From contig NZ_JAPQFJ010000006.1 of the NCBI RefSeq assembly GCF_026738875.1, positions 1 through 64,000 of the forward strand: a stretch of 64,000 nucleotides of DNA. Direction: 5' to 3'. A model generated the notes under the pieces. The model worked only from the letters and a program-made list of their open reading frames with translations. It searched no databases and was not told the DNA's origin. A program made the translations under genes and the position numbers. This stretch comes from Clostridium brassicae. Lineage in GTDB: Bacteria > Bacillota > Clostridia > Clostridiales > Clostridiaceae. The first letter of the stretch is position 1. Every line of letters begins with the position of its first letter. Of this stretch, positions 1 to 64,000 are shown piece by piece.

Positions 1-26
1 TATTGTAAAAATATTAAAGAAATTAA

Positions 27-68
27 AATAACTAGGTGTTAGCATAATAATACTTTTACCTAGTTATT
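27..68. terminator. Bidirectional hairpin terminator
   Basis: The 11-base arms AATAACTAGGT (27-37) and ACCTAGTTATT (58-68) are perfectly complementary around a 20-base AT-rich loop. It lies downstream of the minus-strand gene at 150-356 and probably ends it, with the other side serving a gene left of the window. Confidence 0.6.
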
Positions 69-149
69 CTTAAATAATTTAATTCTAAAATTTTTATGGA
101 AGTTTACACAAAATTCTTGACAGACTCGATTATTCACATTGTGTTTAAT

Positions 150-356
150 TTATTTTATATAATATTTTTGATTCTTATTAGGAATTTCAATATTTATCTT
201 CATGTTTTTTTCAAGATAATCCCATGGTTCATCTTCTGGTGATTTCTTTTCTGTAATATCTCTATAGGCTTCCTTAATTCCATTTTTAACAGACCATTTA
301 ATAACAAAATATAATGCAATTAAAATTATAATAGCAGTTCCACCACTAATGCCCAA
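150..356 (-). CDS. Small single-pass membrane protein, DUF6019-like
   Basis: A 68-residue protein. Residues about 5-21 (GTAIIILIALYFVIKW) form one hydrophobic helix, followed by a charged tail with KNGIKEAYRDI and a conserved-looking EDEPWDYLE stretch. The pattern resembles small DUF6019 proteins of Clostridium, which often sit beside XRE repressors; their function is unknown to me. It lies downstream of the XRE repressor on the same strand, about 190 bases away, so it may be read with it in a lysogeny or immunity transcript. The family name is recognition by eye only. Confidence 0.6.
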   Translation of the reverse strand: MGISGGTAIIILIALYFVIKWSVKNGIKEAYRDITEKKSPEDEPWDYLEKNMKINIEIPNKNQKYYIK

Positions 357-543
357 TTCTTCCCAGATAATAATACCTTCCTACTAAATTTCATTTAGTA
401 ATTAAATTCATTCATAGTTTGTTTTAAAAGAATGTAAATATATATTCGCTAAAACTTTATTTAGTACTTAAGTACAAAGTATTAAACTAACTGATTATTA
501 ACTTTTAGAAGATAATTTGTAAATTAATTTTTATGTAACAAAC

Positions 544-1095
544 TTACTTTTTATATTTATAGCTAATAAGTTTTAACTGGGATAGTACATCATCTGTGAA
601 ATTATCTAATTCATTATTGTTCAATTCATTTATATTAATTCCACAGAAACTTGTTATTACAGGATGTTTTAATATAAATTTTATAATAATTTCTGGAGTT
701 TCAAATAAATTATTTAAAGAACTATATTGAGATTTAATATAATCATGTATGTAATTTATTTTAACATCAGGATCTTCTTTTATTGCCTCTCTTATATCGC
801 GAATTTCTTCTTTACTTAAACCTGTAATTTGCAGTTTTATGAATCTTTCTATCTCTTCATTAATTTTATCTTTATCCTGAAAAAAAGCCATTGGTACACC
901 ACAAACAGAGGCTATTGAATTTAAAATTACAAAACTAGGATAAGTTCTTCCAGATTCAATATCTCCAATGTAGCTTTGAGATTTACCTATGTCATTTGCT
1001 AGCATTTGTTGAGTATACCTTCTACCAATTGTATCTGATTTTATTGTTCTTGCCTGTTTTACTAATTCTCCAAGTTCCTTTTTGGTAAGAGCCAT
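544..1095 (-). CDS. XRE-family transcriptional repressor (prophage-type)
   Basis: A 183-residue DNA-binding protein. An N-terminal Cro/C1 helix-turn-helix spans residues about 5-70, with QQMLANDIGKSQSYIGDIE as the two core helices, followed by a helical C-terminal domain of about 110 residues without a recognisable peptidase motif. A GTG at 1107 is in frame, but AAGGTGGTGAT sits just upstream of the ATG at 1095, so 1095 is preferred. It is divergent from the small XRE gene at 1359 across a region with five TAACGT boxes, the arrangement of a repressor/cro switch. Its likely role is to keep a prophage-like element silent by binding those boxes. Confidence 0.85.
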   Translation of the reverse strand: MALTKKELGELVKQARTIKSDTIGRRYTQQMLANDIGKSQSYIGDIESGRTYPSFVILNSIASVCGVPMAFFQDKDKINEEIERFIKLQITGLSKEEIRDIREAIKEDPDVKINYIHDYIKSQYSSLNNLFETPEIIIKFILKHPVITSFCGININELNNNELDNFTDDVLSQLKLISYKYKK

Positions 1096-1147
1096 AATAA
1101 TCACCACCTTTTGGAATATGTTTTTGGAACATATAATATGTTCATTA

Positions 1148-1327
1148 TAACGTCATTAACGTTTGAGTGTCAATAGAATAACGTAAACACAAATGAAAAC
1201 AAGAGTAAATTGAGTGAATTTAAGGATAATTTGCAAAAATTACAAAATATGCTTGCTAAATAGATTGTAAAAAAATAGGTGAAATGTTATATTGAAGTCA
1301 ACGCAAATAACGTTTGAAATTTAACGT
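1148..1327. promoter_or_regulatory. Operator cluster: five TAACGT boxes
   Basis: TAACGT occurs at 1148-1153, 1157-1162, 1179-1184, 1308-1313 and 1322-1327, all inside the 263-base gap between the two divergent XRE genes. Three copies lie near the repressor start and two near the cro-like start. This matches a two-sided operator for a lytic/lysogenic switch. Which protein binds is inference. Confidence 0.6.
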
Positions 1328-1358
1328 AGCTATAATTTAAAGGGAGGGTAGCTTACTA

Positions 1359-1574
1359 ATGGATAATATAATTAAAGGTTTACCATGGAATAAAAAGTTA
1401 GAGATTTTAAGGGCTGTTAAAGGATGGACGCAAGTAGAAGCAGCTAAAAGATGTAATACACATCAAAAATTATATTGGAGTTGGGAAAAAGGTAAGACTC
1501 ATCCTAGTAAAAAAAGCCAAGCCGCTATAGCAAGTGCATACGATGTTGAGGTTGAAGACATATTTCAAGTTTAG
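1359..1574 (+). CDS. Cro-like XRE helix-turn-helix protein
   Basis: A 71-residue protein that is almost entirely one XRE domain (LEILRAVKGWTQVEAAKRC then WSWEKGKTHPS). An AGGGAGGG ribosome site precedes the ATG. It is the first gene rightward from the switch region and is followed within 25 bases by an excisionase-type HTH gene. Length and place fit a Cro-like antagonist of the repressor encoded at 544-1095. Confidence 0.8.
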   Translation: MDNIIKGLPWNKKLEILRAVKGWTQVEAAKRCNTHQKLYWSWEKGKTHPSKKSQAAIASAYDVEVEDIFQV

Positions 1575-1599
1575 AAAATATTTATATTGGAGGAGAAAT

Positions 1600-1812
1600 A
1601 TGATGCAGGAATATTTGTATACAGTTGAAGAAGTAGCAACTATTTTAAAAGTAAATAAAAATACTGTATACGACTTGATAAGAAGTGGACTTTTGATAGC
1701 TCTTAAATTAGGAAGACTCAAAGTTACAAAGACAACATTGTTGAAATTTTTAAGTGATTATGATGGAAAGGATCTATCAGATTTAGATAATATAAAAGAG
1801 TTAAGTTTTTGA
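1600..1812 (+). CDS. Excisionase-type (HTH_17/MerR-like) DNA-binding protein
   Basis: A 71-residue protein with the hallmark YTVEEVATILKVNKNTVYDL, an RSG turn and a KLGRLKVTK wing, typical of excisionase/HTH_17 domains. A longer reading from 1534 is possible, but GGAGGAG at 1589-1595 places the start at the ATG of 1600 (an ATG at 1603 is also possible). It belongs to a run of small phage-like control genes. It may act as a recombination directionality factor or as a transcription factor; the nearest recombinase is far away, so a partner is not evident. Confidence 0.75.
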   Translation: MMQEYLYTVEEVATILKVNKNTVYDLIRSGLLIALKLGRLKVTKTTLLKFLSDYDGKDLSDLDNIKELSF

Positions 1813-1897
1813 TAATCTTTTGTTTATGCCAGAAAGCTGTATGTTAATTTACATAGAAAACATTAAAGACTAAATAAATTATTGGGGGATGAGAACT

Positions 1898-2104
1898 ATG
1901 ATAAAGAAACAAGTTGATAAGTTTGGTGTATTGTTAACAGTAGAAGAAATGGCAGGTGCATTAGGTATAAGAGAAGAGCAAGCTTATAGGTTAATATGTC
2001 AAAATGCTTTTGAAGTCCTGAGGGTGGGGACTATTATAAGAGTTCCCAAAGTAAAACTAGTACAGTGGAGTAGTAATCATATAAGTAATTACGAAGCTAA
2101 GTAA
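1898..2104 (+). CDS. Second excisionase-type HTH protein
   Basis: A 68-residue HTH_17-like protein (LTVEEMAGALGIREEQAYRL, then RVGTIIRVPKVKL as the wing). The GGGGG ribosome site at 1884-1888 abuts an in-frame ATG at 1889 but is nine bases from the ATG at 1898, which I prefer. It shares its fold but little sequence with the protein at 1600. It belongs to the same rightward prophage-type cluster. Confidence 0.7.
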   Translation: MIKKQVDKFGVLLTVEEMAGALGIREEQAYRLICQNAFEVLRVGTIIRVPKVKLVQWSSNHISNYEAK

Positions 2105-2143
2105 ATAAAACTAAGTAGGAGTTTTAGTAAGTATTTTAAAGGG

Positions 2144-2452
2144 GTGATTAAAATTAGTTACAACAGAGCTTGGAGAAAAAACACTAATTATATAATAGGG
2201 ATGATATGCAAAGCGGTTAATGACTATAGAGCACCTAGATATGAAATTTATAAAATTGTACAAGCTAGAACTAACCGTAATTTAAGAACTGAACTAAAAA
2301 GATTCAAGGATAAAGCATTAATAAAAGGAATGGCTCCACCACATGCAAAACAGCTTAATTTTTTAGATTTAATTGAAAGAGACTGTGAGCTTAGGGAAGT
2401 ATACAGTCAAGCAGTTAATGAAATAGCAGTTAAGTATGGAGTTAGTATTTAA
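2144..2452 (+). CDS. Phage-type hypothetical protein
   Basis: A 102-residue basic protein without a motif I recognise; predicted mostly helical, with RNLRTELKRFKDKALIKGM in the middle. The start is uncertain: the GTG at 2144 overlaps the purine-rich AAAGGGGTGAT that would serve as ribosome site, and no ATG or TTG follows closely, so an unusual start codon a few codons downstream is possible. Its position between HTH genes and a DnaD-like gene suggests an early phage function. Confidence 0.6.
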   Translation: MIKISYNRAWRKNTNYIIGMICKAVNDYRAPRYEIYKIVQARTNRNLRTELKRFKDKALIKGMAPPHAKQLNFLDLIERDCELREVYSQAVNEIAVKYGVSI

Positions 2453-2518
2453 ATTTTTTAGTTATGCAAGTTCCTTAATTAGTTATTTATTATTTATATT
2501 TAATTGGAGGTAGAGTTA

Positions 2519-3733
2519 ATGGCTAAGTATAGACAAATTTATACTGAATTTTGGAATGATGGTTTTATTTTAGATCTTACGCCAGAAGAAAAGTATTTTT
2601 ACCTTTATTTAATGACAAATCAAAAGACAAGTCAATGTGGCGTTTTTGAACTTCCAAAGAGAATAATAGAAACTGAAACTGGATACAACAGAGATACTGT
2701 AGATAAATTATTGAAAAGGTTTACTGAGCATGGAAAGATTCAGTATTGTAACGAAACTAAAGAAATAATGATATTAAATTGGGTTAAATATAACCAGCCT
2801 AATAATACTAATGCAATAAAATGTGTTAATAAGGAGCTTAAAAATATAAAAAATAAGAGGTTTATTAATGCATTTTATCTGCAATGTAAGAAGCAAAATT
2901 TAGATGTTGTAAGTATCTTTGAAGGAACTGAAGATGAAGCCAATAAAGTTGATGCTGAGTATTATGAAGAATGTCAGGTTGATGATGGTGAGTTTGAGGA
3001 TATTTGTGATGAAGACTATGAAAGTGAGGAAAATCAACAGGTTGAAGATTTAAAAGGCTCTTTTGAAAGGGGCTTAGTAGGGGCTTGTAAGGGGCTACCA
3101 AGTAATAAAGTAATAAGTAATAAAGAAGAAATAATAAGTAATAAACAAAAAATAAAGAATAAAAAACACAAAATAAAAAACAATAAACAAAAAGTAAAAA
3201 GTAATAGTAATAAGAGTAATAAAGAAAAACAGAGATGCGATTATGAAATTGAAAATAAAGAACATGAAGAAGCAAAATACAGTGAAGCAAAACATAGTGA
3301 TTGTGAAGAAACTAAAGATACAACTATAACTGCAACCTCAACTGCGGCTAGTAAAGCCGAGTTTAAAGATATAATAAGTGTTTTTGAAAATAACATACAC
3401 CCCATGGTTCCTATGGAGTATGAGAAAATTATAGATTGGAGTAGCAAGTTTAGTTGCGATGTAATTATTATGGCGATAGAGGAGGCAGTAAGTAATAACG
3501 TTAGAAACATGAGGTACATAGAGAGAATCTTACATGCTTGGCTTTCTAATGGCATAACTACCATAGAGGAGATTAAATCATGCAAGAGAGAGTGGGAGAA
3601 TCGAAAAAAGTTTAATTCTAAAAACAGTTTTGTGGATCAGTGGAATTATTCTGGACAGAGAAATTATGATTATGATGAACTGGAGAAGAAGCTACTAGGG
3701 CTAGATAGTACAGAAGATGAAGAGTGTGGATAA
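2519..3733 (+). CDS. DnaD-like phage replisome organiser
   Basis: A protein of about 404 residues in three parts. The N-terminal winged-helix part (YRQIYTEFWNDGFILDLTPE, then LMTNQKTSQCGVFELPKR) is typical of phage replisome organisers. A long acidic then lysine/asparagine-rich linker follows (bases about 2930-3330, with SNK, KNK and NNK runs coded by AAT/AAA repeats). The C-terminal DnaD-type helical domain includes YIERILHAWLSNGI. The GGAGG at 2506-2510 places the start at the ATG of 2519 rather than the TTG at 2504. Such proteins load helicase at phage origins. No DnaC-type ATPase follows; the module is cut off by a gene fragment and a large RNA, so the prophage is a remnant. Confidence 0.8.
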   Translation: MAKYRQIYTEFWNDGFILDLTPEEKYFYLYLMTNQKTSQCGVFELPKRIIETETGYNRDTVDKLLKRFTEHGKIQYCNETKEIMILNWVKYNQPNNTNAIKCVNKELKNIKNKRFINAFYLQCKKQNLDVVSIFEGTEDEANKVDAEYYEECQVDDGEFEDICDEDYESEENQQVEDLKGSFERGLVGACKGLPSNKVISNKEEIISNKQKIKNKKHKIKNNKQKVKSNSNKSNKEKQRCDYEIENKEHEEAKYSEAKHSDCEETKDTTITATSTAASKAEFKDIISVFENNIHPMVPMEYEKIIDWSSKFSCDVIIMAIEEAVSNNVRNMRYIERILHAWLSNGITTIEEIKSCKREWENRKKFNSKNSFVDQWNYSGQRNYDYDELEKKLLGLDSTEDEECG

Positions 3734-3850
3734 GAATTAGAAGTTAATATTACATAAGGGCTAAAAAATATGGATTATATTATAATTTTAGACAATAAAT
3801 TGGTTAATATGATATAATATTACTGGAATATTACGTTAAAAATGTATTAA

Positions 3851-3937
3851 CATCCATATGGTTTAACTTATGAGCAAGTAATAGAGATATTAAATAGTTT
3901 AAAAGAAGCAGGATTTCAGTGGGATAGCAAAAGTTAA
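3851..3937 (+). pseudogene. Fragment of a small phage-type gene
   Basis: An open stretch reading LTYEQVIEILNSLKEAG then FQWDSKS and a stop, with no start codon or ribosome site. It looks like the C-terminus of a small phage protein left after deletion. The rest of the gap 3734-4002 shows only AT-rich sequence. Confidence 0.4.
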
Positions 3938-4002
3938 TGTATGTTTATGTGGAATTGGTCTAATCATTATTAATACAAATAAATAAAGTAATAATATTTA
4001 CA

Positions 4003-4500
4003 TAGATAGGTTGGACTAGCTTTCTATCCGATGTCTAACCATTCTAATACTCCCATCGCACTCTGTGAAAGCGATTCGCACCAAATCGAAGATTTGGACT
4101 CTCTGCTTTTCTTTAAAGTGGGAGTAAAGGATGGTATGCGACCCTGGATAACGGTTTACCCTAAAGGATAACGACTTCTAAGGAGTAAAACTCCTAAGAA
4201 TTCTGTTAATATATTTCAGATGGAGTAAAAACTCCACCTGAAACCAAGAACCATGTTTATGACAAGGCATTGTGATAAAGAAAGCTTGTCCAACCTTTAG
4301 ACCCTAGAGGAATACCTAAGAATACCCCAACGGAATGCCTAGCTGATGTAAGTTTAACCTGGAGAGCAGCGGAAGCTTATATTTGCATGAGCGGAGATAG
4401 GACCTAAAAGGAATACTGCTTGGGGATTGCGTGAAAAGCTGGGGCTTTTGACGCAGATGGTATACATATTACATTATGGTTTATAGGTGGGGTATGTCTA
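4003..4500 (+). ncRNA. Large structured RNA candidate (ROOL/GOLLD-like)
   Basis: About 500 bases, richer in G+C than the flanks, with no credible ORF and many strong helices. Visible pairs: GGTTGGAC 4009-4016 with GTCTAACC 4033-4040 (also fully complementary to GTCCAACC 4288-4295); ACTCCCA 4049-4055 with TGGGAGT 4119-4125; CCAAATC/GATTTGG 4081-4097 around GAA; AGGAGT/ACTCCT near 4181-4195; TTTCAG-TGGAGT 4214-4226 with ACTCCA-CTGAAA 4231-4243; GACAAG 4261 with CTTGTC 4285-4290; CCTTTAG/CTAGAGG 4294-4310; TGCGT-AAAAGC with GCTTTT-ACGCA 4428-4455. Size, multi-hairpin design and a phage-remnant setting resemble the ROOL and GOLLD classes. I do not recall their consensus well enough to assign one. 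Group I and group II intron cores were looked for and not seen. Confidence 0.6.
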
Positions 4501-4572
4501 TAATGGGAAGTTCGTAGAGACCCAAGACTTTAATAATTATGAATACCTTTAAGAAGTATAGAGGGATAAATA

Positions 4573-4762
4573 ATGAGTAACGAATTAATGAAAAAAGAAT
4601 TTGAGAATGCAATTCAGCTAAAGTATAAAATAAGTTCCAATAGATAATGCAAATGCTGAAAGCAAATACATAGTTTATCATTCTTCAGTTAGATATAAAT
4701 ATGAAGATCGGCTGAAATTGAAACATCCTGATGCAGATAATATGTACATAGAAAAAATGTAG
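4573..4762 (+). pseudogene. Frameshifted remnant of a small gene
   Basis: ATG at 4573 opens MSNELMKKEFENAIQLKYKIS and stops shortly after; a shifted frame continues VPIDNANAESKYIVYHSSVR, then YKYEDRLKLKHPDADNMYIEKM and a TAG at 4760. Together they would make a protein of about 65 residues, split by an indel near 4635-4645. No family is recognised. It lies between the structured RNA and the STAND gene. Confidence 0.45.
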
Positions 4763-4789
4763 ATGAAAATATAAAGGGGGGGAGATCAT

Positions 4790-7700
4790 ATGGGACTATC
4801 AGATGCACATAAGGGGTATGAATATCAAGACTTACTAACTTCATATTTTATTATTAATGACCTTCTCAAAGGCAATTCTTCACAGTTCAAGGTTGACATC
4901 AAGGAATACGATGATGATAAATTCGATGACCTTACCGTTATTAATAATAATGAGGTAGTCAAACGACAGATCAAGTATAGTGATGATAAAATGATAGCAA
5001 AAGGTGATTTCTCATCTATAGATTATGACCTTGCGCTAGATGTATTATACAATTCATGGAAAAAATTAGATTGTGAAAAAGATGTAACAATAAAAATACT
5101 CCTTGCATGGGATTATAATGATGATATTGATTTTTTAGAAGAGGTAGGAAAAAGCAACGATTTTACATCTTCAAACGTGAAACAATACAGGATTAATATA
5201 GAGAAAATTTGGTTTGTGGGCGAAGAAAGACCAATAAGTTCTTGGAGACGGTTAAGAAATAATGTGGCCAATATATCTAGGGATAATTTTAAAGAATTTC
5301 TCCAAGACTTGAAAGTAGAGCTATGCCTACCAAAAGCAAGCTTAGATATAGTAAATAAAGGTGAAATGGAAAGGATTACTGTCGAATGTCTAAAGGATTT
5401 TGGAATAGGAACTTATCCGAACCATGAAATATCTCCAGAGGGTGTTCTTCTGAAGTTGATGAATATAGTTAAGAATGCAAGGGCTAACCAGAGAACACTA
5501 AAAACGGATCAGGTAGTTAGTGCTTTGGGTTTAGTTATTGGTTATGGAAACATAGAGCAACTATTTCCTGTTGATTCAAGTAGTAATATCTATGACGAAA
5601 ATGCATTTGGAGAGTTCTACTCAAACATCTGCAAGAACAACAAGACTATATTAATTGGTGAGCCAGGATCGGGGAAATCATGGTTTGTTACTAATTTTAT
5701 CGAGTACCTTAAATCACAAAATATTCTATTTGCTAGGCATTATTGCTATACAAGTTTGGATGATATATTTTACACAGGCAGAATCACTTCTAATATATTC
5801 CTGGCAAATCTGATTAATGATATTATGCTAGTCTGTCCAGATTTAAAGAAAATAAAGACATCGAGGTTTGGTGTTGACGAAAACGAACTTCAATCACTAA
5901 TTGATCATATTGATAAAGAGATTGTCTTAATAATAGACGGTCTTGATCACATCGAGAGGATCAAGTCATCTCATGAATCTACCGTTGCGTCAAATAAGAC
6001 TGATATCATAGAGATAATCAAGAGAATTAATGTGCCTACAAAAGTGAAAATTGTCGTTGTATCACAACCTATTTCAGAAGTATTAGAATTATGTGAGCAA
6101 AACTATAAACTCATTGAAATTGAAAACTGGGATACAAATACAATTGGTAGATACCTTGAAATTAGAGGTGTTGATAGGTATGAAGAAGCAGGTGAAGTGT
6201 CATTAAGTAGTTATTTGTTTAATAAGAGTAATGGTAATCCTCTGTACGTTACTTATTTGGTCAATGAACTTTCAAAGTCCGGTGTTCTAGATTCATGGGT
6301 GGATACTCTTGCTTCAATTCCAGACTATAATGATGATTTAAAGGGTTACTACGGCTATTTGTTAGAACAGATTGATGAAGATCATAAAGTAGTATATGTA
6401 TTATCGGGAGCATCTTTCTATTTGAGTATTGGGGAACTAAGGGCTATAACTGGTTTAGGCAATTATGTTGAAAAGAGGATAAAGATACTACGCAGCATAC
6501 TTAAGGAAAGTGCTGTAAACGGTGGATTCATAATTTACCATGAAAGTTTCCGACGATATATACTAGAATTGCTCGATGGGAATGGGCTCTCAATTTATGA
6601 CAATATATATAAAGACCTTATCGTGTGGCTTGAGAGTACAGGTGTATATAGCAATATTAAGGCGTTCAACAATCTATTCAGGCTGTTATACGAATCAGGC
6701 CAGTATGAGAGGCTATTGGAATATGCTGACATGGAGTTTGTTAGTGAAAGTTTCTTTAGAGGTTATGGATTTGATGTAATAAAGAAAAATTCGGATTATT
6801 TTGTGAAAGCCGCTGCTAAGGAAAAGTCATTTTCAAAATTGGTGGTGCTTTCAGAGTTATCCAATATAGTGCTGAATGCAGAATTCGACTATGAGATATA
6901 CGAGGAAAAGTTCTCAAGGTGCATTGGACAAATACATGGATTTCAATGGTTAAGTAAAATGCTTATCTATGAAGGAAAAGCGAGCATGCCTTTGAAGGAA
7001 GGATTGAGAGTTTGTTACTCCTGCTCACGTAACTTTGTTACTCCACTGTGGGAAAAATATATAAATGGATTGCTAGAGAAGAATAAATCTCACAAAAACC
7101 TCAATGCGGATGAACGAAAAGAACAACTGAAATATTTGACAGCTGCAGCGATTGATATGGATAGGAACCAAAATGGTGTAGTTCGTTATGCAACTGATAG
7201 TGAATATATAGAATACATGAAAATTGTACTGGATGAGTATGCCCATAGAGGCAGATTAGATGAACTCATCTCACTTCTTACAGATATGGAATTAATGGAA
7301 CAATGGCGTGGGTTGATAGAGGGGACTGACAAAGGGAGGTTAAATGAAGAATATGTAAAAGATATTCTCAATACAGTCAAAACCGCTGATAGTATTTATG
7401 GTGATACAGAAAGTAAAGTTAAATACTTAGTTGCAAATGCTATGAAGATTTATGAAGCATATTCTAGTGATGTAGATGCACTGGTTGAAGAAATCGCTGA
7501 TTTAAGTTGGTTTCACAATTGGATTATCTTTGTATTTCAAGCCAGTGTGCTTGAGGAAGAAAGCGAAATCAAGGGAGATAAATTAGTAGAACTTTATTCG
7601 AATTTAAACCGGGTAACAGCGGTAGCAAATCATGGGATACGCACCATGGACTTATATGGTCTAAGACAAGAAATTTATGATACTATCCAGAAACCATTGA

Positions 7701-10585
7701 GAAGTGTCATTTTATGCAAGACTGAATGGGAGAAAATTCTTAGTATAATTGTTGAATCTTCAAGTGATACAATGGTAACTTTTCAAAATGCAATGATGGG
7801 TCCATTAACGACTGATAGGTTATTTGAACTGGTTACAGAGATATCTAATAATGAAAACTATGACTTTGTGTTAAAGCATTTTGGTGAGGTGACTGAAGAG
7901 CAGAAGACAAGAAGAATACATATGGATTTAGCCGATTATTATATGCAGAAGTCCATTTTCTTGTATAAGAATAGAAATGAACAACAGGGAATCCATGAAT
8001 TTCGCAATGCTATAAGAATGATAATGTCATATGGCCAACATGGAGATAGAACACTTAGCAGGTTAATGGATACAGTTGAAGATATTTACGGCATAGATTC
8101 AGAAAAAGGCAGAAAATGCATAAAGCGATTAGGTGCAATGTCCGTTGCGGTAGTAAGACAAACTGATGGAAAAGAAACAAGTGATTATCAGAATGAGTGG
8201 TCACAATTGTTGTGTAAATATGAGCCAGAACTGGCATTGAAGAAATTCATTGTAGATTCGGAAATTTATAAACGATCTTGGCTATGTGAGAATACACTAG
8301 AGACAATACTTACTGATTGGCTAACGCCAAGGTACTCAAGAATTGGGAACGCACTGCTTAAGACTATGCCCGATAAAAGTAGCAGTGATTTTATACAGGC
8401 TTACCTTAATAATATTGCAGTGATAGACAAGGAAGAAGAGGTGCTTTTGGCAAGAACTTCCGTTGTTGATCTGATAAGCAAATTTAAGTTTAACGATGAT
8501 GCATATGAAGTTGAAGAACGGTTTATAGAAACTGTAACAAGTTTATGCGAAAAATATGGTATTGATTGTAATTTGATTGAGTCTAAAGGGTATCCAGTAA
8601 CATCTTCTACTGATAAAGATAATCACACCCAAATCACAGAATCGTTTGGTGATAAAGGTGTAGATGAGAAGAACATATATGAAGTTTTAGGCTTTATGAA
8701 ATCATATGGATATTCTGAAGAGGTAAACAGTGTTGTAAAGACATATTTGGTAAATAACGAAGAAGTATCGCAAGAGGTTATGTTTGTTATTAATAAACTT
8801 GTTAATTTTGCTTTTGAAAGTCCTGTATCTAGAAAGTATTCGAATATTCAAGAGAGAGTAATCTGTCTAGGGGAAATGGATGAAATTATAGATGGTGTAA
8901 GGGCATATTTAAATCTACGAATATATCTTACTCAAAAGGACGGATGGTACCATAAATATAGAGGTTATGAGTTTTTCATGAAGGCTTATGATCTAGATAA
9001 AAAGTTGACTATTGATTTATATTTTGAGTATTTTGGGAGTATGTATAAGCCTTTTGAAGGTGTTAACGGATTATCTGATAACATTATAAATATGCTATCA
9101 GATATTGATGAGTGGAGAGAAGAAGTACCAGCCTTGTGGGACTTGGTTTGTGACGTAATTGATTTACGATTGAGTTGCAGAGAAGAGATTGAATGGGAGA
9201 AAATTGAAGAGGAATTTGAAGGATACTGCATTGATGAGTTGTTACATCATGTATTATTAACGAGATTGAGATATGGAACAGCAGATATACATAAGTCGGT
9301 TTTTGCCTCTCTCGAAACATTACTTATGCAAGATGCTGAGCGGGCTATGTTTATAAAACCATTTAAGCGGGTTTTGGAGAATCATTCTAAGTATATTAAT
9401 TTGAGCATTGCTATGTTGATTCAATTAGTTGAAAATATGTACTCTTATGAGGAAAGAGAGGAATATCAATTAGTGAATCTTGATGATTACATTTGCATCA
9501 ATGCATATGGAGATGATGGATTCCTATTAAAGCTCTTGGTGAGTGGCGAGATGGAGAAAAGAGTAAAACCAAAGGTTCAGGCTATTGATCAAGGATTTAA
9601 TGATTTTATTCTGCGAGACTTCAAAAGTATAGACCCAAGATATAAGTTGCTTGAAGATAGGGGCGTATCGGTTGACGAATATATTCTGGGATTCTTTAGT
9701 GAACTTCATAGTGAAAGCAATATGAGGATTTTATCTGACACATATATGGATAGCACATCTAGTTTATTGATGGATAATATCCAGATTCATAGTGATTACC
9801 TAAAGGCCATTGGGAATGCGGTTATAAATTTTTTATGTTGCGGAAAAGAAGATGGGAATGTTTTTGCAAGATTGAGAAGTCTTGAAGATAAAGAATATTT
9901 TTATCACAGTATAAGAGAAGATGTATTACTGCTAAATGCAATTAGTAATTCAGCAATAGCAAGGCCTAATGAAATCCCACACCCGACGGATGTAAAGAAT
10001 AGCATGTCTTGTGTAGATGAAGGAGACTGGATTAGGTTAGCATATATTGAACGAGAATATGTGTATGCGGAAGATTTATGGAGAGCTAAGCGTATTGGTG
10101 ATAACTGCAAGATCTACCAGACATGTTCTGCTGTGGGTTTTGGTAAAAGTAAAAGGCTGCCTTTATATTATGATTCCTATAGAGGTTCTGTTCTTGATCA
10201 TATATATCCTAAATATAAGTGTAATCCAATGGGTCTTAAGGGCAAAAAGGTCGTTGTTTTTACTGATGCGAGTTTAGGATATAACCCATTTATGACATAT
10301 TATCGATATGATTATTTAGCACTTACTTTTGAAGTTCTTAGTTTATTGGAAATAACAATGACAAGTACTGATAAAGGGTTAATTGGAACAGATTCAGAGG
10401 GAAAATGCGTTCTTAAGTATCAAAATTGGTGTACGCATAAACATTTGACTGGTGAACAGGAAAGAACTCCTGTATTAAGAGGAAGTCAACTCCTCGTATC
10501 AAAAGAGATTTTTGATAAGTTGATAAGTGAAATTGCACATGAACCATATTGTCATACCATAAGTGAATTAATTTTTGGCGAATAA
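4790..10585 (+). CDS. Avs-like STAND ATPase with N-terminal DUF4297/Cap4-like nuclease
   Basis: A 1931-residue protein. Residues 10-62 (GYEYQDLLTSYF, DDLTV with D46/D47, then RQIKYS with Q60 and K62) match the DUF4297/Cap4 branch of PD-(D/E)xK DNA nucleases. A STAND NTPase follows, with Walker A GEPGSGKS at 290-297 and Walker B IVLIIDGLDH at 378-387; a conserved-looking HESFRRYILEL segment closes the NTPase region. The remaining 1300 or so residues are helical and repeat-like, as in sensor arms. This order (nuclease, STAND, long repeat sensor) is that of Avs proteins, which detect conserved phage proteins and degrade DNA. The subtype cannot be assigned by eye. A GGGGGGGAG site precedes the ATG. 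The gene is visibly less AT-rich than its neighbours, suggesting separate acquisition. No accessory gene is adjacent, consistent with a one-gene system. Confidence 0.8.
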   Translation: MGLSDAHKGYEYQDLLTSYFIINDLLKGNSSQFKVDIKEYDDDKFDDLTVINNNEVVKRQIKYSDDKMIAKGDFSSIDYDLALDVLYNSWKKLDCEKDVTIKILLAWDYNDDIDFLEEVGKSNDFTSSNVKQYRINIEKIWFVGEERPISSWRRLRNNVANISRDNFKEFLQDLKVELCLPKASLDIVNKGEMERITVECLKDFGIGTYPNHEISPEGVLLKLMNIVKNARANQRTLKTDQVVSALGLVIGYGNIEQLFPVDSSSNIYDENAFGEFYSNICKNNKTILIGEPGSGKSWFVTNFIEYLKSQNILFARHYCYTSLDDIFYTGRITSNIFLANLINDIMLVCPDLKKIKTSRFGVDENELQSLIDHIDKEIVLIIDGLDHIERIKSSHESTVASNKTDIIEIIKRINVPTKVKIVVVSQPISEVLELCEQNYKLIEIENWDTNTIGRYLEIRGVDRYEEAGEVSLSSYLFNKSNGNPLYVTYLVNELSKSGVLDSWVDTLASIPDYNDDLKGYYGYLLEQIDEDHKVVYVLSGASFYLSIGELRAITGLGNYVEKRIKILRSILKESAVNGGFIIYHESFRRYILELLDGNGLSIYDNIYKDLIVWLESTGVYSNIKAFNNLFRLLYESGQYERLLEYADMEFVSESFFRGYGFDVIKKNSDYFVKAAAKEKSFSKLVVLSELSNIVLNAEFDYEIYEEKFSRCIGQIHGFQWLSKMLIYEGKASMPLKEGLRVCYSCSRNFVTPLWEKYINGLLEKNKSHKNLNADERKEQLKYLTAAAIDMDRNQNGVVRYATDSEYIEYMKIVLDEYAHRGRLDELISLLTDMELMEQWRGLIEGTDKGRLNEEYVKDILNTVKTADSIYGDTESKVKYLVANAMKIYEAYSSDVDALVEEIADLSWFHNWIIFVFQASVLEEESEIKGDKLVELYSNLNRVTAVANHGIRTMDLYGLRQEIYDTIQKPLRSVILCKTEWEKILSIIVESSSDTMVTFQNAMMGPLTTDRLFELVTEISNNENYDFVLKHFGEVTEEQKTRRIHMDLADYYMQKSIFLYKNRNEQQGIHEFRNAIRMIMSYGQHGDRTLSRLMDTVEDIYGIDSEKGRKCIKRLGAMSVAVVRQTDGKETSDYQNEWSQLLCKYEPELALKKFIVDSEIYKRSWLCENTLETILTDWLTPRYSRIGNALLKTMPDKSSSDFIQAYLNNIAVIDKEEEVLLARTSVVDLISKFKFNDDAYEVEERFIETVTSLCEKYGIDCNLIESKGYPVTSSTDKDNHTQITESFGDKGVDEKNIYEVLGFMKSYGYSEEVNSVVKTYLVNNEEVSQEVMFVINKLVNFAFESPVSRKYSNIQERVICLGEMDEIIDGVRAYLNLRIYLTQKDGWYHKYRGYEFFMKAYDLDKKLTIDLYFEYFGSMYKPFEGVNGLSDNIINMLSDIDEWREEVPALWDLVCDVIDLRLSCREEIEWEKIEEEFEGYCIDELLHHVLLTRLRYGTADIHKSVFASLETLLMQDAERAMFIKPFKRVLENHSKYINLSIAMLIQLVENMYSYEEREEYQLVNLDDYICINAYGDDGFLLKLLVSGEMEKRVKPKVQAIDQGFNDFILRDFKSIDPRYKLLEDRGVSVDEYILGFFSELHSESNMRILSDTYMDSTSSLLMDNIQIHSDYLKAIGNAVINFLCCGKEDGNVFARLRSLEDKEYFYHSIREDVLLLNAISNSAIARPNEIPHPTDVKNSMSCVDEGDWIRLAYIEREYVYAEDLWRAKRIGDNCKIYQTCSAVGFGKSKRLPLYYDSYRGSVLDHIYPKYKCNPMGLKGKKVVVFTDASLGYNPFMTYYRYDYLALTFEVLSLLEITMTSTDKGLIGTDSEGKCVLKYQNWCTHKHLTGEQERTPVLRGSQLLVSKEIFDKLISEIAHEPYCHTISELIFGE

Positions 10586-10849
10586 GTTTATGGATATTGT
10601 TATGAAAACTATTTTTAAAATTGGCGCATTTATTATTACTCTCTTATTTTCGATTTAATGTTTGGATAGGTTACACTTAATGGGACAATTATATTATGGT
10701 CATTTAAAATATATTTCCCCTTCCACCAAGGAACCAGTGGGTCTTAACACATAATTTTTGTCTAGTCAAGGCATCCTGTAAGTGGAAACATAAAAACATT
10801 TAAACTGCATGAAATGAGTATCGGGTATAGATAATATCTAAAGTTACAA
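10586..10849. other. Gap after the STAND gene
   Basis: Non-coding, 264 bases. No ORF, repeat or good terminator is seen apart from short T-runs. It ends at the first dif-like site of the island. Confidence 0.4.
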
Positions 10850-10887
10850 ATTTCCAATTATCCATATAATTATAGATGGTTTGGAAA
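10850..10887 (+). repeat. Left boundary dif-like site of the island
   Basis: ATTTCCAATTA (10850-10860), TCCATA (10861-10866), TAATTATAGAT (10867-10877), followed by TTGGAAA (10881-10887), which pairs with TTTCCAA at 10851. The core TTCC-ATTATCCATATAAT recurs in the same orientation at 29706, the right end of the island. It lies just beyond the 3' end of the recombinase gene, as expected for an attachment site. Confidence 0.6.
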
Positions 10888-10900
10888 ATGAGATAGAAAG

Positions 10901-11832
10901 CTAATTGAACATCAAAGCTAACGGGTTAGAGTTTACTGCAGATTGTAGTTGATGATCATCAATATGCGTATATATTTCAGTTGTAGCAACACTTTCATGA
11001 CCAAGGATTTGTTGTAGGGAACGGATATCTACTCTACCATACTTATACATAAGGGTAGCTGCTGTATGTCTTAGTTTATGGGTTGATATAGCTTTTGGGT
11101 CAAGCCCAGAAGAGATAACATATTTTTTTACAATATTTTGGATAGCCCTTGTAGTAATGCGGTTATTATTTCTAGATATAAATAAAGCATTATCAGAAAT
11201 ATTGATGGAACTTCTAATATTTAGCCAATCATTAATAGCTTTGTTAGCAGCAGGTGTTAGAAAAATTTTACGTTCTTTATTCCCTTTACCGACTACAGAT
11301 AAAATATCATTGTTTACTTGGTCTATGTTTAAGCTAACTAATTCAGATAATCTTAATGCACAATTAAGAAAAATAGTTATTAATGATCTCTAGGAGACTT
11401 TCTACATTCAAGTAATAAGCGAACAGATTCTTCTAAGGTAAGATATTTAGGTATTCGCTTTGGTAATTTTGGTGTTTCTAATTCTTCAGCAATATTATTA
11501 TCAATAACATGCGCTTTAGTTTTGAGATATTTCCAGAATTGTCGAATAGAAACTATTTTTCTTGCACGGGTTCCAGCAGAAGCATTTAATGTTTTTTGAC
11601 AATATGTAATAAAAGAATACATTTCATTAAGAGTAATAGATTTTATAAATTCTAAATCTACTTGAGAAAAGTTTTTGTTGATAACATTAATATTACGAGA
11701 ATCTAGAATATAACTGAAAAACATAAGTAAATCGGTACGATATTCCAAGAGCGTGTTTTCAGAACGATTTTTTATAACAGAAAGATAGCCTAGAGACTGT
11801 TCAATTAATGAACAAGTTTTATTTGATTGCAT
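10901..11832 (-). pseudogene. Xer-like tyrosine recombinase/integrase, frameshifted
   Basis: The N-terminal half runs from the ATG at 11832 (GAGGTG ribosome site) to a stop near 11380: a SAM-like core-binding domain with NTLLEYRTDLLMFFSYIL. The catalytic half continues in a shifted frame to the TAG at 10901 and holds CALRLSEL (first Arg), HKLRHTAATLMYKYG (His-x2-Arg), LGHESVATTEIYTHI (His and nucleophile Tyr). Restoring one T in the CATTAA run near 11381-11386 rejoins RDH with LITIFLNCALRL, giving about 310 residues, the usual XerC/D length. The extra helix of integron integrases is not visible. It is divergent from the row of plus-strand genes that begins at 11926 and is flanked by a dif-like site, so it is the probable mover of the island, now inactive unless the shift is an assembly error. 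Confidence 0.8.
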
Positions 11833-11925
11833 ATTTAACACCTCGGTAGGTATTATTGACATAAATAATATGGAATAAACAGTGAAAGTTTTTTTGAGGT
11901 AAATAACGATTGGAGGTACCCATAA

Positions 11926-12642
11926 ATGAAATCGCAATTATACCTATACCACGATTTAAGAAAAAAATATACTAGGGATTTAAAACAAATAAAAGAACTG
12001 TTTTTTGAGAGAATTCAGCCCATTTTCTCAGACGCAGAAAAAGAGGCAACTGCGTACCAGAATCAGCTATGGGATAATCTAATGAATCAGCCATGTTACG
12101 ATGAAGAAAGTATAATTGATCCCTCAAATTTTGTTGAAACAGTTCAAGAAGCTGGTTTTGAGAAGTACGAAATACTTTCTTTAATGCAGTATCGGAATAT
12201 CAGCATATGGATATGTTGCATGTGTCAAGTATGGGAACAACAGCTGTTTTCTTTCATATATCATGAAGCTCTAAGTGAAGGAATTAAATATGCTGAGTCT
12301 GATTTGAAACGGGGCTTTGCGTTTTCAAAATATGTATTTGAATGGCATCAGCAACCATTTGAAACACTTGCTTGCTGGCCAAAGATAAAAGAATTAAGGG
12401 CCCTTGTAAATGTAATTAAGCATTCTGAAGGTGATTCAGAACAAAAACTTAGGAAAATTAGACCGGATTATTTTGTGCATGATACAGGAATTGATAAATA
12501 TGATCTGTTGTCGCTGTACCATTCCACGCTGTTGGAAGCTACGTTACAAATAAAAGAAAAAGATCTTGTTGAATATTATGATGCTCTTATTGCATTTTGG
12601 AATGAACTGCCTGAGCGGATGTATACGAAGGATGAACTTTGA
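11926..12642 (+). CDS. Uncharacterised helical protein, first gene of the island
   Basis: A 238-residue soluble, helical protein. Notable stretches are MQYRNISIWICCMCQVWEQQ and ELRALVNVIKHSEGDSEQKL; the second (LVNxIKHxEG) recurs, as I recall it, in uncharacterised proteins of defence islands, but I cannot name the family. An Arg...His pair is present, yet the spacing (R, seven residues, H) does not fit the usual HEPN RNase motif. A GGAGG lies seven bases before the ATG at 11926. It follows the divergent recombinase by 93 bases and precedes an Abi-like nuclease by 90, so the two may form one unit. Confidence 0.65.
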   Translation: MKSQLYLYHDLRKKYTRDLKQIKELFFERIQPIFSDAEKEATAYQNQLWDNLMNQPCYDEESIIDPSNFVETVQEAGFEKYEILSLMQYRNISIWICCMCQVWEQQLFSFIYHEALSEGIKYAESDLKRGFAFSKYVFEWHQQPFETLACWPKIKELRALVNVIKHSEGDSEQKLRKIRPDYFVHDTGIDKYDLLSLYHSTLLEATLQIKEKDLVEYYDALIAFWNELPERMYTKDEL

Positions 12643-12732
12643 AGTTTAGCTAAGTGATTTTGAGTTACATGAGTCTTTCTTTCATACACATTAGGCAAAT
12701 ATGTCTTATTTGTTTTATGTAGAGGTGATTAA

Positions 12733-14067
12733 ATGAGTGATACAAGCGATTTGATGAATGTTATTGTAGATTATATTAAAGGATATAAGGATTATAATGT
12801 ACCAAGCGTATGTAAAAAGTATAATATTGAGTGTGATAGCAATTTAGATCCTATGAATAGCAGGAGAGTTTATATTGAAAGTGGGTTAATAAAAATTTCT
12901 TTTAGTAAGCTACGGGAACTGGCTAAAACAATTATATTAGAAGAGTGTGATCCTGTTTTTGTTAAAAAGGTTGATCCATATTTGAATGATAATTTTTTTT
13001 CTATCTCTATGATAACAAGACGGAAAATCATTAATTGGCTGTCAAATCAATCGTTAATTGAAGGAAAGTTGCGTATTGATGAGATGCTTTCTTTATCATG
13101 GAATTTAGAGTGTATACCATCTTCTTATGGACATAAAAATGCTAATGAAGATATACTTCAACATATGGTTAGGAATGATGATTTGAGTTACAAAGAAATG
13201 TTTGAAGTTGTTTTAAGTGCTATGTATGTTTCAGATAAAAAGTTTATTGATTTGATTCAAACAATAGTTCATCCAAGAATTAGAGAAGGTTTTGAACAAA
13301 AAACGTATGTTGATAAATTAAATAATTTTTTAATAAAAGACGGATACAAACTAATTAATACTAAATCTATTTCAGGAGAACCAATTTTTACAGTTGAGAA
13401 AATTTCACAAGGAATAGATGGTAAAATAAAAAATTTGATTTTTGCTGCATACGGAACAAAACCAGATATTGTAATAGAAGACTCCTTAACTAATGATGTT
13501 AAAATTATCGGTGAAGAAAATAAATGCTTAGTTTATACATTGCCTATTTCAAATGAAGGCTTAAGTTGGCATGATTTAGTTACATGGTGGAACAAAGGAA
13601 ATGAAGAATATGAACTATGTGTGGAACAAGAACTGTTTAAGAGAATGGAGTTATCTTTAGATTCTGAACCAGAGAAGATGTTTATGAAAACTTATTATAA
13701 TAACTTACATAAATTAAAAAATAATAAATTACCCGCCCTCATTCCTCAAATATATTGCCACTATGATCCTAAATCTGCAAAAATGAGAAATGGGCAAATA
13801 TACGTTCATCAAAGAATGGATTTCTTGTTGTTGATTTCAAACAATAGAAGAGTTGTAATAGAAATTGATGGTAAACAACACTATTCTGTTGGTGATAAGT
13901 CTTCTCCTGAATTGTATAGTAAAATGGTAGAAGATGATAGAAAATTAAAATTTTATGGATATGACGTTTTTCGATTTGGCGGTTTTGAATTTGTAAACAC
14001 TTCTGAAATACAGAGAAAAATAGTGCAATTTATTCAAGACTTATACAAATATTACGATTTGATATAA
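12733..14067 (+). CDS. Abi-like protein with C-terminal DUF559/Vsr-type nuclease
   Basis: A 444-residue protein. The N-terminal part (VIVDYIKGYKDYNVPSVCKK, IECDSNLDPMNSRRVYIESG) resembles the AbiJ N-terminal accessory domains found in abortive-infection proteins. The C-terminal part has a clear PD-(D/E)xK core of the DUF559/Vsr kind: RMDFLLL with D363, VVIEIDGKQHY with E377, D379 and K381, then KLKFYGYDVFRFGGFEF. It probably cleaves DNA upon infection. It is preceded by GAGGTG and by a short gap bearing only a weak TTAGGC element. A DNA-repair-like Vsr role is unlikely given the large N-terminal region. Confidence 0.75.
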   Translation: MSDTSDLMNVIVDYIKGYKDYNVPSVCKKYNIECDSNLDPMNSRRVYIESGLIKISFSKLRELAKTIILEECDPVFVKKVDPYLNDNFFSISMITRRKIINWLSNQSLIEGKLRIDEMLSLSWNLECIPSSYGHKNANEDILQHMVRNDDLSYKEMFEVVLSAMYVSDKKFIDLIQTIVHPRIREGFEQKTYVDKLNNFLIKDGYKLINTKSISGEPIFTVEKISQGIDGKIKNLIFAAYGTKPDIVIEDSLTNDVKIIGEENKCLVYTLPISNEGLSWHDLVTWWNKGNEEYELCVEQELFKRMELSLDSEPEKMFMKTYYNNLHKLKNNKLPALIPQIYCHYDPKSAKMRNGQIYVHQRMDFLLLISNNRRVVIEIDGKQHYSVGDKSSPELYSKMVEDDRKLKFYGYDVFRFGGFEFVNTSEIQRKIVQFIQDLYKYYDLI

Positions 14068-14439
14068 GGGTTTTTGATTTATATTGTTGGTTATATACTT
14101 AAAAGTATATTGTACGTTGAAGATGAATTTAAAGAATTATTTATGTAAAAAATACATTTTAATCAAAGGATTAATTTTCTTGTAGAGTATTAGCATTTAA
14201 GAATAAATCTAGGAAATATAAGTAAAGAATACTATGAAGAAGAAGTAATAGGGAAGCTTAAAGAAAAAATATCAAAAGAGAGAAAGTTTGATTAATTCTA
14301 GCGCTAAACTGTAGAACGCTACTGTTTGAAAAATGATAAATAATAAAGATAAAAAATCTTAACACTTTTCCTTAGTCTAAATACCTATTAGGCTAATAAT
14401 GAGAATTTGAGAACAAAGAGGAAAACGGAGGATATTTTT
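14068..14439 (+). repeat. Intergenic interval with dif-like pair (14366-14405) and a gene relic
   Basis: A non-coding interval of 372 bases. A short relic (NLGNISKEYYEEEVIGKLKE, ending at a TAA near 14295) is visible without a start. The inter-gene element lies at 14366-14405: TTTTCCTTAGTCTAAATACC followed by TATTAGGCTAATAATGAG. Both halves contain TTAG-N-CTAA. Read on the minus strand, the second half is AATTCTCATTA, TTAGCC, TAATAGGTATT, matching the reverse sites of the other intervals. Confidence 0.55.
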
Positions 14440-17400
14440 ATGTGCAATGTTAAATCAGATATTGGAGCAAAAGCTGCTTGGAAAGGGTTCTCTTCTCAGA
14501 CAACCTATATTGCATATAGGTTAATGCTGTTAAATGATAAATATAACTTTTACCCAGAAAAAGTTGAAGATTTGATGGTTAAGAATGGTGATTCAATTGC
14601 TGAGCTAGTTCAAATTAAAAATTTGAGCAACAAGTTGGCTTTATCAAGTTTTTCACCTAAAGCTGATGATTCTTTTTTTAGAAGAGCATTAGCAAACAAA
14701 AAAAACAATGAAAGCTTTACTTTGAAAGTTGTATCATTTGGGGAGATTGGGGATGAGCTCCAAGGACTTATTAATAAAGATGAAGACCACATAAGTAGTA
14801 TCAAGGCTAAATTACTAAGTTACAAATACAGTGAAGAAGATATAAACTGGATATTTTCAAAATTATTGATTGAAAAAGTTGATGAAGCTGATTTAAAAAA
14901 GGAAATATACAAAGTACTGGAAGAGAAAATAGAAACGATGGCGGCACCTCAAGTAGCTTTTGATACACTGATTTGTTATGTTTCTGATCTTTCACGATAT
15001 TCAAAATATACTTCAAAGGAAGAATGGAACAAAAAAATTGATAATTATGTGAATGATATTGTTGCTATTAAAGGAATGTGCTCTCAGTATGGAAGAACTA
15101 TAATTAATTTAGCGGAGTATAAGACTCAACAATCCACTGAGGAACTCACTTCTGAATACCAATTAGGTGTAAATACTCATCCTCAGCACATAAGAAATAA
15201 TTTAGATATAATTAGAGATAAGTGGTTAGATAGAATAGAAAATTGTTTTCAAAGAAATAACAATGTTGTAATCATAAAAGGTGCCTCTGGACAAGGGAAA
15301 TCCTCTTTGGCATATAGGTATTTAATCGATAACTATCCTGAAAATTATGTTTTTGTGGTTGAAAAAGTTGTTGATTCGCAACAAGCTATTGATATTGTAG
15401 CAGCATTAAATGGACTATCTGTGAGTAAGCAAGGTAATAGCATTGTTTATATGGACGTTTATCCTTATGATAAAGAATGGTTATGGATTGCTGAAGAGAT
15501 TAGTAAACGGGGAATAAATATAAAACTACTTATAACAATTAGAGAAGAGGACTATAATCGATCGGATATTGATTTTAATAAGATTAGATTAGAAGTGATT
15601 GACCTTTATTTTGGAGAAGCTGAAGCAAGAGAAATATTTACAAAATACAACTCGCCGTATTTCCTTAATTTTGAACAAGCATGGGAAAAATTCGGTGAGA
15701 TAGGTCCATTTATGGAGTTTATGTACCTATTAAATCAATCAGATACTCTAACAAACAAACTTAAAGCTCAGATTAATAGAATTGCAACAAATGAGGAGAA
15801 CGCTGATGAATGGTTAAATGTTTTGCAAGTAATATGTTATGTTAGTAAGAATAATTTAAAGATTAACTTACAGAGATTGCTTAGTGATTTGACTTGTAAA
15901 CAAACAAGAAAAATGCTACAGCAATTTGAAAATGAATATTTAATCAAAATAAGCAGTGATAATAGGTATGTTGAGTGTTTACACGCGGTTAGGGCAGAAA
16001 TTTTATATGAAATTTTAATTAAAAACAGCCTGATGGATGAAGAAATTATGCTAATTCACTCGCTTAACTCAGTAGACGAATTTTGTCAATCAATGCTTGT
16101 TAGATACTTTTTTAATCATAGTAACATTGATGAGTTCATTGATAAACTAGATGAGATTAAAGTGTATTCATGGACTAGTTGTGCGAGCCTGTTGAGTGGA
16201 TTCTTGTGGTTAGATACTTATAAATTTTATAGAAAAAATAAGGAGAGCTTTAAACAAGGTAATAAGCTAACTTCAGATAATTTTACTATATTCCTAGGTG
16301 ACACAACTGGCTATTTAGAATTTGATTATTCAGAAATTATCAATCCACTCAGAGCAATTAATCCAGTTAGAGCTCAAAAGATAGAAGAGTTAATTAATAA
16401 TTTACCTGAAAATAAAATTAACTATCATTACACTGATTCTTTTATAAACAATATTAAAGCTCAATTAAATACACTAGATGTGTTATCAACAGATAATTTA
16501 TCTGAAGTTGGCTTTGTTTTATTTTGGCTAGCACAAAGGAATGTTTTTATAGAAGATGCATCGTATAAAAATATAGTAAATAATTTATCAAAATACTCAG
16601 TTGATAGTCTTTTGGATTTTCTAGTTGGAGTTCAAGTACAAAATAGAATGCAACTGTATGATACAATAGTAGAATATTTAGCTCCAATAATATGTAATAG
16701 ATATAGTATTATTCGATTGCAAGATGATAAGACCTGTATTGAAGCTGACTTTATTGAAAATGTTTTTGTAGGAAACTTGGAATCAAATAGCATTGGAATG
16801 AATGAAAGAGTCATGACTGTTGTAGGGATATTACGTAGATTATTCTTTAATAGGGAGAGCTATAAAGTTCAAGCTATAGGCACGGAGATTATAGAAGGGA
16901 TTAAAGTCCCAGATACACATAAAAATATATCTTCTAGAAATTTACCTTTAGTTTGGATTACGCAAATGAATGGGTGGATTATTAAACTTGACGATTATGA
17001 GAAAAGAACTGGCAACTGGAACGATTTTATAAGTGTGGTAAACACTGATCGCAACAGTATATTAAGTTTCGCCAAAATGGTATCTGATGCTATTTGTTAT
17101 TTTTATAAAAAAGAGGGGAGTCTTGAAAAATTCTTATCTTGTGAATTTAAGGAAAAACATAGATTGATGGAGCAAATATCAACTAAAGTTTATAAAACAC
17201 CAAAGTGTGCAAATGATAGGTATGGATTAACCTTAAGCAAAAATAAAGTAGACTTACCTGAGGTTCTTAAAATGTATAATGCAGGTGACTCAGAAAAAGA
17301 TATTACTTCATACGTAAATAAGTATAAAACTTCCTTTACAAATTTCTCAAACCAAATGGTTACTCTTGTGAAATCACGTCATGAGAGAGGTATAATAGAT

Positions 17401-18387
17401 GAGAATGGTAGACTATCATTGATTAATATAAATGCATCTGTATCTGACTTAGTTAAAATGCAAAAAAAATTTTCTGAATTATTAGTGCAGAATGATGGTA
17501 CTATAAACATCGAAGAGGAGTATGAGCAGTTACTTTTGCTATCTGTTATTTGGGACTTTTTATATAATAATGAAGTGAGAAAAGAAAGTTCTCTTTTATA
17601 TGACTGTAAGCAAATAATCAAGAAAAGCCGTAGGAAGATGAACAATTTCTTTAGTAAAATTTTTGGAACTTATACAAGTAGAGAAATTAATCGTGTTGGT
17701 TCAAGAATATATATTTCTTTAAATGCAGAATTAGCTGAAAAATTTTCTGAGCAATTATATCTTCAATTTAAAAAGGAATTTTTCGATACAAAAGTACTCT
17801 CGATTGGAAGTTTGTTTTTAGAAGACTTTGCTGATTCGATTATCGTTACAATACCATTAACTAAAGATACTATCGTTGGAGGATTTAAAATCGATCTTCA
17901 GAGTTTAATTAATTGCCAGAACGTTGAAAAATTTCTACTCTTTAGACAGCCCTTAGATAAAAGTGAGATAAGCGCAATAAATAAGAATTCCTTTGACGAA
18001 GAAAACGTAATGTTTAATTCATACAGAGTTATCGGTAACCTTAGCGCTTTATCATTATTTTATAATCACACTACTGCTGTTATAAAATATTTAAAATCAT
18101 TAAGCCAAGATACAATTATACAAGAAAAAACTTTTTATAGTTGGCAAGAAGAGGGTTCAAAATTTCATCGTCAGGTTCTACAAGAAGTTGTCGATTCGCT
18201 TGACAAATTAAAAAATATTGTTCCTGATCAGTCGTACGAATCATATCTGGTCATTCTAACGTTGTTGAATGATTATAAAGAAACAAGTGATAGCATTGTT
18301 TTAACAGAAGATATAGAATCTGTTAGTGATTTATTAAATTCAGCCATTGAATCAATTACAGAAGTACTGGAGAGTTGCACTTTATGA
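14440..18387 (+). CDS. Second STAND-type ATPase with DUF4297-like nuclease
   Basis: A protein of about 1315 residues. N-terminal AAWKGFSSQTTYIAYRLMLL, VEDLMVKNGDSIAELVQIKN (D44, Q58, K60) fits a DUF4297-type nuclease. Walker A is GASGQGKS at 281-288; SIVYMDVYPYDKEW is the probable Walker B region. The long helical C-terminus has no recognised domain. CGGAGGAT precedes the ATG at 14440, which is better than the TTG at 14407. The layout is the same as in the 1931-residue protein at 4790 but the sequence is unrelated beyond motifs, so two independent nuclease-STAND sensors flank the recombinase region. It is probably an anti-phage abortive-infection protein. Confidence 0.75.
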   Translation: MCNVKSDIGAKAAWKGFSSQTTYIAYRLMLLNDKYNFYPEKVEDLMVKNGDSIAELVQIKNLSNKLALSSFSPKADDSFFRRALANKKNNESFTLKVVSFGEIGDELQGLINKDEDHISSIKAKLLSYKYSEEDINWIFSKLLIEKVDEADLKKEIYKVLEEKIETMAAPQVAFDTLICYVSDLSRYSKYTSKEEWNKKIDNYVNDIVAIKGMCSQYGRTIINLAEYKTQQSTEELTSEYQLGVNTHPQHIRNNLDIIRDKWLDRIENCFQRNNNVVIIKGASGQGKSSLAYRYLIDNYPENYVFVVEKVVDSQQAIDIVAALNGLSVSKQGNSIVYMDVYPYDKEWLWIAEEISKRGINIKLLITIREEDYNRSDIDFNKIRLEVIDLYFGEAEAREIFTKYNSPYFLNFEQAWEKFGEIGPFMEFMYLLNQSDTLTNKLKAQINRIATNEENADEWLNVLQVICYVSKNNLKINLQRLLSDLTCKQTRKMLQQFENEYLIKISSDNRYVECLHAVRAEILYEILIKNSLMDEEIMLIHSLNSVDEFCQSMLVRYFFNHSNIDEFIDKLDEIKVYSWTSCASLLSGFLWLDTYKFYRKNKESFKQGNKLTSDNFTIFLGDTTGYLEFDYSEIINPLRAINPVRAQKIEELINNLPENKINYHYTDSFINNIKAQLNTLDVLSTDNLSEVGFVLFWLAQRNVFIEDASYKNIVNNLSKYSVDSLLDFLVGVQVQNRMQLYDTIVEYLAPIICNRYSIIRLQDDKTCIEADFIENVFVGNLESNSIGMNERVMTVVGILRRLFFNRESYKVQAIGTEIIEGIKVPDTHKNISSRNLPLVWITQMNGWIIKLDDYEKRTGNWNDFISVVNTDRNSILSFAKMVSDAICYFYKKEGSLEKFLSCEFKEKHRLMEQISTKVYKTPKCANDRYGLTLSKNKVDLPEVLKMYNAGDSEKDITSYVNKYKTSFTNFSNQMVTLVKSRHERGIIDENGRLSLININASVSDLVKMQKKFSELLVQNDGTINIEEEYEQLLLLSVIWDFLYNNEVRKESSLLYDCKQIIKKSRRKMNNFFSKIFGTYTSREINRVGSRIYISLNAELAEKFSEQLYLQFKKEFFDTKVLSIGSLFLEDFADSIIVTIPLTKDTIVGGFKIDLQSLINCQNVEKFLLFRQPLDKSEISAINKNSFDEENVMFNSYRVIGNLSALSLFYNHTTAVIKYLKSLSQDTIIQEKTFYSWQEEGSKFHRQVLQEVVDSLDKLKNIVPDQSYESYLVILTLLNDYKETSDSIVLTEDIESVSDLLNSAIESITEVLESCTL

Positions 18388-18412
18388 TAATAAAAGTGTT
18401 TTGTATAAAATA

Positions 18413-18496
18413 ACTTCCTATTATTCATAAAATTGGACATGTTATATTTATAGTAATTAGGCTAATAATGTACAGCTAATATGGATAATAGGAAAA
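18413..18496. repeat. Paired inverted dif-like sites between genes
   Basis: Forward site: ACTTCCTATTA (18413-18423), TTCATA, AAATTGGACAT (to 18440). Reverse site on the minus strand: TTTTCCTATTA (18496-18486), TCCATA (18485-18480), TTAGCTGTACA (to 18469). The outer arms TTCCTATTATTCAT and ATGGATAATAGGAA pair at 13 of 14 positions. TTAGGCTAATAATG (18457-18470) lies between. This is the clearest two-site element of the series. Confidence 0.7.
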
Positions 18497-18621
18497 ATTA
18501 AATTTAAGAAATGTAGTGCTAAAGCTTAAAATAAACTAGCTATGATTTAGAATTATGTAGAAAATGCTTAAATAATTTTGTTACATTAGAATCATAAATA
18601 TTAATTGTGAGGTGTAAAAAA

Positions 18622-19848
18622 ATGACAATGCCATATGAAATTAAGATTGCTATAAATAATGTATTAGCTTGTGAAGAACCAATTGAAGCATTGTATACAT
18701 ATGTTAACAATCAAGATTTTCTTCGTGATTGTAGATTTATTTTCTTTTCGGATGAATACGGTGCGGATATTCCGTATTTTCTTAAAAGTCAAAAAATAAA
18801 TAATTTTAATATACATTGCTTAACAGCTTCTAGTAAGATGTTAGTAATTGATAGAGATACATGTGATGAAATGTTTAGAACGGGTAAAACAACATATGCT
18901 ATTGATACATGTATTGCACTAGATACACAAACAGTTAGTTATTTAAAAGATATTTTTACAGAAAATCCAACAATAATAAATGAAAAGTCAAAGTATTTTA
19001 TTGATTATCTATTAAGAAATGATATTAATTTTGACTATTCTTTGTACATGTTGGAAAATTCAAAAAAGTTAAACAATAAAGAAGAAATTATAAAAACTTA
19101 TGGGAATTTACTAGCTTGTGAGCGATTTAAAAATTTAGATATGCAAAAGTTTTTAAATCAAGGGTTAATTAGTTATACAAAAACAAATGATGAGTTGAAA
19201 TTATTAACTGATGAGATATTTTATACTATGAATAATAAAGGTAAATCTCTAGAGTCAACACCTTTTGATGAGCGTTATAACGCAATAAAGGCATTATTGT
19301 TAAAAGTAGCTATTATTGAGTTAGCATATTCTAAAAAGGGAATAAAGTATAAGATTAACTTGTTATTTGAATTTATTAACAATGAAATAGGGGTTATTTT
19401 TGAAAGAGAAATTGCAATCAGTTATTTATTCTTTTCACATGATAAAAGAGTTGAAAAGTTCTTTAAAAAAGTCAAAATTAATTGTTTAGATATTGTTAAA
19501 CATATATCTGGAATGGCGTGGGATCTGTATCATTTGCGACATTTAGAATATTTAATGGCAACACTTAGACCGTTAAATGCAAGATATGAGTTATACTCAA
19601 TTATTACATTTGATTATGGATTACAGGAAGTGTTAGAAGTATATCCAATAAAAAAATGTGCAATTTATAATGGAATGTTTCTACCTGTATTTGAAAATCC
19701 TCTATATGAATTAATCAAAGAAATAGATAATTTACAAAGTTTTATTCGTTCTACGAAAGCAGTTCGAATCACCGCATTTAAGAAAGCAAATTACAAAAAT
19801 CTAATAAATAATTTAGAAAAAGAGTTAACTGAATTAATACGAATATAA
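18622..19848 (+). CDS. Uncharacterised protein, possible PIN-like nuclease
   Basis: A protein of about 408 residues, starting at an ATG after GAGGTG (a start at 18607 is less likely). No family recognised outright. Its acidic residues are spaced as in PIN-domain nucleases: YAIDTCIALD with D95 and D101, a long helical insert, MAWDLYHLRHLEYLM with D301, and IITFDYGLQEVLEVYP with D331. A PIN-type metal-dependent RNase or DNase is therefore an inference worth testing. It is a single gene between two site elements, consistent with a stand-alone defence cassette. Confidence 0.55.
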   Translation: MTMPYEIKIAINNVLACEEPIEALYTYVNNQDFLRDCRFIFFSDEYGADIPYFLKSQKINNFNIHCLTASSKMLVIDRDTCDEMFRTGKTTYAIDTCIALDTQTVSYLKDIFTENPTIINEKSKYFIDYLLRNDINFDYSLYMLENSKKLNNKEEIIKTYGNLLACERFKNLDMQKFLNQGLISYTKTNDELKLLTDEIFYTMNNKGKSLESTPFDERYNAIKALLLKVAIIELAYSKKGIKYKINLLFEFINNEIGVIFEREIAISYLFFSHDKRVEKFFKKVKINCLDIVKHISGMAWDLYHLRHLEYLMATLRPLNARYELYSIITFDYGLQEVLEVYPIKKCAIYNGMFLPVFENPLYELIKEIDNLQSFIRSTKAVRITAFKKANYKNLINNLEKELTELIRI

Positions 19849-19953
19849 TTAGTCTTGAAAAAACAATTAACACACAATAATAAAAAAAGTCTATGGTATA
19901 TCTATTGCGGTAAAATGTATCATATATAATGCGAATTTTTTAAGTAGACTAGA

Positions 19954-20005
19954 ACTTGCCATTATCCATATTAGGTACAAGCTTTTAATATCTATAATGA
20001 GAAGT
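19954..20005. repeat. Paired inverted dif-like sites, short form
   Basis: Forward: ACTTGCCATTA (19954-19964), TCCATA, TTAGGTACAAG (19971-19981). Reverse on the minus strand: ACTTCTCATTA (20005-19995), TAGATA, TTAAAAGCTTG (to 19978). The two 28-base sites overlap by four bases (CAAG), so the whole forms an imperfect hairpin whose spacer bases do not pair. It is the 5' part of a 124-base duplicated leader. Confidence 0.7.
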
Positions 20006-20082
20006 TAGTTAATTAGTTAATATTATTTTAATTAAGTCAGATTTTACAGGAGGTAATTATATTGGGAAGCATAATAATTAAA
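19959..20082 (+). repeat. Duplicated leader, copy 1 (site, promoter region, RBS, first codons)
   Basis: These 124 bases recur at 23498-23621 with 7 differences (about 94 percent identity). The shared block includes the dif-like hairpin, a TTAATTAGTTAATATTATTT promoter-like stretch, ACAGGAGGTAATTATA and the first codons TTG GGA A(G/A)C ATA ATA. After the block the two downstream proteins are unrelated. Confidence 0.8.
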
Positions 20083-21017
20083 TAGAAACAGAAGATTCAG
20101 TTACTGCATTACTTGGGGAAAAAGAATTAGAAATATTGGATTGCTGTGACGATTATATACTAGCTGAATGTAATATTAACGATTTAAATAATATAGAAAT
20201 AAAGAATTTTCCAGAAAAATTATCTCTTAAATTACATGATTCACACGGGTTTGGAACATTTCTTTTTTATGAAGTGCAAGCTAGAAAATATAATGAAAAA
20301 ATAAGTTTAGAATTTATTTGTCATACTCCTAATAAATATTGGGATGGTAAATGGGGGCTTGCAACATATTTAGAAGCAATAAGGAAACAAGTAGATTTTG
20401 AGGAGTGCATTGATATAAGTGACATTGAACTAAAGGATGATTGGAAAACATTATCATTAATTGTTTACTATGATTTACCGAATAGAATGGATTCATGTAT
20501 AACAGATGCAAGTAATAAAATTAAAGCTTTAGTTAGAACAGCAGAAATAAGTCTTGGAAGATTTACTTGGAAAAATGAATATGAACAAGATGAGATATTA
20601 TTTTGTAAAGAGATAATAACACCATTGTTACGAAGAATGAAATTTTTAAATGTTCGTTTTAATCATGGAACTAAGGAATATGGAAAGGATTATACCTTTT
20701 CTGAGTTGACACCTTTTGGCGATTTAAGGCACTATGGATTACAAGCAAAAGCAGGAAATTTGAGTGGCGGAGTAAATTCTCAAATTGATGAAATTATTGG
20801 ACAAATTGAGGATGCGTTTAATATGCCCTATCATGAAATAGGTTCAAAGGATGAAAGATTTATATCAACATTCATAGTAACGATAAGTGGGAGATTTACA
20901 GAAAATGCAAAGGAAAAAATAGTACAAAAAATTAAAAAAGGATTAATTGGATCTGTATATTTCTTTGATAAAGAAAAGATATTTGAGCTTATTGAAAAAT
21001 ATTGGACTACGGTTTAG
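20062..21017 (+). pseudogene. Mrr-like PD-(D/E)xK nuclease, probable one-base frameshift at codon 7
   Basis: The well-placed TTG at 20062 (GGAGG site) opens only seven codons before a TAG; the next frame runs IETEDSVTALLGEKELEILD and on to 21017. One extra A in the AAA run near 20080 would fuse them, matching the intact copy of this leader at 23601. Otherwise an internal TTG at 20136 without a good ribosome site must be used. The C-terminal half is a restriction-like domain: EILFCKEIITPLLRRMKF, HGTKEYGKDYTFSEL, YGLQAKAGNLSGG, with D185, Q203 and K205 counted from 20136. This fits an Mrr/HSDR-like nuclease acting on DNA. A hairpin terminator follows at 21059. Confidence 0.65.
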
Positions 21018-21058
21018 GAAAAATTAAGTATATTTAAATGATTTGTAGGTAAGAACCC

Positions 21059-21087
21059 AAGAAAAGAGTTTTTAATACTCTTTTCTT
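21059..21087 (+). terminator. Hairpin terminator after the Mrr-like gene
   Basis: AAGAAAAGAGT (21059-21069) and ACTCTTTTCTT (21077-21087) pair perfectly around a seven-base loop; the T-run is part of the arm. It ends the cassette before the next site element. Confidence 0.65.
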
Positions 21088-21114
21088 CAAATTACGAGAT
21101 GTTAATATTTTTAA

Positions 21115-21151
21115 TAATCCTAATCCACATTAGGCTAGTAATTAGAAGTTA
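21115..21151. repeat. Dif-like inter-gene element
   Basis: TAATCCTAATCCACATTAGG then CTAGTAATTAGAAGTTA. On the minus strand it reads ACTTCTAATTA, CTAGCC, TAATGTGGATT. CCTAAT and ATTAGG form a short hairpin. Downstream homology to the element at 27654 extends about 60 bases (TATTTAAAAAGTGT-GTC). The remainder of the interval up to 21367 is AT-rich with no ORF. Confidence 0.55.
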
Positions 21152-21367
21152 AAGCACATAAAAGATTTATAATTTTTAATATTTTATTTAAAAAGTGTTG
21201 TCAATGTAAGAAAAAATGTATTAAAGATATTGGAGAAAAATTTATAATAAAATTTTAGTAACTTTAAAAATAGCCTAAGAAATTGTTTTGATATTTAAAT
21301 ATAAAATTATTCAAGTGAAATGCACTATTATAGTTAAGTAAAATTAGTATGACTAGGGAGAATATAT

Positions 21368-23407
21368 ATGAGAAAACTCATTACCATAATGAAAATTCAA
21401 ATTTCTTTATTTTCAATTTTTATGTTTGGTATAATGATACAAAAGTTAAATTTAAAATTTATAAATTTATACGGAGTAAAAATACCAATTGATTATAATC
21501 AAATATATACATTGTCTATGGGGCTTTTAACAATCCATGCTACAATATCCATTTTAGTATTAGCTATTTATCAAATTACTTTAACATTAAAAAATGAAAA
21601 AGTTAATATTTCCAATTATTATAACTACATTTTTTTAAAAAAAAAATTAGTTTTATTTTATAGGTTCTACGAAATATTTATAATAATTTTAGGTTCTATA
21701 TTTATAAACATTTTTTTTGCTTTGACCAATAATCTATCAGCACTAATTTCAACACTTTGCTTATCAACTATTCTAATAGTTACTTTATTTTATAAGACTG
21801 TAAATATAATAAGTGATGAGAGAAATTTGAGAAATGGAATTTTAAATAGCATCAGTAGTGATTTTCTTAGTCTTTTAAGTAAAGAAATGACCCCAAAGAT
21901 CAATGTGTTTGAAGAGAATGAATTAATAAAAGTATTTGAAGAACACAGTCATATATTATTTACAGCGATAAATGATATAAAACTGTATAAAGAAAAGAAA
22001 GAAATAAAAAAAATTAAGGAAACTTTTGATTTTTTAATAAGATTTAAAATAAACCAAAAAGATAATTTAGAGTATAAGTTTCTTACTAAACTAAAGAAGG
22101 TATCAAATAATAGATACAATTTTCATGAATATAAGGAAATTTTTATTCTGCTGCATGATGGTTTTTTAAAATATTTTGTTTTTAGTCTACATGAAGAATA
22201 TGAAGAGGGACTTATCATACTGTGGGAAGAGTTGAGAAAGTATGAAGATTTATTTTTTAAGCTTAATAGTTTCGATAGTAAATTCTTCGATAAAAATACT
22301 ATGTATGATAATTATGATTTAATAGAAAGAATAATCGAACCTTATAAAAATGAACATCTTGTAGTAGTTGTAAGAATTGATGATGAGGAAATATCTGATA
22401 ATTATGACAAAGTACGTAGTTTAAAAGAAAGAATGAAAATCTTAAAAAAGATAAATTGGGAACAGTTAAATAGTTTCAGTTATTATCATATATCTAAAAA
22501 AATAATTACTTACTTATTTTACGGATTAGATAGGAATAAATCAAAATACATATTGGAGAATTTGGGTTTTATACTTGATATGGAATTAAAGGGTAATAAA
22601 ATAATAAAAAATGAGGAATATGTAGATTTTTATACTGAGTACATCTTAAAAGTGATTGATTTTAATAAGGAAAATCCAGAAGAACATATATATATTCACA
22701 ACTGCTTAACACATATTGCATATCATTGCTGCAGAGAGAGAAAAGAAATAATAATTGGAATAGCATTGAATTTAATCAAAAATCAACATGAAAAGCATCT
22801 TTATGTAATAGTTGAGTATTTACAGAAATATCTTAGTTATGAAGATACAAGTGATATTTTTATGTATATTATCTTCTTTTTATTTGAAGAATATTTAAAA
22901 AATAGCAACAAAGAGGCATATCAATATAAACAATTAATGGAATATAAAATTAAGCATCATGTTAGTAAATTTGATAAGAATCCCATTATGTCTATATATG
23001 AATTAATAAATAATAGGAAGATAATGAAACTAATAATTGATAAAGAAATTAGTAAAATAAATATTAATACAGATGAAGAATACCTATCATCTCTTATAAA
23101 ATTTTATGTTTATTATATTAGTATGTATGATGAAAAGGCAATAAGTAATTATTTGGTAAAAATTAAAAATGACTCTGAGAAGGTATATATTTTATTAAAA
23201 AATGTATTATATGAGAAAGAATTAATCGATATACTTAAAGAGATTAGCTCATGGTGTAGTGGGGATGTACTTAAACAAGATAATTTAAATTCGAATAATA
23301 TTGAAGTTAATTTAAGCCAAGTAAAACATGCTTTTCAGAAAGTTGAGAGTAACCCACAGAGAAATTTAAATAAATCTAAAAGAAAGAGAAATGGTTCTAA
23401 AAAATAA
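21368..23407 (+). CDS. Membrane-anchored protein with large helical cytoplasmic domain
   Basis: A 679-residue protein. Hydrophobic segments lie at residues about 5-25, 47-70, 100-122 and 123-145 (ISILVLAIYQITL, IFIIILGSIFINIFFAL, ALISTLCLSTILIVTLFY), followed by roughly 500 charged helical residues and a lysine/arginine-rich tail (NKSKRKRNGSKK). No catalytic motif is recognised. A GGGAG precedes the ATG. As a single gene between two site elements in an island full of nucleases it may be a membrane-acting abortive-infection effector, but this rests on context alone. Confidence 0.6.
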   Translation: MRKLITIMKIQISLFSIFMFGIMIQKLNLKFINLYGVKIPIDYNQIYTLSMGLLTIHATISILVLAIYQITLTLKNEKVNISNYYNYIFLKKKLVLFYRFYEIFIIILGSIFINIFFALTNNLSALISTLCLSTILIVTLFYKTVNIISDERNLRNGILNSISSDFLSLLSKEMTPKINVFEENELIKVFEEHSHILFTAINDIKLYKEKKEIKKIKETFDFLIRFKINQKDNLEYKFLTKLKKVSNNRYNFHEYKEIFILLHDGFLKYFVFSLHEEYEEGLIILWEELRKYEDLFFKLNSFDSKFFDKNTMYDNYDLIERIIEPYKNEHLVVVVRIDDEEISDNYDKVRSLKERMKILKKINWEQLNSFSYYHISKKIITYLFYGLDRNKSKYILENLGFILDMELKGNKIIKNEEYVDFYTEYILKVIDFNKENPEEHIYIHNCLTHIAYHCCRERKEIIIGIALNLIKNQHEKHLYVIVEYLQKYLSYEDTSDIFMYIIFFLFEEYLKNSNKEAYQYKQLMEYKIKHHVSKFDKNPIMSIYELINNRKIMKLIIDKEISKININTDEEYLSSLIKFYVYYISMYDEKAISNYLVKIKNDSEKVYILLKNVLYEKELIDILKEISSWCSGDVLKQDNLNSNNIEVNLSQVKHAFQKVESNPQRNLNKSKRKRNGSKK

Positions 23408-23492
23408 GAAGTATGCTCTTTCAATGAACTATATTTTAAAATTGTGACATTCATTATATATTAAAAGTAAAACTATTCAAGACAATGTGTTA

Positions 23493-23535
23493 AATTCCCA
23501 TTATCCATACTAGGTACAAGCTTTTAATATCCATA
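23493..23535. repeat. Paired inverted dif-like sites, short form (second copy)
   Basis: TTCCCATTA, TCCATA, CTAGGTACAAG forward and, on the minus strand, ACTTCTCATTA, TGGATA, TTAAAAGCTTG. It is nearly identical to 19954-20005. Confidence 0.7.
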
Positions 23536-23621
23536 ATGAGAAGTTGGTTAATTAGTTAATATTATTTTGATTAAGTGAGATTTTACAGGAGGTAATTATA
23601 TTGGGAAACATAATAGTTAAA
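23498..23621 (+). repeat. Duplicated leader, copy 2
   Basis: Counterpart of 19959-20082 (7 differences in 124 bases). Here the TTG at 23601 opens an uninterrupted gene, which shows how the frameshifted copy 1 was probably read. Confidence 0.8.
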
Positions 23622-24083
23622 GATGTTGAGGAAAATAATTTATCTTATATTAGTTATCCGAAAGATAATACTGTATATATTCTTGCAAGTCGAGAAGGTA
23701 AAGGTGAGAATATTGAAAGTTTTACAAGTGAATCTTTTGATTTTTATAAATATATTAAGAATTATAAAGATGATATTGATATAGAGTTGTACTCAGATAG
23801 CAACGAAAAAAATATTCGAATACTTCATTCAAAAGAAATATGGTTACCAATACTATATTTTGTATTGCATGATGTAAGTTTACCTTTGACTATTAATTAT
23901 GTTTTTGATTATTTAAAACATAAATACGGAAATCAGTTAAAAGAAGATAATATAATTCATTTTTGTGCAGTAGTAGAAGATAGAAAAACTGGTAAAAGAA
24001 AAGAAATCAAATATGATGGTCCAGAGAATGTTTTTAAATCAAATTTCGATAAAATAGATATTACAAAAATTATGGGTGATTAA
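23601..24083 (+). CDS. Hypothetical protein, first gene of a two-gene cassette
   Basis: A 160-residue acidic protein started by a TTG after GGAGG. Noted stretches are YISYPKDNTVYILASREGKG and IWLPILYFVLHDVSLPLTIN. No family recognised. It ends two bases before the SEC-C protein gene, so the two are surely co-transcribed and probably act together, possibly as an effector/immunity or sensor/effector pair. Confidence 0.6.
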   Translation: MGNIIVKDVEENNLSYISYPKDNTVYILASREGKGENIESFTSESFDFYKYIKNYKDDIDIELYSDSNEKNIRILHSKEIWLPILYFVLHDVSLPLTINYVFDYLKHKYGNQLKEDNIIHFCAVVEDRKTGKRKEIKYDGPENVFKSNFDKIDITKIMGD

Positions 24084-24085
24084 TA

Positions 24086-24925
24086 ATGAATGTAGAATAC
24101 AAAATGTTAAATATGAAATTTAAATTACTTTATTATTATGCTAATCGAAATTTATATAATGAACTTATGCAATTATTGAAAGAATTTATTGATATATCTA
24201 AAAAAATAAAAGAAAAATTTATCAAAGAACGTAATGAAGAACAAGCTAATAGTTGGTATTTGCATGAAATATACTTTGAAATGTTTAAATTTTATGGACA
24301 AACATTAAAATTAATAAATAATAATGAATTTATTGAATCGTGGAATCAATTGCAAAATGCATTGGATTGCTTGGAAATTCTCGAAAAATTTGAAGATGAT
24401 TACACTCTCCCTGATTTATTATTTTTTAAAAATCAGTTAATTGAATTAGAAAAATTATATACTTTTAGAGTATTTTTTAGCGTAGGAGCTATTTTTAAAA
24501 GTATTAAGTGTTCAATATGTGGTTATCAGGTATATGATATACGTTGTAAACATATAACTGGACAATTATATATGGGAAAGTTAGCACAAAGAGTTCTTGC
24601 TGAGGCTGTCTTAGATGAAGTATCAATAGTAACAAATCCATATGACAAAAGGTGTATAGCTATACCAGAAAATGGATATGAAAACTCTCAGTTCGAAATT
24701 CTAAAAATGTTTATTTCAAATCATAAACATATTTTATTATGTTTTAAAGCTACAGTTTACATTAAATATAAAAAAGAAGTATTAAGTAGAAATGTCCAGT
24801 GTACTTGCGGAAGTGATAAAAAATATAAGTATTGTTGTGGTTCTTTAGACAAGAGAAAATATAATCATTTACATATTGATTTTTTAGATATTCATAAACT
24901 AAATGATGAGTTTTGCTTTGATTAA
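24086..24925 (+). CDS. Zinc-binding protein with C-terminal SEC-C motif
   Basis: A 279-residue protein. The first 135 residues are helical. CSICGYQVYDIRCKHITG (C142, C145, C154, H156) looks like a zinc knuckle. Near the end CTCGSDKKYKYCCG (about 239-252) is a textbook SEC-C zinc motif, which mediates protein or ribosome contacts in SecA and many stress proteins. It is preceded by a 160-residue partner gene with a two-base gap. Such zinc/SEC-C proteins are common in defence islands with unknown roles. Confidence 0.7.
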   Translation: MNVEYKMLNMKFKLLYYYANRNLYNELMQLLKEFIDISKKIKEKFIKERNEEQANSWYLHEIYFEMFKFYGQTLKLINNNEFIESWNQLQNALDCLEILEKFEDDYTLPDLLFFKNQLIELEKLYTFRVFFSVGAIFKSIKCSICGYQVYDIRCKHITGQLYMGKLAQRVLAEAVLDEVSIVTNPYDKRCIAIPENGYENSQFEILKMFISNHKHILLCFKATVYIKYKKEVLSRNVQCTCGSDKKYKYCCGSLDKRKYNHLHIDFLDIHKLNDEFCFD

Positions 24926-25352
24926 GACAATGAATTTAATTTTATTCTTACTAATTGAGGTGAATTACATAAAGTATCAAAAGTATACTTTGATAAGTAT
25001 AGTTATATAATTGAATATTGATTTGTGTATGAAATGTAATGAGAGGAATAAAAATTTCGTGATACATTGTTAAATAAAGTTTTTGCAATTATCCATATTT
25101 GGTACAAGTCCTAATATCTAATAATGTATAGTTAAATACATATAGTTGGTATTTATTGTTGAGTAAAATTAGAATGAGTTGCGGTTAAAAGAGTAGAAAA
25201 TGATTTATAAAGATAAATCATTTTCTAGAGTTTAATGGTGATCCTCTCATTCATCTGTCTTTTATAGTGATAAGAGGATATTCACTACACTTGTCTTGAA
25301 TACCATAGTTAGTCAAAGTACATAAAAATATTCGATAGTTGAGGAGGATTAT
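24926..25352. other. Intergenic interval with site element and hairpins
   Basis: No ORF. It contains a near-palindrome around 24973-24993 (TATCAAAAGTATACTTTGATA without its last base is symmetrical about GTATAC), the dif-like pair at 25081-25126, and a perfect 14-bp hairpin at 25195-25226 (AGAAAATGATTTAT, loop AAAG, ATAAATCATTTTCT). The last part, GAGGAGGATTAT before 25353, is the ribosome site of the HNH gene. Confidence 0.5.
25081..25126. repeat. Paired inverted dif-like sites
   Basis: Forward: TTTTGCAATTA (25081-25091), TCCATA (25092-25097), TTTGGTACAAG (25098-25108). The reverse part CCTAATATCTAATAATG (25110-25126) mirrors it. The inner GGTACAAG is shared with the copies at 19971 and 23511. 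Confidence 0.65.
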
Positions 25353-26101
25353 ATGAACGATAAAATTTGCTATTGGTGCGGTGAAAAAGCTACTTCAGAG
25401 AGCATGTTCCGCCTAAATGTTTGTTTCCAGAAAATAAAGATGTAGGTAATATATTAAAGCAATCATATAGGGATAATTTAATTACTGTTCCTTCTTGTGA
25501 CAAGCATAATAGTAAGAAAGCACATAATGATGAATATTTAATGGCATGTTTAAGTGGTAGAGTAGGTAACAATTCTGTAGCATATATTCATAATAAGACT
25601 AAAGTTAAGCGTGCATTGGAAAGAAACACTTCTTTATATAAAATAGAAAAAGATGATGTATTAAAAATTGCTAATAAGAGTTTTCCTATTCAGTGTGTTA
25701 CTGTAGATAATTTAAGACTAATACAGTCTTTTGAAGCTATAGCAAGGGCATTGTATTATTATGAAAAAAATAAAATTTTTATAGGTGAATGCACAATGGT
25801 ATCAGATATATTTATTGATTGTAATGATAAACGGAGTGCATATTATATGAAGCAAATGATAGCACTGATTGAAAAGGAGCAAATAAGCTGGGAAACAAAA
25901 GTAAAGGGAAGTAACAGAGATGTATTTGCCTACCAGTTTAGTCCTATGGACGGATTTAAATGTCAAACATTAGCATTAACCTTTTATAAAGGAACAAAAG
26001 TCTATGTAGCAATGTCAGAAATGGACAAAGAGCTTAAAAAGAAAACAAAACCACAATTCGATTTTCTCATTGATGCAATTTTAGGAGATTATCAAGAATA
26101 A
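25353..26101 (+). pseudogene. HNH-type nuclease, one-base frameshift in the HNH start
   Basis: ATG at 25353 (GGAGGAT site) gives MNDKICYWCGEKATS, then runs out of frame. Adding one A in TTCAGAGAG near 25396 restores TSREHVPPKCLFPENKDVGN, the EHVPPKCLFP signature of a well-known HNH subgroup, and joins the open frame that continues to 26101 with VPSCDKHNSKKAHNDEYL. The restored protein is about 249 residues with zinc-like CxxC at the start, and would be a DNA endonuclease. As written, the gene cannot make full-length protein. Confidence 0.7.
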
Positions 26102-26348
26102 TTGATGGGTGGGCATTTAAAAGAATAAAACCATGGTTAGATGCCTTGCCAAGCAATAAATTGGTAGAGAATATATAAATTGATGGGAAAATGAAGAAGT
26201 AGTAGTTGAAGAATATCAGTAATGGAAAAAGGTAGTGTGTATTTGCTTTACATAACAACATGTTTACGATACCGTCTTAGTAACCGAGTCGGTGTCGTGA
26301 ACAAAAATCGTTATAAGATATTAAAGAAAGTGAAGTGGAGGAGTTAAA
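26102..26348. other. Interval with gene relic and hairpin
   Basis: A relic frame reading DGWAFKRIKPWLDALPSNKL follows the HNH gene. At 26262-26302, GTTTACGATACCG and CGGTGTCGTGAAC pair over 13 positions (two wobble pairs), with a nested ACCG-AGT-CGGT. This is the one boundary of the island where I see no TCCATA-type site, so HNH and FRG genes may share a cassette. Confidence 0.45.
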
Positions 26349-27650
26349 GTGAAATATAAAATTCGCTCAGTTGCAGAATATCTTTCATTAATTGAGCAAA
26401 AGGGATTAACAAATTATATTTTTAGAGGTCAGAATGAACCATATTGGGGAATACAGGCAAGTGGATTCAGGCCTTATATGGGAAGTTGGTCAACTGATAG
26501 GTTTTATGACTTAGATCAAATGACTACGGATTTTTATAATAAAGTTACTCGACATCTCACAGAAGAAGAGAAGAGGCACTTTCTCGCTTATTCTCAACAT
26601 CACGGCTTACCAACAAACTTAGTTGATTTTTCGTACTCACCATTAATAGCATTATTTTTTGCGTGTTATGGAAAATCTAGTCCAAAGTTTTCACTTGAAG
26701 AACTTGTTAATAAAAATGCTTATGAAGCTATTGAAGATTTAAAAAATAACAAGTCTACACAAGGTATGTTAATCCATAATATTATAAATCTACTACAAAA
26801 AGATTATTATTCACAATATTCTCAGATTTACCTTATTTTAAAAGAAAAACTAATAGATGCTACAGAAATCATGGTGGAATATAACAATAAGAATATATTT
26901 GATTTGATTGAGAATAATAGCAATGTACAAGTTTGGCTATGCAATGAGCTTGAGAAAAAATTATTTAAAAATCCAGACCTAGTAACTGAGTGGTTAACTA
27001 ATATTATCACAGTATACGAAGAGAATAAGATTTCTGTTATCGAAGGAGTTCATCAACTACCACCTTTATCAGATGAGAAGCATAAGAATGATTTAAAAAA
27101 ATACAAAATAAAAATTAAAAGCCAGAAATCTAAGAATAATTCAATCAAAGAATTATTCATTTATCTAAAAGATAAAATTTATGATGAATCTATCACTCAT
27201 GCTGACATGTATCATATGGAATCTTATCAGATTGAATATGCAAAAGTTGAGAGCTTGGCTGCTAAAATATATTTAGCTTTAATAATCAATATGATTCAAG
27301 TAATTAAGAATTCTCATTTGAAAGTTTGGTTTAAACTAGACGTGTACTTTTCATATAATCCGCCAGAAATTTTCGATAGAATATCAAATCAAAAGGGAAT
27401 TTTCATTAATCAACCTTATGTTTATGAAATTGATGATATGTATAATTATGGGAACTTAATTTATCAATATATCGAGCCCGATATTACTATCGAAGTTGAT
27501 GAATACAATAAGATACTTGCGGAGTTAAATTATTTAGGAGTTAATTCTGGAAGTGTGTATAACGATCTTGATAATGTAGCAAGAGCTGTGAAGTACACGC
27601 ATGATCAAAATCTTTACAATTACAAAGTTAAAGTTGAGAAATTTGACTAA
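26349..27650 (+). CDS. FRG-domain protein
   Basis: A 433-residue protein started by GTG after GGAGGAG. Residues about 1-100 hold the FRG signature: NYIFRGQNEPYWGIQASGFR, then FLAYSQHHGLPTNLVDFSYS, LIALFFACYG. FRG domains occur widely in mobile elements and defence islands; the biochemical role is not established. The remaining 330 residues are helical with no recognised domain. It may act with the preceding, now frameshifted, HNH protein. Confidence 0.75.
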   Translation: MKYKIRSVAEYLSLIEQKGLTNYIFRGQNEPYWGIQASGFRPYMGSWSTDRFYDLDQMTTDFYNKVTRHLTEEEKRHFLAYSQHHGLPTNLVDFSYSPLIALFFACYGKSSPKFSLEELVNKNAYEAIEDLKNNKSTQGMLIHNIINLLQKDYYSQYSQIYLILKEKLIDATEIMVEYNNKNIFDLIENNSNVQVWLCNELEKKLFKNPDLVTEWLTNIITVYEENKISVIEGVHQLPPLSDEKHKNDLKKYKIKIKSQKSKNNSIKELFIYLKDKIYDESITHADMYHMESYQIEYAKVESLAAKIYLALIINMIQVIKNSHLKVWFKLDVYFSYNPPEIFDRISNQKGIFINQPYVYEIDDMYNYGNLIYQYIEPDITIEVDEYNKILAELNYLGVNSGSVYNDLDNVARAVKYTHDQNLYNYKVKVEKFD

Positions 27651-27653
27651 TCA

Positions 27654-27712
27654 GGTTCCCGTTATCCATATAACTGGACAAGTTATGACTATACCCATTA
27701 GTCTAATAACAA
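27654..27712. repeat. Paired inverted dif-like sites
   Basis: Forward: GGTTCCCGTTA (27654-27664), TCCATA (27665-27670), TAACTGGACAA (27671-27681). On the minus strand: ACTTCTTGTTA, TTAGAC, TAATGGGTATA. It aligns with the element at 18413 (shared TTGGACA-like and GTTAT...TATA blocks) and its right side with 21115. Confidence 0.65.
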
Positions 27713-27952
27713 GAAGTCAAAGTATATAAAGATTTTATTTAAAAAGTGTCGTCGATATAAAAAACTGTAAAATAAAGAGTGTTTGTATAATATGCAGACA
27801 AATAGTAATTTATTTAAGATATGGTTAGAGGAAGCAAGGATAAAGTTAAGGGACTAGAAGATGAATTTGATAAGGATATTTTACATAATAGAACATATAA
27901 TTTTTGATAAATATTATATAATGGGAATATACATGAGAGGAGATAATAGAAA

Positions 27953-28762
27953 ATGTTATTAGGATTATTCAAAAAGAAAAATAATATAATATCAAAATCG
28001 CATGAACAGAAAATTGAAGCTCAATCAAAATCTAAAATTTATGATCAAATGTTGAAATTTGAACAAGAATTTGAAAGAAAATATAACTTAACAGAAAAAG
28101 TTGACTTCCAATTACTAAATGATAAGCTAGATAGAGAAAGCGTAACTCAATTTATAGATCAGAAATGTTATGTAAAGGTTGGAATAAAAGACTATGAAGA
28201 TCAAGAGTATTTAACAGATAAGCAATGTAATCACATCAGAAATACAATAGTACATGAACTTATACATTGTAGGAATTATTTTAGTTTATCAGTAGATACC
28301 AGAGTAAAAATAAGCCAAAATCTTAGAACAATAAATCATTGGGCTAGAATGCTTTTAGATGAATATAGTGCATATAAAGAAGCTAATGAAATATATCCTG
28401 AAACAGTGGATGAATTAAATTGTTCAGAGGGAAAATTGTTTACTGCTTTTAAACGAATGTATGCAGGAATATTAATTAAAGCAACTGATGAACAATTTTT
28501 TGAAGCATTTTATGATAATTGCAGTGCATTGATAACAATAAGTATAGTTAATAAGGAGTTTCCAACTATAAAAGTAGAAAATAGAAATTACAATAGAGCT
28601 TGTGAAAGTTTTCTTAATGCTCTCAAAGAAGCCTATTTAAAAATGCCTTTGAATTTTGATGAATATAAGGTATTGGGAGAAGAGTTGCTTAAATGTTTAA
28701 GCAGTATGGCTCCTAAAAATGAAATAGAAACATTTAAATTAAATACACATATAAAATTTTAG
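27953..28762 (+). CDS. Zincin-type metalloprotease-like protein
   Basis: A 269-residue soluble protein. TIVHELIHCRNYF contains HELIH (H101, E102, H105), the HExxH zinc-protease core, and MLLDEYSAYKEAN about 32 residues later supplies candidate third ligands (E137 or a following glutamate). No signal peptide or membrane segment, so it acts in the cytoplasm. Cytosolic zincins of this size include ImmA/IrrE-like regulators and protease effectors; the subfamily is not assignable. An AGAGGAG precedes the ATG. A 28-codon relic starting near 27824 lies in the 5' gap. Confidence 0.65.
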   Translation: MLLGLFKKKNNIISKSHEQKIEAQSKSKIYDQMLKFEQEFERKYNLTEKVDFQLLNDKLDRESVTQFIDQKCYVKVGIKDYEDQEYLTDKQCNHIRNTIVHELIHCRNYFSLSVDTRVKISQNLRTINHWARMLLDEYSAYKEANEIYPETVDELNCSEGKLFTAFKRMYAGILIKATDEQFFEAFYDNCSALITISIVNKEFPTIKVENRNYNRACESFLNALKEAYLKMPLNFDEYKVLGEELLKCLSSMAPKNEIETFKLNTHIKF

Positions 28763-28916
28763 TAATAAACCTAATATGGTACGTCATAAAACAAATTCCA
28801 ATTTAAGGTTGAGTATTATAAATAGTAAATTTATCAAGTTGTTTAGTATTAAATTATGAAGAAAATTTATAAACTATACAATGTACAAATCAGAATTTAG
28901 ATAGGAGGAGAACAGA

Positions 28917-29567
28917 TTGTATTTGTGGACGGTTCAAAGAAAAGAAGTAATAGAAACACTTATAAAAATTGGAGAATATTATCCTGATATAGAGAAGTCA
29001 AAAGGCTATAGTGAAATGAAACTTGTCTATCCAACATTACTGGAAAGTTTTAATGTTTTGAATAATAGTTCTTCTAAAGGGATAATATTTGGGTTTTATA
29101 AGATAAATGGCGGAAAAATTTTTGAAACTATAGAAGATTTATATAACTATTTGTATAACAATCAAGAAGTATCTGCTGCGTTTAATTTTTGGAATGCTAA
29201 TTCCACGATTTTGCGTATTAAAGTAGATGATAATATAAATATTATGCCTATGGAATTTAATGATATTATAAAACTAAGCATGGGTAAAACCAAGGATATT
29301 GAAAGAATTTCTATGCTATATAACTCAATAAATGATTTTAATGCCGATATATATAACATCATAACCTATATGAATAAAGGTAGGAGTAACCCGTATACAT
29401 TATTTAAAAGTTTTATAGAGGGGCATTATCCATACTTAAAGATAGAAAATATTTTAGGAGTATATCCCAACTTAGATTTACAAACAAGTATGAAAGAGCA
29501 TGATATTAAATTATTTAATTTATCTGATGAATCAAAGAAATTAAAAGAATTAATTTGCAATCATTAG
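28917..29567 (+). CDS. DUF3841-like protein
   Basis: A 216-residue protein started by TTG after GGAGGAGAACA. The opening YLWTVQRKEVIETLIKIGEY and a later LLESFNVLN match the way DUF3841 proteins begin (LWTxQ...L...G). The function is unknown. It is the last gene of the island before the right boundary site. The gap before it (28763-28916) carries only a weak element, TATGGTACGTC at 28775, resembling one site arm. Confidence 0.55.
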   Translation: MYLWTVQRKEVIETLIKIGEYYPDIEKSKGYSEMKLVYPTLLESFNVLNNSSSKGIIFGFYKINGGKIFETIEDLYNYLYNNQEVSAAFNFWNANSTILRIKVDDNINIMPMEFNDIIKLSMGKTKDIERISMLYNSINDFNADIYNIITYMNKGRSNPYTLFKSFIEGHYPYLKIENILGVYPNLDLQTSMKEHDIKLFNLSDESKKLKELICNH

Positions 29568-29703
29568 ATAGATGTATTTGAATACAAATTCCAATTTGTT
29601 TGATGGAACAAAACTAGTAAAATGTGTGGTTTAGTTAATGAATATTTTTCTTAATTTGTGACATTTTCCATATTGGGGATGTACATAATATCTATATTTA
29701 TTA

Positions 29704-29735
29704 ACTTCCCATTATCCATATAATAGGAATGGGAA
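29704..29735 (+). repeat. Right boundary dif-like site (direct repeat of the left one)
   Basis: Same order and orientation as 10850-10877: TTCC, ATTATCCATATAAT. Together they bracket 18.9 kb with the recombinase at one end, as expected of attL and attR. Confidence 0.6.
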
Positions 29736-29781
29736 TAGCATATTTATTTGAACATCTAAAGTATAGATTAAATGCATAAAT

Positions 29782-29815
29782 AAAATCCCAGTAAGTTTAC
29801 TTAGTGGGATTTTTT
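29782..29815. terminator. Hairpin terminator
   Basis: AAAATCCCA (29782-29790) and TGGGATTTTT (29805-29814) pair. It is useful in both directions and is the likely end of the minus-strand small-gene operon. Confidence 0.65.
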
Positions 29816-29848
29816 ATAATAATAAAGAATTTGATAGCAACCATCTTC

Positions 29849-30040
29849 TCAAAAGTGGAATACCTTCTCCACTTTAGCATTTTCAAGGTCTATATCTTCT
29901 CCCATCAAAACCTCTACATCACCATCAAAGAAACTTTCATCATAAGCAGTTTTATCTTCTCTACTATCACATATTTCTGAATAAGGTAGAGAAGATTTTT
30001 TATGTACTTTTACAGTTTCTAAATTTTTATCTTGTTTCAT
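29849..30040 (-). CDS. Small acidic hypothetical protein
   Basis: About 63 residues from the ATG at 30040, which follows AAAGGTGAT; a GTG at 30052 would overlap the ribosome site. It is acidic and soluble, with DESFFDGDVEVLMGEDIDLE. No family recognised. It is the last gene of the DUF2922/DUF1659/YvrJ group on this strand. Confidence 0.5.
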   Translation of the reverse strand: MKQDKNLETVKVHKKSSLPYSEICDSREDKTAYDESFFDGDVEVLMGEDIDLENAKVEKVFHF

Positions 30041-30121
30041 TTTAAAAATCACCTTTCTTTTAAATTATTTAAAACAAAATGCCGTACAATATATACGGCA
30101 TTTTATTTTATGGGGATGGAA

Positions 30122-30334
30122 CTATATTTCAAGCTCTTCTACAGTAGTTTCAACTATGCTGGCAGCATCTTTTCTTTCAAGCTCTCCGTTTTTAGTTGCA
30201 AAAATGTTCTTGGCTATAATTGTATCCATAGCTTTTGATACTTCCTCAGCATCTAATACATCTTTTACATTACCAACTCTTATTGAAGCTTTAGATCCAT
30301 TCTTAGTTAAAAAATTCATTACTAATACTTTCAT
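30122..30334 (-). CDS. DUF2922 family protein
   Basis: A 70-residue protein: LVMNFLTKNGSKASIRVGNV, LDAEEVSKAMDTIIAKNIF and a final ETTVEELEI fit DUF2922, small proteins that in Firmicutes usually lie next to DUF1659 and YvrJ genes. The function is unknown. GGAGAGGAGG precedes the ATG. Confidence 0.8.
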   Translation of the reverse strand: MKVLVMNFLTKNGSKASIRVGNVKDVLDAEEVSKAMDTIIAKNIFATKNGELERKDAASIVETTVEELEI

Positions 30335-30484
30335 TTAAATTCCTCCTCTCCAATATTAAATTAACTAAATTTCAGTTTTGTTTTAAAATAGTGTTGTTTT
30401 TTACACTCTTTTAAAACTTCATTTAGTATTCCTAAGGCTATGTTTTAAATTGTTGAATCATTATAATGAAAATCTACAATTCTT

Positions 30485-30573
30485 ATTTAGTATAACTTTT
30501 GTAGCGTTAAAAGCTTTATATGTTTGAGCGTTAGAGAGTTTATAAAAGCTTAGCTGCTTAAGTTATACTAAAT
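30485..30573 (-). repeat. Long nested inverted repeat between DUF1659 and DUF2922 genes
   Basis: ATTTAGTATAACTT (30485-30498) and AAGTTATACTAAAT (30560-30573) are perfect 14-base complements; inside, AAAGCTTTATA and TATAAAAGCTT pair as well. In the 289-base gap between two co-oriented small genes this would fold into an 89-base hairpin in the message, possibly an attenuator or processing site. Confidence 0.6.
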
Positions 30574-30623
30574 CTAGAATTGTTTTTGAAATTATACGAA
30601 TTCAAGAATTTATTAAATATAGC

Positions 30624-30845
30624 CTAGCTTTCAGTAATTAAGTGAGTATTCTTTCTGAATATCTCAACAACAGGGTCAGGTAGAAGACTTCCAAGTGCCA
30701 TTCCAACACTATAGATATCTTCATCAGCAGCCATAGTTCTTACATTGTTAAAAGTTTGAGTCTTAAAAACCTCTTTTCCTTTATCATCTTGTCCCAAATG
30801 ATATTTTAGGAATAAAGAAGATTTTATGTTTGTTGATTTAGCCAT
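30624..30845 (-). CDS. DUF1659 family protein
   Basis: A 73-residue protein: FLKYHLGQDDKGKEVFKTQT, FNNVRTMAADEDIYSVGMAL and GSLLPDPVVEI are the DUF1659 pattern. Upstream partner of DUF2922; the pair is conserved in clostridia and bacilli without known function. An AGGAG site precedes the ATG. Confidence 0.8.
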   Translation of the reverse strand: MAKSTNIKSSLFLKYHLGQDDKGKEVFKTQTFNNVRTMAADEDIYSVGMALGSLLPDPVVEIFRKNTHLITES

Positions 30846-30878
30846 ATTTTAGCAGCTCCTTTCTTTTATTTAGTTGTT

Positions 30879-31085
30879 TCAATTAGTATATATGTCTTTG
30901 TAAGTGGTATTTACTGGTCGCATATAAAAAAGTTGTTTTTCTATGTTAAAAGAGTTTATTACTTCTGCTAAATCTCTAATAGTAGCTGTAAGAGCATCTA
31001 TCTTTTTTTCAAAGTGTAGAAGTAGGTAGATTGATAGTGTCATTGGAAAACCTATATTATTGATTATATTTATAATTTCATCCAT
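30879..31085 (-). CDS. YvrJ family protein
   Basis: A 68-residue protein. IGFPMTLSIYLLLHFEKKID is the typical YvrJ opening, a membrane-associated helix followed by a basic amphipathic stretch. The ATG at 31085 follows AGAGGTGA; a GTG at 31094 is in frame but poorly placed. First gene of the minus-strand operon, divergent from the sigma-factor gene. Confidence 0.75.
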   Translation of the reverse strand: MDEIINIINNIGFPMTLSIYLLLHFEKKIDALTATIRDLAEVINSFNIEKQLFYMRPVNTTYKDIYTN

Positions 31086-31353
31086 ATTTATCACCTCTTA
31101 TATTTATATATGAAGAAGAAGGATATGTTTAATAAATTGTTTAGGTCGTATAATTTCAAAAATATATTAAATAAATGGTTTCCACAGATATAGAAAAATA
31201 CAAAAAAGTATAAATTAATACATATTAAGATATTAATTTAATCATTAAGGCGTGAAAATAAAGATAATTTAAGAAAATGTAAAATACTATTTAACAAAAT
31301 GTGGTATTGTAGTATAATATAGTTAAAGAATTGCAAAAAAGGTGGTGTTTTAG

Positions 31354-31896
31354 GTGGAAGAGTTTATAAGGAAAGCAAAAAAAGGGGATAGGGCAGCTAT
31401 GGTTGACATCATAAGTAAATATAAGAATCTTATTTTAAAAAGGGCCTCTTATTATAAAGTACCTGGATATAATTTTGAAGACCTTGTTCAGCATGGTTAT
31501 CTTTCGGTTATTAAAGCAGTAAGAATGTACAAGCTTGGATCTAATTCTTATAATGGATATATTATAAATGCTATTAATCTAAACTTCGCTGCTCTCTTAA
31601 AAGGAAATATAAAACACTATAGAGAAGTTCCAGATGAAAATATATTAAACAAAGTTAAAGAGTATGAATTTACTATAGAAGATGAAGTTATAGCTTATGA
31701 TGAAGTTAAAAGGATTTATAAAGCAATAGACAAACTAGAACCACTAGAAAGAGAAATTTTAGAAGGATACTACTTAAATGATAAGAGGATTAAAGATATT
31801 GCAGAAGATAAGGAAATAAAGTATCAAAAGGGCATTAAGATTAAAAGACAAGCATTGAAAAAACTTAAACATATATTAAATGAAGAAAGCACATAA
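31354..31896 (+). CDS. Sigma-70-like factor (clostridial alternative sigma)
   Basis: A 180-residue protein: region 2 near residues 1-75 (DRAAMVDIISKYKNLILKRA, FEDLVQHGYLSVIKAVRMY) and region 4 near 120-175 (LEPLEREILEGYYLNDKRIK). GTG start after GGTGG. It resembles small sigma factors of the helix-turn-helix/UviA-like kind that drive bacteriocin, toxin or phage-like operons in clostridia. Divergent from YvrJ/DUF1659/DUF2922 and near an amidase, so it may control these genes. Confidence 0.75.
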   Translation: MEEFIRKAKKGDRAAMVDIISKYKNLILKRASYYKVPGYNFEDLVQHGYLSVIKAVRMYKLGSNSYNGYIINAINLNFAALLKGNIKHYREVPDENILNKVKEYEFTIEDEVIAYDEVKRIYKAIDKLEPLEREILEGYYLNDKRIKDIAEDKEIKYQKGIKIKRQALKKLKHILNEEST

Positions 31897-31986
31897 GCAA
31901 GCAGCTTATAGGCTTTAGAAATTTTGGTGCCCTTTTAGGGTATATAGTTATAATGTAGTAAAAATTAATATAGTTAGATAAAATTG

Positions 31987-32040
31987 ACAAGCTTATAACT
32001 TGTCTTGCTATTTTTTATAGCGTGCAGGTTATAAGCTTGT
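31987..32040. terminator. Bidirectional terminator between converging genes
   Basis: ACAAGCTTATAAC (from 31988) and GTTATAAGCTTGT (32028-32040) pair over 13 bases. It lies between the convergent sigma factor and amidase genes. Confidence 0.7.
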
Positions 32041-32042
32041 AT

Positions 32043-32630
32043 TTATTTAATCCTCAAAACTTGATTTGAATATATTATATCTGATGATAGAGCATTTAGT
32101 TTTTTTAATCTAGACACACTTAAATTATATTTTTTAGATATAGCCCATAAAGTGTCATCTTTTTTTACAGTATAGCTTAAAGCTTTAGAGCCTAAAGTAG
32201 CATTTTTTATTTCAGTTAATGGGTAGTTAGTTCCAGGGCAATCTGTTGAAGCAATTTCGTTATGTCCTTTAATAATGCCTATATTATATTTTTGGCATAA
32301 GTATCTACATAAGTTTATTACAGATTGTTTTTGTGAGTTTGGCATATGTTCTTTCATGTAATCTCCTTGAACAGAAATTCCAAGAGTATAATGATTATGA
32401 TGTAAACAGTGAGCACCTAAAGTGTCTTCGGGTCTTCCTCTAAATATCTTACCTCTCTTATCTACTAAGAAATGATATCCTATACCGCTCCAGCCTCTTT
32501 CATTTTTGTGGAAGTTATGCACGTCAAATACATTCCAAGTTTTATGTTGGGTATGATGAAGCACTATTGCTTTTGTTGATGATCTGGGACTTAGTGGTCT
32601 AAAATTTAAATTGGTTTCGATAATGTTCAT
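32043..32630 (-). CDS. N-acetylmuramoyl-L-alanine amidase with LysM domain
   Basis: A 195-residue protein. Residues 1-130 form an amidase_2/PGRP domain with zinc-site residues in AIVLHHTQHKTWN (His pair), LGAHCLHHNHYTLGISVQGD and GHNEIASTDCPGTNY. Residues about 150-195 are one LysM repeat (YTVKKDDTLWAISKKYNLSV). It cleaves the stem peptide from muramic acid in the cell wall. There is no signal peptide, as in phage-type lysins. GGAGGTAATTAC precedes the ATG. Confidence 0.85.
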   Translation of the reverse strand: MNIIETNLNFRPLSPRSSTKAIVLHHTQHKTWNVFDVHNFHKNERGWSGIGYHFLVDKRGKIFRGRPEDTLGAHCLHHNHYTLGISVQGDYMKEHMPNSQKQSVINLCRYLCQKYNIGIIKGHNEIASTDCPGTNYPLTEIKNATLGSKALSYTVKKDDTLWAISKKYNLSVSRLKKLNALSSDIIYSNQVLRIK

Positions 32631-32985
32631 GTAATTACCTCCATCATTAATTAAAGTTTGTGGTTCTAAACTTATATATGGTTGGGAAAGTGAGAGTGTA
32701 AATGAAAGATTAGATTTAGAGGATAGATATAAATTATAGAAAGGTTAAAGAATTTTATAAGATGATTTTTTTCAATATTGTTATGATATTTATATTATTT
32801 TATAAATTATTTTCCCAGTTACAATTTCATATAAAATCCTGTTAAAGCTTGATATTAAAGAGCTTACGAGCTCTTTAATAATTTTTTTGAAAAATTCATA
32901 AACGCCTGGTAAAAAAATAGGTAATCCATTGAAAATACAGGCATTTAGGTATATAATAAATTTAAAGAATGGCTTATTTACAGTG
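32631..32985 (+). promoter_or_regulatory. CRISPR leader region with a hairpin terminator
   Basis: AT-rich, non-coding. A terminator-like hairpin ATTAAAGAGC (32854-32863) / GCTCTTTAAT (32870-32879) followed by a T-rich tract lies 110 bases before the first repeat, and would isolate the array from upstream reading. The degenerate repeat lies at the other end, so this side is the leader. Confidence 0.6.
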
Positions 32986-33736
32986 GTTGAACCTTAACAT
33001 AGGATGTATTTAAATGAGAACATAAAAGTCATACCACACATGCAAGAAGATGTTGAACCTTAACATAGGATGTATTTAAATATAGTTGATAATAAATTAG
33101 CGCTAGGTGTATATGTGTTGAACCTTAACATAGGATGTATTTAAATGAGATTTTTAGGATCGGGGGATATAGATTGGCAATGGTTGAACCTTAACATAGG
33201 ATGTATTTAAATCTACTATAGCAGTTCATGATGGTAGAAAACATGTTCCTGTTGAACCTTAACATAGGATGTATTTAAATAGAAATTATTGGAAGAAATT
33301 TTAAATAAAATGGGTGTTGAACCTTAACATAGGATGTATTTAAATTAATTTGATTCAACCCCATTATAATTAAATTTAATTGTTGAACCTTAACATAGGA
33401 TGTATTTAAATTCTAAACTCATCCTTCCAAATAGGTATAATTTCCTCGTTGAACCTTAACATAGGATGTATTTAAATTCATCTAACACATATTTATATTC
33501 ATACTTTGTTTGTTGAACCTTAACATAGGATGTATTTAAATTGGGAAGGATGGGTTATAAAACTGATTATCCACTTGGTTGAACCTTAACATAGGATGTA
33601 TTTAAATATGATATAAAGTTTATTATTATGAAAGTATGATTTGTTGAACCTTAACATAGGATGTATTTAAATAATATTTCAGTTGTTGTCATAAGATCTC
33701 TGGCTATGTTGAACCTTAACATGAGATGTATTAAAT
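32986..33736 (+). CRISPR. CRISPR array, 12 repeats and 11 spacers, no cas genes
   Basis: A 30-base repeat (begins GTTGAACC, ends GTATTTAAAT) occurs at 32986, 33052, 33117, 33183, 33251, 33316, 33382, 33448, 33512, 33578, 33643 and 33708. Spacers are 36, 35, 36, 38, 35, 36, 36, 34, 36, 35 and 35 bases. The first 11 repeats are identical (AACATAGGATG in the centre); the last is 29 bases with AACATGAGATG and one T missing, as in an ancestral trailer repeat. The repeat class is that of clostridial type I-B systems as I recall them; no cas gene is in the window, so it must rely on Cas proteins encoded elsewhere or be idle. No spacer was seen to match the rest of the window by eye. Confidence 0.97.
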
Positions 33737-34653
33737 ATAAGAAATAAAAGTGTCACCACCTCTATTTCTAAAGAATCACTAAGGTAATTAAAAACCGCTC
33801 ACCATGCAAAAACACCCATCGTGAGTATTTTTTAATTTATAATGGGCTAAAGCCTAATTGTTCCAGTCGAAACCTTCTCCAGTACAAATATTAATAAGGG
33901 CAAAAGTTATTTATTCTAAAATAAAAATCAAACAGTATTTAGGGAGTTTCCGCTTCCACTTAAGAGAAGTAATAATGAGTTAAAATGGACAAGCTTTTCA
34001 CCTATATGCTCTGGAGCAATAACAATGCAGTTAGGTCAAAAGCTTATCCATTTTTTATTTATCCGTTGTCTAGGTGCTCTAACACTTTAACTTTTATAAG
34101 TTAAGGTGAAGAGCACCACGACACTGGATTAGTTCAGCTAAACTAAATAGGAATTTACAAATCCTATTTAGTAAGATTCACTTTATCCGCCTGTAGGCGA
34201 TGTTAGCGTCATGAGCCACGTCTTGGACTTATGACTTATCATATAAACAATAGTTTATTTTTGGCATAGTAAATTTTTATGTATAAAAATATATCATTAA
34301 TATGCAATTAGAATCAAGATTTGATTTAATTAGTTTTAATATAGTTTATTTAAGAAACGGACGAAAAAGTGGTTGAAAATTATAATTAAAATTTATTATT
34401 ACAACCTAAATATATAAGGTTAGTGGTTTTAGTTTATTATAAGATCTCTATACGAAATATATTGAGTGTTTAATTTAGAATGAATTTTGTTATATAACAA
34501 TAAAAATTTAAAGTTTAATATTGAAATTCATAGTATAATATAGAAATTACTACACAGTTTAAATAAAGTGCGTAGCAAATATGGTACAACAAGTTATGAC
34601 AAAATCGTACCATGTTATGACTTACAACTAAAGTTACAATACCTGTTTTTTAT
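33737..34653 (+). other. Large non-coding interval with a dense run of hairpins
   Basis: 917 bases without a credible gene. Hairpins: 33982-33998 with 34038-34054 (17 bases, one mismatch, then a T-run, terminator-like); 34073-34117 (GGTGCTCT/AGAGCACC outside, CACTTTAACTT/AAGTTAAGGTG inside); CTAAATAGGA/TCCTATTTAG 34143-34171; CGCC-TGTA-GGCG 34188-34199. GC content rises here above the flanks. It looks like a structured RNA or the non-coding end of a lost mobile element. From 34260 on the sequence is plain AT-rich. Confidence 0.55.
34581..34621 (+). promoter_or_regulatory. Putative operator before the flavoprotein gene
   Basis: ATGGTAC (34581-34587) and GTACCAT (34607-34613) are perfect complements 19 bases apart, overlain by two direct GTTATGAC copies. 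It is about 75 bases before the start at 34696, a plausible regulator site. Confidence 0.45.
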
Positions 34654-34695
34654 ATGAATTTACATGTTAAATATGATATTTATGGAGGTAGTATA

Positions 34696-35325
34696 ATGAA
34701 AGTATTGGGGATAGTAGGGAGTAGAAGAAAAAATGGTAATACAGCATATTTGGTGCAGCAAGCACTAGATGCAATTGAATGCAAAAAAATTGAAACTGAA
34801 TTGATTTTTCTTGGAAATTATAATATTAGAGGGTGTACTGGGTGTGAAGGATGTAAGGACACATACAAATGCGTAATAATGGATGATATGCAGAAATTAT
34901 ATCCACGTATACTAGAGGCAGATGCTATTATTATAGGTTCACCTACATACTTTTATAATATAACCTCAGATATGAAGGCTTTTATTGAAAGGTTTTATTG
35001 TTTTCAAGTCTTTGCAGAAGATGACCGTTCAGTTTGGTCAAGTATCAATGAAGTATTAGGAGGAAAATATGCTGTAGTTATATCTATCTGTGAACAAAAT
35101 GATGAAAAAGATATGGGATTTACTGCTGAAGCTATGAGTAAACCTCTTGAAGGTTTAGGGTATAGAGTAGTAGAGACTGTTAAAATTCTAAAATTGTTTA
35201 AAAAGGGAGATGTACTGCAAAATCAAGATGCTTTAGATCAAGTAAAAAGGGCTGGAAAAAAGCTAGAAAAAACGATTAGGCTAAGAAAAGAAACAGAGGA
35301 AAAACTTAAATTATATGTAGAGTAG
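34696..35325 (+). CDS. Iron-sulfur flavoprotein / NADPH-dependent FMN reductase family
   Basis: A 209-residue protein. It opens with a flavodoxin-like FMN site (VLGIVGSRRKNGNTAYLV), has GSPTYFYNITSDMKAFIERF, and between them the cysteine cluster C47-x2-C50-x2-C53-x5-C59, the compact motif of iron-sulfur flavoproteins, which carry FMN and a 4Fe-4S cluster. The start at 34696 follows TGGAGG; the longer frame from 34654 is not needed. Such proteins pass electrons in anaerobes, often in oxidative-stress defence; the substrate is unknown. Confidence 0.8.
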   Translation: MKVLGIVGSRRKNGNTAYLVQQALDAIECKKIETELIFLGNYNIRGCTGCEGCKDTYKCVIMDDMQKLYPRILEADAIIIGSPTYFYNITSDMKAFIERFYCFQVFAEDDRSVWSSINEVLGGKYAVVISICEQNDEKDMGFTAEAMSKPLEGLGYRVVETVKILKLFKKGDVLQNQDALDQVKRAGKKLEKTIRLRKETEEKLKLYVE

Positions 35326-35329
35326 ATTA

Positions 35330-35488
35330 AAAAATGAAGCAGCAAAGACTATATTTAAAGGAGAAAATTTAATAGATTTATATTACTATGTGAACGAATT
35401 TAATTTATACAAATATCAAGATTATGTTCATTTTATTGATGAAGTTTATAAATCGGAAGCTAAATATATATCTAAGTTTTTGCTTTAA
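35330..35488 (+). pseudogene. Gene fragment, C-terminal part
   Basis: Open frame NEAAKTIFKGENLIDLYYYV, then NEFNLYKYQDYVHFIDEVYK to a TAA at 35486. There is no start or ribosome site. It reads like real protein of an unknown family whose 5' part is missing. Confidence 0.4.
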
Positions 35489-35516
35489 TAATTATATAAA
35501 GAACAAACTGTGCAAT

Positions 35517-35542
35517 AGTGTGTAAGATAATTACACACTTTT
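35517..35542 (+). terminator. Hairpin terminator
   Basis: TGTGTAA and TTACACA flank a short loop, followed by seven T. It follows the flavoprotein gene and the fragment. Confidence 0.6.
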
Positions 35543-36018
35543 TTTGTTGTAAAAGATTGATTTTGCATACATATGTAATGGCATACAATTTGCTGTGAAA
35601 TATATAACAAATGTTTATTAAATAATTCATAGTTGACTGTAAAATTATTAGTAAAAAAACTTATATTAAATTCTAAAATAAATTATGTATTAAATAATAA
35701 TTAATATTTTTATAAAAACTTATTTTATTCTAGGATTAATAGAGATAATTTTTTGATGAATTAAAATTTAAGATTTATATAATTTATATATTTTTTTGTG
35801 GATTGTGGAATTTTATTATCTCAAAATGCTCTAAATAGGGTTATCTATGCACATAAAGGAAATGAAAATATAGCAGTATTAGGATATTTATATGGATTTG
35901 ATGAATATTCAGAGAATACATACATTATATGTTCTCAAAATTAATAGAAGAGTATAAGCATGGAAACATTAAGCCAGAGGCTCAAGAATGTTTTTGTTAT
36001 ATGGATAGGAGAAGTAAA
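35543..36018 (+). pseudogene. AT-rich gap with a gene fragment at 35798-35944
   Basis: GTG at 35798 opens VDCGILLSQNALNRVIYAHK, then GNENIAVLGYLYGFDEYSEN and a TAA at 35942, with no ribosome site. A frame overlapping its end (from 35929) leads into the HAD gene, but that gene has its own start. The first 250 bases of the gap show nothing. Confidence 0.35.
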
Positions 36019-36768
36019 ATGAAAGTTTTAGTTAGTGATTTGGATGGTACATTAATATCCACTGTAACCAAACAAATAGAGTTAAATGATATTAAAGGAA
36101 TAAAGAAATTTCAAAATAGAGGGAATGTGTTTATTCCTGCTACTGGTAGAGGAGTAGTAAATTATAGTAAAGCAATATCAAAATATAATATTCCGCCACA
36201 TGATTATGCAATTTTATCTAATGGTTCGGTTATTATTGATAAAGAATTTCATGTTATAAGAAGTAAAGGCTTGAATATACAAATAATTAATAAAGTTATT
36301 CCAATATTATTATCTATAGATTTTTCTAAAATAGTTGAAATTACAATGGTTGAAATAAATCATAATTATACATTTAACACCTTAAAAGATCTAGAATATG
36401 GAATAAGTAATTTAAACAAAGAAAAAGTATTAACAATTAGTTTAGAATTCAAGTCAACAACTCACCGAAGAAATGCTGAAACTAAATTTCGTAGTCTTAA
36501 TAATTTGTATTTTGAATTATTATGTAATAATCAATTTATAGATATATTGCCCAAAAATGTTAATAAAGCAGAGGCCATTAAATTTCTTTTAGATAATTAT
36601 ATAGTGGGGCATAAAGAACTTTATACAATAGGTGACGGAGAAAATGACCTCTGTATGTTTAAAATGACTAAAAATAGTTATACATTTAATAGAGTAGATA
36701 CTATTATAAAAGAAGAGGCGAATAATATAATAGATAATTTCTCTGATATAATGAAACTTATTATGTAG
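36019..36768 (+). CDS. HAD-superfamily phosphatase (Cof-like)
   Basis: A 249-residue protein with all HAD motifs: VLVSDLDGTLI (nucleophile D7 and D9), the later lysine region, and TIGDGENDLCMF (motif IV). The cap and fold order fit Cof-type sugar-phosphate phosphatases. The ATG at 36019 after GGAGAAG is chosen over a 30-codon longer frame that probably belongs to an upstream fragment. Substrate unknown. Confidence 0.8.
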   Translation: MKVLVSDLDGTLISTVTKQIELNDIKGIKKFQNRGNVFIPATGRGVVNYSKAISKYNIPPHDYAILSNGSVIIDKEFHVIRSKGLNIQIINKVIPILLSIDFSKIVEITMVEINHNYTFNTLKDLEYGISNLNKEKVLTISLEFKSTTHRRNAETKFRSLNNLYFELLCNNQFIDILPKNVNKAEAIKFLLDNYIVGHKELYTIGDGENDLCMFKMTKNSYTFNRVDTIIKEEANNIIDNFSDIMKLIM

Positions 36769-37002
36769 TAATAAATTTTATTATATTTTAATAGTAGAAA
36801 TACAAAAAATGCAAGGGATTCCTTGTGTTTTTTAATTGTCTAAAATTTGTGTTTTTTATTGGAAAGAAAGCTAAATACCTATGTTTGTAATGGTTGTGAA
36901 ACTATTGGTAAATGCTTTTCAATTTACAAAGTGGCATCTCGTGTTACTATTGAGGCAGAAAACATTTACCTGGATATTAATGTATAAAAAAGTATTCATC
37001 TA

Positions 37003-37054
37003 TTGACAAAATGTAATCAGTAGATTACAATACAAATGTAAACAATTGATTACA
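37003..37054 (+). promoter_or_regulatory. Promoter with two palindromic operators
   Basis: TTGACA (37003-37008), 17 bases, TACAAT (37026-37031). TGTAATC-AGTA-GATTACA (37012-37029) covers the spacer and -10, and TGTAA...TTACA (37037-37054) follows. This suits autorepression by the XRE protein encoded directly downstream. Confidence 0.7.
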
Positions 37055-37075
37055 TTTTGTTAAGGAGGTAATACC

Positions 37076-37288
37076 TTGATACGGAATCGAATTAAGGTTT
37101 TGAGAGCAGAGCGTGATTGGACTCAAGCTGATTTAGCTGAAAAGGTAGGTATTTCTCGCCAAGCAGTTATATCAATTGAGAAGTATAAATATACTCCCTC
37201 ATTAGAATTAGCTTTCAAAATTGCAGAAGTTTTTAATGTTTCAATCAATGAAGTTTTTGAACACAAGGAGGGTGAAAACGATGAATGA
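37076..37288 (+). CDS. XRE-family regulator (autoregulated pair)
   Basis: A 70-residue protein starting with TTG after AAGGAGG: RIKVLRAERDWTQADLAEKV, GISRQAVISIEKYKYTPSLE is an XRE domain with no extra part. It overlaps the next gene by eight bases. Small XRE/membrane-protein pairs of this type occur in many Firmicutes, with the XRE protein repressing its own operon; the palindromes upstream support that here. Confidence 0.85.
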   Translation: MIRNRIKVLRAERDWTQADLAEKVGISRQAVISIEKYKYTPSLELAFKIAEVFNVSINEVFEHKEGENDE

Positions 37289-37604
37289 ACAAACTACTAT
37301 AGTATTTTTCCTTATTGTTGGTACTATCATTACTCTTTTTCTTTATATATGGAAAGCTAAAAAGGAGATTAATTATAAAAAAGATGAACGTTGGCAATTT
37401 ATCCAGAACAAAGCTAATAATGTGGCAAATTATTCAAACCAAATCTTGATAGTATTTGTAGTTGTTATAGATATAATAGCAGCATTTTCTGATGTTCAAA
37501 TGACCTTTACATTAGATAGAATTATAACATATGTTATAATATTCATAGGGTTGCGAAATGCGATAGAATTATTTGCATTAAAATATTTTGATAAGCGAAT
37601 GTAA
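37281..37604 (+). CDS. Three-helix membrane protein paired with the XRE regulator
   Basis: A 107-residue protein. Hydrophobic helices at about residues 6-23, 54-70 and 78-95; the middle loop is basic (KAKKEINYKKDERWQFIQNK). The ATG overlaps the stop of the XRE gene, with GGAGGGTG before it. It resembles DUF2178-like partners of XRE regulators. A structurally similar pair lies at 53727-54300. Confidence 0.7.
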   Translation: MNEQTTIVFFLIVGTIITLFLYIWKAKKEINYKKDERWQFIQNKANNVANYSNQILIVFVVVIDIIAAFSDVQMTFTLDRIITYVIIFIGLRNAIELFALKYFDKRM

Positions 37605-37697
37605 ACATATTAGTATTAACTAATTAACCTTGTTTGCACTGTGAAATCTAAAATGATATACTAAAGAAAATACTTTAATAAAGTATAGAGGTGTATG

Positions 37698-38825
37698 ATG
37701 ACAAAAAAAGAAGTTAATAACATGGAAGTAAAAAAGAACAATAGAAATCGTATCTTCCGATATATTTGTAAGTGTGACAAGACATCCAATCCAGAGATTT
37801 CTTACGAGTTGAAGATGAGTCTGCCTACAGTGACCCAGAATACAAAAGAGTTAATGGAACGCGGGCTAATTGAAGAAGTAGGAGAGTTTCAATCTACTGG
37901 TGGAAGGAGAGCAAAGGCGTTATCTGTTGTTGCTGATTCCAGATTAGCGGTTGGTCTTGATATTACTAAAAATCATGTTGAATTGCTGTTGACGAATCTT
38001 ACAGGAAAGATTCTAAAATATGATCGTTTCGATTATCCATATAGTGTTGAGGATGAGTATTATCGTGAGATAAACAAAAGGCTGGAGGGCTTTTTGGATG
38101 AGAGTGTCAAGGAACGGGAAAAAATCCTTGGGATCGGAATTTCATTTCCGGGAATTGTAAATTTACAGGAGAAAGTGGTTTCATATTCTCATATGTTGGG
38201 TTTGAAAGCATTACCTCTTGCGGAAGTAAGTCGTTTTTTCGCTTATCCTTGCTGTTTTCTTAATGATGCTAATGCGGGAGCATATGCGGAAGGTATTAAT
38301 AAGGAAATCCAAGAGAGATTTTTCTATTTATCATTAAGCAACACAGTGGGAGGTGCGATTTTTAATTGTAATGAGTTGATTCAGGGAAAAAATTTCCGAT
38401 GTGGAGAGGTTGGGCATATGACAATTGTTCCAGATGGAGTTAACTGTTATTGTGGAAAATCAGGTTGTCTGGATGTATATTGCTCAGCAAGATATCTTTC
38501 TGATGCTACGGGTGGAAATTTGGCTCTTTTTTTTGCAGAATTGGAAAGAGGAGAAAAGGAAATCACAGATATATGGGAAAGATATACTACATATCTATCA
38601 GTAGCTATTAATAATATACATATGGTTTTAGATTGTGACATTATTCTAGGAGGATATGTAGGCAGCTATATAGAAAGCCATATTCAGGACATAAGGCAGA
38701 AAGTTTCGCAAAGAAATACATTTGCAGAGGATGGTATGTTTGTAAGAGGATGTAATTATAAAATTGGTGCGGCAGCTTTAGGGGCAGCGCTAAAGGTAAT
38801 AGAATCATTTGTTGAACAGGTGTAA
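37698..38825 (+). CDS. ROK-family transcriptional regulator (XylR/NagC-like)
   Basis: A protein of about 375 residues. An N-terminal winged helix (NPEISYELKMSLPTVTQNTK) is followed by a ROK sugar-kinase-like domain with GIGISFPGIV, GGAIFNCNELIQG, the EVGHM catalytic-site remnant and the zinc motif CYCGKSGCLDVYCS. Such proteins release DNA on binding a sugar or sugar phosphate. Located before a polyol dehydrogenase, GPH transporter and xylulokinase, it is probably their repressor. The start is the second ATG of an ATGATG pair, better spaced from GAGGTG. A terminator separates it from the catabolic genes, which have their own promoter. Confidence 0.85.
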   Translation: MTKKEVNNMEVKKNNRNRIFRYICKCDKTSNPEISYELKMSLPTVTQNTKELMERGLIEEVGEFQSTGGRRAKALSVVADSRLAVGLDITKNHVELLLTNLTGKILKYDRFDYPYSVEDEYYREINKRLEGFLDESVKEREKILGIGISFPGIVNLQEKVVSYSHMLGLKALPLAEVSRFFAYPCCFLNDANAGAYAEGINKEIQERFFYLSLSNTVGGAIFNCNELIQGKNFRCGEVGHMTIVPDGVNCYCGKSGCLDVYCSARYLSDATGGNLALFFAELERGEKEITDIWERYTTYLSVAINNIHMVLDCDIILGGYVGSYIESHIQDIRQKVSQRNTFAEDGMFVRGCNYKIGAAALGAALKVIESFVEQV

Positions 38826-38844
38826 GGTTAAAAATAGTGGTTCA

Positions 38845-38878
38845 AAGAGAGAGCTTGGAATAAAGGGCTCTCTTTTTT
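38845..38878 (+). terminator. Hairpin terminator after the ROK gene
   Basis: GAGAGC (38849-38854) and GCTCTC (38867-38872) followed by a run of T. Confidence 0.65.
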
Positions 38879-38947
38879 TATTGCACAATATGCTAATAGA
38901 AGCATAGAATTTTTTGTATATATAGAAAAAATTTAAAAAGGGTTCTA

Positions 38948-39002
38948 TTGACAAACGTTTACATATAATATAATATAAACACATAATAAAAGTGTTTTAT
39001 TA
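38948..39002 (+). promoter_or_regulatory. Promoter and candidate operator of the pentitol genes
   Basis: TTGACA at 38948 runs into AAACGTTT, a palindrome that looks like a relaxed catabolite-response element, then a TATAAT-rich -10 region (38964-38979). TAATAAAA-GTG-TTTTATTA (38984-39002) is a perfect 8-bp inverted repeat just after it, a candidate site for the ROK regulator. Confidence 0.55.
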
Positions 39003-39039
39003 AGTATAAATAAAAGTAGGAAAATAAGGGGGATACATC

Positions 39040-40095
39040 ATGAAAGGTAAAATGAAAGTTGCAGTTATGCCTGAAATTGGAAAGATTCAATTAGAGGAGC
39101 GTGACATTCCTAAACCAAAAGATGATGAGGTGCTAGTTAAATTAGAATATGTAGGTATTTGTGGAAGTGATCTACATTATTATGAAACAGGGGCTATTGG
39201 TGATTTTATTGTTGAACCACCTTTTGTTCTAGGGCATGAGCCAGGTGGAACTGTGGTGGAAGTAGGGGAAAATGTAAAACATTTAAAGATTGGAGACCGC
39301 GTTGCACTAGAACCGGGAAAGACTTGCGGACACTGTGAATTTTGTAAAACAGGTCGTTATAATCTTTGTCCAGATGTGGTTTTCTTTGCTACTCCTCCTG
39401 TAGATGGAGTTTTTCAGGAATATGTTGCTCATGAGGCGGAGCTTTGTTTTAAATTACCAAACAATGTAAGTACCATGGAGGGAGCACTAATTGAACCTTT
39501 AGCAGTAGGATTTCATGCAGCTATGCAGGGAAATGCTAAGGCTGGACAAATAGCGGTGGTTATGGGAGCAGGTTGTATAGGATTAGTAACGATGATGGCA
39601 TTGAAGGCAATGGGAGTTTCTAAAGTGTACGTTGTGGACATTATGGGAAAACGTCTTCAAAAAGCGCTAGAATTGGGAGCAGATGGGGTTATTAACGGAA
39701 GCACAACAGATGTGGTTCAAAAAATCATGGAACTAACAGATGGAAAGGGCTGTGATTTAGCAATTGAAACGGCAGGAACACAGGTTACAACGATACAAGC
39801 TATGCACATGATTAAGAAGGGCTCTACAATTGTGCTTGTGGGTTACAGCAAAAATGGAGAGATGAACCTGCCTATGGGCCTTGCACTGGATAAGGAACTC
39901 ACATTTAAAACTGTATTTCGTTATCGTCACATCTACCCAATGGCTATTGATGCAGTTGCTGCGGGAAAAGTAAATCTGAAAGGCATTGTGACAGACGTAT
40001 TTAAATTAGATGAAGCACAGAAAGCTATGGATTACAGCGTGAATAATAAATCAGATATTGTAAAGGCAGTCATTCGCATTTCTGAAGAAAAATAG
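39040..40095 (+). CDS. Zinc-dependent polyol dehydrogenase, probably xylitol dehydrogenase
   Basis: A 351-residue medium-chain dehydrogenase. Catalytic zinc: GICGSDLHYYETG and LGHEPGGTVVEVG; structural zinc: CGHCEFCKTGRYNLC; NAD site: VVMGAGCIGLVTMMALKAMG then VVDIMGKR. The sequence fits the sorbitol/xylitol dehydrogenase branch (xylitol + NAD to D-xylulose). The neighbouring xylulokinase supports a product of D-xylulose, so xylitol or D-arabitol is the likeliest substrate. GGGGG lies upstream of the ATG. Confidence 0.85.
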   Translation: MKGKMKVAVMPEIGKIQLEERDIPKPKDDEVLVKLEYVGICGSDLHYYETGAIGDFIVEPPFVLGHEPGGTVVEVGENVKHLKIGDRVALEPGKTCGHCEFCKTGRYNLCPDVVFFATPPVDGVFQEYVAHEAELCFKLPNNVSTMEGALIEPLAVGFHAAMQGNAKAGQIAVVMGAGCIGLVTMMALKAMGVSKVYVVDIMGKRLQKALELGADGVINGSTTDVVQKIMELTDGKGCDLAIETAGTQVTTIQAMHMIKKGSTIVLVGYSKNGEMNLPMGLALDKELTFKTVFRYRHIYPMAIDAVAAGKVNLKGIVTDVFKLDEAQKAMDYSVNNKSDIVKAVIRISEEK

Positions 40096-40239
40096 GCATA
40101 GTATTTGAAATTTTATGAAAACACCTTCGGAATAATGCTTTATGATATGTTCGGGGGTGTTTTTAAAGAGAAAGGGCGGTATTTTGTACCATAGATGAAA
40201 AGGCAAATCGAGCGGCATTTATAAACGAGGAGGATTAAA

Positions 40240-41616
40240 ATGGAAAGCAAACAAACTAATATAAAAGTACCATTAATCAGTAAAATTGCTTATGGCATGG
40301 GAGATGTGGGATGTAATTTCAGTTGGATGTTTGTAGGAAATTTTCTTATGATTTTCTATACAGATGTGTTTGGTATTAGTATGAGTGCTGTGGCAGGTCT
40401 TATGTTGTTTTCTAGATTTTGGGATGCTATTAATGATCCGATAATTGGAAGGTTAAGCGATAAAACAAATACCAGATGGGGAAGATACCGACCATGGCTT
40501 TTATTTGCGGCACCATTGACTGCGGTTGTATTGATGTTGACGTTTTGGGCTCATCCTGACTGGTCTTCAACGAATAAAATTATTTATATGGCAGTAACTT
40601 ATTGCATCTTGGTATTGGGATATACTTGCGTAAACATTCCTTATGGGACATTGTGCGGAGCAATGACGCAGAATATTGAAGAACGTGCAAAAATTAATAC
40701 ATCTCGTTCTGTTAGTGCCATGGCTGCTATTGGTGTTATTAATATTATAACGGTTCCACTGATTGATGCGCTTGGCAAAGGAAGTGATAAAAAAGGATAT
40801 CTTCTGACTGCTGTTTTATACGGATGCATTTTTGCTCTTTGCCATATTTTCTGTTTTGCTAAAACAAAAGAAGTGTTGGAGATACCGGAGAAGCAAAAAA
40901 TATCATTAAAAACACAATTGGTAGCTGTAGTAAAAAACAGACCATACATGATTGCGCTTGCTGGACAGTTCCTCTTTGGTATGACCTTTTACGGAAGAAA
41001 TGCAGATATGTTGTACTACTTCACTTATGTGGAAGGAAATAAGGCATTATTTAGCACTTATTCTTTCTGCATTATTATTCCGTCTATTATTGGTGCAGCT
41101 TGTTTTCCAATTTTGTTTAAGCTTACAAATAACAAAGGTAGATCAGCATCTATATTTGCGCTACTGACAGGAATTAGCATGTTTTCTATGTACTTCTTTA
41201 CAGTAGGAGAGTCACCTTTTCTATTTTATGTGTTTTCATGTATTTCACAGTTTTTCTTTTCAGGGTTTAATACTTCTATTTATGCCATTATTCCAGACTG
41301 TGTGGAATATGGGGAATGGAAAACGGGGCTACGCAATGACGGATTTCAATATGCATTTATATCATTAGGAAATAAAGTCGGAATGGCGATAGGAACATCT
41401 TTATTAGCAGGCGCTATGGGAATGTGTGGATATGTGGCAAATCAGCAGCAGAATCAGGAAGTGATTGCAGTAATAAAGCATTCATTTACAACAGTTCCTG
41501 GGGTTTTATGGATTGTGACATCTGCTGTTTTATTTTTCTATCGTCTAAATAAGGACTCTTATAACAACATTTTAAGTGAAATTAAGCAGAAAAAGGAAGA
41601 AATACATTGTGAATAA
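40240..41616 (+). CDS. GPH-family sugar/polyol symporter
   Basis: A 458-residue membrane protein with about 12 helices. LFSRFWDAINDPIIGRLSDK, then TNTRWGRYRPWLLFAAP is the signature loop of glycoside-pentoside-hexuronide:cation symporters. It probably imports the polyol oxidised by the preceding dehydrogenase. A hairpin with AAACACC/GGTGTTT (about 40118-40165) in the gap before it may lower downstream expression. GGAGG precedes the ATG. Confidence 0.85.
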   Translation: MESKQTNIKVPLISKIAYGMGDVGCNFSWMFVGNFLMIFYTDVFGISMSAVAGLMLFSRFWDAINDPIIGRLSDKTNTRWGRYRPWLLFAAPLTAVVLMLTFWAHPDWSSTNKIIYMAVTYCILVLGYTCVNIPYGTLCGAMTQNIEERAKINTSRSVSAMAAIGVINIITVPLIDALGKGSDKKGYLLTAVLYGCIFALCHIFCFAKTKEVLEIPEKQKISLKTQLVAVVKNRPYMIALAGQFLFGMTFYGRNADMLYYFTYVEGNKALFSTYSFCIIIPSIIGAACFPILFKLTNNKGRSASIFALLTGISMFSMYFFTVGESPFLFYVFSCISQFFFSGFNTSIYAIIPDCVEYGEWKTGLRNDGFQYAFISLGNKVGMAIGTSLLAGAMGMCGYVANQQQNQEVIAVIKHSFTTVPGVLWIVTSAVLFFYRLNKDSYNNILSEIKQKKEEIHCE

Positions 41617-41654
41617 TATGTCAGAATTGAAAACTATTATTTTGGAGGTATCAT

Positions 41655-43133
41655 ATGTTATATATTGGAGTTGATCTCGGTACATCAGCCGTAAAGTTGC
41701 TGTTAATGGATGAAACAGGAAAAATCCATAATATTGTTTCGAAGGAATATCCGCTGTATTTTGTGCATCCAGGATGGTCAGAACAGAAACCTGAGGATTG
41801 GTATGCACAGACACTAGCGGGAATCGAAGAGTTGATTTCAAACTGCAAGAAGGGAGATATTGCTGGCATCAGTTTTGGAGGACAGATGCACGGCTTGGTT
41901 GCCCTTGATGCGAAGGATAATGTTATTCGTCCGGCGATTTTATGGAATGACGGAAGAACTGGAAAAGAGACGGATTACCTGAATCAGGTAATTGGAAAGG
42001 AAAAACTTTCCGAGTATACGGCGAATATTGCGTTTGCTGGATTTACTGCACCGAAAATCCTATGGATGAAGGAACAGGAGCCAGAAAACTTTGTACGGAT
42101 AGCGAAAATTATGTTACCAAAGGATTATTTGGCGTATCGCTTAAGTGGAGTGCATTGCACGGATTATTCTGATGCTTCTGGAATGTTGCTTCTTGATGTA
42201 AAAAATAAATGCTGGTCAAAAGAAATGATGGAAATATGCGGTGTGTCTGAAGAACAATTACCGAAGTTGTATGAGAGTTACGAGGTTGTGGGAACGTTAC
42301 AGCCAGATATTGCAGGAAAACTGGGATTGTCATCAGATGTAAAAATTATTGCAGGAGCTGGGGACAATGCGGCTGCCGCTGTCGGAACCGGAACGGTGGG
42401 TGACGGTATGTGCAATATTTCCTTGGGAACCTCTGGAACGATTTTTATTTCTAGTAAGACTTTTGGTGTAGATAAGAATAATGCATTGCACTCTTTTGCT
42501 CATGCAGATGGATATTACCATCTGATGGGGTGTATGCTGAGTGCTGCCTCATGTAATAGGTGGTGGATGGAACAGATTTTGAAGACAACGGAATATGTAA
42601 AAGAACAAGAAAATATTGTAAAATTGGGTGAAAACAAGGTGTTCTATTTGCCGTATCTGATGGGAGAACGCTCACCGCATAATGATCCCAAAGCGAGGGC
42701 AACTTTTACCGGAATGACGATGGATACCACCCGTGAGGAAATGACACAGGCAGTGTTGGAAGGTGTGACATTCGGTCTGCGGGATTCCCTAGAAGTTGCA
42801 AGAAGTTTGGGAATTAAGATTGAGCGCACAAAAATTTGCGGTGGCGGAGCTAAAAGTATGCTGTGGAAAAAGATTATTGCAAATGTGATGAATCTTACAG
42901 TAGATGTGATTGAGAGTGAGGAAGGACCGGGTTATGGTGGTGCCATTCTTGCGGCAGTAGGATGTGGTGAATTTTCTTCTGTGGAAGAAGCAGCAGGAAA
43001 ACTTGTAAAAATCATTGATACCATAGAGCCGGAACCGAAGTTGGTAGAAAAATACGAGGAACGGTATCAAAAATTCCGTCGGATTTATCCTACAATGAAA
43101 GAACTGTTTCATACACTAGCAGAAAATAAATAA
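41655..43133 (+). CDS. xylB: Xylulokinase
   Basis: A 492-residue FGGY kinase: N-terminal phosphate loop YIGVDLGTSAVKLLLMD, substrate region SFGGQMHGLVALD, AGAGDNAAAAVGTGTVGDG and ICGGGAKSMLWKKI near the nucleotide site. It phosphorylates D-xylulose to D-xylulose 5-phosphate, feeding the pentose phosphate pathway. Last gene of the pentitol locus, with a GGAGG site. Codon use is less AT-rich than in most of the window, suggesting origin from another Firmicute. Confidence 0.92.
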   Translation: MLYIGVDLGTSAVKLLLMDETGKIHNIVSKEYPLYFVHPGWSEQKPEDWYAQTLAGIEELISNCKKGDIAGISFGGQMHGLVALDAKDNVIRPAILWNDGRTGKETDYLNQVIGKEKLSEYTANIAFAGFTAPKILWMKEQEPENFVRIAKIMLPKDYLAYRLSGVHCTDYSDASGMLLLDVKNKCWSKEMMEICGVSEEQLPKLYESYEVVGTLQPDIAGKLGLSSDVKIIAGAGDNAAAAVGTGTVGDGMCNISLGTSGTIFISSKTFGVDKNNALHSFAHADGYYHLMGCMLSAASCNRWWMEQILKTTEYVKEQENIVKLGENKVFYLPYLMGERSPHNDPKARATFTGMTMDTTREEMTQAVLEGVTFGLRDSLEVARSLGIKIERTKICGGGAKSMLWKKIIANVMNLTVDVIESEEGPGYGGAILAAVGCGEFSSVEEAAGKLVKIIDTIEPEPKLVEKYEERYQKFRRIYPTMKELFHTLAENK

Positions 43134-43365
43134 AAAACTGTGTATAAAAATATTAGTATAATAGTACAAAAAAATGTTCACATCAATAAGTTATTTTGAT
43201 ATAATTTTCAACAGTTGGTATTTAACACACGTTGAGACGGTAATAAGGCTTAAAAAGAAACACAGCTAGAAGTATTGGTATAACTAGGGTTACAAAATGG
43301 TGAAAATAGTATATGTTTCTTGATACGTGGTTAGGAAACAGAGAGAAAAGAAAATATAGCTGGGG

Positions 43366-43410
43366 AAAGCCCTTGAGTGTAGAGGACGCACTTGAGGGCT
43401 TTATTTTTTT
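43366..43410 (+). terminator. Hairpin terminator of the pentitol operon
   Basis: AAAGCCCT (43366-43373) and AGGGCTTT (43395-43402), then an A and a T-run. It is 230 bases past xylB; the gap between shows an AAGAAACA/TGTTTCTT pair but no gene. Confidence 0.65.
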
Positions 43411-43500
43411 AAGAAAATATATTTATGAGAAATATAGGAAATTTTTATGGTAAAATCTATATTATACTAATTTTATATAAATATAAATTATATTACCATT

Positions 43501-43728
43501 AGATATGCAGAGGGTGCAGTCAAATCTGTATTAGTTAATGCTTATGAGAGAAATAGAAGGGCACGCCAAAAGTGTTTAGACTATTATGGATGTAAATGTA
43601 GTGTATGTGGCATTGTATTTGATAATGTATATGGGGATATTGGAAATGGATTTATGCATGTCCATCATTTAAAAAAGGGAAACGGCGGTTTTGATTGTTA
43701 TTTCAAAACCGCCACATGGCCATATTGA
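43501..43728 (+). pseudogene. Truncated HNH endonuclease
   Basis: Open frame without start: EGAVKSVLVNAYERNRRARQ, KCLDYYGCKCSVCGIVF, GNGFMHVHHLKKG. This is the N-terminal part of an HNH domain (CxxC then HVHH) cut off before the second half. A GGCGGTTTT/AAAACCGCC hairpin (43684-43712) overlaps the break, so the gene was probably truncated by insertion of the neighbouring GC-richer block. Confidence 0.65.
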
Positions 43729-43927
43729 GGCCGCAAAACATCATCTGCTACAACTACGTTTTTTTATTACCACAGGACAGCATTAATTTGTAATTTAAAT
43801 TACTTCTGTAGAGTGGATTCCGTATTTTCAATGTCTAAATTGCCTTTTGGGGCCATTACGAATCACTTGAAACCAATCACGCAGATGTTTTTTAAAAAAT
43901 TTATATCAACTCAATATCAGTTTTAAA

Positions 43928-46516
43928 TCAAGACATATCATCTCGAAGTGCGTCAATGATATTTTCTTTTTTTATCTTTCGAGTGGCATAAAGCATTGTA
44001 ATGAACACTACAAGGAATACGCTGAATATGCTGATTCCGATACTACCCCAGGGTAACACAAAATCGATATCGTTGGCACCGCCGCTGACCATCCCTTTGT
44101 AAATCAGCCAAGAAGAAATTATCGCTATGGGAAGACCCAAGAGCAACGCCTTCATACCATAAAAGGCACACTCGAAATTCATCATCTTTTGGAAGTCCCT
44201 TTCAGACATTCCAACAGAGCGGAGCATAGCAAGTTCTCTCCTGCGTAGTTTAATATTTGTTGAAATCGTGTTGAACACATTGGCAATTGCAATCAGCGAA
44301 ATCATAATTATAAAAGTATATGCAAACACGTTGGCAATGAATATCATATTGCGGTTATCATCAAGCATTTTACACATATTGTACAGGTTGTAGTTGGCTG
44401 TAATTCCCTCAGATTGAAGCATCCTTTTCATTTTAACCACCGACTGTGTGGCATTCTTTGACTTAAAGGTTAAGCCCTTAATAGCCACATGGGTATCATT
44501 GGTTTCAAACTTCTCTTTTAGCGAATAGGGAGCCATCATCCTAAAAAAGAACGGATTCTTCGCCTTGGAGTTTTCTAGGATCGGGAGTGTATCAGGTGGC
44601 ACGGTTTCCACAAACTTAATCCTCACGTTTTGCCCCTGTTCCATCTTCGGCTTGCCATTTATTTCGGGAGCTATGGTAAAATTCATGGAAGAACTTTTGA
44701 ACATATCAATAGATGTGTCAACCTCCTCCTTCCGATTGCCTGCCATGTGGCGTGGCATTTTGGCAACGGCGATCATTTTTGCGTTTTTACCAGTATATTC
44801 CTCTGAGGGCAAGCCCAAGTTTTTAATAATATTCAGATAGGTGCTGTTATCAAGAAACTGGATTTCCATTGGCAGATTAACCGTTTCCTCCGGCGAATGT
44901 GAACCCGCGTATTCCCAGTAATAGTCTGAAAGATCCTTTGCTTTGGCAGCACATGAATACTTCATAAGCGCTTGATATGAGCTTTCGTAAATCCCGTCAG
45001 CGGTTTTTAGTTTGTCGTAAAGCTGCAACATTTTGCTATCGTCCATGTCCTGCGTGGCCAAACCGATGTCATAGGTAGTAAATGCTACTGCCCGCTCCGA
45101 CGCCTGTTTCAAATCCGTTACAAAAGCACTGGCTGATATAAACAGCACTACGCTTAAAACAAGCGATAACACAATGCTGCGATAGCGTTTCTTGTTTCTT
45201 TTAAAATTCTTTAGAGCAAGGGTTCCCTCCAAACCATAAATACGCTGAGCAAATTTTGATATTTTTATGGCCTTGGCTTCAACTTTGACCTCGTTTGTTT
45301 GACGAATACATTCCATCACAGGGGTGCTTGCGGCCTTCCTTGCTGGAATATAAGCTGAAATTAAAATAGTAACCATACTGACTACTGCTGCAGCTACAAT
45401 GGCTGGGACAGATACCGTCAAGGTTAAAGGTACGGTGTCGTATAGAATGCCCCCAAAATTTTTGGCTACAACGGAAAGCACAAGTCCAATGCTGCCTATG
45501 CCAACGATAACGCCAATGGGTATGCCGACTGCACTGATACAAAGCCCTTCAAACAATACTGAATTTCTCAGCTGTTTTTCCGTAGCTCCCACCGACGATA
45601 GAATCCCGAACTGGTGTGTGCGTTCATTTAGTGAAATATTAAACGCGTTATAAATCAAAAAAATGGACCCAATCATGATAATGACCACTACAATGCCGCC
45701 AACGGAGTACAGAAGCGTGTTGAATATATTATCATCGGAAAGGCCCATGAATCGTAGAACATTATCGTTGAAGGCGTAAGTATAGTTTTTAGCTGTGCTG
45801 CTTGCGTAAGCGTGAACACCACGGGGCTTTTTAAGACTAATAAATAGACTAAAGTTGTCCCCTTTATATTGTGAATCTGCTTTCGTTATCAAGGTATATC
45901 CAGGTGAAGAAGATTCCTCAAAACTGGGTCTTTGGCAGATACCCACAACTGTGTAAGTTCTCTTATTTTGTGGCACAAGAGTTTCGCCTTTGGAAGTGTA
46001 AGGGTCATGTTGACCAAGATTTTTGTTGCCATTCATACGACTTCCAACAGCAAGTGAAAGGGTCTGGCCTACCGAAAGTTTGACTCCACCGTTTGCTGCC
46101 ACGCTGCCGGAAACAAGAATTTCCCTACTGTTTTTTGGCAATCTACCTGAAACAAGGGTTATAGGCAATGTATCAAAGGCTTTCTTGTTAAATCCAGCTA
46201 TAAAAAGATAGGGCTTTTTGGGGTTTTTCCCTTGGTCAAGTTTTGCATAACCGATATTTTCAAATGCCGCCGCGTTAGCTACTTCCTCGTCGTTGGTTCG
46301 TTCCTGCACGAAAGAAGAAGGGACGTTCAAAAACTCAACGTGCCAATTGCCGTATTTTTGAGCCGCACCATTTGCCATATAGTTCAGTAGGGAAATTCCA
46401 AAGGTAGCCACTGCTGTAATCATGGCAGCAGACAAAATAACTCCGATAATCGTTACAAGGGTTCGTGTGCGGTTCTTTTTCAGTCCTTGCAGAGCGACTT
46501 TGTTAAAAATGTTCAT
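43928..46516 (-). CDS. ABC transporter permease, FtsX/MacB type
   Basis: An 862-residue protein. An N-terminal helix (VTIIGVILSAAMITAVATFG), a large extracellular domain, a three-helix FtsX core (residues about 265-385), then a second copy of the same plan to the C-terminus (VFAYTFIIMISLIAIANVFN, RRELAMLRSVGMSERDFQKM). It begins on the last base of the ATPase gene (TAATG), so it is translationally coupled. With the kinase and regulator it forms a peptide-sensing/efflux module of the antimicrobial-peptide resistance kind. Base composition is far GC-richer than the window average. Confidence 0.85.
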   Translation of the reverse strand: MNIFNKVALQGLKKNRTRTLVTIIGVILSAAMITAVATFGISLLNYMANGAAQKYGNWHVEFLNVPSSFVQERTNDEEVANAAAFENIGYAKLDQGKNPKKPYLFIAGFNKKAFDTLPITLVSGRLPKNSREILVSGSVAANGGVKLSVGQTLSLAVGSRMNGNKNLGQHDPYTSKGETLVPQNKRTYTVVGICQRPSFEESSSPGYTLITKADSQYKGDNFSLFISLKKPRGVHAYASSTAKNYTYAFNDNVLRFMGLSDDNIFNTLLYSVGGIVVVIIMIGSIFLIYNAFNISLNERTHQFGILSSVGATEKQLRNSVLFEGLCISAVGIPIGVIVGIGSIGLVLSVVAKNFGGILYDTVPLTLTVSVPAIVAAAVVSMVTILISAYIPARKAASTPVMECIRQTNEVKVEAKAIKISKFAQRIYGLEGTLALKNFKRNKKRYRSIVLSLVLSVVLFISASAFVTDLKQASERAVAFTTYDIGLATQDMDDSKMLQLYDKLKTADGIYESSYQALMKYSCAAKAKDLSDYYWEYAGSHSPEETVNLPMEIQFLDNSTYLNIIKNLGLPSEEYTGKNAKMIAVAKMPRHMAGNRKEEVDTSIDMFKSSSMNFTIAPEINGKPKMEQGQNVRIKFVETVPPDTLPILENSKAKNPFFFRMMAPYSLKEKFETNDTHVAIKGLTFKSKNATQSVVKMKRMLQSEGITANYNLYNMCKMLDDNRNMIFIANVFAYTFIIMISLIAIANVFNTISTNIKLRRRELAMLRSVGMSERDFQKMMNFECAFYGMKALLLGLPIAIISSWLIYKGMVSGGANDIDFVLPWGSIGISIFSVFLVVFITMLYATRKIKKENIIDALRDDMS

Positions 46517-47202
46517 TATTGTGTCACCTGTCTTTCATCTCGAACTACTTTACCGTCTGTTATACCGATAATACGGTCTGCCTGTAGGGCAATATCTTCA
46601 TCATGTGTAACAATGATAAGGGTCTGATGATATTTTTTATGGCTTTCTTTTAGTAGACGGATGATCTCCTTCCCATTGCGGCTGTCCAAACTGCCAGTTG
46701 GTTCATCCGCCAGCATGACTGCCGGTGCGTTCATCAAAGCGCGACCGATTGCAATACGTTGTTGCTGGCCCCCGGAAAGTTGATTCGGCAAATGAGTTTT
46801 ACGATTTTCTAGTCCAAGCAATTTCAACAAATCATTTAGTCGTTCCTCGTTGATCTTTCGTTTGTCCATCAGAATGGGCAAGGTGATATTTTCTATTACA
46901 TTTAAAGTAGGAATCAGATTATGAAACTGGTAAATCAGTCCCACCTGACGCCTGCGAAAAATGGCAAGTTTTTCATTGCTTTGGGCATATATATCCTGCC
47001 CGTCCAAATACACTTTTCCGCTTGTTGGAACATCTACACCGGCGATGGCGTGAAGCAGTGTGGATTTACCGGAGCCAGAGGAACCAATGATTGCGGTAAA
47101 CTCTCCCTTTTCGATTGTAAGCGAAACATGATCAAGCGCGGTGACCTGGTTTTCGTCCTTACCGTAGACTTTGCATAAATCTTCAATTTTTAAAAACTCC
47201 AT
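46516..47202 (-). CDS. ABC transporter ATP-binding protein (MacB/LolD-like)
   Basis: A 228-residue protein. Walker [10 protein letters not shown] at 40-48, Q-loop near [11 protein letters not shown], signature [15 protein letters not shown], Walker [13 protein letters not shown] and the H-loop [12 protein letters not shown]. Partner of the FtsX-type permease. GGAGG lies before the ATG. It powers the mechanotransmission or export of peptides. Confidence 0.92.
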
Positions 47203-47285
47203 TATGTGAGCCTCCTTTTTTTATGTCTTACCCATATAATAGAACTTTAAGCTTACGTTTCAGTGACTTTTAGGTGAGAGATTTG

Positions 47286-48275
47286 TCACTTTGGGAAACG
47301 AATGGAAAATATGGCGCCGCCTTGAGGGTGATTTTTGGCGGTAATAGTCCCTCCCTGCCGTGTTATAATCATCTTGCAAAGAGCCAATCCGATTCCATAT
47401 CCTGTGGCGTCTGAGTTTTTTCCACGATAGAACCTTTGAAACAGGCAGGGTAAATCTTCTTTTTTAAAACCCGGGCCGCTGTCGTGGATGTTAATATGGG
47501 TAAATAGGGGATTGTCTTCACAAATAATATCAAGTTTCCCGTTATCGCCTGCACTTTCCATACAATTTTTCAGGACATTTTGAATTGCTTCTGAAAGCCA
47601 GTTTAAATCTCCTAAAATCTTGATACCTTTTGGCACATCAATTTGCAAATCAATATTGTGCAGTTCCATGGGAATTAGAAGCGGGTGAAGTGCGGTATTT
47701 ATCAAGTGGTTCACATGGATTTCTTCTCTTTTAAAAGCCACAATGCCCGCGTCCAAACGGGATAATTTCAAAAGTGAAGTAATCAGCCAATCCATTCGTA
47801 CAAGTAATTCCTCCATTTCCCTTAGTAAATTTTTACGCTCATTTTCATCAGGGTGATTCTCTAACAATGACAGAATGAGGTTCACTGATGTGAGTGGGGT
47901 TCGGAGTTGGTGAGCTATGTCAGCCAGTGAATCGGCAAGATGTTCTTTTTCTTTTTTCAGTGCATGGTTTTGCTCTCGAATACGTAGCGTCATTTTTGTT
48001 ATCTCGCTTTGCAGAATGGAAAGTTCCCCTTCCTCCGATTCACCAATATACAGATGCTCAGCATTATGAAGCACAAGATCAATTTGATCTGAAATCTGCG
48101 CAATGCTTTTATAGCGGGCTTTGGTAAAGGCAAAAAACGCTGTGCCAAAGGCGGTGGCAGAAGCAATGGAAAGGATTCCCGCCGCCACATTGATTACAAA
48201 TCCAAGCATTACAACGGCAGCGGTCATTAAAGAGAATAAAATGACAAACTTCCGAAACTCTCTATTCCGAAGCAT
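47286..48275 (-). CDS. Sensor histidine kinase
   Basis: A 329-residue protein: two close transmembrane helices (residues about 9-30 and 33-52) with almost no extracellular loop, then DIAHQLRTPLTS (phospho-acceptor H122), the N box and GYGIGLALCKMI as G box. The missing sensor domain suggests it detects its stimulus through the neighbouring transporter, as in BceS-like systems. It overlaps the regulator gene by 14 bases. Confidence 0.88.
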   Translation of the reverse strand: MLRNREFRKFVILFSLMTAAVVMLGFVINVAAGILSIASATAFGTAFFAFTKARYKSIAQISDQIDLVLHNAEHLYIGESEEGELSILQSEITKMTLRIREQNHALKKEKEHLADSLADIAHQLRTPLTSVNLILSLLENHPDENERKNLLREMEELLVRMDWLITSLLKLSRLDAGIVAFKREEIHVNHLINTALHPLLIPMELHNIDLQIDVPKGIKILGDLNWLSEAIQNVLKNCMESAGDNGKLDIICEDNPLFTHINIHDSGPGFKKEDLPCLFQRFYRGKNSDATGYGIGLALCKMIITRQGGTITAKNHPQGGAIFSIRFPK

Positions 48276-48948
48276 ACTCGCCCCCCAATCTATACCCAGT
48301 CCCGCGAACGGTCAGAATGATTTGCGGGTTTGCTGGGTCGTCCTCTATCTTCTGCCGCAAACGCTTGATGTACACGGTTAGTGTATTGTCATTGACAAAC
48401 TCGCCCGCTGCATCCCACAATTCGTCAAGTAGCCTGCCCCTGGTGATAATGCTTTTTGGGTTGCTAATAAACACCAGCAACAAGCGGTATTCTAGTGCTG
48501 AAAGAAAAACCTCTCTGCGGTCCTTTTTCACGACGCCACTTGCTGTATCGACATGAAGCCCGCCAATTTGAAAATCCGATGGAGAACGTCCGCTTTTTCG
48601 CAGGGCGGTTCCGATTCGCGCAATCAATTCACGCGGACGAAAAGGCTTGGTGATATAGTCGTCCGCGCCCATGTTCAGCCCGGTAACAACACTAGCCTCA
48701 TCACCAGAAGCCGTGAGAAAGATAACGGGAATATCTTGTGTTTCTTTGATTTCCGTGCAAACCGTAAAGCCATTTCCGTCAGGCAAAGAAATATCTATAA
48801 GCGCCAAGTCAAACTTATTTCCACCAAGGGCGGCAAGGGCGTCAGCCTTTGTAGGAGCGTGAGTGACCGTAAATCCCTCCGATTGGAGCAAAAGTATAAG
48901 GTTTTTAGCGATTGCCTTATCGTCCTCAACCAAAAATATCCGTTTCAT
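48262..48948 (-). CDS. OmpR-family response regulator
   Basis: A 228-residue protein: receiver domain with VEDDKAIAKN, phospho-acceptor D52 in LIDISLPDGNGF and TKPFRPRELIARI; C-terminal winged helix with LDELWDAAGEFVNDNTLTVY. It overlaps the kinase and, by four bases, the upstream small HTH gene. Likely activates the transporter operon. Confidence 0.9.
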   Translation of the reverse strand: MKRIFLVEDDKAIAKNLILLLQSEGFTVTHAPTKADALAALGGNKFDLALIDISLPDGNGFTVCTEIKETQDIPVIFLTASGDEASVVTGLNMGADDYITKPFRPRELIARIGTALRKSGRSPSDFQIGGLHVDTASGVVKKDRREVFLSALEYRLLLVFISNPKSIITRGRLLDELWDAAGEFVNDNTLTVYIKRLRQKIEDDPANPQIILTVRGTGYRLGGEYASE

Positions 48949-49139
48949 TTATTTTCACCATCCTTTAATTTACTGCTCCTATATCGTCCGTCAGCTGGTT
49001 TTTCAGCGTCAATCGGAACAAGCCATGTATTCCCCATTTTTTTAGCTCCCTTAATCCGTCCAGCAGAGCAATAGTACACTACCATTCTGTCTGTAATTCC
49101 CCAGTTTTTCGCTGCTTCTTTTGTTGTTATATAATCCAC
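48945..49139 (-). CDS. Small HTH DNA-binding protein
   Basis: About 64 residues from the GTG at 49139, six bases after GGAGGTG; DYITTKEAAKNWGITDRMVV, YYCSAGRIKGAKKMGNTWLV is a MerR/excisionase-like HTH with a wing. Proteins of this pattern are frequent near transferred operons in Lachnospiraceae. Translationally coupled to the response regulator. Confidence 0.65.
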   Translation of the reverse strand: MDYITTKEAAKNWGITDRMVVYYCSAGRIKGAKKMGNTWLVPIDAEKPADGRYRSSKLKDGENK

Positions 49140-49154
49140 GCATAACACCTCCAT

Positions 49155-49657
49155 AATTTTATTATATTTCTTTTGACGGAAATATACAAGTTAAGGTATA
49201 AAACAAAAAAAGAGCAAGCTCAGCCAAGTCTTGGCAACGCCCTCAGGGGTTATTAACAATTTGTTTTGCTAATTGATTTGATGTTTTTCTAATAATCTTT
49301 GTTATCTAGCAATGAAATATCATTAACTATAAATTAAATGTACACGGGAAATTTTTGACGCTTACAAAACTATATGTCTAAACGGGACTAAACAATGTCA
49401 ATATAGAGCGTACAAATTAATTATTATGGTCTAAACTAATATTAAAGATAAAAAGATAATGATTCTCATTTAAAAGTATTAAGGAAGAGTTTATTTTATT
49501 AAAGATGATTAATTATTTTATATATATAACTTTAAAATAATGAATGAAAGTAGAGGCGGTAATATTATGAACTTAGTTATTAATTAAAAATAAAAAAGTA
49601 GATTATTAATTTACGATAATTAAAAATTAGAAAAATTTAAATAAAGAGGAGATTAAA
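49155..49657. other. Gap with an isolated IS66 end and a Fur-like box
   Basis: TTTTTGACGCTTAC at 49352-49365 equals the terminal repeat of the IS66 relic at 58649-59356, so it is a solitary IS66 end. GATAATGATTCTCATTT (49455-49471) resembles a Fur box and lies 190 bases before the MATE gene. No gene is seen in the gap. Confidence 0.5.
49455..49471 (+). promoter_or_regulatory. Fur-like operator
   Basis: GATAATGATTCTCATTT keeps the GATAATGAT half and most of the mirrored half of the Fur consensus. It would put the MATE/AraC genes under iron control. Confidence 0.4.
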
Positions 49658-51028
49658 ATGAATAATAGAACAAAATTACTTACAGAATCACCATTTAAAC
49701 TTATGATTTCATTAAGTATACCAGCTGTTTTAGGTATGCTGGTAGTAGGTCTTTATAATTTGATGGATGCGGTATTTGCAGGGCAATTGATTGGTTCAAC
49801 TGCGATGGGAGCTATCTCAATTTCATATCCATTCACATTAATTAATAGTGGAGTGGCAACGCTTATAGGAGTTGGTTCTGCATCAGTATTATCAAGAGCT
49901 ATTGGTAAAAAAGATAAAAAAACAATTGATTCAATTATGGGAAATCTTATAATGGTTGTATCTATATTGTCACTTATAATTACTGTAGCTGGCATTATTT
50001 TTACAAAACAAATACTCTCAGTTACTGGTGCTGAAGGTGAGATTTTAAATAGTGCTATTCGCTATCTTAGAATTATATTTATCGGTTCAATATTTGTGAA
50101 TCTTTTCCAAAGCGCTAATATGGTAATGAGAGGAGAAGGAGCATTAAAACAATCAATGATGATTGTAGGTAGTGGAGCTGTTTTAAATATAATTCTTGAT
50201 CCAATCTTAATAAGCATATTTAATAAAATCAATATGGGAATTGAAGGTGCTGCTTATGCTACTATAATTTCACAATTTATACAAGCTGTTATTACTTTAA
50301 TGTATTTTATAAGAAAAAGTGAAAATTTAAAAATTAATAAAATTAAATTGGATATAAATATTTTACCTGAGATATTTGCAGTTGGACTTTCAGCAATGCT
50401 TATGCAAGTAATGACATTATTATATCAAACATTTATTTTTAATAGTGCTGCAAAATATGGTGGAGGAACTTCTCAAATTTTATTAGGAGCTGCATTAAGA
50501 GTTCAAACATTTGCGTTTATTCCATTATGGGGAATCAGTCAAGGTTTCCAACCAGTTGCAGGTACTAATTACGGTGCTGGAAAATATGATAGAGTAAAAA
50601 CTATGACATTAGTGTTTATTGCAAGTGCACTTGTATTATCTTTAGTTTTCTATTTACCAGTTGAAATTGCACCAGGAGCAGTTTTATCATTATTTATTAA
50701 AGAACCTGATATAATTCAACAAGGAGTATCTAATTTTAGAATTATGTTTAGTACTTATATTTTTCTTGGAATTTTCATAATGGTTGTTACTTTATTTCAA
50801 TCATTAGGAAAAGCTAAAAAAGCAAGTATTGTAGTACTATTACGTCAAGTAATACTTTTTATTCCTCTTATTATGACTTTACCAAAATGGATGGGTATTA
50901 AAGGGATTTGGATGGCAATTGGATTAAATGATGGTATACTTGTTTTAATTACTGTTTGTATGATGATGTTTGAATTTAAATCTTTATCATCAAAAACAAA
51001 TACTGAAGCAAATGCTGAGGTCGTTTAA
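49658..51028 (+). CDS. MATE-family efflux transporter
   Basis: A 456-residue protein with 12 predicted helices: SIPAVLGMLVVGLYNLMDAV, the matching second half with GISQGFQPVAGTNYGAGKYD, both hallmarks of the DinF/MATE group. It exports drugs or small metabolites against Na+ or H+. An AAGAGGAG site precedes the ATG. The AraC regulator follows in the same direction after 59 bases. A Fur-like box upstream hints at an iron-related substrate. Confidence 0.9.
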   Translation: MNNRTKLLTESPFKLMISLSIPAVLGMLVVGLYNLMDAVFAGQLIGSTAMGAISISYPFTLINSGVATLIGVGSASVLSRAIGKKDKKTIDSIMGNLIMVVSILSLIITVAGIIFTKQILSVTGAEGEILNSAIRYLRIIFIGSIFVNLFQSANMVMRGEGALKQSMMIVGSGAVLNIILDPILISIFNKINMGIEGAAYATIISQFIQAVITLMYFIRKSENLKINKIKLDINILPEIFAVGLSAMLMQVMTLLYQTFIFNSAAKYGGGTSQILLGAALRVQTFAFIPLWGISQGFQPVAGTNYGAGKYDRVKTMTLVFIASALVLSLVFYLPVEIAPGAVLSLFIKEPDIIQQGVSNFRIMFSTYIFLGIFIMVVTLFQSLGKAKKASIVVLLRQVILFIPLIMTLPKWMGIKGIWMAIGLNDGILVLITVCMMMFEFKSLSSKTNTEANAEVV

Positions 51029-51087
51029 GGAATATGAAAGAAAATAGTAGACGTAAGATATGATTCATATTTTAAGGAGAATGTATA

Positions 51088-52077
51088 ATGCAAGGAATAG
51101 ATATTGTTCAAGATCATGAATTTTTAAATAGAGTCTCCTCAGTTGAAAAATGTGATAACGATGGTTATAGAACTATATATAAAATGGATTGTAATGATGG
51201 CCTGGGATTAATGACAGTATACAAAGTATTTACAGGTATTGAATTAGTATATAATGAATTTGAAGCAACAACTTGTTTGTGTGATTTACCAGTATACGAC
51301 AATATAATTGAAATAAATCATTGCAAAGAAGGAAGAGAAGAATGTAAATTACTTGATGGAAGTTCTTTATATATGGGTGAAGGTGATCTTTCTATTAATA
51401 TGATGAGTAACCATGCAGATACAATTGGTTTCCCACTTAAGCATTATAAAGGAATTTCTGTTGTTATATATATGGATGAAATTATTAATGAAGTACCTGA
51501 AATTTTAAAAGATGTTAATATTGACATATATAGTTTAAAAGAGAAATTTTGTAATAATAATAAATGCTTTATTATGAGAGCTAAAGATAAAATTGAACAT
51601 ATATTTTCTGAGTTGTATTCAGTACCAGAATCAGTACAAAAGGCTTACTTTAAGTTAAAAGTTTTAGAGCTTTTAGTGTTTTTAAGTATTACAGATACTT
51701 CAGAAGAGAAAGAGAAAGAATATTATTCCAATGAGCAAGTAGAGCGAATTAAGCAAATAAAGAAATTTATTACAGAAAACCTACAACACAGATATACAAT
51801 TGAAGAATTAGCGAAAATGTATTGTATAAGTTCTACAACTTTAAAAACATATTTTAAAGGAATATATGGAATTTCAATTGCAGCATATATTAAAGAGTAT
51901 CGTATTAAAAATGCAGCAATAAGTTTACGACAAACTAAAAATAGCATAGCAGATGTGGCTTTAAGTGTCGGATATGAAAGTCAAAGTAAATTTGCAGCTG
52001 CTTTTAAAAAAATTATGGGTATAAGTCCTTTGGAATATAGAAAAAAATGTTTAGAAGATATATTATCACAGCGCTAG
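51088..52077 (+). CDS. AraC-family transcriptional regulator
   Basis: A 329-residue protein. The C-terminal 100 residues are a double HTH: FITENLQHRYTIEELAKMYC, ISSTTLKTYFKGIYG and DVALSVGYESQSKFAAAFKK, IMGISPLEYRKK. The N-terminal domain resembles the ligand-binding part of AraC proteins found next to siderophore or drug exporters. Probably controls the MATE gene. Confidence 0.88.
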   Translation: MQGIDIVQDHEFLNRVSSVEKCDNDGYRTIYKMDCNDGLGLMTVYKVFTGIELVYNEFEATTCLCDLPVYDNIIEINHCKEGREECKLLDGSSLYMGEGDLSINMMSNHADTIGFPLKHYKGISVVIYMDEIINEVPEILKDVNIDIYSLKEKFCNNNKCFIMRAKDKIEHIFSELYSVPESVQKAYFKLKVLELLVFLSITDTSEEKEKEYYSNEQVERIKQIKKFITENLQHRYTIEELAKMYCISSTTLKTYFKGIYGISIAAYIKEYRIKNAAISLRQTKNSIADVALSVGYESQSKFAAAFKKIMGISPLEYRKKCLEDILSQR

Positions 52078-52097
52078 TATTTATTTGTTTTAGAAAA

Positions 52098-52486
52098 AAG
52101 TGGTGGTACTTAACTATAAGGTCAATTCTAAAAAATGAAAAGTATATTGGGGATGCACTTATGCAAAAATCATTAACTTAAATCGGGGTTGTTATGATTA
52201 AAGTTAGCAAGGTTATATTAAATGTGTAACTTTGCTTTTTTTATATTCAAATTTAAATGGCAGTAAGTAATAGATTGATATGCATTCTTGACAAGAAAAC
52301 TTTCAAACTAATGGACTTAGAGTTCTAGATGAAGTTATAAGTTGCTTTATTACAGAAAAACTTAATGTAAATACAGGATTAGATGCGGAAGCCTATGATG
52401 GAGAGTATGCAAGAATTGCGAAGAAAATAGAAATCTTAAGGGAAAAAAGCAAAGAATTCAGGAAGCAAAATTTAATTTATTTATAA
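52098..52486 (+). pseudogene. Remnants of a large serine recombinase
   Basis: Fragment 1 (52098-52181) reads KWWYLTIRSILKNEKYIGDA then LMQKSLT, typical of the recombinase domain of large serine recombinases. Fragment 2 (about 52310-52486) reads NGLRVLDEVISCFITEKLNV, then YDGEYARIAKKIEILREKSK to a TAA. Between them lies a terminator (AGCAAGGTTA / TGTAACTTTGCT, about 52208-52244) that may end the AraC gene. A relic of a lost integrative element. Confidence 0.6.
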
Positions 52487-52532
52487 TATAGGATATAATA
52501 TAAATAAAGTAGGTATATTTGGAGGTGTTGTA

Positions 52533-52748
52533 ATGGATGAGAAAAAATTAGAATTTGCCATATTTTGTATTGAAAGTTTAGCAGAAAAACTAGAAATGAA
52601 TTCTGCAAAAATATATGAAATTATTAAAAATACAAATACTTTGGATGAGTATATTATCCCTTGTTATGAGCCATTACATTCTCAAAGCAAACGATATATA
52701 GTAGAAGATTTAATAGAAGTATTAAAAGAAAGGGGAGCATTAAGTTGA
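52533..52748 (+). CDS. DUF3791 protein, putative antitoxin part
   Basis: A 71-residue acidic protein: LEFAIFCIESLAEKLEMNSA, YEIIKNTNTLDEYIIPCYEP fits DUF3791. Its stop overlaps the TTG start of the DUF3990 gene. DUF3791/DUF3990 pairs are thought to be toxin-antitoxin-like modules; here the smaller acidic partner would be the antitoxin. GGAGGTG precedes the ATG. Confidence 0.7.
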   Translation: MDEKKLEFAIFCIESLAEKLEMNSAKIYEIIKNTNTLDEYIIPCYEPLHSQSKRYIVEDLIEVLKERGALS

Positions 52749-53224
52749 GAGTATATCATGGATCTTACTTGATAGTAGATAATCCCCACATATCTTTTTC
52801 AAGAGATGCATTGGATTTTGGGAAAGGTTTTTATGTAACAAGAATTAAAGAGCAAGCAATTAATTGGACAAACAAATTTAAAAGAAGAGGGAAAAAAGGA
52901 TATTTAAATATATATGAATTAGATATAGAAAAAGTTAAGGAAGCGTATAAAGTTAAAGAGTTTTTGAGTTATGATTTAGAATGGCTAGATTTTATATTGG
53001 AATGTAGAGCTGAGAGTCATATTTATTTAAAATATGACATGGTAGTAGGTGGAATAGCTGATGATAGGGTATATAATACAATAGAGCTTTATCAGGATAA
53101 ATTAATAGAGAAAGATGAAGCATTAAAGAGATTAAAGTATTATAAACCTAATCAACAGATGTGTATAATAAATCAAGAGATTATTAATAAATATTTAATT
53201 TATGAAGGAAATAAGGAAGTGTAG
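52745..53224 (+). CDS. DUF3990 protein, putative ADP-ribosyltransferase-like toxin
   Basis: A 159-residue protein. RVYHGSYLIVDNPHISFSRD, ALDFGKGFYVTRIKEQAINW contains the YHGS...D.GxGFY pattern of DUF3990, related to ADP-ribosyltransferase folds. TTG start overlapping the upstream stop. It would modify a host molecule with NAD; target unknown. Flanked by two small DUF3791-like genes in one operon. Confidence 0.75.
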   Translation: MRVYHGSYLIVDNPHISFSRDALDFGKGFYVTRIKEQAINWTNKFKRRGKKGYLNIYELDIEKVKEAYKVKEFLSYDLEWLDFILECRAESHIYLKYDMVVGGIADDRVYNTIELYQDKLIEKDEALKRLKYYKPNQQMCIINQEIINKYLIYEGNKEV

Positions 53225-53227
53225 AAT

Positions 53228-53470
53228 ATGTTAGCCAATAAAATATTATTACAGTCTTTATATAAAAATATAATCCTAGAATTTTCAAAGAGAACTAATA
53301 AAGATTTAGAAGAAAGTATGAATTGTTTTTATGAATCAGAGCTTTATCAATTGGTAAGCGAAGGTGTAGGAGATTTACATTGCAAAGGGGTTAAATATCT
53401 AACAGATGAATTAATGTTAGAGTATGGAATTATTAATCATAAGAGTTATCCAAAGGATTTAATTCACTAA
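53228..53470 (+). CDS. Second DUF3791-like small protein
   Basis: An 80-residue acidic protein: NCFYESELYQLVSEGVGDLH, YLTDELMLEYG. It resembles the DUF3791 way of ending (FYxSxxYxxxxxG...LxxEY) but lacks the opening seen at 52533. Three bases after the toxin gene; a strong terminator closes the operon. It may be a second antitoxin or a complex subunit. Confidence 0.6.
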   Translation: MLANKILLQSLYKNIILEFSKRTNKDLEESMNCFYESELYQLVSEGVGDLHCKGVKYLTDELMLEYGIINHKSYPKDLIH

Positions 53471-53494
53471 TATTTAATCTTAAATAACAATTGA

Positions 53495-53533
53495 AAAAGC
53501 CATTACTTAGAAAAATTCTAAGTAATGGCTTTT
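53495..53533 (+). terminator. Strong hairpin terminator
   Basis: AAAAGCCATTACTTAG and CTAAGTAATGGCTTTT are perfect 16-base complements with a seven-base loop, then T. It ends the DUF3791/DUF3990 operon. Confidence 0.85.
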
Positions 53534-53582
53534 TTTAGTGTATAAATTTAATTGTTATTAACACAAAACTTAAAAAATATAT

Positions 53583-53640
53583 AATAGTAAAATATTATGA
53601 AGAAAAGAATATAAATAAAATAAACTTATAGAGAAGATAT
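53583..53640 (+). repeat. 58-bp exact repeat, copy 1
   Basis: Identical over 58 bases to 62290-62347 (begins AATAGTAAAATATTATGAAG, ends AGAGAAGATAT). AT-rich, non-coding in both places. Confidence 0.85.
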
Positions 53641-53648
53641 GTTATTTA

Positions 53649-53710
53649 TTGACATTATACTTATATAGTGATAACATGAAGAAGACTTCATGTGAAGCTT
53701 GCTTCATGTT
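53649..53710 (+). promoter_or_regulatory. Promoter and operator of the second XRE pair
   Basis: TTGACA (53649-53654), 17 bases, TAACAT. AACATGAAG (53673-53681) and CTTCATGTT (53702-53710) are perfect complements, with an extra CTTCATG/GAAGC inside. It covers the -10 and start region, as expected for autorepression. Confidence 0.65.
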
Positions 53711-53726
53711 ATTTGGAGGTGTATAG

Positions 53727-53948
53727 GTGAAAAATAGAGTAAAAGAACTGCGAACAGCTGCAAATATGACACAACAGCAGCTTGCTGATTTAGTTTTTGT
53801 TTCTTCGAGAACGATTATTTCACTTGAAAGGGGGCAGTACAATCCGTCAATTATGCTGGCATATAAGATAGCTTGTGTTTTTAATACAACTATTGAGGAC
53901 TTATATTGTTTAAAGGAGAATTTAGAAAATGAAAAAAAGAATATATAA
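53727..53948 (+). CDS. XRE-family regulator
   Basis: A 73-residue protein started by GTG after GGAGGTG: RVKELRTAANMTQQQLADLV, FVSSRTIISLERGQYNPSIM. A single XRE domain. It overlaps the following membrane-protein gene by 20 bases, the same architecture as 37076-37604. Confidence 0.85.
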   Translation: MKNRVKELRTAANMTQQQLADLVFVSSRTIISLERGQYNPSIMLAYKIACVFNTTIEDLYCLKENLENEKKNI

Positions 53949-54300
53949 TAAAAAGAAATTCTGGAGTGGTATAGTATTTCTAATATTAGCAGCAATAAGT
54001 ATTCCATGTACAATTACACGTTTTAATAATTTAAATACTTTAAGAATCATCAAGTCTGTTGTACTGGATACATTTTGTATTCTATTTGGAGTAACAGAAG
54101 TATATAGAAGTTTGAGTAGCAAGTGTACAAAAGAAGATGAGCAAAATGATGACGAGCGAGAAAATTTAATTAATATGAAATCAAAAAGCAGGGCTTTTGA
54201 TATTATATTTTTTATTTGTGCTGCAATTACAATACTATGTGCAATTGCGTTGGGAGTAACAAAGAATAATATGTGGGGCGGTATTTTTATTGGTATATGA
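53929..54300 (+). CDS. Membrane protein paired with the XRE regulator
   Basis: A 123-residue protein: hydrophobic segments at about 11-27, 41-58 and 93-112 with a charged centre (CTKEDEQNDDERENLINMKS). The C-terminus stops right after a glycine-rich helix (MWGGIFIGI), so it may be slightly shortened. AAGGAGAA precedes the ATG. Function unknown; probably controlled by the XRE partner. Confidence 0.65.
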   Translation: MKKRIYNKKKFWSGIVFLILAAISIPCTITRFNNLNTLRIIKSVVLDTFCILFGVTEVYRSLSSKCTKEDEQNDDERENLINMKSKSRAFDIIFFICAAITILCAIALGVTKNNMWGGIFIGI

Positions 54301-54374
54301 TGATGGATTATTTAAAAATGACTTACCCTATGTTATAATTTTGAATATAGATAAAGCATTAAGGAGGTGGCAAT

Positions 54375-54944
54375 TTGGCTCAGCAATATACCAGAAAAAT
54401 GATTCGTGAGGTATTTATAAAGATGTTGAATGAGCGTCCACTTAGCAAGATTACAGTTAAGGATATTGCTACAGCATGTGAGATAAATAGAAATACTTTT
54501 TATTATTACTACACAGACATATATACACTTTTGTCAGAGATATTCCAAACAGAACTTCAGATAGTAATTGATGAATATAATGATACACTTTCCTGGGAGG
54601 AGAGTTTTATTGTAGCTGCCAGATTTGCTTTGGAAAACAAAATAGCCATTTATCATGTATATAATTCCATGCAGAGAGAAGAACTAGTGAACTATATATA
54701 TAATGTATCAGGAAATGTGATGATTCGGTATATTGAAAAAGTAAGCGAGGGCATATCAGCTTCTTTGGAAGATAGAAAACTGATTGCTTCCTTTTATCAG
54801 TGTGCCCTCACTGAAATGGTAGTACGCTGGATTGCTGCCGGAATGAAGGAAGACCCTGATACTATCGTTAGACGAATTGGACAGCTCTTCAATGGAAACA
54901 TCGAATTGTCCCTTAAGCGAAGTGCTGATTTAAATGATGTCTAG
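54375..54944 (+). CDS. TetR/AcrR-family regulator
   Basis: A 189-residue protein, TTG start after AAGGAGGTG. The N-terminal HTH is ITVKDIATACEINRNTFYYY YTDIYTL (with a gap in writing), the C-terminal domain is helical and ligand-binding. It precedes the oleate hydratase gene, with its own promoter and a terminator in between, so it may regulate that gene in response to fatty acids or membrane stress. Confidence 0.85.
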   Translation: MAQQYTRKMIREVFIKMLNERPLSKITVKDIATACEINRNTFYYYYTDIYTLLSEIFQTELQIVIDEYNDTLSWEESFIVAARFALENKIAIYHVYNSMQREELVNYIYNVSGNVMIRYIEKVSEGISASLEDRKLIASFYQCALTEMVVRWIAAGMKEDPDTIVRRIGQLFNGNIELSLKRSADLNDV

Positions 54945-55013
54945 TAAAAAGGAATAGGAGATCCCTTTTTACTAGGCATTTCTATATAAATGCCTAAAAA
55001 TTAGACGAATAAG

Positions 55014-55049
55014 CTGCGGTGTTTAAATTTCGAACACCGCAGTTTTTTT
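55014..55049 (+). terminator. Hairpin terminator after the TetR gene
   Basis: CTGCGGTGTT (55014-55023) and AACACCGCAG (55033-55042) followed by seven T. Confidence 0.85.
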
Positions 55050-55142
55050 ATCTAATGAAAAAGACACAAAAAAACTATATTATAGACTTATACAGATCCT
55101 ATAGATATAATAAGTATTCGCAAAATAAAGGGGGAGTTAATA

Positions 55143-56936
55143 ATGAAATTAAAGACACATGATGATAGACTTACACTTACAAATGGAAGTTATCACGCTT
55201 TAGTAAATGCAAGAAAACCTAAAGGAATTGAAGATAAAAAAGCTTATTTAATCGGTACTGGAATTGGAGCTTTAGCTGCTGGTTGTTTTTTAATTCGTGA
55301 TGCTCACATGGATGGAAGTAAAATTACCTTCTTAGAACAATTGGACATTCCTGGTGGATCTTTGGATGGAGAGGTTCGTCGAAATATGAATTATGTATCA
55401 CGTGGCGGACGTGAAATGGGTCATCATTTTGAGGTTTTATGGAGTTTATTTAGTTCATTACCATCTACAGAAGACCCTAATATGACTGTTTTAGATCATT
55501 TTTATTATACAAACTATGATGATCCAAACTTTAGCAATTGTCGTATTACTAAAAAACAAGGTCAGCGTCATGATAATGGAAAATTCAATTTAGGTCAAGA
55601 CTTGGCAAAAGAATTAGCTGCTTTTGTAAATATAACAGATGAAGAACTTGAAGATAAAGCTATTGAAGATATTCTTTCTGAAGAACTTTTAAACACTGAT
55701 TTCTGGACATATTGGAGAACAATGTTTGCTTTTGAAAATTGGCATAGTGCTTTAGAAATGAAATTATATATGACTCGTTTTATTCACCATGTTGGCGGAT
55801 TACCAAATCTTGAGGCTTTACAATTTTCAAGACATGATCAATACACTTCATTTGTAAAACCTATGGTTAAATATTTACAAGATCATGGTGCTAAATTTGA
55901 ATATGGAGTTACTGTTGATAATGTTGAGTTTTCAATTTCAGATGATAAAAAGGTTGCAAAGAGAATAGTTGCAACAGATAAAACTGGAAAGAATATCTCT
56001 ATTGATTTAACAGAAAACGACTTAGTATTTATCACTAATGGTTCTATGACTGAAGGTTCAGGATATGGTGATGACAACACTCCTGCACCATTTAATAGAG
56101 AGCCAAAAGGATGCTGGAATCTGTGGAGAAACATAGCAAAACAATCAGATGAATTTGGAAAACCAGATAAGTTCTGTACAAATACAGAAAAATCTAATTG
56201 GGAGTCTTGTACAGTAACTTGTCATGATGAACGTGTTCCTGAGTACATTGAAAAGATTACAAAACGTTCACCATATGGTGGAGGCACTGTAACAGGCGGA
56301 ATAGTTACAGCTGTTGACTCTTCATGGTTGATGAGTTGGACAATAAACCGTCAAGAACAATATTACGGACAACCAGAAAAAGATGTTGTTGTTTGGGTAT
56401 ATGGTTTATTCTCTGATGTTCCTGGAGATTATATTAAAAAACCTATGAGAGATTGTACTGGTAAAGAAATTACAAAAGAATGGTTATATCATATAGGTGT
56501 TCCTACAGATAAAATTGAAGAATTAGCAGGATCATGTAGCGCAGTTCCTGTTATGATGCCATTTATCACATCCCAATTTATGCCTCGTGCAGCTGGAGAT
56601 CGCCCATATGTTGTACCAAAGAATGCAGTAAACTTTGCTTTCCTTGGACAATTTGCTGAAACATTGGATGATCCAGGCCGTGATACTGTATTTACTATAG
56701 AATACTCAGGACGTACAGCTATGGAAGCAGTATATGTTTTAACTGGAGTTGAAAAAGGAGTTCCTGAGGTGTTTTCTTCAAGATATGATGTCCGCTATTT
56801 ATTAAATGCAGGTGTATGTTTATTAGATGGAGAAAAACCAAAACTTGATTTACCACCAATGACTAAACGTAAAATTTTAAAACAAGTAGCAGGAACAGAC
56901 ATTGAAAAGTTATTAAAAGAATATGGAATTATTTAA
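55143..56936 (+). CDS. ohyA: Oleate hydratase
   Basis: A 597-residue FAD enzyme of the 67-kDa myosin-cross-reactive antigen family. FAD site: AYLIGTGIGALAAGCFLIRD, and LDIPGGSLDGE; the RGGREMGHHFEVLWSL segment and the C-terminal FLGQFAETLDDPGRDTVFTI are typical. It adds water to the double bond of oleic acid and related host fatty acids, giving 10-hydroxystearate and lowering their toxicity; it acts at the membrane. Length is normal. GGGGG before the ATG; a strong terminator follows. Confidence 0.95.
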   Translation: MKLKTHDDRLTLTNGSYHALVNARKPKGIEDKKAYLIGTGIGALAAGCFLIRDAHMDGSKITFLEQLDIPGGSLDGEVRRNMNYVSRGGREMGHHFEVLWSLFSSLPSTEDPNMTVLDHFYYTNYDDPNFSNCRITKKQGQRHDNGKFNLGQDLAKELAAFVNITDEELEDKAIEDILSEELLNTDFWTYWRTMFAFENWHSALEMKLYMTRFIHHVGGLPNLEALQFSRHDQYTSFVKPMVKYLQDHGAKFEYGVTVDNVEFSISDDKKVAKRIVATDKTGKNISIDLTENDLVFITNGSMTEGSGYGDDNTPAPFNREPKGCWNLWRNIAKQSDEFGKPDKFCTNTEKSNWESCTVTCHDERVPEYIEKITKRSPYGGGTVTGGIVTAVDSSWLMSWTINRQEQYYGQPEKDVVVWVYGLFSDVPGDYIKKPMRDCTGKEITKEWLYHIGVPTDKIEELAGSCSAVPVMMPFITSQFMPRAAGDRPYVVPKNAVNFAFLGQFAETLDDPGRDTVFTIEYSGRTAMEAVYVLTGVEKGVPEVFSSRYDVRYLLNAGVCLLDGEKPKLDLPPMTKRKILKQVAGTDIEKLLKEYGII

Positions 56937-56963
56937 CAACATTTACAGTTAGATAATTTGATT

Positions 56964-57000
56964 AAAATCCCGATTTTTTAAAAAAGTCGGGATTTTATTT
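56964..57000 (+). terminator. Hairpin terminator of ohyA
   Basis: AAAATCCCGA and TCGGGATTTT are perfect complements around an AT loop. Confidence 0.85.
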
Positions 57001-57012
57001 ATTGTAGTTATT

Positions 57013-57099
57013 ATTCATTTAAGAGTAAATGTAGTTGAAGTAGAGAGATTAACAGGAACAGAACGTGGAAATGGTGGATTTGGATCTACAGGAGTTTAA
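57013..57099 (+). pseudogene. C-terminal fragment of a dUTPase
   Basis: The open stretch VNVVEVERLTGTERGNGGFG, then STGV and a stop carries the GGFGSTG motif V of trimeric dUTPases. Nothing upstream belongs to it, so it is a relic. Confidence 0.7.
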
Positions 57100-57118
57100 A
57101 ATATATAAAAGAGCAATA

Positions 57119-57172
57119 AAACTTGTCCAGTTTTTGAAAGATGTTTAATATATTACAAAACTGGACAGGTTT
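57119..57172. terminator. Hairpin terminator of the cupin gene
   Basis: AAACTTGTCCAGTTTT and AAAACTGGACAGGTTT pair over 16 bases with one wobble. It lies seven bases past the stop of the minus-strand cupin gene. Confidence 0.8.
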
Positions 57173-57178
57173 GTGCTG

Positions 57179-57526
57179 CTATTTATGTCCTTCTTCTGGG
57201 ACAATGCAAATGAATTCTAGGTCTGTATTGCTAATATTCATAAATTGATGTGTTTTTCCTGCTGGTACATATGCAAATGAGCCAGATTCTATAGAATTAT
57301 CTTTTCCATCAAGATGAAGAGTCCCATTGCCGCTAATAATATAATTTATATGAGGCCAGGGATGAGCATGTTTTGGAGTGAAACCGCCTGCTTTTAGTTT
57401 GAATAATCTCATTACATAACCTTCCCAGCCTTCTTTAGGAGAAATAAGGACTTTCATAAATGCATTTTTAACACCAACATTATCAATTTCAATTTCTTCC
57501 ACCATAGATTTATGTGAAACTATCAT
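57179..57526 (-). CDS. Cupin-domain protein
   Basis: A 115-residue single cupin: GGFTPKHAHPWPHINYIISG (metal-binding histidines) and YVPAGKTHQFMNISN (second motif). Small cupins of this type are metal-dependent enzymes or sensors; the substrate is not evident. AAGGAGG precedes the ATG. Stand-alone gene. Confidence 0.85.
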   Translation of the reverse strand: MIVSHKSMVEEIEIDNVGVKNAFMKVLISPKEGWEGYVMRLFKLKAGGFTPKHAHPWPHINYIISGNGTLHLDGKDNSIESGSFAYVPAGKTHQFMNISNTDLEFICIVPEEGHK

Positions 57527-58028
57527 GAAATTACCTCCTTGTTTAATGTAATTGTGGTAATGTTTGTATTTATTATAACTACAGCTTAATTATATCATTA
57601 AATAAAAAGCTATTAAAGTGATTATTACCATTGCTTTACATAATTGTAATAAGATTAAGAATAAATTAAAAACATGTCCGATTTTTACAATGAACCTTCA
57701 GTAGCTTATGAAACAGAGATTAAAAGATACAAAAGGAGCATATGAAAAGCCTTTAGAAAATAAGGTTCCTAAATGTTAGTTAAAAAGAAATATGACAGCT
57801 TTGATGTAGGTCAATTAGGTTTTATTGTAAACTGCATAATATTATTTATAGGGATGCTGTTAATATGAAATTTAATAGAAACATATTATGAGGCTACAAC
57901 TGCTTCATTAGAAAATAAGAGTATGTTTTATAAATTTATGATCACATAGCATATATAGAAAACATGCATTCAAATTATTTATATAATAGGGTATAATAAT
58001 TATATAAATAGTTTAAGGTGGTGTTTTT
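57527..58028. other. Non-coding gap with a gene relic
   Basis: A short open stretch near 57673 (MSDFYNEPSVAYETEIKRYK) has no continuation; otherwise AT-rich with no recognisable element until GGTGG before 58029. Confidence 0.35.
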
Positions 58029-58226
58029 ATGAATACGGCTAAGGAGATACTATTTAATCTTATTGAAGAAATACCAGAAAATGAAATATCAGAGGTTATA
58101 GATTTTATAGGATACTTAAAATTAAAGAGAGAAAAAGAATTATATAAAGATTTGCAGAGAGCAAGCGAGAGTAGTTTGGATTTTTGGAATAATGATATAG
58201 ATGATGAGGTGTGGAGTGATGTATAA
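58029..58226 (+). CDS. Antitoxin-like protein (DUF2281 type)
   Basis: A 65-residue acidic protein: ILFNLIEEIPENEISEVIDF, IGYLKLKREKE is typical of small DUF2281-type antitoxins. It overlaps the MazF gene by eight bases, so it is the partner antitoxin. Confidence 0.75.
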   Translation: MNTAKEILFNLIEEIPENEISEVIDFIGYLKLKREKELYKDLQRASESSLDFWNNDIDDEVWSDV

Positions 58227-58566
58227 GCAAGGAGATATATTACTTATACCTATTCCTTTCAGCGATTTAACATCAAGTAAGAAAAGACCTGTTCTAGTAT
58301 TATCTAATTACCAGTATAATTGTAAAACAGAGGATATAGTTGTTGCAGCAATAACTTCTAATTTGCAATCAAAAGACTACTCAATTCAATTTACAAATAA
58401 TGATTTAATAGAAGGATCGCTTAAGGTTACTTCTTGTATTAGAGTAGATAAAATATATACATTATCTAAATATATAGTAGTTAAAAAATTTGGAAGTGTG
58501 AAAAAAGAAATAATTGATAAGATTAAAATTCAAATCGGTGATTTATTAAAAGAAGAGATTAAATAA
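58219..58566 (+). CDS. MazF/PemK-family toxin
   Basis: A 115-residue protein from the ATG at 58219 after GAGGTG: GDILLIPIPFSDLTSSKKRP, VLVLSN, and SCIRVDKIYTLSKYIV are the PemK/MazF fold motifs. It is an mRNA-cleaving endoribonuclease held by the upstream antitoxin. A small hairpin with T-run follows near 58585-58618. Confidence 0.85.
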   Translation: MYKQGDILLIPIPFSDLTSSKKRPVLVLSNYQYNCKTEDIVVAAITSNLQSKDYSIQFTNNDLIEGSLKVTSCIRVDKIYTLSKYIVVKKFGSVKKEIIDKIKIQIGDLLKEEIK

Positions 58567-58648
58567 AGTGTTATTTATAACAAAGAACATCTATCTATAA
58601 ATGGTAGGTGTTTTTGTTATTGATAAAAAGCAAAAATTATATTTAATC

Positions 58649-59356
58649 GTAAGCGTCAAAAATTAAGTACCTAGAAAACACGTCCTCTCATTGATAAACT
58701 TAAGTAAAAGATTATCAATGGGAGGTTTACTTATGTATAGAAAATTAGATAATGATACCTGGGAGGAATATTTAAATAAATTTAACTCTATTAAAGATAC
58801 AATAACAGTGAAAGATTTCTGTGCTGAAAATAACCTTAATAAGAGTCAATTTATAAATAACTTTATTGATTATGTTGAAAGAGAAATAAAAGATGCTCTT
58901 CCAAGAAGTCCGTTAGGTAAAGCACTTGATTATGCTAAAAAGCATTTACCAGGATTAAAAAATGTATTATTTAGATGGTTCTTTGGAAGTTGATAATAAT
59001 GCTGCTGAAAGAGCTATTAAACCTTTTGTAATAGGCAGAAAAAACTTCCTTTTTGCAAATACTGCTAAAGGTGCAACTGCAAGTAGCAATATTTATAGTA
59101 TTGTTGAAACTGCCAAGGCTAATAATTTAGTTGTAGAAAGGTACTTAGTCTATCTATTTGACAATCTATTAAAGATAGATATACACGATAGCGAAAGCTT
59201 GGAGAATCTTATGCCTTGGAATGATAAGATTCCTGAAAATATGAAAATTAAAGATAAGAAATAAAATTAAGCCTAGTAAAGTTTTTGTATTGCCTTACTA
59301 GGATATTTTAATACTATTTTTGAAATTATTGAAGGTGCTAAAACTTTGACGCTTAC
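58649..59356 (+). mobile_element. Internally deleted IS66-family element
   Basis: Terminal inverted repeats GTAAGCGTCAAA (58649-58660) and TTTGACGCTTAC (59345-59356) bound 708 bases, against about 2.5 kb for a full IS66. Inside, 58733-58993 starts like the small accessory ORF (MYRKLDNDTWEEYLNKFNSI) and jumps into the transposase (IKDALPRSPLGKALDYAKKH); after a one-base shift, 58962-59264 carries the transposase C-terminus (LDGSLEVDNNAAERAIKPFV, IGRKNFLFANTAKGATAS). The catalytic centre is mostly lost, so it can move only if helped by an intact IS66. Confidence 0.85.
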
Positions 59357-59921
59357 GTAAAAACTTACTAAAACTAGCAATGTAATAAAAGATATATTGA
59401 CTAGAGAGGTTGGAATGAACTTGATAGCGTGGGTAAACTTGTTCCATTAGGAATATTGACCACGAAGCTACCATCTTCTATAAGTGGTGATAGTTCACAA
59501 AATATATTAAATTTCTATTGAAATGAAATTAGCATATGTTATAATTATACCTATGAGGGGTATGATGAAAAAGAGGTGAAGATTATGAAAACTTAAAGTA
59601 GTTAAGAGTATTTTTATAAAAGTAATCTTATTTATAGATAAGAATATATCTGGTGAATTTTTATAAGCAAGTAACTTTTGATGTATCTATTGTTCTAGAA
59701 GATAAGTATATTAAATATGGAAATGTATAAGATATTAATTTATGGGATAAATATAATTTATAGCAGAGTAAAAATAACTTTAATAATTAGTTTATATATG
59801 GATAACGTTAAGTCGGTTAATGATAATTATCACAGTATGTATATGAAAGTGTAAATGAAAGTCTTTAATTAAATTTTAATTCTATAGTAACAAATATAAT
59901 AAAAGATTTGGAGGAAGAGTA
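59357..59921. other. Gap with decayed gene and a CsoR/CstR-like operator
   Basis: ATACCTATGAGGGGTAT (59547-59563) resembles the AT-ACCCC...GGGGT-AT operators of CsoR/CstR regulators. It is followed by AAGAGGTG and an ATG whose frame is at once broken by a stop, then a decayed stretch (YKQVTFDVSIVLEDKYIKYG). A small gene once preceded the reductase. Confidence 0.45.
59547..59563 (+). promoter_or_regulatory. CsoR/CstR-type operator candidate
   Basis: The inverted pair ATACC and GGGGTAT around five bases. CstR controls persulfide detoxification genes, including CoA-disulfide reductases, in other Firmicutes; the gene downstream is of that class. No regulator gene is present in the window. Confidence 0.35.
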
Positions 59922-61268
59922 ATGATTAAAACAGATATACTAGTAATTGGAGGAAGTGCAGGGGGAATACTTACTGCTACAACAGCTAAAAAAGTATATG
60001 CAGATAAAAAAGTAGTACTTGTAAGAAAAAATAAAACAGTGATGGTTCCTTGTGGGATACCATATATATTTGGAACATTAAAGGATACTAGTAAAAACAG
60101 AATACCAGATGCAATGCTTATAAATGCAGGGGTAGAACTTTTAGTAGATGAAATTATAAAAATTGATAAGGAAAACAAAATTGCAATTTTAGCAGAAAAT
60201 GAAGAAATAGCTTACGATAAGTTAATAATTGCAACAGGTTCACTTCCGATTATACCTAAATTTATTAACGGATATGATTTAAATAATGTATTTGCAATTT
60301 TAAAAGATGAAGAGTATTTAAATGATATTTTAAATAAATTAGTAAATATGAAGGATATAGTAGTTATAGGTGGAGGGTTTATAGGCGTAGAATTTGCTGA
60401 GCAATTAAAAAAGGATGGTAAAAATGTAACTATTGTTGAAGTAGCTGAAAAATGTTTATGGCAGGCTTTTGATAATGAGATTTGTGATATTGCTGAGCAA
60501 GAGATGAAAGATAATAATATTGATGTTAAGAGCGGTATTAGAGTAAAAAGCATATTAGGAAATGATAAAGTTGAAGAAGTTGAACTTGAAAATGGAGAAA
60601 AAATAAAAGCTGATGCAGTTATTTTAGGTATGGGTGTTGTTCCTAATTCAAGTATTGCAAAAGAAGTAGGTATAATGGTCAATGAAAAAGGTGCAATAGT
60701 TGTAGATGAATATATGAGAACTAGTGAAAAAGATATTTTTGCAGTAGGAGATTGTGCTGAAAAGAGATGTTTCTTTACTAATAAAAATATTCCAATATTA
60801 CTTGCATCTACTGCAGCTATGGAAGCAAAAGTAGCAGCTTCCAATTTATATGGGTTGAGGTATGTAAGAGAAAATAAAGGAATAATTAGTGCATTTTCAA
60901 CAAAAGTATTTAATAAATCCTTTGCGGCTGCTGGGTTTACAGAAAGAAGGGCAAAAGAAGAGGGGTTTGAAGTAATTATAGGAAAATCTACAACTATGGA
61001 TAAACATCCAGGTTCACTTCCAGAAACAAGTAAATTAGATTTAACTCTAATATTTGTAAAAACTTCTGGAGTATTAATAGGGGCACAAATATCTGGAGGA
61101 GAAAGTGTTGGTGAAATGATTAATATATTAAGTTTAGCAATACAGAAAGGTTTAACAGCGAATGAACTTAATACTTTCCAAGTTGCTACTCATCCATTAC
61201 TTACAGCATCACCTGTTTCATATCCAATAAATGCAGCAGCTCTCGATGCATTAATAAATATAAAATAG
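59922..61268 (+). CDS. CoA-disulfide reductase / NADH oxidase-family flavoprotein
   Basis: A 448-residue protein. FAD site ILVIGGSAGGILTATTAKK, the redox cysteine C44 in MVPCGIPYIFG, NAD(P) site IVVIGGGFIGVEFAEQLKK, second FAD motif DIFAVGDCAEKR, and a dimerisation domain with TAAAGFTERRAKEEGFEV-like order. A single cysteine at that position is typical of CoA-disulfide reductase and NADH oxidase/peroxidase enzymes. GGAGG precedes the ATG. It is followed after 31 bases by an SBF-type transporter, probably one operon in sulfur or arsenic stress. Confidence 0.85.
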   Translation: MIKTDILVIGGSAGGILTATTAKKVYADKKVVLVRKNKTVMVPCGIPYIFGTLKDTSKNRIPDAMLINAGVELLVDEIIKIDKENKIAILAENEEIAYDKLIIATGSLPIIPKFINGYDLNNVFAILKDEEYLNDILNKLVNMKDIVVIGGGFIGVEFAEQLKKDGKNVTIVEVAEKCLWQAFDNEICDIAEQEMKDNNIDVKSGIRVKSILGNDKVEEVELENGEKIKADAVILGMGVVPNSSIAKEVGIMVNEKGAIVVDEYMRTSEKDIFAVGDCAEKRCFFTNKNIPILLASTAAMEAKVAASNLYGLRYVRENKGIISAFSTKVFNKSFAAAGFTERRAKEEGFEVIIGKSTTMDKHPGSLPETSKLDLTLIFVKTSGVLIGAQISGGESVGEMINILSLAIQKGLTANELNTFQVATHPLLTASPVSYPINAAALDALINIK

Positions 61269-61299
61269 AAGTATATCCTATAAATTGGAGATTAGTTAA

Positions 61300-62286
61300 A
61301 TGAAACAATTTTGGAATTTAATAATGTTAATGCAGAAAAAATTAGTAATAAGTATACCAATATTTATGATACTAGGAATAACAGTAGGTAGCATATTTAA
61401 TGTATCCTTTTTAAAACAATTGATAATGCCTTTTACATTTTTAATGGTATATCCTATGATGGTTACGTTAAACATAAAAAGCTTATTTAAACAATCAAAT
61501 AATAAATTACAAATAATAACACAAGTAGTTAATTTTATAATAATGCCTCTTGTTGGATACTCAATAGCAAAGATTTTTTTTGGAGATAATATATATCTTA
61601 TATTAGGCTTATTATTAACTTCGTTGTTACCAACATCTGGAATGACTATTTCTTGGACTGGAATGGCTAAAGGTAATATTAATGAAGCAATAAAGATGAC
61701 AGTTATAGGGTTATTATTAGGAGCAGTTTTAACACCAATTTATTTAAAGGTATTTTTAGGAACTTCTATAGATATACCATTAACAGATATATTTAATCAA
61801 ATTATAATGGTAATTTTATTACCAATGGTAGCTGGATATATTACTCAACATTTTCTTATTAAAAAATTTGGTAAGGAAAAATATGAAAAAGAATATAAAT
61901 CAAAATTCCCTTTATTATCTACATTAGGAGTTGTACTAATAGTTTTTATAGCTATGGCATTAAAGGCACAAGCTTTATTAGGAAATCCAATGCTTATTTT
62001 AAAAGTTTTAGTACCATTGATACTTTTATATTTATTTAATTTTATTTTTAGTACAGTAATTGCAAGAATGATATTTAAAAAAGAAGATGGAATTGCATTT
62101 ATTTATGGAACTGTTATGAGAAATCTTTCAGTTTGTTTAGCGATAGCTATGACTGCATTTAAGGAGCAAGGAACAGAAGCGGTAATAATTATATCCTTAG
62201 CATATGTAATACAAGTACAGTCAGCGGCTTGGTATGTAAAATTAACTGATAAATTATTTAGTAAAAGAAATTTAAAGGGGAAATAA
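61300..62286 (+). CDS. Bile acid/arsenite-type (SBF/ACR3) transporter
   Basis: A 328-residue protein with about 10 helices. IMPFTFLMVYPMMVTLNIKS and LLLTSLLPTSGMTISWTGMA, MVGYITQ-like loops and FIYGTVMRNLSVCLAIAMTA belong to the BART superfamily, close to arsenite efflux and SBF proteins. Substrate not provable; arsenite or an organic anion is likely. GGAG lies before the ATG. Probably co-transcribed with the reductase. Confidence 0.75.
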   Translation: MKQFWNLIMLMQKKLVISIPIFMILGITVGSIFNVSFLKQLIMPFTFLMVYPMMVTLNIKSLFKQSNNKLQIITQVVNFIIMPLVGYSIAKIFFGDNIYLILGLLLTSLLPTSGMTISWTGMAKGNINEAIKMTVIGLLLGAVLTPIYLKVFLGTSIDIPLTDIFNQIIMVILLPMVAGYITQHFLIKKFGKEKYEKEYKSKFPLLSTLGVVLIVFIAMALKAQALLGNPMLILKVLVPLILLYLFNFIFSTVIARMIFKKEDGIAFIYGTVMRNLSVCLAIAMTAFKEQGTEAVIIISLAYVIQVQSAAWYVKLTDKLFSKRNLKGK

Positions 62287-62289
62287 TTA

Positions 62290-62347
62290 AATAGTAAAAT
62301 ATTATGAAGAAAAGAATATAAATAAAATAAACTTATAGAGAAGATAT
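62290..62347 (+). repeat. 58-bp exact repeat, copy 2
   Basis: Identical to 53583-53640. It begins two bases past the transporter stop codon. Confidence 0.85.
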
Positions 62348-62408
62348 ACTTAGAGTATAATTTTAGTATGCAAAGATAGTAGTAATTACTGCTTAGAAAA
62401 ATTAAAAG

Positions 62409-62497
62409 GAGATACAAAAAGTATCTCCTATGTACATAATATACCCATTATAATATAAGTTGAGAAGATTATATTATAATGGGTATATTATGTACAT
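62409..62497. repeat. Hairpin plus 29-bp perfect palindrome
   Basis: GGAGATAC-AAAAA-GTATCTCC (62409-62429) is a perfect hairpin. It is followed at once by a perfect 29-base inverted repeat, 62430-62458 with 62469-62497, ten-base loop; the arms begin ATGTACATAATATACCCATT and mirror exactly. The right arm contains the start codon of the small ORF at 62490. Confidence 0.9.
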
Positions 62498-62711
62498 TAC
62501 AAGTTTAAACGATAAAGAGATAACTTTCAATGATTTAGAGAAAAAAATAGTAGACAATGCAGCTAATGTATCCTATAGAAATACTTCAAGTAATATTAAA
62601 GAGTTAACAAATCAAGTAGCTTGGGCTAGTTTTGATAGTAGTAAAAAATTTAAAGAGCTTAGTGATGTTAGTATTGCTGAAATGTATATGCAAAAATTGA
62701 ATTTAGTATGA
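62490..62711 (+). CDS. Small hypothetical protein, possibly a fragment
   Basis: 73 residues from the ATG at 62490: YITSLNDKEITFNDLEKKIV, SNIKELTNQVAWASFDSSKK. No ribosome site: the start lies within the palindrome arm. No family recognised. It may be a real small gene controlled by the palindrome, or the tail of a lost gene. The gap 62712-62906 holds nothing clear except the hcp ribosome site. Confidence 0.35.
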   Translation: MYITSLNDKEITFNDLEKKIVDNAANVSYRNTSSNIKELTNQVAWASFDSSKKFKELSDVSIAEMYMQKLNLV

Positions 62712-62906
62712 GAAAAGATGCTAACTCTGAACGATACATAGATTATAAAAGGAATTTTACAAATACAGATATGAAATATAACTTTTCTGTGATGTAGTTC
62801 TATGATTTGTCTTAATAGTAATTGTTTAATATGTTTCAGAATAGATTTTACTCAGTTGGAAAAACTAATGTAAATGAAACAAAAGCATAATAAGGAGGGT
62901 TTGATT

Positions 62907-64000
62907 ATGGAAAATTCAATGTTTTGTTATCAATGTGAGCAAACATTAGGTGCTAAAGGCTGTGTAAAATCAGGTGTATGTGGAAAAAATCCTACTGTTG
63001 CTAATTTACAGGATGTACTGATTCATGAATTAAAAGGTATTGGTTTTTATGGTCAAAAAAATTTAGAGAAAGGGTTAAAGATTAGAAGTGAAATAAATAA
63101 ATTTGTGGTAGATACTATGTTTGCTACTCTTACTAATGTTAATTTTGACCCAACTAGATTTGTAGAGTATATTAAAAAAGCTGAAGAAATAAAAGAAGAA
63201 CTTAAAAATGCAGTTGGTGAAATTGAAAATGTGCCTGAAGGAGCAAAATACAAAGCACCAAACACTATGGAAGAAATGGTAGAAGATGCGAAGAATGTAG
63301 GTATAATGTCTGATGAAAATTTAGATATGGATATACGTTCTTTAAGAGAACTGTTAATATATGCATTTAAAGGAATGGCTGCTTATGCCCATCATGCTTA
63401 CATACTAGGTAAATTTGATGATGAAGTTAATAACTTCTTTTATAAAGGCTTAGCTGGTACTATTGATGATAGCTTAACTGTTGAAGATTTATTTAATCTA
63501 AACATGGAGCTTGGTAAAACAAATTTTAAATGCATGGAAGTATTAGATTCTGCTGTTACCAGTTCTTTTGGTAATCCTGAACCTACAGAAGTATTAGTTA
63601 CAAAGAAAAAAGGGCCTTTTATTATAGTATCAGGCCATGATTATAAGGATTTAAAGGAACTTTTAGAACAAACAGAAGGCAAAGGTATAAATATATATAC
63701 CCACTGTGAAATGCTTCCTGCAAATGCATACCCAGAATTGAAAAAATATAAGCATTTAGTTGGAAACTTTGGGGGTGCATGGCAGAAACAACAGGAAGAA
63801 TTTGACGGAATTCCAGGATGTATATTAATGACTACTAACTGTATACAAAAACCAAGAGATAGCTATAAAGATAGATTGTTTACAACAAGTATAGTTGGAA
63901 TGCCTGAATGTCCGCATATTGAAGAAGTTAATGGTAAAAAAGATTTTACTCCTCTTATTGAAAAAGCATTAGAATTAGGCGGATGGCAAGAAGATGAACA
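62907..64000 (+). CDS. hcp: Hybrid-cluster protein (hydroxylamine/NO reductase), cut by the window end
   Basis: The first 364 or so residues of a protein usually about 550 long. N-terminal cysteines C7-x2-C10-x8-C19-x5-C25 (MENSMFCYQCEQTLGAKGC) bind the cubane cluster; GMAAYAHHAYILGK and SGHDYKDLKELLEQTEGKGI, THCEMLPANAYPELKKY follow as in the family, the last two contributing hybrid-cluster ligands. It reduces nitric oxide or hydroxylamine in nitrosative stress. AAGGAGGG lies before the ATG. The open frame runs off the window. Confidence 0.93.
   Translation, partial: MENSMFCYQCEQTLGAKGCVKSGVCGKNPTVANLQDVLIHELKGIGFYGQKNLEKGLKIRSEINKFVVDTMFATLTNVNFDPTRFVEYIKKAEEIKEELKNAVGEIENVPEGAKYKAPNTMEEMVEDAKNVGIMSDENLDMDIRSLRELLIYAFKGMAAYAHHAYILGKFDDEVNNFFYKGLAGTIDDSLTVEDLFNLNMELGKTNFKCMEVLDSAVTSSFGNPEPTEVLVTKKKGPFIIVSGHDYKDLKELLEQTEGKGINIYTHCEMLPANAYPELKKYKHLVGNFGGAWQKQQEEFDGIPGCILMTTNCIQKPRDSYKDRLFTTSIVGMPECPHIEEVNGKKDFTPLIEKALELGGWQEDE

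Follow-up and report, generated by a model that had tools for sequence, protein, structure and literature searches.

The first 64,000 nt of contig NZ_JAPQFJ010000006.1 of Clostridium brassicae (assembly GCF_026738875.1, positions 1-64,000, forward strand; hereafter the window) carry a row of genes separated by dif-like sites, with a Xer-type recombinase gene among them. We asked whether these genes move as cassettes and, if so, which known system the array resembles.

Site pairs and layout of the window array

Each cassette junction was found to consist of two dif-like half-sites in inverted orientation, R''-TCCATA-L'' ... L'-GGCTAA-R', whose arms (ACTTCCCATTA) are separated by 6-nt spacers and resemble those of Firmicute dif. 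A previous sequence-only reading had described a 28-bp site of 11+6+11 design repeated along an island, and the counts bear this out: at ≤3 mismatches, ACTTSCCATTATYCATA occurred 16 times in the window against 1.75 expected, a number reached by 0 of 100 shuffles. Exact copies in the organism's own genome lay at positions 19954 and 29704 only (controls, 0). At ≤4 mismatches, the right half gave 34 matches in array orientation in the window and 40 loci, compared to 2 in the opposite orientation and 1 + 1 in controls. The sites are genuine, oriented and common to various Clostridia. Used alone as a detector, the arms yielded 136 pairs in 636 kb, where the reversed sequence gave 37, and another 589 kb from other loci gave 35; this was too unspecific, and half-site and model searches were thus used in their place. 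The array is made up as follows.

4466..4511, +: paired inverted site with spacers TGGTTT / TGTCTA and right half TGTCTATAATGGGAAGT; opens the NACHT-gene cassette
4790..10585, +: cassette gene for a STAND/NACHT-like protein of 1931 aa, on the left side of the recombinase
10850..10877, +: R''-TCCATA-L'' site of the left type, by the recombinase gene's 3' end
10904..11389, -: C-terminal (catalytic) piece of an Xer-type tyrosine recombinase (Pfam Phage_integrase, E 1e-36)
11380..11937, -: N-terminal piece of the recombinase in another frame (frameshifted gene)
11926..12642, +: 238-aa protein, first gene across from the recombinase; no Pfam match at E 0.01
12683..12703, +: degenerate right-type site, start of the AbiJ cassette; shorter than that of L193, by alignment with L193
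12733..14067, +: AbiJ-type gene (AbiJ_NTD3, Pfam E 1.7e-41; weak DUF559)
14364..14407, +: short paired site, right half with 1 mismatch
14407..18387, +: cassette gene of 1326 aa that may be nSTAND-like, on a weak match (E 9e-4) under the cut-off
18413..18496, +: paired inverted site, long form (18413-18476), plus a further inverted half
18607..19848, +: 413-aa cassette gene, product unassigned
19954..20005, +: paired inverted site, 52 nt
20006..20082, +: cassette leader; with its site 93% identical to 23492-23621
20136..21017, +: 293-aa cassette gene, product unassigned
about 21084..21149, +: degenerate paired site whose right half, at 21130, is clear
21368..23407, +: 679-aa cassette gene, product unassigned
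23493..23544, +: paired inverted site, 52 nt
23601..24925, +: two genes in one cassette, of 160 aa and of 279 aa (SEC-C)
25081..25132, +: paired inverted site, 52 nt
25353..27650, +: one cassette holding an HNH-like frame, seemingly interrupted, and a gene for a 433-aa FRG-domain protein (PADLOC candidate PDC-S15)
27654..27717, +: paired inverted site, long form, 64 nt
27718..27811, +: leader of the final cassette, conserved
27953..29567, +: the two genes of the last cassette (269 aa and 216 aa)
29575..29703, +: 3' tail preceding the final site, conserved; tail and site together match L037 in two places at 80-84% identity
29704..29731, +: terminal left-type site R''-TCCATA-L''

The island had been taken to begin at 10850. 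The array extends left to about 4466, where a further site pair opens the NACHT/STAND-like cassette, and the recombinase therefore seems to lie inside the array. No known RNA was found at 3600-4600 at E 1. In the Rfam search of the whole window, a CRISPR array was the sole match at the gathering threshold.

As had been claimed for the cargo, every ORF of ≥100 aa from 10586 to 29735 other than the recombinase reads rightwards. Inverted partners were seen at 18413, 19954, 23493, 25081 and 27654, while 29704 and 10850 are left halves only. The statement that most intervals carry a site needs similar qualification, since none was seen at 26102-26348 or 28763-28916 and the site before 12733 is degenerate; only comparison with L193, to which the AbiJ cassette is 88.9% identical over 1375 bp, reveals that right half. 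The frame at 25353-26101 looks interrupted, with the start at 25353 and the ORF from 25421 in different frames; we read the two as one gene, presumably HNH-like, and Pfam gave no match for 25421-26101. Part of the region 27690-27850 was matched in 31 of 206 family genomes, in 19 of these from the site-near part on.

Cassettes and their exchange between genomes

Across loci, 121 of 124 cassette ORFs have one sense and 43 of 73 cassettes carry one ORF, so that the description of the cassettes as single-gene units holds for these 43 and fails for the others. L182 and L184 (the same loci as L056 and L070) were left out of these counts and of the count of segment ends given below. L080 was left out of the ORF counts and of the all-against-all comparison of loci, because its 99.97% identity to L062 over 10,162 bp points to contamination or a mislabelled record.

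The sequence-only reading had expected cassette exchange exactly at the spacers, and genome comparison supports such exchange. An AbiH cassette present in two different arrays, L217 and L219 (97% over 1,088 bp), has its right edge exactly after R''+TTCATA in both. In three related genomes (G059, G070 and G060), the contents of one locus differ between the outer sites: the left flank is alike up to the first site, TGTCTATAATNGGNAGTT or its variant, and the right flank resumes at the last site (ATTA|TTCATATAA) in two of the three genomes (L217 and L275) and about 120 nt beyond the site in G060. Moreover, L182 (= L056) and the distant L202 of a single genome share a cassette (95% over 760 bp), from the right half to R''. 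No clean empty site was found on searching with one flank each of two arrays, nor on comparing L123 with the window and L121; swapped contents were found instead. By sequence comparison, whole-cassette differences between genomes have their edges at sites.

We counted the query-side ends of 59 shared segments, after leaving out segments of <150 bp or <80%, recombinase overlaps, overlapping duplicates and the 5 of 64 segments that touched locus ends. Fourteen of the 118 ends lay ≤25 nt from a site (mean 1.96 and maximum 8 in placements, with 0 of 2000 reaching 14); the other 104 lay away from any site. Several shared segments stop at leader or tail repeats instead (L211/L213, L190/L203). Indeed, cassettes with different genes have leaders and tails in common, and ordinary homologous recombination between short repeats (the sites, the 120-nt leaders and the 130-nt tails) could draw on these to produce the exchange, with some breakpoints at a leader end. 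This explanation is quite improbable in our view, since there are site edges with no shared leader or tail beyond them (the right edge of L217/L219, L045/L189 and L217/L275), and since the sites are paired, oriented and associated with a recombinase clade.

The sites might also be promoters or terminators conserved with their genes. They do lie between genes, and promoter-like boxes occur near entry sites. A right half with leader, however, precedes 19 different first ORFs, and the sites bound swapped contents. The sequence-only reading had named such regulatory elements as the case against itself; the exchange data contradict this alternative, which we regard as extremely improbable.

Related bacteria thus have other cassettes between the same kind of sites, and in this respect the array behaves like an integron. 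Our main reading, to which we give a probability of roughly 70%, is that of a chromosomal gene-cassette array, integron-like in its working and built from Xer-type parts. In the proposed mechanism, a cassette would begin with a right-type half (L'-spacer-R') and end with a left-type half (R''-spacer-L''), so that neighbours would meet in an inverted site pair. It would hold one gene or a few, all pointing the same way, and in many cases a conserved leader as well. These sites would be recombined, either among themselves or with an entry site of the right type, by a dedicated Xer-type tyrosine recombinase, and whole cassettes would be lost, gained or moved as a result. Entry sites would lie beside some recombinase genes and also alone elsewhere. 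That the recombinase clade is the catalyst, that the intermediate is circular and how the strands are cut and joined are points that we infer.

The recombinase clade and its sites

The tyrosine recombinase reported as divergent from the cargo is indeed present in that orientation, with its gene split by a frameshift into 11380-11937 and 10904-11389. This copy is therefore probably inactive, barring an enzyme supplied in trans or a sequencing error at the break. Its intact relatives, among them those of Clostridium aestuarii and Clostridium sp. ZS2-4, are 311 aa long. The window piece scored 147 bits with NCBIfam XerC and 71 bits with IntI, both under the cut-off; two intact relatives scored 211 and 204 bits with the XerC model (cut-off 335) and 84.1 and 79.5 bits with TIGR02249 (IntI; cut-off 265). 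IntI has a larger R-H spacing than the 91 aa of an intact 311-aa relative. These results agree with the earlier view of an Xer-length enzyme rather than an IntI, and in the genus 0 of 8 genomes exceeded the IntI cut-off. In a tree of sequences with an open frame of ≥230 aa, which is not fully settled, the recombinase fell in an Xer-type clade with support 100/100; clostridial Xer-type enzymes formed the neighbouring group, with a weak join (83/50). The clade was found in Clostridium, Oscillibacter, Lachnospiraceae, Desulfosporosinus, Syntrophomonas and others.

The association of sites and recombinase was upheld on both sides of the gene. In 20 of 39 cases, window included, there was a left-type site within 300 nt on the 3' side of the recombinase (≤3 mismatches; control mean 2.6, maximum 6). 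On the 5' side, again within 300 nt, a right-type site was present in 8 of 29 cases when ≤3 mismatches were allowed (control mean 0.9, maximum 4) and in 13 when ≤4 were allowed (control mean 1.5, maximum 4); the remaining 16, window included, had none at ≤4, the best in the window showing 7 mismatches. The suggested search with a covariance model of the site pair was also productive. In 41 clade sources, model R1 gave 33 matches at E ≤1, of which 13 were training elements. It gave 0 matches in 57 control loci; for 26 of these, the locus was the best recombinase match of a relative that does not belong to the clade. Under stricter filters, which may miss weak sites, 24 of 206 family genomes had matches. 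A long clade match was present in 8 of the 206, with a stop or frameshift inside it in 4 of the 8, and 4 of the 8 clade-bearing genomes were among the 24 (Fisher P 0.007).

The sites had also been predicted to lie always beside this clade. That did not hold: a clade gene or fragment was found in only 6 of 45 array-type loci (14-19 kb fetched per locus). The 39 loci without it, together with the few genomes that have a long clade match, favour the alternative in which the host Xer moves the cassettes as dif modules and the clade recombinase is only a passenger. The sites have the 11+6+11 geometry of dif, and clostridial Xer-type enzymes are, if by a weak join, the tree neighbours of the clade. 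In pdif terms, every gene would count as a module that has its R arms on the inside, and the short linker between two sites as a module of the other kind that lacks a gene. Against this stand the sites at the ends of the clade recombinases themselves, the co-occurrence of clade genes with model matches, the silence of the model in the control loci, and the several sites per genome, unlike dif. Over its full length, the host Xer shares about 45-53% identity with the clade, and a search for the host dif with a B. subtilis-like pattern gave 2 weak matches, compared to 3 in controls. We consider movement of dif modules by the host Xer somewhat unlikely.

The site pair had further been described as an imperfect hairpin, and a true integron mechanism would recombine the sites as folded single strands with an unpaired spacer, like attC. 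This alternative is in keeping with the R''-spacer-L''-loop-L'-spacer-R' anatomy, the fixed orientation of right halves to genes and the existence of arrays without recombinase. Of 12 single-strand folds, 4 (18413 +, 27654 + and -, 29704 +) were beaten by ≤3 of 200 shuffles, and only the long site 18413 + among these folds via R''/R' pairing, ahead of 197 of its 200 shuffles. Covariation of R'' with R' was not supported, however, which leaves the hairpin unsupported as a conserved structure, and the other sites tried fold weakly via R''/R'. The low IntI scores and the short R-H spacing also speak against it, as do 9 places where two good arms stand just 6 nt apart as in double-stranded dif, some of them being the right half of a longer pair. 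A single-strand mechanism is thus unlikely.

Known systems and cassette cargo

The row had been likened to an integron or to pdif modules with an Xer-length recombinase, and cassette exchange and the site-recombinase association support this comparison. Like integrons, the arrays have oriented cassettes, an inverted-pair site between them, a recombinase divergent to the cassettes and, in part of the loci, a site between the two that may correspond to attI; recombinase-less clusters (CALINs) and mixed cargo including defence genes are further likenesses. Insertion or loss of cassettes as units at the sites was seen here by genome comparison only. In contrast to integrons, the recombinase is of Xer length and fails the IntI model, the arms are ACTTCCCATTA with 6-nt spacers, cassettes lie on both sides of the recombinase and some share a leader, and covariation is lacking. 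Integron cassettes are mostly promoterless and read from one Pc; here, a promoter-like TTCCAT-N17-TATAAT was noted by eye in front of one entry site, and leaders are present in part of the cassettes. PMC9668308 describes an additional domain around patch III of IntI; the R-H spacing and the scores below the IntI cut-off indicate that the present enzymes lack this feature.

Shared with the pdif modules of Acinetobacter plasmids are 28-bp 11+6+11 sites in inverse orientation around genes, the Xer-type geometry and module shuffling. The arrays described here are instead chromosomal, with one gene orientation and a recombinase gene in some of them. Their gene modules have a short linker between inverse sites, with no C/D gene alternation, whereas the pdif rules (PMC13141974) call for alternating C and D gene modules. 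Plasmid carriage was not detected: the site and leader at 27654-27812 were unmatched in 72,556 plasmid records, in which nothing was more than 51% identical to the recombinase piece. One site with its leader had no match in phages, and the right half had no exact match in IMG/VR. With Xer/dif dimer resolution and IMEX, the system shares a recombinase placed beside clostridial Xer in the tree, and differs by its several sites per genome and by cassettes instead of a single integrated element.

According to PMC9024848, integrons are nearly absent from Firmicutes, where IntegronFinder 2.0 found one complete integron and a few CALINs. No system of the present kind was described in the literature searched, which included PMC8138268 and PMC3025954 and had preprints and most subscription papers outside its scope. 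We lean slightly towards the view that Clostridia have an independently evolved integron, in which an Xer-type clade with its own entry and paired sites builds swappable stores of defence and accessory genes. If true, the parity problem of dif modules would be formally solved, since each gene module would have behind it a tiny linker that is of the opposite kind and carries no gene, so that single genes could move and keep their orientation. Such a system would provide a convergent test of what an integron requires, and would account for the way in which clostridia build up and swap some of their defence genes.

The cargo had been called defensive. Several cassettes do carry anti-virus-like genes, and their products include AbiH, AbiJ, SIR2, ThsA-like, PtuA-like, GmrSD, kinase and STAND proteins, so that the sites may serve as a simple marker for finding new defence genes. 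Families were scanned in 116 of the 124 cassette ORFs, and among the 25 commonest families of each listing, unknowns and metabolic genes stand beside the defence-type cargo.

Sites, orientation and cassette structure

The core of the site was found 16 times in the window versus 1.75 expected, a strong over-representation that upholds the inverted dif-like sites described in the sequence-only reading. We observed that a complete site is made up of two halves that are unlike each other: a left half, which ends a cassette (left-type site) and consists of R'' (ACTTCCCATTA), a spacer (TCCATA, TTCATA, TGTTTA or TTCTTA) and L'', and a right half, which starts the next cassette (right-type site) and consists of L', a spacer (GGCTAA, TGTCTA or TAGCAA) and R' (TAATGNGAAGT). 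A short linker joins L'' to L'. In the window and 40 relatives' loci, the right half TTAGGCTAATAATGAGAAGT was detected with up to 4 mismatches 34 times in array orientation versus 2 times in the opposite one, with a single match in either of the two controls, indicating that the sites are directional relative to the genes. The sites may react as folded single strands, in integron fashion, or as double strands, in the fashion of dif modules. The site arms do not covary, and at 9 places two good arms are separated by only 6 nt, although some of these places form the right half within a longer pair.

Cassettes were counted from a right-type site to the next site, which gave 73 cassettes in 40 arrays with a median length of 2.1 kb. 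Their ORFs of at least 90 aa run with the array direction in 121 cases and against it in 3. The claim that the cassettes carry single genes applies to the 43 of 73 with one ORF, but not to the rest. The site is followed by a leader, a conserved stretch of about 120 nt (window 27690-27811), which 31 of 206 family genomes match; in 19 of these the match extends to the site-near part and in 12 it covers the promoter-near part only. By manual count, 19 different first ORFs are preceded by a right half plus leader. Among the 68 genomes of one genus, 11 carry entry sites resembling TTCTTATAATGTCTATAATGGGAAGTT with no more than 3 mismatches, 17 sites in all, versus 0 for the reversed control. A promoter-like TTCCAT-N17-TATAAT aimed into the array, read by eye, precedes one of these sites.

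Cassette exchange and cargo

Exchange at the sites, as had been proposed, was corroborated by comparison between genomes. An AbiH cassette (97% over 1,088 bp) was found in two arrays from different species with different neighbours; the identity begins at about CATTAGGCTAATAAT and ends exactly after ACTTCCCATTATTCATA. One contig (G149:C1) has a single cassette in two places about 3.3 Mb apart (loci L182 and L202), with 95% identity over 760 bp from the right half to R''. Three related genomes have one locus in common (L217, L275 and L276), whose left flank matches in all three as far as the first right-type site and whose contents are unlike; the right flank picks up again at ATTA|TTCATATAA in L217 and L275, and about 120 nt beyond this point in L276. 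The AbiJ cassette of the window is also present in L193 (88.9% over 1,375 bp), the match beginning within a right half whose window copy is degenerate, and L045 and L189 have 1.6 kb in common (94.5%) to the end of TGTCTATAATGGGNAGTT, after which they diverge. Of the 118 query-side ends of 59 shared segments, 14 fall no more than 25 nt from a site, versus a mean of 1.96 and a maximum of 8 in 2,000 random placements. The other 104 lie away from sites, partly owing to flanks or inserted elements that loci have in common; some are at leader or tail repeats (tail, the conserved stretch at the cassette end). As far as sequence comparison goes, the results agree with whole cassettes being exchanged site-specifically.

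A second type of module edge was observed within cassettes, at which shared segments stop too:
Window 28763-28916: AAATTCCAATTT ... AAATAGTAATTT repeats
L211 11053-11123: the same repeats
L213 8080-8150: the same repeats

Families were searched for 116 of 124 cassette proteins using PADLOC and Pfam, considering the commonest 25 families per search. The commonest matches listed included AbiH, AbiJ, SIR2, ThsA-like, PtuA-like, GmrSD, kinase, ApeA and STAND families. The term "defence cassettes" fits only part of the cargo, since acetyltransferases, Nudix, deformylase, permeases and a Cass2-like protein were also among the commonest.

The recombinase and its association with the sites

A scan of genome contigs yielded 73 recombinase loci. 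Rows with at least 62% identity form a single clade (support 100/100, 21 of 84 tree rows), which includes the window's gene (10904-11937, minus strand); the adjoining group consists of clostridial Xer-type enzymes, a weakly supported join (83/50). Clade loci lie in records named Clostridium, Desulfosporosinus, Desulfoscipio, Syntrophomonas, Sedimentibacter, Oscillibacter, Lachnospiraceae and others; Bacteroidota labels on some records were given no weight, because L080 duplicates L062. Intact members have 311 aa. Two of them scored best with the XerC model, at 211 and 204 bits, against a poor 84 and 80 bits with the integron integrase model; none of these scores reaches the curated cut-off. 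The catalytic R-to-H distance is 91 residues, leaving no space for the IntI insertion, which the larger spacing of IntI accommodates. The window gene is split over two frames, and an HNH-like gene (25353-26101) is apparently frameshifted as well; either decay or sequencing error would account for this. In Oscillibacter, a 2.4-kb repeat stops beside the recombinase gene in L053, with whole or partial copies in L054 and L072.

Sites were sought in the 300 nt on either side of the recombinase. On the 3' side, 20 of 39 cases had a left-type site with no more than 3 mismatches, where controls averaged 2.6 and never exceeded 6. On the 5' side, 8 of 29 cases had a right-type site when 3 mismatches were allowed (controls 0.9 on average, 4 at most), and 13 of 29 had one when 4 were allowed (1.5 on average, 4 at most). 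The window recombinase has the left-type site 3' and no right-type site within 300 nt 5' at up to 4 mismatches. A covariance model built from 13 sites matched 33 times (E<=1) among 41 clade sources, its 13 training sites included, and never in the 57 control loci, which carry other recombinases. Among 206 family genomes, 24 had model hits and 8 a long clade match (interrupted by a stop or frameshift in 4), and 4 had both (Fisher P 0.007). These associations indicate that recombinase and sites belong together. Of 45 array-type loci (14-19 kb fetched each), 6 contain the clade recombinase or a fragment. Since the other 39 have none, host Xer is a possible catalyst instead; recombinase-less clusters occur in integrons, too. 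Whole cassettes would be swapped by site-specific recombination, probably catalysed by the clade recombinase; its gene is often flanked by a left-type half on one side and a right-type half on the other.

The cassette array works like that of integrons, but these are defined by an IntI-type recombinase, which the clade recombinase is not. Dif modules have the site geometry in common, but are defined by alternating gene modules on plasmids, which the arrays are not. A literature search, with preprints outside its scope, found no comparable system.

Surroundings of the array

The following features flank the cassette array of the window:
128-4318: replication genes that look prophage- or ICE-like by eye
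3852-4455: conserved stretch adjoining arrays, apparently non-coding
32986-33736, minus strand: CRISPR array, 12 repeats of Rfam CRISPR-DR3, immediately right of the cassette array

The replication-gene stretch is, in pieces, 90-97% identical to the left flank of another array (L121, genome G006) and shows 73-85% identity to the flanks of that in L123 (G005). Judging from these flanks, arrays of the window's genus appear to travel on, or next to, one common element. The stretch at 3852-4455 is 80-84% identical to L123 in pieces and had no Rfam match, even at E 1. A stretch resembling the CRISPR region is present in a relative (L122). Finally, an ORF run is inserted in the L189 array (9654-15611), with at least one ORF recombinase-like by BLAST. 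It is 86.7% alike to L203 at about 11056-13510, a segment beginning 9 nt past a site, and resembles recombinase-in-trio elements.
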